Of a DNA stretch of 64,000 nt, positions 1-64,000 are shown in pieces (positions within the stretch are counted from its first letter, which is position 1; each line of letters starts with the position of its first letter). The stretch is from Saccharopolyspora gregorii (GTDB taxonomy: Bacteria > Actinomycetota > Actinomycetes > Mycobacteriales > Pseudonocardiaceae): NCBI RefSeq assembly GCF_024734405.1, contig NZ_CP059556.1, positions 1,798,001-1,862,000 on the forward strand, read 5' to 3'. A model generated the notes under the pieces. The model did not search any database. It was given only the letters and a program-made list of their open reading frames with translations, and was not told the DNA's origin. The position numbers were made by a program, and so were the translations under genes.

Positions 1-346
1 GCGCGCAGTAGCGCTCGGTGGCCGCGCTGGGCGCGATGACCTCCCGCCAGTCCGGCCCGAGGTAGTAGTGCAGGTCGGTCTCCAGGTGCGGCAGCCTGCG
101 CAGCCGTTCGCTGACGAACGGCCCCGCGACCACGTCGCTGCGCATGGCGTCGGCGGCCTGCTCCAGCACGGAGTAGGCGAAGTAGTGCTGGCCGAGCATC
201 ACGGCGTAGGCGTCGGCTTCGAGCTCCCCGGCGAGCAGGGTCCGCAGGAACGGCAGGGACTGGACGTGGTCGTGGTCGGCGCGGGTGCCGGACCGGAGTC
301 TGGCGGCGAAGTCACTGCGTACCGGTTGCTGTGCGGGCGAGGACAC
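1..346 (-). CDS. hmuO: Heme oxygenase, partial (3' end beyond left edge)
   Basis: Biliverdin-producing heme oxygenases open cytoplasmic haem and release its iron. Only the first 115 codons are in the window. The GTG start at 346 has GGAGG five bases upstream (plus-strand 352-356). The translation shows TRADHDHV, a likely region for the proximal haem histidine, then a G-x-L-x(4)-Y stretch, QHYFAYSVLE (family pattern Q-x-YFxYxxLE) and GPDWRE. These match the N-terminal two thirds of bacterial HmuO-type proteins by eye. An IdeR-like box lies just upstream, and the next gene upstream on the same strand is a siderophore-interacting reductase, so an iron-scavenging role fits. The family call is firm; the substrate is inferred from the family. 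Confidence 0.85.
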   Translation of the reverse strand, partial: MSSPAQQPVRSDFAARLRSGTRADHDHVQSLPFLRTLLAGELEADAYAVMLGQHYFAYSVLEQAADAMRSDVVAGPFVSERLRRLPHLETDLHYYLGPDWREVIAPSAATERYCA

Positions 347-362
347 TCGAACCTCCGGGCAG

Positions 363-381
363 TTAGGTAAGGCTTACTTAA
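363..381. promoter_or_regulatory. IdeR/DtxR-like iron box before heme oxygenase
   Basis: TTAGGTAAGGCTTACTTAA agrees at 15 of 19 positions with the DtxR/IdeR consensus TTAGGTTAGCCTAACCTAA. It lies 17 bases upstream of the heme oxygenase GTG on the minus strand. IdeR with Fe(II) represses at such boxes, so expression should rise on iron starvation. Binding is inferred from the match only. Confidence 0.75.
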
Positions 382-449
382 TCTCAGGGATCGTGGCACG
401 CCGCGGGCCCCGATGCCAAGAGGTGGTCGCCACTCCGCCCGGAGCGGTG

Positions 450-1376
450 TCAGCTGCGGCCCTCGCGCCAATAGCCCATGAACGCCACGCAGCTGCGCGG
501 CACCCGGTGGTCCTGCACCAGCACCCGGCGCAGCCGCTTGATCACCGCCGCCTCCCCGGCCAGCCAGCCGTAGACCTCGCCGCCTGCGGTGTCCGGTTCG
601 GGCACCTCCCAGAGCGTCGTCGTGTCCACGTCCACGTCGTCCAGGCCGGCCTCGGAACCGCCGCGCGAGCCGAGTTCGCCGAGCGCGCCGGTCACCGATT
701 CCTCCAGCAGCGACCCGATCGGCGCGGTCCCCTCCGGCCGCTGCCGGATCAGCCAGCGGACCTCGACGCCGCTCGGCGCGCGCCAGGTCTGGACGTCCTC
801 GGCCGTCGGTACCTCCGCGCAGACCACGCCGCGCGAGTCGGCGGGCAGCGCCTCGACGATCGCGGCCATCGCGGGGACCGCCGTCTCGTCCCCGGCCAGC
901 ACCAGCTGCCGGGCCGTCTCCGGCGGGGACCACTCGCAGCCCCACATCCGGCCGCTGCCCGGCCGGTCCGGGCCGAGCAGCAGCGCCTCGTCGCCGGGGG
1001 CGGCCGCCGCGGCCCAGGCGGAGGCGGGGCCGCTGTGGCCGGAGTCGACGCCGTGCAGCACGAAGTCGATGTCCAGCTCGAACGGGTCCTCCCGGTAGGC
1101 GCGCACGGTGTAGGTGCGCAGCGTCGGGCGGATCTCGTCCGGCATCGCCTGCCAGCGCGGGTACCAGCCGTCGCCGCCGGGCATGTCGCTCAGCGGCCTG
1201 CCGGGCTGCGGCAGGATCAGCTTCACCCGCTGGTCGTCGCCGCCGATGCCGAAGCGGTGCAGGTCCTCACCGGTGAAGGTGATCCGCACGAAGCTGGGGC
1301 CGAGCCGTTGGGCGCGCGCCACCCGGGTCCGGAACATCACGTACTGGGGGCGGCGCACTTCGGTCCGCTCGGCCAT
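450..1376 (-). CDS. Siderophore-interacting protein (FAD-dependent ferric reductase, ViuB/SIP family)
   Basis: Proteins of this family reduce the ferric ion of imported siderophores in the cytosol, using FAD and NAD(P)H. The 308-residue protein has the usual length and domain order: an N-terminal FAD-binding barrel with the RTYTVR flavin motif near residue 105, then a C-terminal NAD(P)H half with AGDETAVPA and YGWLAGEA. The ATG at 1376 has a GAGG six bases upstream. It is divergent from the siderophore-binding lipoprotein gene, with an IdeR-like box in the shared 74-base gap, and it reads toward heme oxygenase. Together these are an iron-uptake module. Which siderophore it serves cannot be read from the sequence. 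Confidence 0.9.
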   Translation of the reverse strand: MAERTEVRRPQYVMFRTRVARAQRLGPSFVRITFTGEDLHRFGIGGDDQRVKLILPQPGRPLSDMPGGDGWYPRWQAMPDEIRPTLRTYTVRAYREDPFELDIDFVLHGVDSGHSGPASAWAAAAAPGDEALLLGPDRPGSGRMWGCEWSPPETARQLVLAGDETAVPAMAAIVEALPADSRGVVCAEVPTAEDVQTWRAPSGVEVRWLIRQRPEGTAPIGSLLEESVTGALGELGSRGGSEAGLDDVDVDTTTLWEVPEPDTAGGEVYGWLAGEAAVIKRLRRVLVQDHRVPRSCVAFMGYWREGRS

Positions 1377-1411
1377 CTCGCACCTCTTCTGCCCATCGAC
1401 TCGACTGACCC

Positions 1412-1430
1412 GTAGGCTAGCCTAACCTCA
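1412..1430. promoter_or_regulatory. IdeR/DtxR-like iron box in divergent promoter
   Basis: The 19 bases match the DtxR/IdeR consensus at 16 positions; the core TAGCCTAACCT is exact. The box sits between the divergent siderophore-interacting protein and siderophore-binding lipoprotein genes, so one site could repress both when iron is plentiful. Confidence 0.8.
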
Positions 1431-1450
1431 TACTGAGGGGAGATTCGCTG

Positions 1451-2452
1451 ATGGTGAGCAGGACGCGCGCAGCCGGGTTGCTCGTGGCGGTGGCCGCGCT
1501 GGCGGGGTGCTCGGCGCCCGCGCCGCAGGACGCGGCGGGCGGCTGGAGCTTCGTCGACGACCGCGGGGTGCCGGTGCGGCGGGACGAGGTGCCGGAACGG
1601 ATCATCGCGCAGGTCTCGGCCGCGGGCGCGTTGCACGACTTCGGGGTGCCGGTGGTCGGCACCTTCGGCCCGCTGGTCCGCGACGACGGCAGCACCGAAC
1701 CGGAAGCGGGCAGCGTCGACCCGGCGGCGGTCACCGACGTCACCGGCCCCGGGTACGGGGAGCTGAACCTGGAATCCGCGGCCGGGCTGCGCCCCGACCT
1801 GCTGGTCAGCGGCAAGTACGCCGAGTTCGACGGGCTCTGGCACCTGACCGCCGAGCAGGAGGAGAAGGTGCGGGCGTTCGTGCCCACCGTCGGCGTCGAG
1901 CAGTCCGGGCGTTCGCTGCCGGAGACCATCGGCGCCTACAAGGAGCTCGCCCGCGCGCTCGGGTCCGATGTGGACTCGGAGCGGATCCGGGCGGACCAGG
2001 CGCGGTTCGACGCCGCCGCCGACCGGCTGCGCGGCATCGGCGCCCGGCTGCGCGCGGAGGGGCGCAGCATCCTGGTGGTCGGCGGTACGAAGCAGGAGTT
2101 CTTCGTCGTGGTGCCGGGCCGCAACCCGGACCTGGACTACTACGTGCGCGAACTGGGCCTGCCGATCCGGACCCCGGCGCACCCGGACACCGCGGGCGGC
2201 GGCTACTTCGAGCGGCTGGCGTGGGAGAACGCCGGTGCCTACACGGGCGACGTGCTGATGTGGGACACCCGCGAGGCCTCGCTGCCGCCGGAGCAGCTCA
2301 AGCGCAACCCGGTGTTCGCGGCGCAGGAATCCGCGCGGGCGAACCGGTTCGTCGAGTGGGACGCGGTCGCCCCGTTCAGCTACGCGAGCTACGCGGACAT
2401 CATGACCCGGCTCGCCGACCACCTCGAAGAGCAGTCGCCCGCCGCGAACTGA
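1451..2452 (+). CDS. Iron-siderophore ABC transporter substrate-binding lipoprotein
   Basis: Type III (FecB/FhuD-like) periplasmic-binding protein that captures a ferric siderophore outside the membrane and delivers it to an ABC permease. The 333-residue product begins with a short basic region, a hydrophobic stretch and the lipobox LAGC, with the lipidated cysteine at about residue 20. The rest reads as a binding-protein fold, including 'RPDLLVSGKY' and the C-terminal 'FSYASYADI'. The ATG at 1451 follows AGGGGAG at a spacing of about eight bases. No permease or ATPase gene is adjacent: the gene is followed at once by a transposase fragment, so the rest of the transporter may have been separated from it or may lie elsewhere. 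Confidence 0.9.
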   Translation: MVSRTRAAGLLVAVAALAGCSAPAPQDAAGGWSFVDDRGVPVRRDEVPERIIAQVSAAGALHDFGVPVVGTFGPLVRDDGSTEPEAGSVDPAAVTDVTGPGYGELNLESAAGLRPDLLVSGKYAEFDGLWHLTAEQEEKVRAFVPTVGVEQSGRSLPETIGAYKELARALGSDVDSERIRADQARFDAAADRLRGIGARLRAEGRSILVVGGTKQEFFVVVPGRNPDLDYYVRELGLPIRTPAHPDTAGGGYFERLAWENAGAYTGDVLMWDTREASLPPEQLKRNPVFAAQESARANRFVEWDAVAPFSYASYADIMTRLADHLEEQSPAAN

Positions 2453-2458
2453 CGCCCG

Positions 2459-2656
2459 GCCGCGGTCGACGACACCGGCTACCGCCGGGACATCAAAGCA
2501 CCGGCCAACCTCCAGGAAGGCCGCCATGCGCTGGCCCGGCGGATCTTCCACGGTCAGCGCGGCGAACTGCGGCAGCGCTACTACGAAGGCATGGAAGATC
2601 AGCTCGGCGCCCTCGGCCTTGTGCTCAACGCGATCGTGCTGTTCAACCGCGAACGA
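2459..2656 (+). pseudogene. Tn3-family transposase, C-terminal fragment
   Basis: Reading from 2459, the frame gives a typical C-terminus of Tn3-family transposases: 'TGYRRDI', 'EGRHALARRIFHGQRGEL', 'EDQLGALGLVLNAIVLFN'. The family normally has close to a thousand residues; only about 65 remain and no start or catalytic region is present. The match stops at about 2656, where WNTRYL-like residues would be expected. It begins seven bases after the stop of the siderophore-binding lipoprotein. This is a relic of an insertion or deletion, not a working gene. No terminal inverted repeat was recognised. Confidence 0.75.
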
Positions 2657-2663
2657 CTAGCTC

Positions 2664-2714
2664 TTCGGTTCCGGTGTTCGCGCGTTGTTCAACGCTGCCA
2701 ACACCGGAGCCGAA
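2664..2714. repeat. Inverted repeat next to the Tn3 fragment
   Basis: A 15-base arm at 2664-2678 and its complement at 2700-2714 pair at 14 of 15 positions. A second small stem (GCGTTG at 2682-2687 with CAACGC at 2690-2695) lies in the loop. It could be a terminator for the lipoprotein gene or a remnant of a mobile element. There is no T-run. Confidence 0.5.
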
Positions 2715-2786
2715 AGCAAGTCAAGCGAGGTGGTAGTCAGGGTGCGGCTGCTGGAGTCGGCCTCGCCCAAGGACGAATAGCCCCGC

Positions 2787-3857
2787 TCAGTCGAGGTAGT
2801 TGCTCAGCTTGATCAGGTTTTTGTCGGGGTCGCGCAGATGGAGGCTGTAGATCGGGCCGAGTGCACCGGTATGGCCGACCGGGCCCGCCTCGATGTCCAT
2901 CCCCGCCTGCTCCCTGAGCTCGTCGATCAGGAGCAGCACCGGGGTGTCCACGACGAAGCACAGCTCGGCGGTGCCCGGAGCGGGGTGGACGGCCGAAAAC
3001 ACCTCGGTATCCTCTCCGGCCACGCGTAGGTCGATCTTGCTGTGGCCGAAGGTCAGCGCCGTGCGACCGTTGTCGGAGGTAGCCACCCCCATGCCCAGCA
3101 CCCGGGTGTAGAAATCGATCGTGGCGTCCTGGTCGGCGACGGTCAGCACCAGGTGGTCGAGTCGGTCGATGCGCATGAGGCGCGGCCACGTGTCGGCTGC
3201 GGTCACCTGGTGGAGCGGTGCATCGTCGGGGCGAGTATGAGGTGCCGGCTCGGTGTCCTGGTATCCCTGTTCGTGGATGACATCGTGGGTTTTCCATCGG
3301 TTGAAGGCATCTCGAGCGCTTGCTACCAGGGCACCGAAGCTGGGGTACGGCGAAGGATAGGAGCCGTCGCCAGTCGCCCACTCGTACGCGGTCCATTCCC
3401 CGTTCGGCCCGATCGTGGTCGGGTCCAGCAGCCAGTAGACAGCGCAGTCGGACCAGTCTGACACCATCAAGCACGGCTTGACCTGCTCCACGAGACCCTC
3501 GAGCCCCGCCTCGGTCCAGGCGGTCAGCAGTTCGGGATCTTTCTCAGCGAACCAACCGATCTCGTCGATCCGGAACAGCTCGCTCAACTCGGGGTCGATG
3601 TCGCGCCAGCCGTTGCTGGCGAGCAGGAAGTTGCGGTAGCTCGGCGGCAGCCGCACATCCAGGCGTTTCTCGGCGCCACGGAGGGCCTCCTCACTGGCCG
3701 GTTCGTAGCCCAGCCACCGATTCTCCCGCTGGACGTCGTCGAGGCGTGCCGCCTCCTCATCCGTGGCCATCCGCAGATAGTCATCGCTATAGCCGCGGAG
3801 GAACTGCTGCCACTCGAGCAACGTCACCGGCACACTCTGGCTCATGTTCCTGATCAT
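2787..3857 (-). CDS. SUKH (SMI1/KNR4) domain fused to VOC (glyoxalase/dioxygenase-like) domain
   Basis: A 356-residue protein with two unrelated halves. Residues about 50-190 look like a SMI1/KNR4 (SUKH) domain: 'RLPPSYRNFLLASNGW', then a Trp-rich acidic region with 'WSDCAVYWLLDP' and 'YEWATGDG'. From about residue 228 (MRIDRLDHLVLTV) to the end it reads as a VOC domain, with 'TIDFYTRVLGM' and 'HLRDPDKNLIKLSNYLD'. SUKH proteins are often contact-toxin immunity proteins; VOC domains are metal-dependent lyases, dioxygenases or drug-binding proteins. The VOC half starts with a methionine where free-standing VOC proteins normally start, suggesting fusion of two genes. Base composition is visibly less GC-rich than its neighbours and it lies between two mobile-element fragments, so transfer is likely. 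Start could be 3857 or 3845. Function unknown. Confidence 0.75.
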   Translation of the reverse strand: MIRNMSQSVPVTLLEWQQFLRGYSDDYLRMATDEEAARLDDVQRENRWLGYEPASEEALRGAEKRLDVRLPPSYRNFLLASNGWRDIDPELSELFRIDEIGWFAEKDPELLTAWTEAGLEGLVEQVKPCLMVSDWSDCAVYWLLDPTTIGPNGEWTAYEWATGDGSYPSPYPSFGALVASARDAFNRWKTHDVIHEQGYQDTEPAPHTRPDDAPLHQVTAADTWPRLMRIDRLDHLVLTVADQDATIDFYTRVLGMGVATSDNGRTALTFGHSKIDLRVAGEDTEVFSAVHPAPGTAELCFVVDTPVLLLIDELREQAGMDIEAGPVGHTGALGPIYSLHLRDPDKNLIKLSNYLD

Positions 3858-3944
3858 GACAGTGGCCGGGTGCAGCCACTGTCGCCGACTGTGTGAATTG
3901 GGGCGACGGGGAACCTCGCGTGCACGGTCGGCTCCGAGACCGAG

Positions 3945-4230
3945 TCAGCTTTGTGCCTTCATCGCCGCCTGGCCGCCCGGAACCCGGCCCTGCTGCCAGC
4001 GAGCCAAAGCCTCGGCTGAGACTCGCGCGTACCGTGCGAGGGAACCGACCGAGGTGTGCCCGGAGTACGACGGCAAGTGGAGCTGTTGGCGCCGTCCTCG
4101 GCAGCATGGGTCAACGCCGAGTGCCGGAGTTGGTGCAGCGTCCACGGCCCACCGGTCAGGTCCTTGCCGGCGTGCTCGAAGGTCTCGGCGGCACGTCGGT
4201 AGGACGACCGGGCCCTGCCGGAGCGGTCCG
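3945..4230 (-). pseudogene. Tyrosine recombinase/integrase, C-terminal fragment with frameshift
   Basis: On the minus strand, from about 4230, one frame reads 'RARSSYRRAAETFE' and then 'WTLHQLRHSALTHAAEDG', the catalytic HxLR box of actinobacterial integrases. Near 4078 the frame is lost and the neighbouring frame continues with 'GHTSVGSLARYARV', the C-terminal box carrying the nucleophilic tyrosine, ending at the stop at 3945. The N-terminal part of the enzyme is missing. It is a dead remnant of a phage or integrative element. Its 5' boundary meets the truncated XRE regulator on the other strand within about 20 bases. Confidence 0.75.
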
Positions 4231-4246
4231 CGGCGACGATCCGGCC

Positions 4247-4738
4247 GCCGTGTCCGTGCGGGGTTCGCTGTTCCTGGTCGCATCGGTGATCTCCGGTCGC
4301 GACTCCGACCGGGCGGAATCGGCGTCGCGGCTGCGACGGGCCGGAGATCTCGCCGCTGCGCTGGGGCGCGACGGGAACCACGCGTGGACGGCGTTCGGAC
4401 CGACGAACGTCGCGATCCACGCGGTGTCCGCCGCGGTCGAGTCGGGGCAGGCGAAGCTGGCGGTCGCGCTCGCCGAAGACCTCGACACCACCGGATTCCC
4501 GGACGGCCTGCGCAGCAGGCGCGCGCAGCTGAACGTCGATCTCGCCCGCGCGCACGCGCAGCTGCGGGAGGATGCGGCCGCGGTGGTGAACCTGCTGGAG
4601 GCCGAGCGGATCGCACCGGAAGTGCCGCGGTGCAACGTGATCGTGCGAGATCTGCTCGGCGAGCTGCTGAAGCGGGAGCGGCGATCGGCGACGCCCGGGC
4701 TTCGTGCGGTGGCGGCGCGGGCCGGGGCGCGCCGGTGA
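4247..4738 (+). pseudogene. XRE-family regulator, 5'-truncated (C-terminal domain only)
   Basis: From about 4247 the plus-strand frame that ends at 4738 matches the C-terminal repeat region of a common actinobacterial XRE regulator family: 'RGSLFLVASVI', 'LGRDGNHAWTAFGPTN', 'LLEAERIAPEVPRCNV', 'RERRSATPGL'. The N-terminal helix-turn-helix that should precede it is absent; the sequence there is the antisense integrase fragment. The frame stays open upstream but that part has no likeness to the family. The last codon overlaps the flavoprotein start (GTGA), the usual arrangement for this regulator-flavoprotein pair, so the couple was intact before the 5' loss. Without its DNA-binding domain it cannot act as a normal regulator. 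Confidence 0.7.
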
Positions 4739-5250
4739 GCGGGCGGGTGCTGTACCTGGTCGGAACAGCGGCGCCGCCGGTGCGGCAGCTGCCCGAGCTG
4801 GCGGGACTGCTGCGCGCCGGCGGGTGGACCGTGTGCCCGGTGCTGTCCGAGGCCGCCGCGGAGTGGCTCGACCCGGCGGAGCTGGAATCCGCGACGGGCC
4901 TGCCGCCGCGGATCCACCCGCGCTGGCCGGGTGAACCGGATCCGTTCCCCGCCGCGGACGCGGTGCTGGTGGCGCCGCTGACCTTCAACACGCTGAACCT
5001 GTGGGGCGCGGGCGCGAACGGGACGGCGCTGCTGGGCGTGCTGAACGAACTGCTCTGCGCGGAGGTGCCGATCGTGGCGGCCACCTGCGTGAAGTCGGTG
5101 CTGCGGCGGCATCTCGCCTACGCCGCCCACCACGCGCTGCTGGCGGGCAGCGGTGTCCGGTTCCTCCCGCCGGAGGAGGTGCTGCACCGCGATCCCGATG
5201 GCATCGCCACCTTCGACCTGACCGCCCTCCGCGCCGCCCTGCCGAGCTGA
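4735..5250 (+). CDS. Flavoprotein (phosphopantothenoylcysteine decarboxylase-like)
   Basis: A 171-residue protein of the flavoprotein family (homo-oligomeric FMN-containing Cys decarboxylases such as CoaC, EpiD, Dfp). Seen: an N-terminal 'VLYLVGTAAPPV', the FMN-loop region 'VLVAPLTFNTLNLWGAG' near residue 85 and 'VPIVAATCVKSVL'. It lacks the CoaB half, so it is not the bifunctional housekeeping enzyme. The GTG start at 4735 overlaps the stop of the truncated XRE regulator, implying translational coupling. In many actinobacteria this pair recurs with unknown substrate. The family is clear, the reaction is not. Confidence 0.8.
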   Translation: MSGRVLYLVGTAAPPVRQLPELAGLLRAGGWTVCPVLSEAAAEWLDPAELESATGLPPRIHPRWPGEPDPFPAADAVLVAPLTFNTLNLWGAGANGTALLGVLNELLCAEVPIVAATCVKSVLRRHLAYAAHHALLAGSGVRFLPPEEVLHRDPDGIATFDLTALRAALPS

Positions 5251-5256
5251 TCTGCC

Positions 5257-5276
5257 GGTCGATGGCCCATTCGACC
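5257..5276. terminator. Possible terminator hairpin between convergent genes
   Basis: GGTCGA at 5257-5262 pairs with TCGACC at 5271-5276 around an eight-base loop. It lies between the convergent flavoprotein and methyltransferase genes. The stem is short and has no T-run. Confidence 0.35.
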
Positions 5277-5316
5277 ACGAAGAACGGGCGGGTGGGCCAT
5301 TCACCTGGGGCCGGGG

Positions 5317-5970
5317 TCAGTCGCGGCGGGCGACGAGGACGACACCGGGGCCGGTGTGCTCGTCGGCGGGCAGGCGGAGTTCGGCGGTGGGGTGCAGGCC
5401 CGCCTGCTCGACGAGCGCGGTGAGCTGCTCGGGCCGCCACTGGTACGTGGTCCAGCGGACCGGGACGCCGTAGTAGGCCTTGGTGCGCTGCACGTCGTCG
5501 TCGCCGACGTGCGTCGCGATGATCAGCTGACCGCCCGGGACGAGCGCGCTCGCGAACGACGACAGCACGCCCGGCAGCACCTCGCGCGGCAGGTTGAACA
5601 GCGACCACCAGCCGAGCAGCCCGCCGAAGGACGAGTCCGCCAGGTCGAGCTCGGTGGCGGAGCCGACGCGGAACGAGCACCCCGGATGCAGCCGCCGCGC
5701 GTGCTCGACCATCCGGGGCGACAGGTCCACGCCCGACACGTCGAGCCCGCGTTCGGCCAGGTAGCCGGTGACCGTGCCCGGCCCGCAACCGATGTCGAGC
5801 ACCGGGCCGAGCCCGGCGACCTGATCGGCGAACACGTCCATCGCGGCGCGCAGCCACGGGTGGGCGCGGACGTCGCCGATGCCCGTCGTGGTCACCATGT
5901 CCACGTAGTTGTCGGCCACGCGGTCGTAGGACTCCCGGACGACGTCGAGATCAGGAACCGGAACACCCAT
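5317..5970 (-). CDS. Class I SAM-dependent methyltransferase
   Basis: A 217-residue methyltransferase with the full Rossmann signature: motif I 'VLDIGCGPGTVTGYLAERG' near residue 58, motif II 'VSGVDLSPRMVEHAR', and 'GLLGWWSLFNLPREVLPG' where motif post-II/III falls, followed by 'ALVPGGQLIIATH'. This is the small soluble Methyltransf_11/25 type. The N-terminal 'ESYDRVADNYVD' is typical of enzymes acting on small molecules or quinone-like substrates. The ATG at 5970 is followed by good coding sequence. It stands alone between the flavoprotein (convergent) and nrdB (same strand, 84-base gap), so context does not reveal the substrate. Confidence 0.85.
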   Translation of the reverse strand: MGVPVPDLDVVRESYDRVADNYVDMVTTTGIGDVRAHPWLRAAMDVFADQVAGLGPVLDIGCGPGTVTGYLAERGLDVSGVDLSPRMVEHARRLHPGCSFRVGSATELDLADSSFGGLLGWWSLFNLPREVLPGVLSSFASALVPGGQLIIATHVGDDDVQRTKAYYGVPVRWTTYQWRPEQLTALVEQAGLHPTAELRLPADEHTGPGVVLVARRD

Positions 5971-6054
5971 CCCGGCACCCTATGCCGCGGTGACGGCCCG
6001 GCGGGGCGGAACCCGCGGGCCGCCCGCCGAGTCCCCGGCGGGCGGCCCGATCCG

Positions 6055-7128
6055 TCAGTCCCAGGTGAGGGAGGAGCCGGACTGGTATTCGGTGACGCGG
6101 GTCTCGAAGAAGTTCTTCTCCTTCTTCAGGTCCATCGCCTCCGACATCCACGGGAACGGGTTCTCGACCTCGGCGAACACCGGGGTGAGGCCCAGCTGCG
6201 CGCAGCGGCGGTTGGTGATGAAGTGCATGTACTGCTCGCACAGCTCGGCGTTGATGCCGAGGATGCCGCGGGGCATGGTGTCCCGGCCGTAGGCGACCTC
6301 CAGGCGGCACGCGTCGGCGAGCATGCCGCGCACCTCCTCCTGGAACTCGGCGCTCCACAGGTGCGGGTTCTCCAGCTTGATCTGGTTGATGCAGTCGATG
6401 CCGAAGTTCAGGTGGATCGACTCGTCGCGCAGGATGTACTGGTACTGCTCGGCGATGCCGACCATCTTGTTCCGCCTGCCCAGCGACAGGATCTGCGCGA
6501 AACCGGTGTAGAACCACATGCCCTCGAAGATCACGTAGAAGGCGATGAGGTCGCGCAGGAACGCCTGGTCGCGCTCCGGTCCGCCGGTGGCGAACTCGGG
6601 GTTCTCCAGGTTCTGGGTGTGCCGCAGCGCCCACTCGTCCTTCTCCGAGATGGACGGGATCTCGCGGTAGGCGTTGAACAGCTCGCCCTCGTCGAGGCCC
6701 AGGCTCTCGCAGATGTACTGGAAGGTGTGCGTGTGCACGGCCTCCTCGAACGCCTGGCGCAGCAGGTACTGGCGGCACTCGGGGTTGGTGATGTGCCGGT
6801 ACACGGCGAGCACGATGTTGTTGGCCACCAACGACTCCGCCGTGGCGAAGAACCCGAGGTTGCGCTTGAGCATCAGCCGCTCGTCCTCGGTGAGCCCGTC
6901 GCGGGAGCGCCACAGGGCGATGTCGGCGTGCATGGACACCTCGGTGGGCATCCAGTGGTTGTTGCAGCCGGCGAGGTACTTCTCCCACGCCCAGCCGTAC
7001 TTCAGCGGCAGCAGCTGGTTCACGTCCGCCTGCGCGTTGATCATCGCCTTGTCGTCGACGTTGATCCGGCCCGCGCCGCGGTCGATCTCGCCGAGCCCGG
7101 TGGCGTCGGTCGTGTGCACGGAAGTCAT
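6055..7128 (-). CDS. nrdB: Class I ribonucleotide reductase, small subunit (R2, subclass Ic-like)
   Basis: Ferritin-fold radical-generating subunit that, with NrdA, reduces ribonucleotides to deoxyribonucleotides. 357 residues. Metal-ligand motifs are visible: 'TAESLVANN' (Glu where E. coli R2 has Asp84), 'FEEAVHTH' (Glu and His) and 'DESIHLNF' (Glu and His). In EAVHTHTF the residue aligned with the E. coli radical Tyr122 is Phe, and the first ligand is Glu, both features of subclass Ic enzymes (Chlamydia type, Mn/Fe cofactor). The alignment is by eye. The C-terminal '[13 protein letters not shown]' is the NrdA-docking tail. ATG at 7128 has GGAGG four bases upstream; the nrdA stop is 25 bases away, so the pair is an operon. 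Confidence 0.95.
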
Positions 7129-7153
7129 GAGTCCTCCAAGGGGAACGGGGCGG

Positions 7154-9982
7154 TCACTGGCAGGCTTCGCAGTCCGGGTCGTCGATCGCGCACGCCTGCG
7201 GCTGCGGCGACGGGGCCGGGGCCGGGGCGGCGGCGGGGGAGACCGCGTTGAGCTTGCCGTCGGTGCCGCGCAGCGTGGACTTCTCCACGTGCGTCGCACT
7301 GCTGGACCGCAGGTAGTAGGTGGTCTTGAGGCCCTTGCGCCACGCCAGCCGGTACAGCTCGTCGAGCTTGCGGCCGCTCGGCGCCGCCATGTACAGGTTC
7401 AGCGACTGCGCCTGGTCGATCCACTTCTGGCGGCGGGACGCGGCCTCGACCAGCCAGCGCGGCTCGATCTCGAACGCGGTGGCGTACAACGACTTCAGCT
7501 CCGCGGGCACCCGGTCGATCGGGGCCAGGTCGCCGTCGAAGTACTTCAGGTCCTGCACCATCGCCTCGTCCCACACCCCGGCGGCCTTGAGGTCCCGCAC
7601 CAGGTCGGCGTTGAGCACGGTGAAGTCGCCCGACATGTTCGACTTCACGTACAGGTTCCGGTACAGCGGCTCGATGGACTGGCCGACGCCGCAGATGTTC
7701 GAGATCGTCGCCGTCGGGGCGATGGCCAGCACGTTCGAGTTGCGCATGCCGTTCGCGCGCACCCGCTCCCGCAGCCCGTCCCAGTCCAGTGTGGACGAAC
7801 GGTCCAGGTCGACGCCGGTCTCGCGGGCCTGCGCCAGCAGCTCCAGCGAGTCGATCGGCAGCACGCCCCGGCTCCACAGCGAACCCTCGAACGACTCGTA
7901 GCGCCCGCGCTCGGCGGCCAGCTCGGAGGACGCGGCGATCGCGTGGAAGCTGATGTGCTCCATGCTCAGGTCCGCGAACTCCACCGCCGCCTGCGAGGAC
8001 ATCGGGATGCGCTGCGCGAACAGCGCGTCCGAGAAGCCCATCAGGCCCAGGCCCACCGGGCGGTGCCGCAGGTTCGAGGCCCGCGCCTCCGGGATCGTGT
8101 AGAAGTTCACGTCGATGACGTTGTCCAGCATCCGCACCGCCGTGCGGGTCGTGCGCCGCAGCCGCTCCACGTCCAGGCCCTCGGCCGTCACGTGCCGCGC
8201 GAGGTTGATGGAACCGAGGTTGCAGACCGCGACCTCGTCCTCGCTCGTGTTCAGCGTGATCTCGGTGCACAGGTTCGAGGAGTGCACCACGCCCGCGTGC
8301 TGCTGCGGCGACCGCAGGTTGCACGGGTCCTTGAAGGTGATCCACGGGTGCCCGGTCTCGAACAGCATCGTCAGCATCCGGCGCCACAGATCCACCGCGC
8401 GGACCTGGCGGAACACCTTCAGCTCACCGCGCTCGGCGGCCGCCTCGTACTCCCGGTAGCGCTGCGCGAACGCGGTGCCGTACAGGTCGTGCAGGTCCGG
8501 CACCTCGTCCGGGGAGAACAGGGTCCACGGCTCGTCGGCCTCGACCCGGCGCAGGAACTCGTCCGGCACCCAGTTCGCCGTGTTCATGTCGTGCGTGCGG
8601 CGCCGGTCGTCCCCGGTGTTCTTGCGCAGGTCGAGGAATTCCTCGACGTCCACGTGCCAGGTCTCCAGGTACGCGCACACCGCGCCCTTGCGCTTGCCGC
8701 CCTGGTTCACCGCGACCGCCGTGTCGTTGGCGATCTTCAGGAACGGCACCACGCCCTGCGAGGAACCGTTGGTCCCCTTGATGTGCGCGCCCGTGCCCCG
8801 CACCGGGGTCCAGTCGTTGCCGAGCCCGCCCGCGTACTTCGACAGCAGCGCGTTGTTGCTGATGCCGTGGAAGATCCCGTGCAGGTCGTCGTCCACAGTG
8901 GTCAGGAAGCAGGACGACAGCTGCGGGCGGGTGGTGCCCGCGTTGAACAGCGTCGGCGTCGAGCACATGAAGTCGAACGAGGAGATCAGGTCGTAGAACT
9001 CGATCGCCCGCGCCTCCCGGTCGTCCTCGCGCAGCGCCACGCCCATCGCGACCCGCATGAAGAACGCCTGCGGCAGCTCGAACCGCACCCCGTCCTCGTG
9101 CAGCAGGTAGCGGTCGTAGAGCGTCTGCAGGCCGAGGAAGCCGAACGCGATGTCCCGGTCCGCGTCCAGCGCCGCGCCCAGCCGCTCCAGGTCGAAGCGG
9201 GCCAGCTCCGGGGCCAGCTGCTCCAGCTCGATGCCGCGGCGCACGTAGTCGGCGAAGTAACCGGCGTAGCGGTCCCGCATCTGCACCTGGTCGGCCTCGG
9301 CCGGCTCGCCCGCGACGAAGCTCAGCGCCTCCCGGCGCAGCTTGTCCAGCAGCAGCCGCGACGTCACCAGCGAGTAGTTCGGCTCCGCCTCCACGAAGGT
9401 GCGCGCCGCCATCGTCAGCGACTCGGCCAGCTCCGCGGAGCTGATGCCGTCGTAGACGTTGCGCCGCACCTCGCGCAGCACCTGGTCGGCGCGCACGTCG
9501 TCGAGGTCCGAGCAGGCCTGCTCGACGACGGTCGACACCCGCTCCCAGTCCAGCGGCACCCGGGTGCCGTCCGGCGCGGTCATCTCCAGGACGGGCGCGG
9601 CGTCCTCGGTCCGCCGCGCCTCGGCTTCGCGGGCCTGCGCGTGCTCCTCCCGGTAGAGCACGTAGGCGCGGGCGACGCCGTGGTGCCCGCCGCGCATCAG
9701 CGCCAGCTCCACCACGTCCTGGATCTGCTCGATGTGCACCAGGCCCTCGGGGCCGGCGTGGCGCAGCACTCCCTGCGCGGCCTGCTCCGTCAACTCCGCG
9801 ACGACCTGGTGCAACCGCGACGACGACGCGGCCGAATCCCCCTCGGCCGCCAGGAACGCCTTGGTCAACGCCACGGAGATCTTCGTTTCGTCCCAACCGG
9901 AAACGGTTCCGTCGCGCCGCAGCACCCGCACTCCTGCCGGTACCACCGCGGTCGCTGACGGCCGGGTCGTGGACTCGGTCAC
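7154..9982 (-). CDS. nrdA: Class I ribonucleotide reductase, large subunit (R1)
   Basis: Catalytic and allosteric subunit of 942 residues. The first about 230 residues hold two ATP-cone-like regions (starting '[10 protein letters not shown]' and '[10 protein letters not shown]'). The barrel follows with 'STPTLFNAG', 'QLSSCFL' (redox cysteine), 'NLCTEI' (thiyl-radical cysteine region), 'PTATISNI' and '[10 protein letters not shown]'. The C-terminus ends in a CEACQ tail carrying the shuttle cysteine pair. I chose GTG at 9982 because AGGAG lies seven bases upstream; the frame is open for 45 more codons, but these overlap the riboswitch. Transcription is probably controlled by the cobalamin riboswitch and NrdR-like box upstream. 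No nrdS-type regulator follows nrdB. Confidence 0.96.
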
Positions 9983-10094
9983 TGGCTCTCTCCTCGCAAG
10001 CTCGGACACCTGCCCGGAACTCCTCGGAACGCGCCAGGACCCGCGGCGCGCACGGCACCGCTCGTCCCACGACCCTCCCGCGAGGTCCCGGACG

Positions 10095-10115
10095 GCGCGC
10101 ACCCCTCGTGCGCGC
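10095..10115 (-). promoter_or_regulatory. Expression-platform hairpin of the riboswitch
   Basis: GCGCGCAC (10095-10102) and GTGCGCGC (10108-10115) form a perfect eight-base stem with a five-base loop. In the minus-strand transcript it comes four bases after the B12 box and about 110 bases before the nrdA start, where an expression platform belongs. There is no T-run, so the mechanism is open. Confidence 0.5.
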
Positions 10116-10117
10116 AC

Positions 10118-10318
10118 CGATGGCAGGTCTTCGGACTCACGGGCGACCGGTGCTCGGCACCGGGCCTACTGGCCGTCGCTTCCCGGACGCCGAGCGTCCA
10201 GTGCTGCACCACCGGGAGGTGGTGACGGCGGTCGTTCCCGTTCACCGCTGCGGGGCAGTCCCGGATTCGCACCGGGTTCCCTGTTGTCACGCCGGGCGGA
10301 CCGGCGAACCATCAGCGG
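10118..10318 (-). ncRNA. Cobalamin riboswitch in the nrdA leader
   Basis: On the minus strand the leader carries the cobalamin riboswitch core: 'GGTGCGAATCCGGGACTG' and 'CCCCGCAGCGGTGAACGG' (around 10220-10290), then the B12 box 'AGTCCGAAGACCTGCC' at about 10121-10137. Several GC-rich stems lie between. B12 riboswitches ahead of nrdAB are known from Streptomyces, where adenosylcobalamin turns off the class I enzyme when the B12-dependent class II reductase can work. The same logic is inferred here. Boundaries are approximate. Confidence 0.93.
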
Positions 10319-10323
10319 GCGCC

Positions 10324-10339
10324 ACACTACATCTTGGGT
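10324..10339. promoter_or_regulatory. NrdR-box-like sequence upstream of nrdAB
   Basis: ACACTACATCTTGGGT agrees with the NrdR consensus acaCwAtATaTwGtgt at about 13 of 16 positions. It lies just upstream of the riboswitch, where the nrdAB promoter should be. NrdR boxes usually come in pairs about three helical turns apart; I did not find a convincing second copy. Confidence 0.5.
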
Positions 10340-10546
10340 TCGGCGGTGATCCGGACCCCATCATCATCGGCGTGGCGGTGCCGGTGCGGAGGCGCTCGGT
10401 AGTCGTCCGCGCACTCCTCGGCCGCATCCTGCCCGGCCGCGGGCGGCTCCGCACGACCGCGAGGTGTGACGCGGAATCGGTGGTGGTCGGCAGCGGGCCC
10501 GGGCAGACTGCCTCCCGAGATCACCACCTGGGAGGAAGACCGAACC

Positions 10547-12256
10547 ATGCGTGCCCACCGCGTGCGACGCGGACTCGCCGTCGCCGCCACCGCACTGGCC
10601 ACCGCGGCCACGGCCACCGGGGCCACCGCCGGCGCCGCGCCGCAGGACCCGCCCGCGACCACCGACGTCCGGCTGATCACCTTCAACGACCTGCACGGCA
10701 ACCTCGAACCGCCCACCGGGTCCTCCGGGCAGATCGAGCTCGACGACGGCCGGACCGTCGACGCCGGCGGCGCCGCCTACCTCGCCACCCACCTGCAGCG
10801 GCTGCGCGACGAGGTGCCGAACTCGCTGGTCTTCTCGACCGGCGACAGCGTCGGCGCCTCGCCGGTGAACTCCGCGCTGTTCCACGACGAACCCACCGTC
10901 GACTTCCTCAACTCGCAGGACGTGCGCGGCCACGTCGTCGGCAACCACGAGTTCGACGAGGGCTACCAGGAACTCCAACGGCTGCAGACCGGCGGCTGCC
11001 ACCCGCAGGACGGTTGCGAGTTCCGGGATTCCTTCGCCGGCGCGGACTTCCCGTACCTCGGCGCCAACGTCACCTTCGAGGACGGCGGTGCCCCCGCGCT
11101 GCTGCCGTTCACCGTGCAGGTCTCCGGCGGGGTGCCGATCGGCGTGATCGGCGCGACCCTGCAGGACCTGCCCGACGTGGTCAGCCCCGAAGCGGTGCGC
11201 GGACTCCGGTTCGGCGACGAGGTCGAAGCCATCGACCGCACCTCCGACGCGCTGGAGCGCTTCGGCGTCAAGGCGCAGGTCGTGCTGCTGCACCAGGGCG
11301 ATGAAGCCGACGGCGGCGGCCCGAACTCCTGCCAGGTCACCCCCGGCGGCCCCGCGAGCCGCATCGCGGAACAGGTCTCCCCGCAGGTCGACGCCGTGTT
11401 CAGCGCGCACAGCCACCAGCAGTACACCTGCACCGCCACCGACCCGGCGGGCGACCCGCGTCCCCTCGTGCAAGGCGCCTCCTACGGCAGGCTGCTGTCG
11501 GTGCTGGACCTGCGCGTCGACCGCGACACCCGCGAAGTGGTGCGGGAGAGCAGCACCGCGCGCAACGAGGTCGTGACCCGCGACGTCGAACCCGACGCCG
11601 AGACGGCCGCGCTCGTCGAGGAAGCCCGCGCGAAGGCGGCGCCGATCGCGAACCGCGCCGTCGGCACCGCCACCGGCGACCTGCTGAAGACCCCGGCGCC
11701 GTCCGGGGAATCCGGCCTCGGCAGCGTCATCGCCGACGCGCAGCTCGCCGCCACCCGCGACACGGGGGCGCAGCTCGCGCTGACCAACCCCGGCGGGGTG
11801 CGCGCCGACCTGCCGCACGCCTCTTCCCCGGCGGGCGAAGGCGACGGCGTCATCACCTACGGCGAAGCGTTCGCGGTGCAGCCCTTCGGCAACACCATGC
11901 AGACCATGACCCTCACCGGCGCGCAGCTGCGGGACGTGCTGGAGCAGCAGTGGAGCCCGGAGGGCGAGAACGTGCTGCAGGTGTCGGCGGGCCTGCACTA
12001 CGAGTACTCGCGGTCCGCGCCCATCGGGTCGAAGGTCTCCGGGCTCACCCTCGACGGCGCACCGGTGGACCCGGCCGCGCCGTACCGGGTGGCGGTGAAC
12101 AACTTCCTCGCCGGCGGCGGGGACGGGTTCAGCGGCTTCACCGAGGGCACCGACGTCGCGGGCGGGCCGGTGGACCTGGACGCGCTGCTGGGCTACCTGG
12201 CGGAGCACCCCGACGTGGTGCCGCCGGCGCCGGACCGCATCACCGCGAAGGATTGA
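10547..12256 (+). CDS. Secreted 5'-nucleotidase / metallophosphoesterase
   Basis: Extracytoplasmic enzyme that releases phosphate from nucleotides and related esters. 569 residues. Residues 1 to about 30 are a signal peptide (basic start, Ala-rich hydrophobic core, cleavage near AGA-AP). The calcineurin-like domain follows with metal-binding motifs 'FNDLHGN', 'STGDSVGAS', 'GNHEFDEGY', 'LLHQGDE' and 'FSAHSHQ'. From about residue 370 the 5'-nucleotidase C-terminal substrate domain shows 'LTNPGGVRADLP' and 'AVQPFGNTMQTM'. There is no sortase motif or C-terminal membrane anchor, so it is probably secreted. The ATG at 10547 has GGAGG eleven bases upstream, somewhat far. It ends at a strong hairpin shared with the convergent XRE-TPR gene. 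Confidence 0.93.
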   Translation: MRAHRVRRGLAVAATALATAATATGATAGAAPQDPPATTDVRLITFNDLHGNLEPPTGSSGQIELDDGRTVDAGGAAYLATHLQRLRDEVPNSLVFSTGDSVGASPVNSALFHDEPTVDFLNSQDVRGHVVGNHEFDEGYQELQRLQTGGCHPQDGCEFRDSFAGADFPYLGANVTFEDGGAPALLPFTVQVSGGVPIGVIGATLQDLPDVVSPEAVRGLRFGDEVEAIDRTSDALERFGVKAQVVLLHQGDEADGGGPNSCQVTPGGPASRIAEQVSPQVDAVFSAHSHQQYTCTATDPAGDPRPLVQGASYGRLLSVLDLRVDRDTREVVRESSTARNEVVTRDVEPDAETAALVEEARAKAAPIANRAVGTATGDLLKTPAPSGESGLGSVIADAQLAATRDTGAQLALTNPGGVRADLPHASSPAGEGDGVITYGEAFAVQPFGNTMQTMTLTGAQLRDVLEQQWSPEGENVLQVSAGLHYEYSRSAPIGSKVSGLTLDGAPVDPAAPYRVAVNNFLAGGGDGFSGFTEGTDVAGGPVDLDALLGYLAEHPDVVPPAPDRITAKD

Positions 12257-12260
12257 GCCG

Positions 12261-12295
12261 AGGTCCCGGCGGCGCACCTCGCGCCGCCGGGACCT
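12261..12295. terminator. Bidirectional terminator hairpin
   Basis: A perfect 15-base-pair GC-rich stem (12261-12275 with 12281-12295) and a five-base loop lie five bases after the nucleotidase stop, between convergent genes. There is no T-run, which is common for actinobacterial terminators. Confidence 0.8.
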
Positions 12296-12347
12296 CCTTC
12301 CGCACGGCCACTTCCTCCCGCCGTTCCGCCGGAGGTCCGCCGCACCG

Positions 12348-13715
12348 TCAGCGGGGGACCGGCCGGGGTGCGATGACCCCGTCGATGCCGAGCGCCAGCT
12401 CCTCCGCGCAGTCGCGCCAGGCGTGGCGCGCGCCCACCAGCTCCGCGCAGCGGCGGCGCAGCCCGGCGAGCCTGCCGCGCAGCCGGGCGCTGCGCACCCC
12501 GCCGGCCAGCAGCACCGCCCGGCGCCCGTGCCGCACCGCCGACGCGTGGTCGCCGAGCGCGAACTTCGCCTCCGCCAGGCTCGCCAGCTCGAACACCGCG
12601 GACCGCACCTCCCCGGGCGCGCGGGCGGCCACCGCCCGGGACAGGTGCAGCGCCGCGGATTCGTGCTCGCCCACCACCAGCTGCACCGAGCCGGTCAAGC
12701 CCAGCACGTCCGCTTCCCCGAACCAGCGGAACATCGGGTAGTCGGCCTCGATCTCGGCGGTGGCGTGCAGCGCGCGCCCCTGGTCGAGCATCCGCCGCAC
12801 CGAGCCGCGGCGTTCGCCGTGCGCCGCAGCCCACGCCGAGTTCAGCTGCAGCACCGAGCTCACCAGCGGCGAGGCTTCGGCCCGGATCGACCCCAGCTGG
12901 AACAGCTTCAGCGCCGAGTTCGGATCGCCGAAGTCCAGTTCGGCGCGCCCCGCCGCGTACAGCGTCCGCGCGATCGCCAGCGGATCCGCCCCGTCCCGGC
13001 CGAAGTCCAGCGCCCGCCCGTAGTGCGCGTTCCCGCTGGCGAGCAGCCCGTTCTCCACCGCCGTCCAGCCCGCGGTGGCGTGCAGCTTGCACAGCGCGCC
13101 CAGCAGGTCGCTGCGCACCGCCTCGCTCATCGAGGCCTCCAGCATCCGCTCGGCGCGCCGGGCGGCGGCCGCGACGGTGCCGTACTGGCCGACTCCGCCG
13201 TAGCGCTGGTCTATCTGCCGCAGCGAACCCATCAGCACGTCGAGCGCCGCGACGTCGGAGCTGCCGACCCGGCCCGGCGGGGTCGGCGGCAGCTCGCCGA
13301 ACCGGCGCAGCTCGGCGGCGAACAGGTCGGCGGAGCCGGACACGTCGACCTCCGCGCCCAGCACCAGCGAACCGGCGTAGGACAGGAAGCGGCGGCGTTT
13401 CGCCTTCTCGTCCTCCTCGACCGCCGGGTCGGTGCCCTCCGCGGCCGGGTCCGGTTCCCCGGCCATGCCCATCCAGCCGCGCGGTATCCCGAGCCCGGTG
13501 GCTATCCGGGCCAGCAACTCGTAGCTGCGCACGGCGCGGCCGTTGAGCACGTCGCTGACCTCGCTCTGGGCCTGCCCGGTGAGCTGGGCGATGCGGCTCT
13601 GCGAGACGCCGTGCTCGCGCAGCACCCGGTAGACCGTGCCGATGTCGCGCACCGCCAGGGCGTCGCGGACTTCCGCGCTCCGCCAGACCGCCGGCGGAAT
13701 GTCCTCTGTTGACAC
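12348..13715 (-). CDS. XRE-family transcriptional regulator with TPR-like C-terminal domain
   Basis: A 455-residue regulator. Residues about 20-80 form an XRE helix-turn-helix ('VSQSRIAQLTGQAQSEVSDV', then 'SYELLARIATGLGIPRGWMG'). A short acidic linker and a hydrophobic segment ('RRRFLSYAGSLVLGAEV', about 108-124) follow, then helical repeats to the end, rich in Ala-Leu TPR-like units ('AHYGRALDFGR', 'ALKLFQLGSIRAEASPL'). Proteins of this build are frequent in actinobacteria; ligands and targets are mostly unknown. The start is GTG at 13715. It is convergent with the nucleotidase gene and divergent from the DeoR gene, so self-regulation from the shared 206-base gap is possible but not shown. 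Confidence 0.85.
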   Translation of the reverse strand: MSTEDIPPAVWRSAEVRDALAVRDIGTVYRVLREHGVSQSRIAQLTGQAQSEVSDVLNGRAVRSYELLARIATGLGIPRGWMGMAGEPDPAAEGTDPAVEEDEKAKRRRFLSYAGSLVLGAEVDVSGSADLFAAELRRFGELPPTPPGRVGSSDVAALDVLMGSLRQIDQRYGGVGQYGTVAAAARRAERMLEASMSEAVRSDLLGALCKLHATAGWTAVENGLLASGNAHYGRALDFGRDGADPLAIARTLYAAGRAELDFGDPNSALKLFQLGSIRAEASPLVSSVLQLNSAWAAAHGERRGSVRRMLDQGRALHATAEIEADYPMFRWFGEADVLGLTGSVQLVVGEHESAALHLSRAVAARAPGEVRSAVFELASLAEAKFALGDHASAVRHGRRAVLLAGGVRSARLRGRLAGLRRRCAELVGARHAWRDCAEELALGIDGVIAPRPVPR

Positions 13716-13735
13716 CAGGCCACCGTATACTGAAA

Positions 13736-13769
13736 GTGATCAATTGAGTGCGTAGAGTGAAAAGATCAC
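13736..13769. promoter_or_regulatory. Divergent XRE/DeoR promoter region with possible operator
   Basis: The gap holds the most AT-rich patch nearby, with GTGATC at 13736-13741 and its inverse GATCAC at 13764-13769, 28 bases centre to centre. It could be an operator for either regulator. There is no consensus to support a specific protein. Confidence 0.3.
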
Positions 13770-13921
13770 CGGATCGGAGCGCCGGTGGACGGCAACCGGC
13801 GGCCGTTCCGCCGAATGCCACTCGAAGCAACACGAAACAACATCCCGCCATTGTGCCGCGCTGATCGTCGCCGGTAGCCTCGCCGGGCGGGGACTTCACG
13901 GGGGCGGGAAGCGAGACGCGG

Positions 13922-14683
13922 ATGTACGCCGAGGAACGGCACTGGGCGATCTTGGAGCTGGCGCGGAAGGAAGGCCGGGTCGACGTGGCGGCGCTCGCAT
14001 CGCGCTTCGACATGACCACGGAGACCGTGCGCCGCGACCTGACCGTGCTGGAGCGCCGCGGCGTGCTGCGCAGGGTGCACGGTGGCGCGATCCCCGTGGA
14101 GCGGCTGGGATTCGAGCCGAACGTGCCCGCCAGGGACTCGGTGATGACCGCCGAGAAGAACCGCATCGCGAAAGCGGCGCTGGAACTGGTGCCGGACGAG
14201 GGCGCGATCCTGCTCGACGCCGGCACCACGGTCGCGCGGATGGCGAACATCCTCCCCGTCGACCGGGAACTGACCGTGGTCACGCACTCGCCGACGACGG
14301 CGCTCACCCTCTCCGGCCGCGGCAACATCACCCTGATGCTGGTCGGCGGCAGGCTGCGCGGCCGCACGCTGGCGGCGGTGGACGGCTGGGCGCTGCACGC
14401 GCTCGGCGACATCTACGTGGACGTGGCGTTCATGGCGACCAACGGGCTGTCCCTGGAACGCGGCCTCACGACACCGGATTCGGCCGAGTCGATGGTGAAG
14501 CGGGCGGCGATCTCGGCGGCGCGGCGCACCATCGTGCTCGCCGACCACACCAAGATCGGCAACGACCACTTCGCGCGGTTCGGCGACCTCGCCGACGTGG
14601 ACACGCTGATCACCGACGACGGCATCGACGAGCAGGTGGCGGAGGAACTCCGGCGCGCGGGGCCACGCGTCGAGGCGGTCTGA
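13922..14683 (+). CDS. DeoR/GlpR-family sugar-phosphate-responsive regulator
   Basis: A 253-residue repressor-type regulator. The N-terminal DeoR helix-turn-helix spans about residues 5-57 ('RVDVAALASRFDMTTETVRRD', 'LRRVHGGAI'), and the C-terminal sugar-phosphate sensor fold spans 75-250 ('LLDAGTTVARMA', 'VVTHSPTTAL', 'VGGRLRGRTLAAV', 'MATNGLSLERGL', 'LADHTKIG'). Such proteins usually sit directly before PTS and PfkB kinase genes and sense fructose-1-phosphate or a related sugar phosphate. Here the only PTS-PfkB operon starts 10 kb downstream, beyond four antibiotic-type regulators on the same strand. I infer that it is the original local regulator of that operon, later separated by insertion. 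A GC-rich hairpin (14691-14711) follows the stop. Confidence 0.9.
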   Translation: MYAEERHWAILELARKEGRVDVAALASRFDMTTETVRRDLTVLERRGVLRRVHGGAIPVERLGFEPNVPARDSVMTAEKNRIAKAALELVPDEGAILLDAGTTVARMANILPVDRELTVVTHSPTTALTLSGRGNITLMLVGGRLRGRTLAAVDGWALHALGDIYVDVAFMATNGLSLERGLTTPDSAESMVKRAAISAARRTIVLADHTKIGNDHFARFGDLADVDTLITDDGIDEQVAEELRRAGPRVEAV

Positions 14684-14690
14684 CCGCCCG

Positions 14691-14711
14691 CCGCGCGAAC
14701 CCGCCGCGCGG
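14691..14711 (+). terminator. Hairpin after the DeoR gene
   Basis: CCGCGCG (14691-14697) pairs with CGCGCGG (14705-14711) around a seven-base loop, eight bases after the DeoR stop and 55 bases before the first LAL gene. It may separate the two transcription units. Confidence 0.45.
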
Positions 14712-14765
14712 CACCGCAGCATTCGGCATTCCGTACGCCTGGGGGCGGACCGGGAGGAACCCCGC

Positions 14766-17576
14766 ATGGTGGCTGACCAAGGCGTGCAGAGCGGCCCGCC
14801 GGGCCGGCTGGTCGGACGCGAGCCCGAGCTCGCGCGGATCGCCGACGCCGCCCGGGCCGCGCGGGGCGGTTCGGGCCGGGCCGTCCTGCTGCGCGGGCCG
14901 GCGGGCATCGGCAAGACCGAGGTGTTGTTCAGCGCCCTGGCCGAACTCGACGGCCGCGCCACCCGCGTCCTGTTCGCGCACTGCCCGGAGACCGGCACCG
15001 GTGCCTACGCGGCCGTGCGCGCGCTGCTGGCGCCGGTGCACGACCCGGAGCCGACCGGCAGCGCCCGCCTCGCACTGCCCGCCCTCTCCCCGGAGCGCGC
15101 CGGGGACGGCGCCGCGACCGGCACCTACGCCGTGCTGCACGGGCTGCACTGGCTGGTCGCCGACCTCACCGGCGACGGGCCGCTGGTGCTGGCCGTCGAC
15201 GACGTGCAGTGGTGCGACGAGAACTCCCTGCGGTTCCTGGCCTTCCTGCTGCGCCGCGCCGAGGAACTGCCGCTGCTGGTGCTGCTGGCCCAGCGCACCG
15301 GGGGGACCGCGCCGGGCGAGGCGCTGGGGGAGATCGCGGCGATGCCGTGGTGCGACACCGTGGACCTGCCCGCGCTGGGCGAGGGGCCGGTCGCCGAACT
15401 CCTCGACGCCGAGCTGCCCGCGCCGCCCGGCCCGGAGTTGGCCGCTCGTTGCGCCCAGGTCACCGGGGGCAACCCGTTCCTGCTCGGCAGGGTGCTGCGC
15501 CGGTTGCGGGAGGCGCCCGCGGAGGACGCCGCGGAACGGCTGGACGAGCTGCACCGCACCGTCGTGCTGCGTTCGCTGCTGGACCGGTTGTCGGAGCGCG
15601 GCGTGGCGGTGGCCCGCGCGGTCGCGACCCTGCCCGGCGAGCGGCTGGAGCTGATCGCGGCGCTGGCCGGGATCCACCAGCGGATGGCCGTCGTCGCGCT
15701 GCGCGAACTGCGGGATCGGGACCTGGTGGGGACCGGCGGCGGCATCGGGTTCGTGCACGACTTCGTCCGGCAGGCGGTGCTGGACCGCACCCCGCCTGCC
15801 GAGCTGGAACGGCTCCGGGAACGGGCCGCGATGCTGCTCAACGACGCGGGCCGGCCGGCGGAGGAGGTCGCGGTGCTGCTGCTGCAGCTGCCGGGCGCGC
15901 CGCAGCCCTGGATGGCGGGGGTGCTGCTCGACGCGGCCACCCGGGCCGAGCAGCGCGGCGCGCCCGGCACGGCGGCCCGCTGCCTGGACCGGGTGCTGGT
16001 GGTGCAGGGCACCGACGTGGCGGTGCTCGCGCAGGCCGCGCGGGTGGCGGACCCGGTGACGGGGTTGCGCTACCTGGAGCGGGCGCTGGAGCTCGTCGAC
16101 GATCCGCGGGCGCGGCTCCCGATCGCGGTGCAGTACGCGGTGGCGTCGCTGTCGGCGCAGAACTCGACGCGCGCCTTCGAGGTGGTCTCGGCCGCGCTGG
16201 ACGAGCTGGACGCCGCGCTGGGGCCGGGCCTCGGGGACGCGGACCGGACGTTGCGCACGCTGGCCGAATCGATGCTGCTGGTCTCCGGCATGGACGAGAA
16301 GTCGACGCTGCCGCGGGTGGGGGCCCGGTTCCGCGACGTGGCGCCGCCCGCGGGCGACACCGCGGAGGAGCGCCAGCTGCTGGGGATGCTGGCTTCGCTG
16401 GGCGCGCTGCTGAACCGGCCCGCCGCGGAGGTCGCCGCGCAGGCCCGGTCGGTGCTGCGGATCAACGACGTGGAGGGCGACGGCTTCGCGCTGCTGGGGG
16501 CGTCGCTGCCGCTGTACCTGGCCGACGACAACGAGTCGGCGCTGGCGGCGCTGGACCTGCTGGTCGGGCACGCCCAGCGCTCCGGGCAGGCGTGGGCGTA
16601 CTGCCTGGCCAGCAGCACCCGCGCGCTGGTGCACCACTGGACGGGCGACCTGGTGGAGGCGCTGGCGGACGCGCAGAGCTGCTACGACGTGCTGGAGCAG
16701 GAGTCCTGGACCGGCTCGATGACGATGCCGCAGATCGCGCTGGCGACCTCGCTGACCAGCCAGGGCGAGCCGGAGCGGGCGACGGCGGTGCTGGCGGAGA
16801 TCTCCCGCGCCCGCTTCGAGGACTTCGCCTTGGAGTACCACCAGTTCCTGATGGCCCGGGCCCGCGCGCTGGAGGCCGCGGGAGATCCGGATGGCGCGCT
16901 GGAGCAGCTGTTCCGCTGCGCGCAGAGCCTGCGGGAGGCGGGCATCGACAACCCGGTGTTCGCGCCGTGGTGGTTCGACGCGGCCTGCCTGCTCGGCGAC
17001 CTGGGCCGGGCGGAGGAGGGGGCGCGCGCCGCCGAGCACGGCGCGGTGCTGGCGCGGAAGTGGGGAACGCGGCGGGCGCGGGGCATGGCGCTGGCGGCGC
17101 GCGGGGCGGTGGCGGCGGGCCGCGCGGCGGTGCCGGTGCTGTCGGAGGCGGTGCGGGTGCTGTCGGCTTCGCCGGCGAAGCGGGAGCAGGCGAAGGCGGA
17201 GCACCTGCTGGGGCGGGCCCTGCTGCGCGCGGGCGAGCCGGAGGGCGCGCGCGAGCACCTGCGGTCGGCGCTGGACCTGTCGGTGCTGCACCGCGATCAC
17301 CGGCAGGTGTCGGCGTCCTCGGCGGCGCTGCTGGAGGCGGGCGGCCGGTTGCGGCACGGGACGGACTCGCCGGTGCACACCTTGAGCGGCAGCGAGCGGC
17401 GGGTGGCGGTCCGGGCGGCGGCGGGGGCGACGAACCGGGAGATCGCGGAGTCGTTGTTCCTCACGGTCCGGACGGTGGAGCTGCACCTGACCAGCGCCTA
17501 CCGGAAGCTCGGCGTGCGGGGGCGCGCGGAGCTCCCGGCGGCGCTGGCGGTGGACCCGGAGGCCCCGGTTCCGTGA
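14766..17576 (+). CDS. LAL-type LuxR-family regulator 1 (ATP-binding, NysR/AmphR-like)
   Basis: Large ATP-binding LuxR regulator of 936 residues, the class that activates polyene clusters. N-terminal AAA-type ATPase: Walker A 'GPAGIGKT' at residues 44-51 and Walker B 'LVLAVDD' from about 140. A long helical repeat region follows, then a C-terminal LuxR helix-turn-helix from about residue 876 ('NREIAESLFLTVRTVELHL', 'AYRKLGV'). This is the only one of the four LAL proteins here with an intact Walker A lysine. The ATG at 14766 has GGAGG nine bases upstream. It is the first of three LAL genes in tandem, an order recalling nysRI-nysRII-nysRIII; one-to-one orthology cannot be settled by eye. A short hairpin follows its stop. 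Confidence 0.92.
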   Translation: MVADQGVQSGPPGRLVGREPELARIADAARAARGGSGRAVLLRGPAGIGKTEVLFSALAELDGRATRVLFAHCPETGTGAYAAVRALLAPVHDPEPTGSARLALPALSPERAGDGAATGTYAVLHGLHWLVADLTGDGPLVLAVDDVQWCDENSLRFLAFLLRRAEELPLLVLLAQRTGGTAPGEALGEIAAMPWCDTVDLPALGEGPVAELLDAELPAPPGPELAARCAQVTGGNPFLLGRVLRRLREAPAEDAAERLDELHRTVVLRSLLDRLSERGVAVARAVATLPGERLELIAALAGIHQRMAVVALRELRDRDLVGTGGGIGFVHDFVRQAVLDRTPPAELERLRERAAMLLNDAGRPAEEVAVLLLQLPGAPQPWMAGVLLDAATRAEQRGAPGTAARCLDRVLVVQGTDVAVLAQAARVADPVTGLRYLERALELVDDPRARLPIAVQYAVASLSAQNSTRAFEVVSAALDELDAALGPGLGDADRTLRTLAESMLLVSGMDEKSTLPRVGARFRDVAPPAGDTAEERQLLGMLASLGALLNRPAAEVAAQARSVLRINDVEGDGFALLGASLPLYLADDNESALAALDLLVGHAQRSGQAWAYCLASSTRALVHHWTGDLVEALADAQSCYDVLEQESWTGSMTMPQIALATSLTSQGEPERATAVLAEISRARFEDFALEYHQFLMARARALEAAGDPDGALEQLFRCAQSLREAGIDNPVFAPWWFDAACLLGDLGRAEEGARAAEHGAVLARKWGTRRARGMALAARGAVAAGRAAVPVLSEAVRVLSASPAKREQAKAEHLLGRALLRAGEPEGAREHLRSALDLSVLHRDHRQVSASSAALLEAGGRLRHGTDSPVHTLSGSERRVAVRAAAGATNREIAESLFLTVRTVELHLTSAYRKLGVRGRAELPAALAVDPEAPVP

Positions 17577-17583
17577 GTTCCCG

Positions 17584-17598
17584 TCCCGCTCCGCGGGA
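17584..17598 (+). terminator. Short hairpin after LAL regulator 1
   Basis: TCCCGC, a TCC loop and GCGGGA form a six-pair stem seven bases after the stop. It is weak alone, but it precedes a 180-base AT-richer stretch (17640-17780) that looks like a promoter region for the next gene. Confidence 0.4.
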
Positions 17599-17639
17599 GG
17601 CGCGGGCCGGGCTCTTTCCCTGAATCGATCGTTCCCGGC

Positions 17640-17778
17640 ACGATCGGCCCGATCATGTCGTCTCGTGTGGGATTGTTTTGCTTTGCTTGCGAGAGAATGC
17701 GGTTGCTCACACCTTTGGGTGATACGCTCAGTGTTGTTCCGGCCCTAGCTTCATCTTTTCGAGTTAAGGGAGGTTGGT
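17640..17778 (+). promoter_or_regulatory. AT-richer leader region before LAL regulator 2
   Basis: This stretch is clearly poorer in G and C than the coding DNA around it and has no coding bias. It contains candidate elements such as TTGCTC near 17704, but no well-spaced -35/-10 pair that I would defend. It ends in a near-perfect Shine-Dalgarno, AAGGGAGGT, just before the small reading frame at 17779. It is most likely where transcription of LAL regulators 2 and 3 starts. Confidence 0.4.
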
Positions 17779-17991
17779 ATGGGCGATCTCCCTCCTGGCG
17801 CGGTGAACGCGGCACTGCGCCGCAGGCCTGCGCGGATTCGGAAAGGGGCTGCGCCGCCAGTGATGATGACGGTGCGTGATGGCGAACGGGTCGACCGGCA
17901 CCTGCGCTTTGGTCCGAATACTTTTCATGTTCGCCGGATTCCCGTCCCGGATCCGGTGAACGGTGCGCTCGCACCATTCGGAGCGTGCTGA
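17779..17991 (+). CDS. Small leader reading frame (70 aa) coupled to LAL regulator 2, hypothetical
   Basis: ATG at 17779 follows AAGGGAGGT at a five-base spacing, one of the best ribosome-binding sites in the window. The frame runs 70 codons and its TGA overlaps the ATG of LAL regulator 2 (TGATG), the geometry of translational coupling. The product is basic, with no recognised domain or membrane segment. Against a real gene, its third codon positions are only about two-thirds G or C, far below its neighbours, as expected for intergenic DNA or a recent gene. It could be a leader peptide controlling LAL 2 translation, or chance. Confidence 0.35.
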   Translation: MGDLPPGAVNAALRRRPARIRKGAAPPVMMTVRDGERVDRHLRFGPNTFHVRRIPVPDPVNGALAPFGAC

Positions 17992-20564
17992 TGGTCGCGG
18001 TCCACGACGCCCCCGGCCGAAGTTCCGCGGCGCCGCGACAGCACGAGCTGGTCGGGCGCGACGACGAGTTGCGGGTGGTCGGCGGACTCGTCGCCGACCT
18101 CGCCCGCGGCCGCTCCGGTCTGCTCACCATCAACGGCGCCCCCGGTTCCGGCCGCAGCGCCCTGCTGGAAGCGATGCTCGCCGACGCGCGCGCCGCCGGG
18201 CTCAACACGGCCGCCGCGCAGAGCTCACCGCTGGAGACCGACGTCCCCTACAGCACCGCCGCCCAGCAGATCGCCCTGCTCTGCCCACCCGAGCAGCTCA
18301 CCCGGATCAGCTCCGCGTGGGCCGAGGGCGCCGCCACCAACGCACCGATCCCGTTCCTGCGCAAGCAGATCCTGGACGTGGCGGCGCGGCGGCCGCTGCT
18401 GCTCGCCGTGGACGACCACCAGTGGATCGACCCGTGGTCGCTGGCCTGGTGCCACGCCATGCTGCGGCACCTGGACCGGGCGCCGGTCCTGATGGTGCGG
18501 ACCGTGCGCGACACCGCCCCCGAGACCGACGGCGGCGCCCGCTGGGACGAGACGGTGCCGGTGCCGCCGCGACGGGTCCGGCTCGGCCCGCTCGCCGTCC
18601 CGGACGTCGCCGAACTGCTGTCCCGGTACGGCCCCGCCGACCGGGACTTCGCCGCCGCCGCCACGACCGAGACCTCGGGCAACCCGGCGGTGCTGCGGCT
18701 CGTGCTGGAGGAGTTCCACCGCGCGGGGCTCGGCTTCGAATCCCGCCACGTCCCCCGGCTGCGGGTGCACGCCGCCGACGCCGTCGCGCACCTGGTGGGC
18801 CGAACGCTGCGCGGACTGCCCGCCGACCACGTGGAGCTGCTGCGCGCGATCACCCTCTGCGGTGGGGAGTTCGACTTCGAGCTGGCCTGCGCGCTCGCCG
18901 GTCTGCACGGCCACGCCGCGGCCCGGGCCCGCACCTCGCTGCGGCACCTCGGGCTCATCTGCGAGTCCACAGAGGACGGCGTGCCGCGCGCGTCCAGCCC
19001 CGCCGTGGCCACCGGGGTGCTGGCCGAGATGGAACCGGCCGAACGGGAGGAGCTGCACGGCCGCGCCGCCGAGATCGGCCACCGCGCCGCCGTCGAACCC
19101 TGCGCGCTGGCCGACATGCTGCTCAACGCACCGCAGATGCGCCGCCGCTGGGTGGTGGAAACGCTCGTCGAAGCCGCCGAGCGGCACCGCCAGGAGGGCA
19201 GGCACGAGCGCGCCACCGAACTGCTGCGCCGCGCCCTGCGCGAACCCGTGCCCGGCGACTGCAGGCAGCGGCTGCTGACCCGGCTCGCCGCGATCGAAGT
19301 GGCGCACGCCCCCGCCGCCAGCGACGGGCGGTTGCGCCAGGTGCTCACCGACGCGGTCGGCACCGGCGACACGGCGCTGCTCGTGCAGGCCGCGGACCTG
19401 CTCGTCGCCCGCGGGGACTCGGAGACCGGGCGCCGCGAGCTCGCGACCGTCTGCGCCCGGGTGCGCAGTCCCGCGCTGGACGCGCTCGGCCTGCTGGCCG
19501 ACGAACTGTGCGCGCCCGCCCCGGAACCGCTCGCCGTCCGGCTGCCGCCGGTGCCGGAGGAAGCCGCCGACCCGGCGCAGGCGGGTCTGCTGGCGTGGCG
19601 CTGCGCCCGGCTCGGCCGCCGCCCCGACCTGGTGCGCACCCTCGCGCGGGAGGCGCTCGCCGACCGCGACCCCGAACTGCCGCTGGCCACCCGGATCGCG
19701 GCCTGCCACGCGCTGGCCTGCCGGGACGACGCGGCCGAGGCCGCGGCCGGGCTCACCGCCGTGATCTTCGACGCGGGCCGCCGCGGGGCGCGGGCCGCCG
19801 CCGCGTACGCGCTGGTGCAGCGGGCCGTGCTCGCCGCCAAGGACGAACGCTGCCCGGCGGCGGGCGCCGACCTGGCCGCCGCCGTGCGGCAGCTGCCGCT
19901 GCACTGCTGGCACCCGGCGCTGCTGCCGCACTACCTGGCCGCGCGGATCGGTGCGCTGCTGCGGCTGGAGGACGTAGCCGGCGCCGAGCGGGTGGCCGCC
20001 GCGGAGCTGCCGCTGGGTGCGGAGCGCGGCATGGGCTTCGCCTACCTGCTGCACGCCCGCGGTGAACTGCGCCTCGCGACGGGAGATCCGGCGACCGCGC
20101 TCGGCTACTTCCAGGAGTGCGGCCGGATGCTGCGCGCCAAGGAGTGGCTGAACCCGGCGGTGCTGTCCTGGCGGATGCCCGCCGCGATCGCGCAGGGCCG
20201 CCTCGGCGCGGCCCGCGCGGCGACCCGGCTCATCGGGGAGGAACTGGAGCTGGCCGAGCGCTGGGGCATGCCGGGGCTGCTGGAACCGGTGCACCGCAAG
20301 GCGTTGTCCGCGCTGGCGCTGGCCGGTTCGGGCCCGGCCGGCCCGGGAGCCGCGGGCATCCCGCGGATGGGGGCGGCGCTGCCCGCCGCGCTCTCGGTGC
20401 CCGAGCGCCGGGCCGCGAGCCTCGCCGCGCGGGGTCTGTCCAACAAGGACATCGCGCAGGAACTGGGCGTGACGGTGCGGACCGTCGAGCTCCGGCTGAC
20501 CAAGTCCTACCGCAAGCTCGGCATCGAAGGCCGCGCGCAGCTCCCCCCAGACCTGGCCGAGTGA
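17991..20564 (+). CDS. LAL-type LuxR-family regulator 2 (degenerate Walker A)
   Basis: 857-residue LAL regulator. The N-terminal ATPase region has 'GAPGSGRS' at residues 49-56, with Arg in place of the Walker A lysine, and 'LLLAVDDHQW' as Walker B. A helical repeat middle follows, then a C-terminal LuxR helix-turn-helix ('NKDIAQELGVTVRTVELRL', 'SYRKLGIEGRAQL'). I chose ATG at 17991, not GTG at 17985, because GGAG lies seven bases before the ATG and would touch the GTG. Its start overlaps the stop of the 70-codon leader frame. LAL regulator 3 begins ten bases after its stop, so both are surely cotranscribed. Likely role: activator of the polyene genes, by family and position. Confidence 0.9.
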   Translation: MVAVHDAPGRSSAAPRQHELVGRDDELRVVGGLVADLARGRSGLLTINGAPGSGRSALLEAMLADARAAGLNTAAAQSSPLETDVPYSTAAQQIALLCPPEQLTRISSAWAEGAATNAPIPFLRKQILDVAARRPLLLAVDDHQWIDPWSLAWCHAMLRHLDRAPVLMVRTVRDTAPETDGGARWDETVPVPPRRVRLGPLAVPDVAELLSRYGPADRDFAAAATTETSGNPAVLRLVLEEFHRAGLGFESRHVPRLRVHAADAVAHLVGRTLRGLPADHVELLRAITLCGGEFDFELACALAGLHGHAAARARTSLRHLGLICESTEDGVPRASSPAVATGVLAEMEPAEREELHGRAAEIGHRAAVEPCALADMLLNAPQMRRRWVVETLVEAAERHRQEGRHERATELLRRALREPVPGDCRQRLLTRLAAIEVAHAPAASDGRLRQVLTDAVGTGDTALLVQAADLLVARGDSETGRRELATVCARVRSPALDALGLLADELCAPAPEPLAVRLPPVPEEAADPAQAGLLAWRCARLGRRPDLVRTLAREALADRDPELPLATRIAACHALACRDDAAEAAAGLTAVIFDAGRRGARAAAAYALVQRAVLAAKDERCPAAGADLAAAVRQLPLHCWHPALLPHYLAARIGALLRLEDVAGAERVAAAELPLGAERGMGFAYLLHARGELRLATGDPATALGYFQECGRMLRAKEWLNPAVLSWRMPAAIAQGRLGAARAATRLIGEELELAERWGMPGLLEPVHRKALSALALAGSGPAGPGAAGIPRMGAALPAALSVPERRAASLAARGLSNKDIAQELGVTVRTVELRLTKSYRKLGIEGRAQLPPDLAE

Positions 20565-20574
20565 GGCCCGCCGG

Positions 20575-23403
20575 ATGCTGGTCGAACGCGAGTGGGAGCT
20601 CGCCGTGCTGGAGTCCGCCGTCCGCCAGGTCGGCCGCGGGACCGGTTCGCTCGTGCTCATCAGCGGGATGCCCGGCAGCGGCCGCAGCGCGCTGCTGAGC
20701 AGGTTGCGCGAGCTCGCCACCGCGAGCGGGGCCCGGGTGCTCGGCGCGGGCGGCGCGGCCAGCGAGCGCTCGTTCCGGTTCGGGCTCGTGCGGCGGCTGC
20801 TGCACGACCTCACCGCTCCGGCCCCGGGACGGCCGCCCGCCGAGGCGCTGCCGCCCGCCGACGAGGCGCACGTCGACGACCCGGGCGCGGTTCCGGTCGG
20901 CGTGCTGCACGCGCTGCACGCCCTGCTGGTCGGGGCGAGCGCGCGGTGCCCGCTGGTGCTGGCCGTGGACGACCTTTGGTGGGCCGACGAGGCCTCGTTG
21001 CGCTGCCTGGCCTACCTCATCGGCCGGTTGCGGGGGATGCGGGTGCTGGTCGCGGTGGTGCTGGACCCGGACTCGGGCCGGGATCGGGGCGCGCTGGTCC
21101 GCGAGATCACCGCCGCCGCCGCGCACCGGGTGCGGCCCGGCCGGTTGTCGGTGGCCGCGACCGCGGAACTCGTCCGCGACCGGTTGTGCGCCGAGCCGGG
21201 CCCGGACGCCGACCCGGACGGGTTCGCCGCGGTGTGCCACGAGCTGACCGGCGGGCACCCGGGCGACCTGGTGAGCCTGCTGGACCAGGCCGCCGAGCAG
21301 GGGCTGCGCCCGGTGCCCGCGTCGCTGCCGGTGCTGCGCGCGCTCGCCGAGGGCGACCGCAGGCGGCGGCTGGTGCGGGCCCTGTCCGGCGGGGAGTTCG
21401 CCGCCGACGTCGCCCGCGCCGTCGTCGTCCTCGGCGAGCACGCGGACCCCACGCTGGTGCAGCGGCTGTCCGGGCTGACGCCGAGCCGCTACGAGCGGGC
21501 GCTGCGGGCGCTGGAACCGTGGTTCCGGGTCCACCCGGACCGGATCGAGGTGGCGGTGCCCGGCGAACGCGGCGAGCTGGCCGCGGAACTGCTGGTGGAC
21601 GACGTGATCGCCGCGGTCGAGGAGTCCACCGCCGAGCACGACAGCACCCGGCTGCACCTGCGGGCGGCGGCCTTGCTGCACGGCCACGGCTATCCCCCGG
21701 AACCGGTGGGCGACCAGTTGCTGCTGGTGAACTCGACGCTGTCCAGCTGGGGCGTGCAGCGGTTGCGGGAAGCGGCCCACGCCGTGCTGCCGCGGTCCCC
21801 GGAGGTCGCGGCCCGCTACCTGCGGCGCGCCCTGCTGGACCTGGAGTCCGGCGGGATGGGCCGGGCGCGGTTGCTCGCCGAGCTCGGCTCGGTGGAGCTG
21901 GCGTTCGACCTGCCCGCCGCGGTGCGCCACATCGGCCAGTCGGTGCCGCAGCTGCGCGAGCCGCGCGACCGCGCCCGCGTGCTGGGGCGGCTGCCGCTGA
22001 CCGTGACCGGCGCGGGCCCGCGGGTGGCCGAGCTGATCCGCGAGGTGGCCGCCGAGCACGGTCCCGCCGACGAGCTGGAGGGCGCGGACCGGGAGCTGGC
22101 GCTGCGGCTGGAGGCGCGGACCCGCTACCTGGCGCTGGAGGACCCGGCGGCGCACGCCGCGGTCCCGGGGCGGATGGCCGAGCTCGACGCTCGCCAGTGC
22201 GCGCCCGGCCCCGCCGAGCGGGAACTGCGCGTGGTGCTGCTGGCCTCGATGGCGCTGACCGGCACGCCGCGGGCGTCGGAGGTCGCGTCGATGGCGCGGG
22301 AGCTGCTGGCGCAGGAACCGGCGAACGTCACCTCGGAGACGCATTCGGTGCTGCGCTACCTGCCGTCGATCCTGCTGGCGGCCGGCGCCCCGGAAGGCCT
22401 GGACTCGTGGCTGGCGCTGGCGGCCGACCACGCGCGCAGGCAGGGCGCCACCGCGGCGGAGGCGCTGGTCGCCGCGCAGCACAGCCTGGTGCACCTGGAC
22501 TCCGGCCAGCTCGTGCAGGCCCGGCGCAGCGCGACGGCCGCCCTGGACCTGGTCGAGCCGGACACGCCGGAGTCGATGGCCGCGCCGGTGTTCGCGATGG
22601 GCGCGGTGGCCCGCAGGCTGCGGGACCGGGAACTGGCCGAGCGGGTGCTGCTGCTGCCGCATTCGCCGGACGACCTGCAGGTGGTGGCGCTGCGGCGGTT
22701 GGTGCAGAGCAACCTCGCGATGCAGGACGGCGATCCGGTGACGGCGCTGACGCACCTGCTGGACTGCGGCAGGCGCCTGGAGCAGGCCGGCTGGTTCGGC
22801 CCGGCGGCCTGCTCGTGGCGGCCCACCGCGGCGCTGCTGCGGCACCGGCTCGGCGACGTCCGGGCGGCGGTCGAGCTCGCGGAGGAGGAGTACCAGCGCG
22901 CCCGCGACTGGGGCGCCCCGACGCCGCTGGGCCGGGCGCTGCGGGTGCGCGCGGTGGTCACCGGGGGCGGTCGCCGGGTGGAGCTGCTGCGGGAAGCGGT
23001 GCAGGTGCTGCGGCCCGCGGCGGACCGGCTGGAGCTGGCGGGCGCGCTGGCCGCGCTCGGCGAGGCGTTGCGGGACCGGGCTCCGGCGGAGGCGGAGCTG
23101 GTGCTGGCCGAGAGCGCCCAGGTCGCGGCCCGCAGCGGCGCACCGCCGCACGCGACCGGCGCCCCGGGGCCCGGAGGCGGGCGCGGGAACGGCCCGTCGG
23201 AACCGGCCGCGGTGCTGACCCGGGCGGAAGAAGCGGTCGCGGAATCGGCGGCGCTGGGCCGCACCAACCAGGAGATCGCCGACGAGCTCCGGGTGAGCAG
23301 GCGAGCGGTCGAGAAGCACCTCACCGCGGCCTACCGAAAATTGGGGATCGACGGCAGGGCGGATCTCGCGAATTCACTTCTCCCGCGCGGGGCGGGCGGC
23401 TGA
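20575..23403 (+). CDS. LAL-type LuxR-family regulator 3 (degenerate Walker A)
   Basis: 942-residue LAL regulator. The ATPase motif 'GMPGSGRS' is at residues 31-38 (Arg for Lys) and Walker B is 'LVLAVDDLWW'. The middle is a long Ala/Leu-rich helical repeat region. The C-terminal LuxR helix-turn-helix shows 'NQEIADELRVSRRAVEKHL' and 'AYRKLGIDGRADL'. The ATG at 20575 uses a GAGG that overlaps the LAL 2 stop codon (spacing about eight), so the two genes are translationally linked. It lacks the N-terminal extension present in LAL 1 and 2. After its stop comes a 415-base regulatory gap before the PAS-LuxR gene. Confidence 0.9.
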   Translation: MLVEREWELAVLESAVRQVGRGTGSLVLISGMPGSGRSALLSRLRELATASGARVLGAGGAASERSFRFGLVRRLLHDLTAPAPGRPPAEALPPADEAHVDDPGAVPVGVLHALHALLVGASARCPLVLAVDDLWWADEASLRCLAYLIGRLRGMRVLVAVVLDPDSGRDRGALVREITAAAAHRVRPGRLSVAATAELVRDRLCAEPGPDADPDGFAAVCHELTGGHPGDLVSLLDQAAEQGLRPVPASLPVLRALAEGDRRRRLVRALSGGEFAADVARAVVVLGEHADPTLVQRLSGLTPSRYERALRALEPWFRVHPDRIEVAVPGERGELAAELLVDDVIAAVEESTAEHDSTRLHLRAAALLHGHGYPPEPVGDQLLLVNSTLSSWGVQRLREAAHAVLPRSPEVAARYLRRALLDLESGGMGRARLLAELGSVELAFDLPAAVRHIGQSVPQLREPRDRARVLGRLPLTVTGAGPRVAELIREVAAEHGPADELEGADRELALRLEARTRYLALEDPAAHAAVPGRMAELDARQCAPGPAERELRVVLLASMALTGTPRASEVASMARELLAQEPANVTSETHSVLRYLPSILLAAGAPEGLDSWLALAADHARRQGATAAEALVAAQHSLVHLDSGQLVQARRSATAALDLVEPDTPESMAAPVFAMGAVARRLRDRELAERVLLLPHSPDDLQVVALRRLVQSNLAMQDGDPVTALTHLLDCGRRLEQAGWFGPAACSWRPTAALLRHRLGDVRAAVELAEEEYQRARDWGAPTPLGRALRVRAVVTGGGRRVELLREAVQVLRPAADRLELAGALAALGEALRDRAPAEAELVLAESAQVAARSGAPPHATGAPGPGGGRGNGPSEPAAVLTRAEEAVAESAALGRTNQEIADELRVSRRAVEKHLTAAYRKLGIDGRADLANSLLPRGAGG

Positions 23404-23581
23404 ACGCGATTCGGTACCGCGCCGCGTTCGCGCAGGGTGATCACGGCGGTCACGCTTGGTCGCGGACCGCTGCCTGCGGAAGGGCGGAATGTGGTGGGGG
23501 ATTCACGTGATGTTGGTTCGTGCCCGTCCCTGTGGTGGCGGGTGGGGGCCTGAGCCGTACCCGAACCCACCCCCGCGATGT

Positions 23582-23659
23582 GGTTCGGTGCGGTCGTTCG
23601 GTCGTGAAATACCTGGTAGATCGGCACCGAACCGAATCGGGCCGAACCGAACCGAACCA
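23582..23659. repeat. Cluster of ACCGAAC/GTTCGGT repeats before the PAS-LuxR gene
   Basis: Two GTTCGGT copies (23583-23589 and 23596-23602) face a run of inverse copies: ACCGAACCGAA at 23626-23636 and three further CCGAA units at 23642-23656. The phased direct and inverted copies sit about 160-240 bases upstream of the PAS-LuxR start in an otherwise non-coding 415-base gap. This is the pattern of a multi-site operator, possibly for a LAL protein. The binding protein is unknown. Confidence 0.55.
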
Positions 23660-23818
23660 GCGGGCGGCTTGACCGCAGGCTTAAGGACGGCGCTGGCCCG
23701 CTGTTGACTTGGTTGGTTTTGAATCCATAGCCTTGTGGTGTCGTTGAATTCCGGTAATGCCTCCAACCGATGCCGGATCTGCGTTTCTCGCGAGCCAGAG
23801 AGGAATGGTCGAATTCTG

Positions 23819-24505
23819 ATGACATCCAGCGGCACGATGCGAGCGCGACCCACGCCTGCCGGGGCGTCCGAAGAATCCGGTGAAGATTATCGGGACATTT
23901 ACAGATCGTTGTTCGAGCAGTCCGGGATGTGCATGGCGAACCTCGATTCGAGCATGCGCGTGCTGGAGGCGAACAAGTACTTCTTCAAGCAGTTCGGGCG
24001 CGGTGCCGCCGACGTGCGGGGGCGCAGCTTCTACGACTTCCTGCACCCCAGCGTGCGCGGGAAGTTCCAGTACCAGTTCGCCCGCCTCACCGAGGGCCGC
24101 AACCCGCGGTTCGTGGAGCACGCGGTCGCCGTCGGCGCGAAGGAAGCGCTGTTCGGCGGGGAGCTGACCGGCATCGCGGTGCCCGGCCGCTCCGGTCGCG
24201 TGGAGGGCGTCATGGTCGTGCTGCAGCCGGACGAGGGACAGCGGGCCGCGATGGTCGGCGGCAAGGAGAAGCTGCTCAGCGAGGTCGACGCCCGGATCCT
24301 GGAGGGCGTCGCGGCCGGGGAGTCCACCGTGCAGCTGGCCGCGAAGCTCTACCTCAGCCGGGGCGGCGTCGAGTACCACGTGACGACGCTGCTGCGGAAG
24401 CTCAAGGTCACCAACCGCCCGGCGCTGGTCTCGAAGGGCTACTCGATGGGAATCCTCGGCGTCGGCCAGTGGCCGCCGCGGGTGCTGCCCGAGTACGTGA
24501 AGTGA
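23819..24505 (+). CDS. nysRIV: PAS-LuxR regulator (PimM/NysRIV/AmphRIV type)
   Basis: 228 residues in this reading. The N-terminal PAS domain (about 25-130) has the hallmark 'GEDYRDIYRSLFEQSGMCMA', 'SMRVLEANKYFFKQFGR' and 'GRSFYDFLHPSVRGKF' of the polyene PAS-LuxR family. The C-terminal LuxR helix-turn-helix (about 150-210) has 'STVQLAAKLYLSRGGVEYHV' and 'LLRKLKVTNRPALVSKGY'. PimM, the type member, binds CTVGGGAWWTCCCBAG and activates polyketide genes; two such sites are in this window. The start is uncertain: ATG 23819 is favoured, ATG 23837 is possible, and the open frame reaches GTG 23735 through non-coding-like sequence. No TTA codon. A small hairpin (24507-24522) follows the stop. Confidence 0.94.
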   Translation: MTSSGTMRARPTPAGASEESGEDYRDIYRSLFEQSGMCMANLDSSMRVLEANKYFFKQFGRGAADVRGRSFYDFLHPSVRGKFQYQFARLTEGRNPRFVEHAVAVGAKEALFGGELTGIAVPGRSGRVEGVMVVLQPDEGQRAAMVGGKEKLLSEVDARILEGVAAGESTVQLAAKLYLSRGGVEYHVTTLLRKLKVTNRPALVSKGYSMGILGVGQWPPRVLPEYVK

Positions 24506-24506
24506 G

Positions 24507-24522
24507 CGGCGGCCCTCCGCCG
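24507..24522 (+). terminator. Hairpin after the PAS-LuxR gene
   Basis: CGGCGG, a four-base loop and CCGCCG form a six-pair stem starting directly after the stop codon. It probably separates the regulator from the PTS operon; the stem is short and has no T-run. Confidence 0.4.
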
Positions 24523-24721
24523 GGGTGCCGGCCCGGTGGTGGTCCGAGCTCGTTCCCGTCGATCGGCCCGCATAGCGGAGATCTTCCGGGAAAACCTTGA
24601 ACTCGCCGTGCGATGGTTGCCACCGGGGCGACCTCCGTGCAAGATCGATTTTTCTCCGGTGCCGGGCTCCGCGCGGAGCCGCCGACCCGGCGACCACCTG
24701 GACCAGGGGAGGGCTGTGCGC

Positions 24722-25663
24722 GTGATCGTCACCGTCACGGCGAACCCCAGCCTCGACCGCACCGTGCAGGTGCGCAAACTGGTGCGCGGCGGCCTGAACC
24801 GCGCCTCCTCGATCCGCGTCGACCCGGGCGGCAAGGGCATCAACGTGGCCCGCGCTCTCGCCCAGCACGGCGTCGACGTCCGCGCGGTCGTGGCGGCGGG
24901 CGGCATCGAGGGCCAGCAGCTCGTGGCGTTGCTGGCCGGCCTGAGCATCGACGTGCTGCGGGTGCCCGCGGTGGGCCCGGTCCGCATCAACATGAGCGTC
25001 GTCGAACCCGACGCGACCGTCACCAAGTTCAACGAGCCGGGGGCGCTGCTGGACGCGGGCGACGCCCGCGCCCTGTGCGAGGCGGTGCTGCGCAGCGCGG
25101 ACGGCGCGAACTGGGTGGTGATCGCGGGCAGCCTGCCGCCGGGGGTGAGCAGCGCCTACTACGCGGGGCTGATCCGGATGATCGGCTCGCTGGGCGTCCC
25201 GGTGGTGGTGGACACGAGCGGGCCCGCGCTGCACGAGGCCGTGCAGGCCCGGCCGACGTTGGTGAAGCCCAATCTCCGGGAACTGGAGGAGACGGTAGGT
25301 CACTCGATTACAACGATCGGTGGCGTCGTCGATGCCGCCGACGAGATCCTCGAACTCGGGGCGGACACCGTGCTGGCCAGCCTCGGGGCCGATGGGGCCC
25401 TGCTGCGCGGGCACGACGGCTGCGGTTACGCCGAGGCGCCGGTGACCGCGCAGAACGCTGTCGGCGCGGGGGACGCTTTACTCGCCGGATATCTTTCCGA
25501 AGGCTGCGGAGGTCTGCCCGCCCTGGTCACCGCGGTGGCCTGGGGCGCGGCAGCGGCCTCGCTGCCGGGTAGCGCCATGCCACAACCGCACGACCTGCGC
25601 CCGGACTTGGTGCGCGTCGAGTCCCGGGTGCCCTGGGACCGGCGGCTGCACCGGGACCCCTGA
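24722..25663 (+). CDS. PfkB-family sugar-phosphate kinase (1-phosphofructokinase or tagatose-6-phosphate kinase type)
   Basis: 313-residue kinase of the FruK/LacC branch. It starts 'VTANPSLDRTV', has the PfkB substrate/ATP signature 'DPGGKGINVARAL' near residue 35, and the C-terminal 'NAVGAGDALLAGY' with the catalytic Asp. FruK makes fructose-1,6-bisphosphate from fructose-1-phosphate; LacC acts on tagatose-6-phosphate. The neighbours (mannitol-type EIIC and a zinc polyol dehydrogenase) leave both possible. GTG 24722 is chosen because GGAGG at 24708-24712 is nine bases away; GTG 24716 is only three away. The gene has a leucine TTA codon at 25478-25480 and local patches of AT-ending codons (25291-25330, 25470-25500), unlike its neighbours, so bldA-type control is possible. 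Confidence 0.88.
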   Translation: MIVTVTANPSLDRTVQVRKLVRGGLNRASSIRVDPGGKGINVARALAQHGVDVRAVVAAGGIEGQQLVALLAGLSIDVLRVPAVGPVRINMSVVEPDATVTKFNEPGALLDAGDARALCEAVLRSADGANWVVIAGSLPPGVSSAYYAGLIRMIGSLGVPVVVDTSGPALHEAVQARPTLVKPNLRELEETVGHSITTIGGVVDAADEILELGADTVLASLGADGALLRGHDGCGYAEAPVTAQNAVGAGDALLAGYLSEGCGGLPALVTAVAWGAAAASLPGSAMPQPHDLRPDLVRVESRVPWDRRLHRDP

Positions 25664-25725
25664 CGCGGGGAGGCGGTCGGCGAGGCAGAGGGACAACGGC
25701 GTCGGCGAGGTACGGAGTGACAACC

Positions 25726-26817
25726 ATGTCAGGGACGGCCACGGAGGAATCGAGTTCTCGAGCACAGGCGCAGCGCGCCCGCGTCGTGGTGCAGCGGTTC
25801 GGCGGGCAGCTGGCCGGCATGGTCATGCCCAACATCGGCGCGTTCATCGCCTGGGGCCTGATCAGCGCGCTGTTCATCCCGGAGGGCTGGTGGCCCAACG
25901 CCCAGCTGGCGCAGCTGAAAGAACCGATGATCACGCTGCTGCTGCCGGTGCTGATCGGCTACACCGGCGGCAGGCAGGTGCACGGGCAGCGCGGCGCGGT
26001 CGTCGGCGCGGTCGCCACCATCGGCATCGCGATCGGGGCCGAGGTCCCGATGTTCCTGGGCGCGATGATCGTCGGCCCGCTCGCGGGCTGGGTGCTGAGA
26101 CGGTTCGACCGCTCGGTGGGCAAACGGGTGCCTCCGGCGTTCAAGATGCTGGTGGACAACTTCGCGGCCGGGATCATCGGCGGGCTCTTCGCCATCGCCG
26201 GGCTGCTGGCGATCGGTCCCGCCATCGAGAGCGTGACCATCGCGCTCGGCCACGGCGTGCAGGCGCTGCTGGACCTGCACCTGCTGCCGCTGGTGGCGAT
26301 CATCGTGGAACCGGCGAAGGTGCTGTTCCTCAACAACGCCGTCAACCACGGCGTGCTCGGGCCGCTGGGCGTGTCCGAGTCGCTGGACCACGGCAAGGCC
26401 ATCGAGTTCCTGGTCGAGCCGAACCCGGGACCGGGCTTCGGGGTGCTGCTGGCGATCACCGTGTTCGGGCCGCCCGCGATGCGCGCGACCGCGCCCGGCG
26501 CGCTGGTCATCCAGTTCCTCGGCGGCATCCACGAGATCTACTTCCCGTACGTGCTGGCCGCGCCGCGGCTGCTGCTGGCGACGATCTCCGGCAGCGCGGC
26601 GGGGCTGTTCGTCTTCAGCATCACCGGTGCGGGCCTGGTCGCCACGCCGTCGCCGGGCAGCGTGGTCGCGCTGCTGGCGGTGACCCCGAAGGGCGGCTAC
26701 GTCGGCGTGATCGCCGGGATCGCCGCGTCGGCGGTGGTGGCGTTCGTGGTCGCCTCGCTGGTGCTGAAGCTGTGGCGACGACCCGACGAGGTCGAGACCG
26801 GTGGAGCGGTCCGATGA
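25726..26817 (+). CDS. mtlA: PTS mannitol/polyol-type permease, EIIC
   Basis: 363-residue membrane permease of the phosphotransferase system. It shows 'VQRFGGQLAGMVMPNIGAFI' at the N-terminus, about eight hydrophobic segments, and the mannitol EIIC hallmarks 'FLNNAVNHGVLGPLG' and 'GGIHEIYFPYVL'. It imports and phosphorylates a hexitol together with EIIB and EIIA. In E. coli MtlA these are one polypeptide; here they are three genes. I chose ATG 25726, eight bases after GGAG, over GTG 25717, which overlaps that GGAG. The stop overlaps the EIIB start (ATGA). The sugar is inferred as mannitol or a similar polyol. General PTS proteins EI and HPr are not in the window. Confidence 0.92.
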   Translation: MSGTATEESSSRAQAQRARVVVQRFGGQLAGMVMPNIGAFIAWGLISALFIPEGWWPNAQLAQLKEPMITLLLPVLIGYTGGRQVHGQRGAVVGAVATIGIAIGAEVPMFLGAMIVGPLAGWVLRRFDRSVGKRVPPAFKMLVDNFAAGIIGGLFAIAGLLAIGPAIESVTIALGHGVQALLDLHLLPLVAIIVEPAKVLFLNNAVNHGVLGPLGVSESLDHGKAIEFLVEPNPGPGFGVLLAITVFGPPAMRATAPGALVIQFLGGIHEIYFPYVLAAPRLLLATISGSAAGLFVFSITGAGLVATPSPGSVVALLAVTPKGGYVGVIAGIAASAVVAFVVASLVLKLWRRPDEVETGGAVR

Positions 26818-27272
26818 GCCGCGGGTCGGCGGCCTCCCGCTGGTGGCGCGCGATCGGCTTCGCCCAGCGCCGGGTGCTCGGATCGCACGACGAACTGCGG
26901 GAGGAACCGGTGCCGCCGAGCGAGGTCGAGAGCGCGCGGCAGGCAGGAGAGGAGCGCTCGATGGGCACGATCAACGGGTCGGCGGTGCGCAAGGTCGTCA
27001 TCGCCTGCGACGCGGGCATGGGCAGCAGCGCCATGGTCGCCGCCCAGCTGGCGGGCAGGCTCAAGCCGTACGACGTGAAGGTCTCGCACGCCTCGGTCAC
27101 CGAGATCCCGCCGGACGCGGATCTGGTGCTGTGCCAGGAAACCCTGCTGGAGCGGGCGCGGCGGGAGGACACCGGTTCGGCGGTGATCCTCGGTTTCCGC
27201 AGCTTCCTCGGCGACCCGGTGTTCGACGAGGTCGAGCAGGCCGTCCGGGAAGGTGAACCCCTTGGTGGTTGA
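26814..27272 (+). CDS. PTS polyol-type EIIB subunit with N-terminal extension
   Basis: Cytoplasmic phosphocarrier that hands phosphate from EIIA to the sugar. From about residue 57 it has 'KVVIACDAGMGSSAMVA', the mannitol-type EIIB P-loop with its phosphorylated cysteine, and then a complete domain of about 95 residues. The first 49 residues are an Arg/Glu-rich extension not usual for a free EIIB. The ATGA overlap with EIIC and strong coding bias from 26814 favour the long form. An internal ATG at 26961, with AGGAGAGGAG six bases upstream, would give a standard 103-residue EIIB, so two products are possible. Confidence 0.85.
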   Translation: MSRGSAASRWWRAIGFAQRRVLGSHDELREEPVPPSEVESARQAGEERSMGTINGSAVRKVVIACDAGMGSSAMVAAQLAGRLKPYDVKVSHASVTEIPPDADLVLCQETLLERARREDTGSAVILGFRSFLGDPVFDEVEQAVREGEPLGG

Positions 27273-27747
27273 GGCGGGCCCGCCCCGGCCGCTGGCGGTG
27301 CGGCTCGGCCGCACCGCCGCGGGATTCGCGGACGCCATCGACCAGTGCGGCCGCCTGCTGGTGGAGACCGGCGCGGTCGAGGAACCCTACGTCGCCGCGA
27401 TGCACGAGCGGGAGCGGTCGCTGACGACCCACCTCGGCGAAGGCGTCGCGATCCCGCACGGCACCACCGAATCCCGCCGCTTCGTGCGGCGCAGCGCCCT
27501 GGTGGTGGTGCAGTTCCCCGGCGGGGTGCGGTGGAGCGACGGCGGCGAGGTGAGCCTGTGCGTGGCGATCGCCGCGGGCGCCCGGCGCGCCGACGGTTCG
27601 CCGGATGCGGCGGGCGCGCAGCACTTGGGCGTGCTGTCGGCCCTGGCCACGGTCCTGATGGATCCGGTGCGGGCGCGCGAGCTGCGCGAAGCACCGGACG
27701 AGGCGACGGTCGACCGGCTGTTGCGGTCCGTTGAGGAGGACAGGTGA
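27253..27747 (+). CDS. PTS mannitol/fructose-type EIIA subunit
   Basis: 164-residue cytoplasmic phosphoryl carrier of the mannitol/fructose EIIA fold. Seen: 'ERERSLTTHLGEGVAIPHGTTE', split around the active-site histidine in IPHGT (about residue 69), then 'LVVVQFPGGVRW' and 'HLGVLSALATVLMDP'. It takes phosphate from HPr and passes it to the EIIB encoded just before. Its start overlaps the EIIB gene by 20 bases if GTG 27253 is used; GTG 27265, overlapping the EIIB stop region, is the alternative, and neither has an ideal ribosome-binding site. Its stop overlaps the start of the dehydrogenase gene (GTGA). Confidence 0.87.
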   Translation: MNPLVVEAGPPRPLAVRLGRTAAGFADAIDQCGRLLVETGAVEEPYVAAMHERERSLTTHLGEGVAIPHGTTESRRFVRRSALVVVQFPGGVRWSDGGEVSLCVAIAAGARRADGSPDAAGAQHLGVLSALATVLMDPVRARELREAPDEATVDRLLRSVEEDR

Positions 27748-28784
27748 AGGTCGCACGTTTCTACGCCCCGGGTGACATCCGCATCGAGCAGGCCCCGGAA
27801 CCGGAACCCGGCCCGGGCGAACTGAAGCTGCGGGTCCGCAACTGCTCCACCTGCGGAACCGATCTGAAGATCATGCGGCACGGGCACCACCACATCGACC
27901 CGCCACGGGTCATCGGCCACGAGATCGCCGGGGAGGTGGTCGGCATCGGCGACGGCGCCAGCGGTTTCGCCGAGGGCGACCGGGTGCAGGTGATCGCGGC
28001 GATCCCCTGCGGCGAGTGCGGCTACTGCGAGCGCGGCAGGCAGACGGTGTGCCCGAACCAGCGCTCGATGGGCTACCACTTCGACGGTGGTTTCGCCGAA
28101 TTCCTCACCGTCCCCGAGCAGGTGCTGCGGGTCGACGGGGTGAACCTGCTGCCCGGCGGGGTCGACTTCGCGGCCGCGTCGGTCGCCGAACCGCTCGCCT
28201 GCGTCCTCAACGGCCAGGAGCTCGCGCGGGTCGGCCCGGGGGACGTGGTCGTGGTCGTCGGCTCCGGCCCGATCGGCTGCCTGCACACCCGGCTGGCGCG
28301 GGCCCGCGGCGCGGCCGCGGTGTACCTGGTGGAGCTCAACGCCGCCCGGCTGGAGCAGGCGGCCGAGCTGGTGGGCCCGGATGCCGCGATCCTCGCCTCC
28401 GCCACCGATCCGGTCGCGGAGGTGCTGCGCCGCACCGGCGGTGTCGGCGCCGACGTGGTGATCACCGCGGCCGCTTCCGGCGAAGCGCAGGAGCAGGCGC
28501 TGCGGATGGCCGCGCGCGGCGGCCGGATCAGTTTTTTCGGTGGTTTGCCCAAGGATTCGCCGATCATCGACTGCGATTCGAACGCGGTGCACTACCGTGA
28601 GTTGACCATCGTCGGTGCCAACGGCTCCACCCCGGAGCACAACCGGCGGGCGCTGCGGCTGATCGCCTCCGGTGACGTCCCGGTGCACGACCTGATCACC
28701 CACCGGTTGCCGCTGGACGGGGTGCTGGAAGCGATCCGCACGGTCAGCACGGGCGACGCGATCAAGGTGACCATCGAGCAGTGA
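27744..28784 (+). CDS. Zinc-dependent MDR alcohol dehydrogenase (polyol or polyol-phosphate type)
   Basis: 346-residue medium-chain dehydrogenase of the sorbitol/threonine/galactitol-phosphate dehydrogenase group. The catalytic zinc site shows Cys in 'STCGTDLKI' and 'GHEIAGEV'; the structural zinc loop is 'CGECGYC' with a fourth Cys eight residues on. NAD(P) binding is at 'VVVVGSGPIGCLH'. As the last gene of the PTS operon it probably oxidises the imported polyol phosphate to a ketose phosphate for the PfkB kinase. It replaces the long-chain mannitol-1-phosphate dehydrogenase (MtlD) usual in mannitol operons. GTG 27744 has GAGGAGG four to five bases upstream and overlaps the EIIA stop. The exact substrate is not determined. 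Confidence 0.88.
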   Translation: MKVARFYAPGDIRIEQAPEPEPGPGELKLRVRNCSTCGTDLKIMRHGHHHIDPPRVIGHEIAGEVVGIGDGASGFAEGDRVQVIAAIPCGECGYCERGRQTVCPNQRSMGYHFDGGFAEFLTVPEQVLRVDGVNLLPGGVDFAAASVAEPLACVLNGQELARVGPGDVVVVVGSGPIGCLHTRLARARGAAAVYLVELNAARLEQAAELVGPDAAILASATDPVAEVLRRTGGVGADVVITAAASGEAQEQALRMAARGGRISFFGGLPKDSPIIDCDSNAVHYRELTIVGANGSTPEHNRRALRLIASGDVPVHDLITHRLPLDGVLEAIRTVSTGDAIKVTIEQ

Positions 28785-28845
28785 CGGTGCCGGAACCCGC
28801 CTCGCGACGTGCGGCGGGACCCGGGGCGCAACGGAGGAGTGCCGC

Positions 28846-31506
28846 GTGGTGCTGCGGGAACGGGAGAACGAGACCGAGCTGCTGAGCGCCGCGCTGGACC
28901 GGGCGAGCGAGGGCGGCGGTGCCCTGCTGGCGTTCTCCGGCCCCTTCGGCATCGGCCGCTCCGCGGTGCTGGCGGCCGCGGCGGCCGCCGCCCGGGACCG
29001 GGGCGCCCGGGTGCTGCGGGCGTTGGCGACCACCGCGGAGCGCGACATCCCGTTCGGCGTGCTGAGCCAGTTCTCCTGCTGCGCCACCGATTCCGAGACC
29101 GGGCCGGACTTCGGCACGATGCGCGGCGGGCTGCTCGCCTCGCCCGACCCGGTGCTGCTGGTGGTGGACGACCTGCAGCGCGCGGACGTGGAATCGCTGC
29201 GCTGGCTGGACCGGTTGTGCGCCGCCGTCGCGGATTCCGCGGTGCTGGTGGTCGTCGCGCACCGGGACGGGGAGCAGGCCGCCGATCCGGAGACCTTCCA
29301 GCGGTTGCTGGGCCGCGCCGCGCGGCGCGGTGAACTCCGGCCGCTGAGCCCCGGCGGGGTGGCCGCCGTGGTGCGGGACGTGTTCGGCGTGCCCGGCGAC
29401 GAGCGGTTCACCGCCGCCTGCCACCGTGCGTCGCACGGCAGGCCGTTCCTGCTCAACGCGATCGCGCACGGCCTGCGCGACAGCGGCAGGCGCCCGCAGG
29501 AGTCCGATGTGGACGCCGTGTGGTCGTTGCGGCCCTCCGTGGTGGCCGAGCGGGCCGGCGCGGTGCTGCGCCCGCAGCCGGAACCGGTGCTGGCCGCCGC
29601 CCGAGCGGTGGCGCTGCTCGACGGTGCCGAGCCGGACCAGCTCGCCGACCTGGCCGGGCTGGCCCCCGCCGAGTGCGCCGGGGCGCTCGCCGCCCTCGCC
29701 GCGCTCGGCGTCCTCGTCGAACCGGCGCGGCCCCGCTTCGCGCACCCGGTGATCCGCGAGGTCGTGGAGAACACCCTGGAACCACCGGAACTCGCCGAGT
29801 GGCACCGCAGGGCGGCGCGGCTGCTGCAGCGGGCCGACCGGCCCGCCGAAGCGGTCGCCGAACACCTGCTGGCCTCGGACGCGACCCAGGGCGAGTGGAC
29901 CACCGGGGTGCTGCACGCCGCGGGCCGGCGGGCCCTGGACCGCGGCGACGTGGCCACCGCCATCCGCTGCCTGCGCCGCGCGCTGCTGGCCTGCCCCACC
30001 GCGGGCACCGAGCGGTCCGTGCTGCTCGCCGACCTCGCCGAGGCGGAGCGCTCCGGGGCACCGGTCGCCTCGATGCGGCACCTGTCGCAGGCGCTGCCCA
30101 AGTTCGACTCGGACCGGCGGCGAGCCGAGGCGCTCGCCGACGTGCCGCCGATGCTGCTGGCGGTGGCACCGCTGTCGCTGCTCGCCGAACTGGAGGAATT
30201 CCGCGCGCGGGAGGAGCTGGATCCGGCCGTGCTGCGGGCCATCGACACCCGCATCCGCCTCGCCCGGCTCGGCGATCCCGCCTGGTGCGCCGACACCCGC
30301 GAGCTGTTCGACTCCCTCGTCCCCGGCGAGCACGTCGACCCGGAGCGGGTCTCGGTGCTGCTGCACTCGGCGACGCTCACCGGCGGCGACGCCGAATCGG
30401 TGCTGCCGTGGGCGAAGCGGGCCGTCGCCGGGGAGCACGGGCCGGGCGCCGCGTTCGGCGCGGTGGCGCTGGCGGCGCGGACCCTCGCGGCCTGCGACGA
30501 GGTGCGGGCCGCGGAGCAGTGGCTGGCGGAGGTGACCGCGGCGCTCGGCGCGCGCGGCGACCGCGCCGCGGAACGCCTCATCGTCGACGCCGAACGGGCG
30601 TTCACCGTGGTCCGCTCCTGCCGCTACCCGGAGGCGGTGGCGCTGGCGGAGAGCGCGCTGCGCCGTTGCGACCCGGGGCTGATCCCGGTGGTGGAGCGGT
30701 GCTTCGAGGTGCTGTCCATCGCCGTGCTCGACTCGGCCGACACCGGTTCCGCGGCGCGGGCGCTGGGGCGCCACCGCGAGTGGGACCACGCGGTGCAGCC
30801 GTGGGTGCGGGAGCTGCGCGACGCCGCGCTCGCCGTCAGCGTGCGCGACACCGTCGGCGGGCTCGAACACCTGCTGGAGTGCGGGCGGGAGCGGGACCGG
30901 CTCGGCTGGTCCAACCCGTGCCTGCTGCCCTGGCGCGGCTGGGCGGCGCTGCTGTACCACCGCGTGCAGCGGCCCGGCCCGGCCGCCGAGCTGATCGCCG
31001 AGGAGTACCGGCGGGCGGTGGCCTGGGGCGCGCCCAGCGGGGTCGGTCGCGCGCTGCGCGTGTGGGGCGCGATCACCGAGGGGGAGCCGGGCGTGGAGCT
31101 GCTGCGCCGGGCCGTCGAAGCGCTCGACGGCCGCGGTCCGGCCGGCACGGTGGAACTCGCCAAGGCGCACCTGATGCTGGGGCGCAGGCTGCTGTGCTCC
31201 GACCGGGCGGAGGCCGCCGCCCGGTTGAACGAGGGCGACGAGCTCGCCGCCGCCTGCGGGGTCCCGCGGCTGCGCGCCGCCGAGGAGATCGCGGCCGAAG
31301 GCGGTGGGGCGCAGGCGGAACTGACCCGCGCCGAACTGCGCATCGCGCGGCTGGTGGCGGGCGGGCTCGGCAACCAGCAGGTGGCCACCGAGCTGGGGGT
31401 GAGCTCCCGGGCCGTCGAGAAGCACCTCACCAAGGTCTACCGCAAGCTCGGCGTCACCGGCAGAGCAGGACTGACCGACCTCGCGGACTCCCTGGACCCG
31501 GCCTGA
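28846..31506 (+). CDS. LAL-type LuxR-family regulator 4 (degenerate Walker A)
   Basis: 886-residue LAL regulator on the far side of the PTS operon. 'GPFGIGRS' at residues 32-39 replaces the Walker A lysine by Arg; Walker B is 'VLLVVDDLQR'. A long helical repeat region leads to a C-terminal LuxR helix-turn-helix ('NQQVATELGVSSRAVEKHL', 'VYRKLGVTGRAGL'), closest in its visible motifs to LAL regulator 3. GTG 28846 has GGAGGA seven bases upstream; it starts 61 bases after the dehydrogenase stop with no obvious terminator, so read-through from the PTS operon is possible. It is the regulator nearest to the thioesterase and dehydratase genes and is likely part of the polyene cluster. Confidence 0.92.
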   Translation: MVLRERENETELLSAALDRASEGGGALLAFSGPFGIGRSAVLAAAAAAARDRGARVLRALATTAERDIPFGVLSQFSCCATDSETGPDFGTMRGGLLASPDPVLLVVDDLQRADVESLRWLDRLCAAVADSAVLVVVAHRDGEQAADPETFQRLLGRAARRGELRPLSPGGVAAVVRDVFGVPGDERFTAACHRASHGRPFLLNAIAHGLRDSGRRPQESDVDAVWSLRPSVVAERAGAVLRPQPEPVLAAARAVALLDGAEPDQLADLAGLAPAECAGALAALAALGVLVEPARPRFAHPVIREVVENTLEPPELAEWHRRAARLLQRADRPAEAVAEHLLASDATQGEWTTGVLHAAGRRALDRGDVATAIRCLRRALLACPTAGTERSVLLADLAEAERSGAPVASMRHLSQALPKFDSDRRRAEALADVPPMLLAVAPLSLLAELEEFRAREELDPAVLRAIDTRIRLARLGDPAWCADTRELFDSLVPGEHVDPERVSVLLHSATLTGGDAESVLPWAKRAVAGEHGPGAAFGAVALAARTLAACDEVRAAEQWLAEVTAALGARGDRAAERLIVDAERAFTVVRSCRYPEAVALAESALRRCDPGLIPVVERCFEVLSIAVLDSADTGSAARALGRHREWDHAVQPWVRELRDAALAVSVRDTVGGLEHLLECGRERDRLGWSNPCLLPWRGWAALLYHRVQRPGPAAELIAEEYRRAVAWGAPSGVGRALRVWGAITEGEPGVELLRRAVEALDGRGPAGTVELAKAHLMLGRRLLCSDRAEAAARLNEGDELAAACGVPRLRAAEEIAAEGGGAQAELTRAELRIARLVAGGLGNQQVATELGVSSRAVEKHLTKVYRKLGVTGRAGLTDLADSLDPA

Positions 31507-31539
31507 TTCCTCCCGGTCCTCTTGCGTGGGTGGCGGAAC

Positions 31540-31624
31540 CTCAGCGGGATTCTCGCTGCGGGATCGTGGTCACCGGTGGCTCCGCCACGGGCGACGACGC
31601 CGTCCTCGCGAGAATCACGCTGAG
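31540..31624. repeat. Long inverted repeat element (85 bases)
   Basis: A 17-base arm at 31540-31556 pairs with 31608-31624 at 16 of 17 positions; the 51-base interior holds a further small stem (GTGGC/GCCAC). It lies between the convergent LAL 4 and thioesterase genes. It may be a terminator or a small palindromic mobile element; other copies were not recognised in the window. Confidence 0.5.
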
Positions 31625-31661
31625 AACCCGCGGCGGTGCCGGTGCCTCAGGTGGTCGCCGC

Positions 31662-31680
31662 TCAGCGGCTTCGCCGCTGA
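31662..31680. terminator. Terminator hairpin between LAL regulator 4 and thioesterase
   Basis: TCAGCGGC and GCCGCTGA form a perfect eight-pair stem around a TTC loop, located between convergent genes. It probably ends transcription from both sides. Confidence 0.65.
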
Positions 31681-31761
31681 CAGGACAACGGCGTGGACGC
31701 GGGCGAGAACGTGGATCTGCGGTCCGGCGAGTGGCGGGTTCGTCCGGGCACGTCGGGCGGG

Positions 31762-32523
31762 TCACTCGCCTGGCGGGATTCGCAGGGTGAGTTCCGCTGC
31801 GAGTTCTGCGTTGACCTGCGGTGCGTGCTCGACGAGGTAGAAGTGGCCGCCGCGGAAGCCGCGCAGCCGGAACGCGCCGGAGGTGTGCTCCTTCCAGCGC
31901 AACGATTCGTCTACTGTGGACTTCGGGTCGTCGTCGCCGATGAGCACCGAGATCGGGCAGGACACCACCCGGCCCGGCCGCGGCGGGTAGGTCTCCACCG
32001 CGCGGTAGTCGTTGCGGATCGCGGGCAGCGACATGCGCACCACGTCCTCGTCGTCCAGCGCCGACTCCGCCCCGTTCAACGCGCGCACGTCCGCCAGCAG
32101 GCCTTCGTCGTCGAGCAGGTGCACCCGCTCGTCCCGCACCGTGCCCGGGGCGCGGCGCCCCGAGACGACCAGCGAGCGCGGCGGCCGGCCCGCGCCGCGC
32201 TCCAGCCGGTGCGCCACCTCGAAGCCGAGCAGCGCGCCCATGCTGTGCCCGAAGAACACCGTCGGCAGCTCCGGCTCCGCCGCCAGCACCGCCGTGATCG
32301 CCTCCGCGTACTCGTCGATGCCGCCGAGCAGCGGTTCGCGGTGCCGGTCCTGCCTGCCCGGGTACTGCAGCACGACGACGTCGGCGCCGGGGGAGTGGGC
32401 GGCCGAGACCGGCCGGTAGAAGCTGGCCGAGCCGCCCGCGTGCGGGAAGCACACCAGCCGGACCGGCGCGGCCGGTGCGGGGTGGTAGCGGCGCAGCCAC
32501 TTGCCGGGGTCGAGATCGGTCAC
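31762..32523 (-). CDS. nysE: Type II thioesterase of the polyene cluster (NysE-like)
   Basis: 253-residue alpha/beta-hydrolase that removes aberrant acyl groups from PKS carrier proteins. Seen: 'RLVCFPHAGGSASFYRP' (oxyanion-hole region, about 22-38), nucleophile elbow 'FGHSMGALLGFEVA' with Ser94, 'VSGRRAP' and the catalytic-histidine motif 'RGGHFYLVEH' near the C-terminus. Length and motifs are those of free-standing type II thioesterases in polyketide clusters. GTG 32523 is preceded by GGAGGAGG at good spacing; the frame is open further upstream but without coding character. It is divergent from the GDP-mannose dehydratase gene across a 312-base gap containing a PAS-LuxR-like site. Confidence 0.93.
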   Translation of the reverse strand: MTDLDPGKWLRRYHPAPAAPVRLVCFPHAGGSASFYRPVSAAHSPGADVVVLQYPGRQDRHREPLLGGIDEYAEAITAVLAAEPELPTVFFGHSMGALLGFEVAHRLERGAGRPPRSLVVSGRRAPGTVRDERVHLLDDEGLLADVRALNGAESALDDEDVVRMSLPAIRNDYRAVETYPPRPGRVVSCPISVLIGDDDPKSTVDESLRWKEHTSGAFRLRGFRGGHFYLVEHAPQVNAELAAELTLRIPPGE

Positions 32524-32633
32524 GGCTCCTCCTCCGAGCGCTGGACCTCCGCGGCGGGCGGCGCCCGCGCGGCCAGTACAGCACCGCGCGGTGCGGAGAA
32601 CCCCTAGTCCGGATTCCGCGCCACGACGGAGAA

Positions 32634-32649
32634 CTCGGCGAATCCCTAG
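32634..32649. promoter_or_regulatory. PAS-LuxR (PimM-type) operator-like site, thioesterase/dehydratase gap
   Basis: CTCGGCGAATCCCTAG agrees with the PimM consensus CTVGGGAWWTCCCBAG at 14 of 16 positions. It lies 17 bases upstream of a TTGACA hexamer that points toward the dehydratase gene and about 110 bases upstream of the thioesterase start on the other strand. A second half-site-like AACCCCTAG lies at 32599-32607. Confidence 0.55.
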
Positions 32650-32665
32650 GGTGTGCCGCTTTCCT

Positions 32666-32695
32666 TTGACACCGCCGACGATCGGCTGCCAGCGT
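32666..32695 (+). promoter_or_regulatory. Candidate promoter for the GDP-mannose dehydratase gene
   Basis: A perfect -35 hexamer TTGACA lies at 32666-32671. The expected -10 position, 17-18 bases on, has only a poor match (CAGCGT), as is common for activator-dependent promoters. The PAS-LuxR-like site just upstream fits that. The rest of the gap to 32836 shows nothing else I can name. Confidence 0.4.
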
Positions 32696-32835
32696 CGGAT
32701 CCGGCCCGATCCGGGGCTCCCGGCAGGTGCCGATCCGACCGCTGCCGGTGCCCGGTGCGCCACCGCGCGCGTTCCCGTGCCGCCCACGCGGTCGGCACGG
32801 GCGCTGTCGGCATCAGGTGGTGGAAGGGGAAGCAC

Positions 32836-33867
32836 ATGTCCAGGCGAGCGCTGATCACCGGGATCACCGGGCAGGACGGTTCCTACCTGGCCGAGCACCT
32901 GCTCGCGCAGGGATACCAGGTGTGGGGCCTGATCCGGGGGCAGGCGAACCCGCGCAAGTCCCGGCTGAGCAGGCTGGCCACCGATCTGTCCTTCGTGGAC
33001 GGTGATCTAATGGACCAGGGCAGCCTGGTCTCGGCGGTGGACCTGGTGCAACCGCACGAGGTCTACAACCTGGGCGCCATCTCGTTCGTGCCGATGTCCT
33101 GGCAGCAGGCGGAACTCGTCACCGAGGTGAACGGGATGGGCGTGCTGCGGATGCTGGAGGCGATCCGCATCGTCAGCGGCCTGCACGGTTCCGGTGGTTC
33201 CGGCGGGGAACGCATCCGGTTCTACCAGGCGTCGTCCTCGGAGATGTTCGGCAAGGTCGCCGAGACGCCGCAGAGCGAGCGCACCACCTTCCACCCGCGC
33301 AGCCCGTACGGCGTCGCCAAGACCTACGGGCACTACATCACGCAGAACTACCGCGAGTCCTACGGCGTGTGGGGCGTGTCCGGCATCCTGTTCAACCACG
33401 AATCACCGCGCCGCGGCGCCGAATTCGTCACCCGCAAGATCTCGCTGGCCGTCGCGCAGATCAAGCTCGGCCTGCAGGACAAGCTCTACCTCGGCAACCT
33501 GGAGGCGGTGCGGGACTGGGGATTCGCCGGGGACTACGTGCGCGCGATGCACCTGATGCTCCAGCAGGACGAGCCGTCCGACTACGTCGTCGGGACCGGC
33601 CGGATGCACTCGGTGCGGGACGCGGTGCGCATCGCCTTCGACGCGGCGGGCCTGCACTGGGAGGACCACGTCGAGATCGATCCGACGCTGGTGCGCCCCG
33701 CCGAGGTCGAGACGCTGTGCGCCGATTCCGGGCGGGCGCGCCGGGAACTGGGCTGGGAACCGAGCGTCGACTTCACCGAGCTGATGACGATGATGGTCGA
33801 GGCCGACCTGCGGCAGGCCTCCCGCGAGCGCGACTACGCCGAGGTGCTCTCCGCGTCCAGCTGGTGA
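32836..33867 (+). CDS. nysDIII: GDP-mannose 4,6-dehydratase (mycosamine pathway, NysDIII-like)
   Basis: Converts GDP-D-mannose to GDP-4-keto-6-deoxymannose, the first committed step to the amino sugar mycosamine of polyenes. 343 residues, close to the polyene enzymes and other bacterial Gmd proteins. Short-chain dehydrogenase fold with nucleotide motif 'TGITGQDGSYL' from residue 8, 'EVYNLGAISFV', catalytic 'QASSSEMFGK' and 'SPYGVAKTYGHY' (Tyr-x3-Lys), 'NHESPRRG' and 'LGNLEAVRDWGFAGDYV'. ATG 32836 has GGAAGGGGA at suitable spacing. It lies directly before the PKS gene in the same orientation, as nysDIII lies before nysI. The later sugar genes (aminotransferase, glycosyltransferase) are not in this window. 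Confidence 0.95.
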   Translation: MSRRALITGITGQDGSYLAEHLLAQGYQVWGLIRGQANPRKSRLSRLATDLSFVDGDLMDQGSLVSAVDLVQPHEVYNLGAISFVPMSWQQAELVTEVNGMGVLRMLEAIRIVSGLHGSGGSGGERIRFYQASSSEMFGKVAETPQSERTTFHPRSPYGVAKTYGHYITQNYRESYGVWGVSGILFNHESPRRGAEFVTRKISLAVAQIKLGLQDKLYLGNLEAVRDWGFAGDYVRAMHLMLQQDEPSDYVVGTGRMHSVRDAVRIAFDAAGLHWEDHVEIDPTLVRPAEVETLCADSGRARRELGWEPSVDFTELMTMMVEADLRQASRERDYAEVLSASSW

Positions 33868-33906
33868 CGCCCTCCGGGCGGACGGTGGCCGTTCGCCCTT
33901 CCAGGA

Positions 33907-33922
33907 CTGGGGAATTCCCGGG
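33907..33922. promoter_or_regulatory. PAS-LuxR (PimM-type) operator before the PKS gene
   Basis: CTGGGGAATTCCCGGG matches the PimM consensus CTVGGGAWWTCCCBAG at 15 of 16 positions and is a near-perfect palindrome. It lies 51 bases upstream of the PKS start, in the 105-base gap after the dehydratase gene. The PAS-LuxR regulator encoded at 23819 is the obvious candidate to bind it. Confidence 0.8.
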
Positions 33923-33972
33923 CGGGTGCTGGTGAGACTGAGCTCCGTCCGGTCGACGCAGGTGGGGTGGAG

Positions 33973-61733
<27,761 letters not shown>

Positions 61734-61760
61734 TGTCGAGACCGACCCACGGAGTTGATG

Positions 61761-64000
61761 ATGACCTCTGGCGAGCACGCCTCGGTGGACCGGCAGGCGC
61801 AGGTCGAAAAGGCACTCCGCGCGTCGATGAAGGAGACCGAGCGGCTGCGCAGGCAGAACCACCGGCTCCTCGCGCAGCGGTCCGAGCCGATCGCGATCGT
61901 GTCGATGGGCTGCCGCTACCCGGGCGGGATCCGCTCCCCGGAGCAGCTGTGGGAACTGGTCGACTCGGGCGGTGACGCCATCGGCGAGTTCCCCGCGGAC
62001 CGCGGCTGGGACCTGGCGGAGCTGCGGGACGCGGGCACCGACGCGCGCGGCAACGAGGTGACCCGACGCGGCGGTTTCCTCGACGGCGTCGCCGACTTCG
62101 ACCCCGGCTTCTTCGGCATCTCGCCCCGCGAGGCGCTGTCCATGGACCCGCAGCAGCGGCTGCTGCTGGAGGTGTCCTGGGAGGCCGTCGAACGCGCCGG
62201 GATCGACCCGGCCGCGCTGCGCGGCACCCGCACCGGCGCGTTCATCGGCACCAACGGGCAGGACTACGCCTACCTGGTGGTGCGCTCGCTGGCCGACGCC
62301 GACGGCGACGTGGGCACCGGCATCGCGGCAGGCGCCGTGTCCGGCCGGTTGTCCTACGAGCTGGGGCTGGAAGGCCCGGCGGTCACCGTGGACACCGCCT
62401 GCTCGTCCTCGCTGGTGGCCGTGCACCAGGCGGTGCACGCGCTGCGGGCCGAGGAGTGCTCGCTGGCGCTGGCCGGGGGCGTGAACGTGATGTGCACGCC
62501 GGGCGCGCTGCTGGAGTTCAGCAGGCAGGGCGGGCTCGCCACCGACGGCCGGTGCAAGGCGTTCTCCGACGCCGCGGACGGCACCGGCTGGGCCGAGGGC
62601 GTCGGGGTGCTGGTGCTGGAGCGGCTCTCCGACGCGCGCCGCAACGGGCACCCGGTGCTGGCGCTGGTGCGCGGCTCCGCGGTGAACTCCGACGGTGCCT
62701 CGAACGGGTTCACCGCCCCGAGCGGGCGTGCCCAGCAGCGGGTGATCCGGCAGGCCCTCTCCGCCGCCGAACTGTCCACTTCGGACGTCGATCTGGTGGA
62801 GGCGCACGGCACCGGCACCTCGCTGGGCGACCCGATCGAGGCGAGCAGCCTGCTGGCGACCTACGGGCAGGATCGAGCCGAACCGCTGCGACTGGGGTCG
62901 ATCAAGTCCAACCTCGGGCACGCGCAGGCCGCCGCGGGCGTCGCCGGGGTGATCAAAGTGGTGCAGGCGATGCGGCACGGCGTGCTGCCCCGCACGCTGC
63001 ACTGCGATCCGCCGTCCTCGCACGTGGACTGGTCGTCCGGCGCCGTCGAACTGCTCGCGGCCGCCGAACCGTGGCCGGAGACCGGCAGGCCGCGCCGTGC
63101 GGCGGTGTCCTCGTTCGGGGTCAGCGGGACCAACGCCCACGCGATCCTGGAGCAGGCCCCGGAGGACACCGCGGACGCCGCCGAAACGCCGCCGGACGAC
63201 GCCCCGTCCGGGGACGGCCGAGCCGGTGCGCTCGCGGACGCCGGTTCCGCCGTCGCCGCGTCCGCTGGTGGTCCCGCCGCTGCCCCGCCCGGCCCGGTGC
63301 CGTGGCTGGTCTCCGGCCGCACCGAGCAGGCGCTGCGCGACCAGGTGGGCGCGCTGCTCGCGCACCTCGACGCGCACCCGGGCGCCCGCGCCGAGGACGT
63401 GGCGTTCTCGCTGGCCACCACCCGCACCGCCTGCGAGCACCGGCTGGCCGCGGTCGGTGCCGACCGGACCGAGCTGCGGGACGCGCTCGCTGGGTGGCTC
63501 GACGGCACCGCGGCCGGCGCGCACCGCGGGCTGGTGGAGCGACCGGCGAAGCTCGCCGTGCTGTTCTCCGGGCAGGGCGCCCAGCGCGCCGGCGCCGGGC
63601 GGGAGCTCGCCGCGCGGTTCCCCGCGTTCGCCGAAGCGCTGGCGGAAGTGCTCGCCGAACTCGACCCGCACCTGGACCGGCCGCTGCGCGAGCTGCTGTT
63701 CGCCGAGCCCGGCAGCGCCGACGCCGCGCTGCTGGACCGCACCGGATACGCCCAGCCCGCGCTGTTCGCCGTCGAGGTGGCGTTGCACCGGCTGCTCGAA
63801 TCCTGGGGCGTCACCGCCGGTTTCGTGGCCGGGCACTCCCTCGGCGAGATCATCGCGGCGCACGTCGCCGGGGTGTTGTCGCTGCCGGACGCCGCCGCGC
63901 TCGTCGCCGCCCGCGGCCGCCTCATGCAGGCGTTGCCCGACGGCGGCGCGATGCTCGCGGTCCGCGCCACCGAGGACGAGGTGGCGCCGCTGCTGACCGA
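61761..64000 (+). CDS. nysJ: Type I polyketide synthase, NysJ-like, partial (3' end beyond right edge)
   Basis: Starts 27 bases after the six-module PKS stop. The first 746 codons are present. An N-terminal docking helix ('[19 protein letters not shown]') is followed by a KS (61884 to about 63150, TACSSS active site intact), an unusually long Ala/Asp/Pro linker (about 63160-63310) and the start of an AT (from about 63549, 'LAVLFSGQG', nucleophile in GHSLGE). The window ends before the specificity motif, so the extender unit is unknown. ATG 61761 is six bases from GGAG; ATG 61758 only three. By position it would carry module 15; the number of later modules, which would help separate nystatin-type from pimaricin-type, is outside the window. 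Confidence 0.93.

Follow-up and report, generated by a model that had tools for sequence, protein, structure and literature searches.

As the genes for taking up a mannitol-like sugar alcohol appeared to lie inside the regulatory region of an antifungal polyene gene cluster in Saccharopolyspora gregorii, the question was whether this arrangement was real, how it arose, and whether polyene production might be connected to sugar-alcohol uptake. The window, that is, the whole 64,000-nucleotide stretch analyzed (contig NZ_CP059556.1, positions 1,798,001 to 1,862,000), had been described in an initial annotation as carrying a DeoR regulator separated from the only PTS-PfkB operon by three LAL regulators and a PAS-LuxR regulator, with a fourth LAL after the operon. 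It was proposed there that the polyene regulators had been inserted into, or had grown around, a sugar-uptake locus, on the grounds that DeoR, PfkB and PTS genes normally adjoin. Accordingly, the locus was examined by family profile searches, comparison with related genomes, tree tests and operator motif scans. In the following, G numbers denote comparison genomes, g numbers genera, C numbers contigs and L numbers short loci.

Organization of the locus

The gene content was determined with Pfam and NCBIfam profiles. The DeoR-family polyol/sugar regulator (13922-14683; PF00455, 170.7 bits, and PF08220) carries both the HTH and the C-terminal sensor domains, and was 94–97% identical in three congeners and 64–75% identical to PTS-adjacent DeoRs of other genera. 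It is followed after 82 bp (about 80–90 bp in three congeners) by LAL regulator 1 (14766-17576), and then by LAL 2 (17985-20564), LAL 3 (20575-23403) and a PAS-LuxR regulator of the PimM/NysRIV type (23735-24505; PAS_4 and GerE), whose start may be 23819. The LALs were identified by AAA_16 and GerE. Subsequently comes a PfkB-family hexose-phosphate kinase of the 1-PFK subfamily (about 24716-25663; TIGR03168, 290.9 bits), for which the previously given start of 24722 is plausible and 24716 equally so.

The PTS genes follow on the same strand. The EIIC (25717-26817; PF02378) scored 451.7 bits against the mannitol IIC profile TIGR00851, just under its cut-off of 468.4, and among the 20 hits listed it was 54–60% identical to proteins annotated MtlA, CmtA or mannitol IICBA over about 82% of the protein, with one at 52% over 88%. 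The EIIB (26814-27272; PF02302) has the CDAGMGSS active-site motif, and the EIIA (27253-27747; PF00359) has the IPHGT active-site histidine motif. A zinc-dependent polyol-type dehydrogenase (27744-28784; ADH_N and ADH_zinc_N) ends the operon, and LAL 4 (28846-31506) begins 61 bp later (about 75 bp in three congeners). All genes from DeoR to LAL 4 are on the + strand. EI and HPr genes exist elsewhere in the genome, and the EIIC is the only match in this genome at E 1e-30.

Beyond LAL 4, a type II thioesterase lies on the - strand (31762-32898; PF00975 over residues 147-362, the true start being inside this ORF). It is followed by a GDP-mannose 4,6-dehydratase of the NysDIII type on the + strand (32653-33867; PF16363; TIGR01472, 396.7 bits against a cut-off of 415), whose true start is probably downstream of 32653. 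A PAS-LuxR box with a perfect core (33907-33922; GGGAATTCCC at 33910) stands before the PKS genes; it had 1 mismatch to the 16-mer consensus, and 0 of 300 shuffles of the gap were as good, although the 10-mer alone is expected about twice per 64 kb at up to 1 mismatch. A related consensus has been given (PMC9774167). The polyene-type PKS genes (33967-64000, + strand) continue beyond the window and were recognized as long ORFs, of 3471 and 6608 aa in the window and more beyond, that match PKS-like genes of the other clusters. A DegT aminotransferase (genome 1875763-1876758) lies in the same cluster, together with glycosyltransferase-like and P450-like genes judged from their sequences alone. 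Thus, the locus has the long PKS genes, the mycosamine set and the LAL and PAS-LuxR regulators of a glycosylated polyene macrolide cluster; that a polyene is made, and that mannitol is transported, is inferred from sequence.

Compared with the nystatin, amphotericin and NPP clusters (NysRI-RIV, AmphRI-RIV, NppRI-RVI; PMC9774167), the locus shares three or more LALs, one PAS-LuxR, long PKS genes, the GDP-mannose dehydratase and the DegT aminotransferase, as well as the glycosyltransferase- and P450-like genes. However, the review of those clusters does not contain the word phosphotransferase, whereas here a DeoR and a PTS operon lie within the regulator block, with a fourth LAL after the operon. 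A search of listings of open-access papers found no description of such a cluster. The wuyiencin cluster has a DeoR regulator, WysR3 (wysRIII), together with LAL and PAS-LuxR regulators (PMC9774167, PMC6207912), but no PTS was mentioned in the text seen, and that regulator is reported to affect morphology, not antibiotic production. If the two DeoRs were akin, this would speak against control of the cluster by DeoR.

Conservation and origin of the arrangement

To determine whether the arrangement was more than chance, related genomes were compared. All 6 Saccharopolyspora genomes examined keep the regulators with EIIC-EIIB-EIIA (EIIB was placed with a query from another reading frame, which still marked its position), 4 of 6 also DeoR, PfkB and the dehydrogenase, and 3 of the 6 have no PKS following at this locus; in G137, G079 and G046 only the stretch around the locus was considered for the PKS. 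Of 297 genomes, 28 hold both a PAS-LuxR relative and this EIIC, and in 10 of these, from 3 genera, the two are 0.5–1.3 kb apart (intersection and distances were derived by hand from two search tables). Outside Saccharopolyspora, the PAS-LuxR/PTS pairing was found in two other Pseudonocardiaceae genera, g16 (G170) and g22 (G267, G143 and G239). In a class-wide search, 8 of 394 genomes had a PAS-LuxR match at E 1e-45; 6 of them were outside the family, all in one genus (g71), and in the 4 of these 6 that were mapped no DeoR or PTS match lay within 20 kb. The gene order observed in the initial annotation was confirmed.

The premise that DeoR, PfkB and PTS genes normally adjoin mostly holds. Of the 19 EIIC loci outside polyene blocks mapped over 15 kb or more, 15 have DeoR within 300 bp of PfkB; G041 (1.1 kb), G031, G200 and contig C32 of G253 do not, and 5 short loci (L027, L033, L035, L037 and L038) showed no recognizable DeoR or PfkB within 1.5 kb. 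The free-standing mannitol-type PTS loci of Pseudonocardiaceae and Nonomuraea carry the same genes in the same order, with 57–72% (EIIC) and 70–78% (dehydrogenase) identity in the loci mapped and the active-site motifs kept, whereas in the window DeoR is about 10 kb away behind three LALs and a PAS-LuxR.

Insertion of polyene regulators between DeoR and the PTS was shown in genus g22. In G231, a congener without a PAS-LuxR match, DeoR is adjacent to PfkB, while in G267, G143 and G239 the same genes are 12.6–12.9 kb apart, with a thioesterase, LALs and PAS-LuxR between them (G267 DeoR was 89% and PfkB 82% identical to those of G231). For Saccharopolyspora, however, insertion was not shown, as all 6 genomes carry the block, no unsplit relative or empty site was found, and the upstream HTH flank has no close ortholog outside the genus in 297 genomes. 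Moreover, the view of DeoR as merely the displaced partner of the PTS is too simple. DeoR also sits in LAL/PAS-LuxR blocks without a PTS (G132, G094, G115 and contig C9 of G253), its likely operators lie before LAL and PAS-LuxR genes, and no operator was found before PfkB in Saccharopolyspora. One observation that had been set beforehand as counting against insertion, another DeoR adjoining a homologous PTS elsewhere, was made in G132, G094 and G115, but the window genome has only one such EIIC. Consequently, the earlier interpretation was supported only in part.

In the PTS tree, the g22 cluster PTS is sister to the free PTS of G231 (100/100). Holding all 8 cluster PTS sets as one clade was rejected (AU p 3e-5; the group was defined by gene linkage, but tested after the tree was drawn), and at least 3 changes of linkage state are needed. 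A separate clade of polyene DeoRs was also sought and not found; cluster DeoRs scatter among PTS DeoRs, and that of g22 is sister to the PTS DeoR of its congener. An alternative is ancestral linkage, in which an early Pseudonocardiaceae polyene cluster already held DeoR and the PTS and most lineages lost one or the other. The order DeoR-LALs-PAS-LuxR-PfkB is shared by Saccharopolyspora and g22, contig C9 of G132 has PKS-DeoR-TE-LAL1-3-PAS-LuxR without a PTS, and PTS trees that follow genus fit vertical descent too. However, this would require many parallel losses, and G231 would have to lose about 12.6 kb and restore the DeoR-PfkB spacing that 15 of 19 mapped free loci have, and it was considered unlikely.

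The pairing might also be without function, the PTS locus being an integration hot spot. The g22 cluster loci share with G231 only DeoR, the operon, the stretch after it (an enzyme I gene in G239) and one small gene, scattered weak matches aside; beyond the PTS unit, the flanks of the g22 and g16 cluster loci are not shared with the free loci compared, so the region is mobile. Against chance stand the changes of linkage state, retention in 3 genomes with no PKS following, DeoR-like operators before cluster activators, and the low dN/dS of the PTS genes, which was 0.09–0.20 among the window, G120 and G101, although against G079 that of EIIC and EIIA was 0.34–0.39. The dN/dS comparison left out PAS-LuxR, one PfkB pair and pairs with absent genes. 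This explanation was considered very unlikely.

Putative DeoR operators

A DeoR operator motif was learned from free PTS loci and scanned upstream of the regulator genes. With a motif trained on 14 free loci, which still included the separate PTS loci of G132, G094 and G115, the best score per block before LAL or PAS-LuxR genes was 14.3–22.8 in 8 DeoR-bearing regulator blocks outside Saccharopolyspora and 4.2–10.3 in 10 blocks without DeoR (Mann-Whitney p 2.2e-4). With a motif trained on 9 loci from genomes outside the test, the scores were 13.8–21.7 and 4.7–9.1, respectively. For the motif trained on 14 loci, none of 200 column-shuffled motifs reached the difference, but composition explains part of the signal, since shuffled motifs still differed by 4.4 of the 10.6 bits. 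At p 0.01, a site was present in 6 of the 8 blocks with DeoR (G143 gave 0.017 and G170 0.013) and in 0 of the 10 without. The blocks are related and are not independent data points, and a PKS was seen in the stretch examined for only 5 of the 8 and 6 of the 10. Counted by gene, 9 of 51 regulator promoters in DeoR-bearing clusters had hits, leaving aside two for LAL 4 (window and G137) that lie inside dehydrogenase coding sequence, against 2 of 43 without DeoR, both in G079/G046. The 4 hits among 62 other genes share a gap with DeoR or a LAL.

In the window, a putative operator of tandem 10-bp repeats lies upstream of DeoR (13816-13843, best 18-mer at 13824). It scored 11.4 bits (shuffle p 0.035, 0.027 and 0.013), while three congeners scored 16.6–21.1 bits (p 0.003–0.005; in the test giving 0.027 for the window, 0.003 in 3 of 3). 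With the held-out motif, the scores, given without p values, were 16.2 in the window and 19.1–24.8 bits in the congeners. No operator was found before PfkB in the window (3.1 bits, p 0.16) or in three congeners. The LAL 2 and PAS-LuxR promoters had no significant site in three congeners (window LAL 2, p 0.02–0.04), and G079/G046 keep a site upstream of PAS-LuxR (p 0.003) though they lost DeoR. Thus, the expectation that a DeoR governing the polyol PTS should adjoin the operon, with its operator before PfkB, did not hold here.

Control of the PTS operon by PAS-LuxR was also considered. The box before PfkB had a perfect core only in G120 (1 mismatch, 0 of 300 shuffles); it was weak in G101/G137, with 3 mismatches (p 0.027), as also before EIIC in G079/G046 (p 0.010 and 0.023), had 4–5 mismatches in g22 (p 0.04–0.19), and was absent in the window, with 6 mismatches. 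Such control was therefore not claimed for the window.

Interpretation

The locus is best explained as a polyene macrolide cluster whose regulator block has absorbed a complete mannitol-type PTS operon and a DeoR regulator of the kind that normally governs such operons. The computations established the gene order, its recurrence in three genera with PTS genes that are not one clade, the split DeoR-PfkB pair in g22, and the operator-like repeats before cluster activators. The remainder, including DNA binding, the inducer and expression, was inferred. In this view, DeoR, a repressor sensing a sugar- or polyol-phosphate, would hold down the LAL/PAS-LuxR activators, and a polyol such as mannitol, brought in and phosphorylated by the PTS, would release it, so that polyene would be made when the polyol, for example from a nearby fungus, is present. 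As in the window's lineage no DeoR site is left at the PTS promoter and one stands before DeoR-LAL1, while the PTS operon lies between PAS-LuxR and LAL 4, the operon is probably expressed with the cluster. A probability of roughly 0.55 was assigned to this reading.

The main rival is precursor supply, in which the PTS and dehydrogenase turn mannitol into fructose-6-phosphate, feeding GDP-mannose and the mycosamine sugar, so that the link would be metabolic and not a signal. The GDP-mannose dehydratase is the third gene after the operon, the aminotransferase and glycosyltransferase-like gene lie in the same cluster, and mannitol feeding was used to raise meijiemycin, thought to boost GDP-mannose (PMC8944477). 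However, PfkB would pull the sugar into glycolysis; G079/G046 keep EIIC-EIIB-EIIA with the regulators although no PKS, PfkB or dehydrogenase is there; no GDP-mannose dehydratase was seen in the 60 kb mapped in g22; and DeoR sites before regulators in blocks without a PTS would not be explained. Precursor supply was thus considered unlikely.

A further, more tentative possibility is a fungus-sensing circuit. Mannitol or a similar fungal polyol would enter through the cluster's own PTS, its phosphate would release DeoR from the LAL and PAS-LuxR promoters, and the antifungal polyene would be switched on next to prey whose leaked polyols the same operon then consumes. Pseudonocardiaceae would have built such a circuit at least three times around resident PTS loci.

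To our knowledge, the environmental cue that switches on antifungal polyene clusters is largely open, and many such clusters are silent in culture. A DeoR/PTS pair built into the regulator block, with predicted DeoR sites before the cluster's own activators, makes a role of polyols concretely and cheaply testable. Moreover, repeated joining of the same sugar system to the same kind of antibiotic cluster would be a rare case of convergent wiring between primary and secondary metabolism.

Organization of the regulator block and the PTS operon

From position 13922, the + strand of the window, which covers bases 1798001-1862000 of the genome, encodes DeoR, three LAL regulators, PAS-LuxR, PfkB, EIIC, EIIB, EIIA, a zinc dehydrogenase, and a further LAL regulator, and after a minus-strand thioesterase, these genes are followed by GDP-mannose dehydratase and the PKS. 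Thus, the initial annotation, in which a DeoR regulator was described as being separated from a polyol PTS operon by LAL and PAS-LuxR regulators, with another LAL after the operon, was correct as an observation. The cluster continues downstream with P450-like and glycosyltransferase-like proteins, as judged from reading their sequences, and with a DegT aminotransferase identified by a family hit. As EIIB and EIIA retain their active-site motifs and EI and HPr are present elsewhere in the 6.34 Mb one-contig genome, the PTS could work. The best guess for its sugar is mannitol or a similar polyol, and EIIC scored 451.7 against the mannitol model, below the cut-off of 468.4. Upstream of the block, minus-strand ribonucleotide reductase genes (window positions 450-10117) were found in the maps of all 6 Saccharopolyspora genomes, while the siderophore pair located further upstream was seen in the window and in 4 of the 5 other maps, but not in the stretch from the congener G120.

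Distribution of the PAS-LuxR and PTS pairing

To determine which other genomes share this arrangement, 297 genomes of the family were searched. This EIIC was found in 46 genomes at E 1e-30, and a PAS-LuxR relative was found in 90 genomes at E 1e-25. By hand count, 28 genomes contained both, and in 10 of these the two genes were 0.5-1.3 kb apart, namely, all 6 Saccharopolyspora genomes, one genome of genus g16 (G170), and three genomes of genus g22 (G143, G239, and G267).

The loci were subsequently mapped. The congeners G120 and G101 matched the gene order of the window. The congener G137 showed the same block, but no PKS match was found in the downstream stretch examined, and a 137-aa P450-like piece remained after LAL4. 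The congeners G079 and G046 (loci L050 and L053) had no PKS, DeoR, PfkB, or dehydrogenase at this locus, yet they kept PAS-LuxR, EIIC, EIIB, EIIA, and the four LALs. In addition, a second, partial block was found on contig C1 of G079 at about 5975100-5975942 (L265/L266), where a C-terminal PAS-LuxR piece (108 aa, 92% to the window) was followed directly by an intact-looking EIIB ORF of 145 aa. This PAS-LuxR piece was closer in DNA to the window (88%) than to the block of G079 itself (82%). In the case of G170, LALs, PAS-LuxR, and a second DeoR were located between PfkB and EIIC. In g22, the order was PKS, DeoR (minus), thioesterase (minus), LALs, PAS-LuxR, and PfkB to dehydrogenase. In G239, the PTS was followed by its own enzyme I gene (PF05524, PF00391, PF02896; positions 12994-14664 of the mapped locus L065), so that this PTS is nearly self-sufficient.

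Origin of the arrangement

Outside polyene blocks, DeoR was located within 300 bp of PfkB in 15 of the 19 EIIC loci that were mapped, which did not cover all 46. The four exceptions were the loci of the genomes G041, G031, and G200 and of contig C32 of genome G253, and 5 further short loci showed EIIC without a recognisable DeoR or PfkB within 1.5 kb. On another contig of G253, C12 (L282, 2404-5773), DeoR was found beside PfkB-EIIA-dehydrogenase with no EIIC or EIIB, while PfkB, EIIC, and EIIB were located on a different contig.

The initial annotation had proposed that the polyene regulators were inserted into, or grew around, a sugar-uptake locus. In g22, the congener G231, which showed no PAS-LuxR match in the search of the family, has DeoR (28121-28978, minus) beside PfkB (from 28924, plus), while the DeoR (89% identical) and PfkB (82%) of G267 are 12.6 kb apart with the polyene regulators between them. 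The PTS tree placed the free PTS of G231 as sister to the g22 cluster PTS at 100/100, and a single clade for all 8 cluster PTS sets was rejected (p 3e-5). The DeoR tree agreed for g22 (98/98). Therefore, in g22, polyene regulators came to lie inside a resident PTS locus. For Saccharopolyspora, the same reading is plausible but not shown. The proposed interpretation was thus only partly supported, being right in one other genus, unproven in the genus of the window, and incomplete with respect to DeoR.

However, some of the results spoke against a simple history. The flanks beyond the PTS unit were not shared between G231 and G267. Moreover, regulator blocks in G132, G094, G115, and G253 (contig C9) carried DeoR but no PTS, while G132, G094, and G115 had a separate PTS with its own DeoR, so DeoR can travel with the regulators. 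The deep branches of the PTS, DeoR, and PAS-LuxR trees were unresolved, and loss from an ancestral linked state is not excluded.

Putative DeoR operators in front of cluster regulators

To examine what the arrangement may do, an 18-bp motif (tandem 10-bp repeats, consensus AAACCCACATGAACCCAT) was learned from the DeoR-side intergenic DNA of 14 free PTS loci, and 450 bp upstream of the regulators was scanned. At p 0.01 against dinucleotide shuffles, a site was found for 9 of 51 regulator genes in 12 DeoR-bearing blocks (11 before removing 2 located inside coding sequence) and for 2 of 43 regulator genes in 12 blocks without DeoR. The latter two were from G079 and G046, whose four congeners have DeoR. 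Outside Saccharopolyspora, 6 of 8 blocks with DeoR had a site, with G143 (p 0.017) and G170 (p 0.013) missing the threshold, compared with 0 of 10 blocks without DeoR. The best score per block was 14.3-22.8 in the 8 blocks with DeoR and 4.2-10.3 in the 10 blocks without it. When the motif was trained on 9 loci from genomes outside the test, the corresponding scores were 13.8-21.7 and 4.7-9.1. Part of this difference is due to base composition, as column-shuffled motifs differed by 4.4 on average, but 0 of 200 reached the observed 10.6. A PKS was seen in the stretch examined for 5 of the 8 and 6 of the 10 blocks, so calling all of them polyene clusters rests on their regulators.

In Saccharopolyspora, a putative site was located before DeoR (p 0.003 in three congeners and 0.027 in the window), LAL1 followed DeoR by about 80-90 bp, and no site was found before PfkB. 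In the window lineage, the PTS operon stands between PAS-LuxR and LAL4 (61 bp) and is probably expressed with the cluster. A PAS-LuxR box supported this in G120 and weakly in G101 and G137, but not in the window. The dN/dS of the PTS genes was 0.09-0.20 among the window, G120, and G101, while that of LAL4 was 0.27-0.38. Against G079, the values were 0.34-0.39 for EIIC and EIIA and 0.52 for LAL4.

Comparison with described polyene clusters and interpretation

LAL plus PAS-LuxR sets have been listed for nystatin, amphotericin, NPP, and others, together with a DeoR gene in the wuyiencin cluster (PMC9774167), and this DeoR was reported not to affect antibiotic production (PMC6207912). DeoR-type genes also lie beside the nystatin regulators. 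Polyene clusters in Saccharopolyspora and mannitol feeding for a GDP-mannose-derived polyene sugar have been described (PMC8944477), but neither the main text of that paper nor PMC8621364 contained any mention of PTS, phosphotransferase, or DeoR. Literature searches for polyene clusters with a PTS gave no title or start of an abstract describing one, although most subscription papers were beyond their reach.

The cluster is a variant of a kind already described, in which a DeoR regulator and a PTS operon are located within the LAL and PAS-LuxR regulator block. The gene order, its recurrence in other genera, the separation of DeoR from PfkB in g22, and the motif matches in front of cluster regulators were established by the sequence comparisons, while the binding of DeoR to these predicted sites, its ligand, and the joint expression of the operon with the cluster are inferences. 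It is inferred that DeoR links a polyol-phosphate signal to the activators of the cluster. DeoR appears to have become part of the polyene control circuit.
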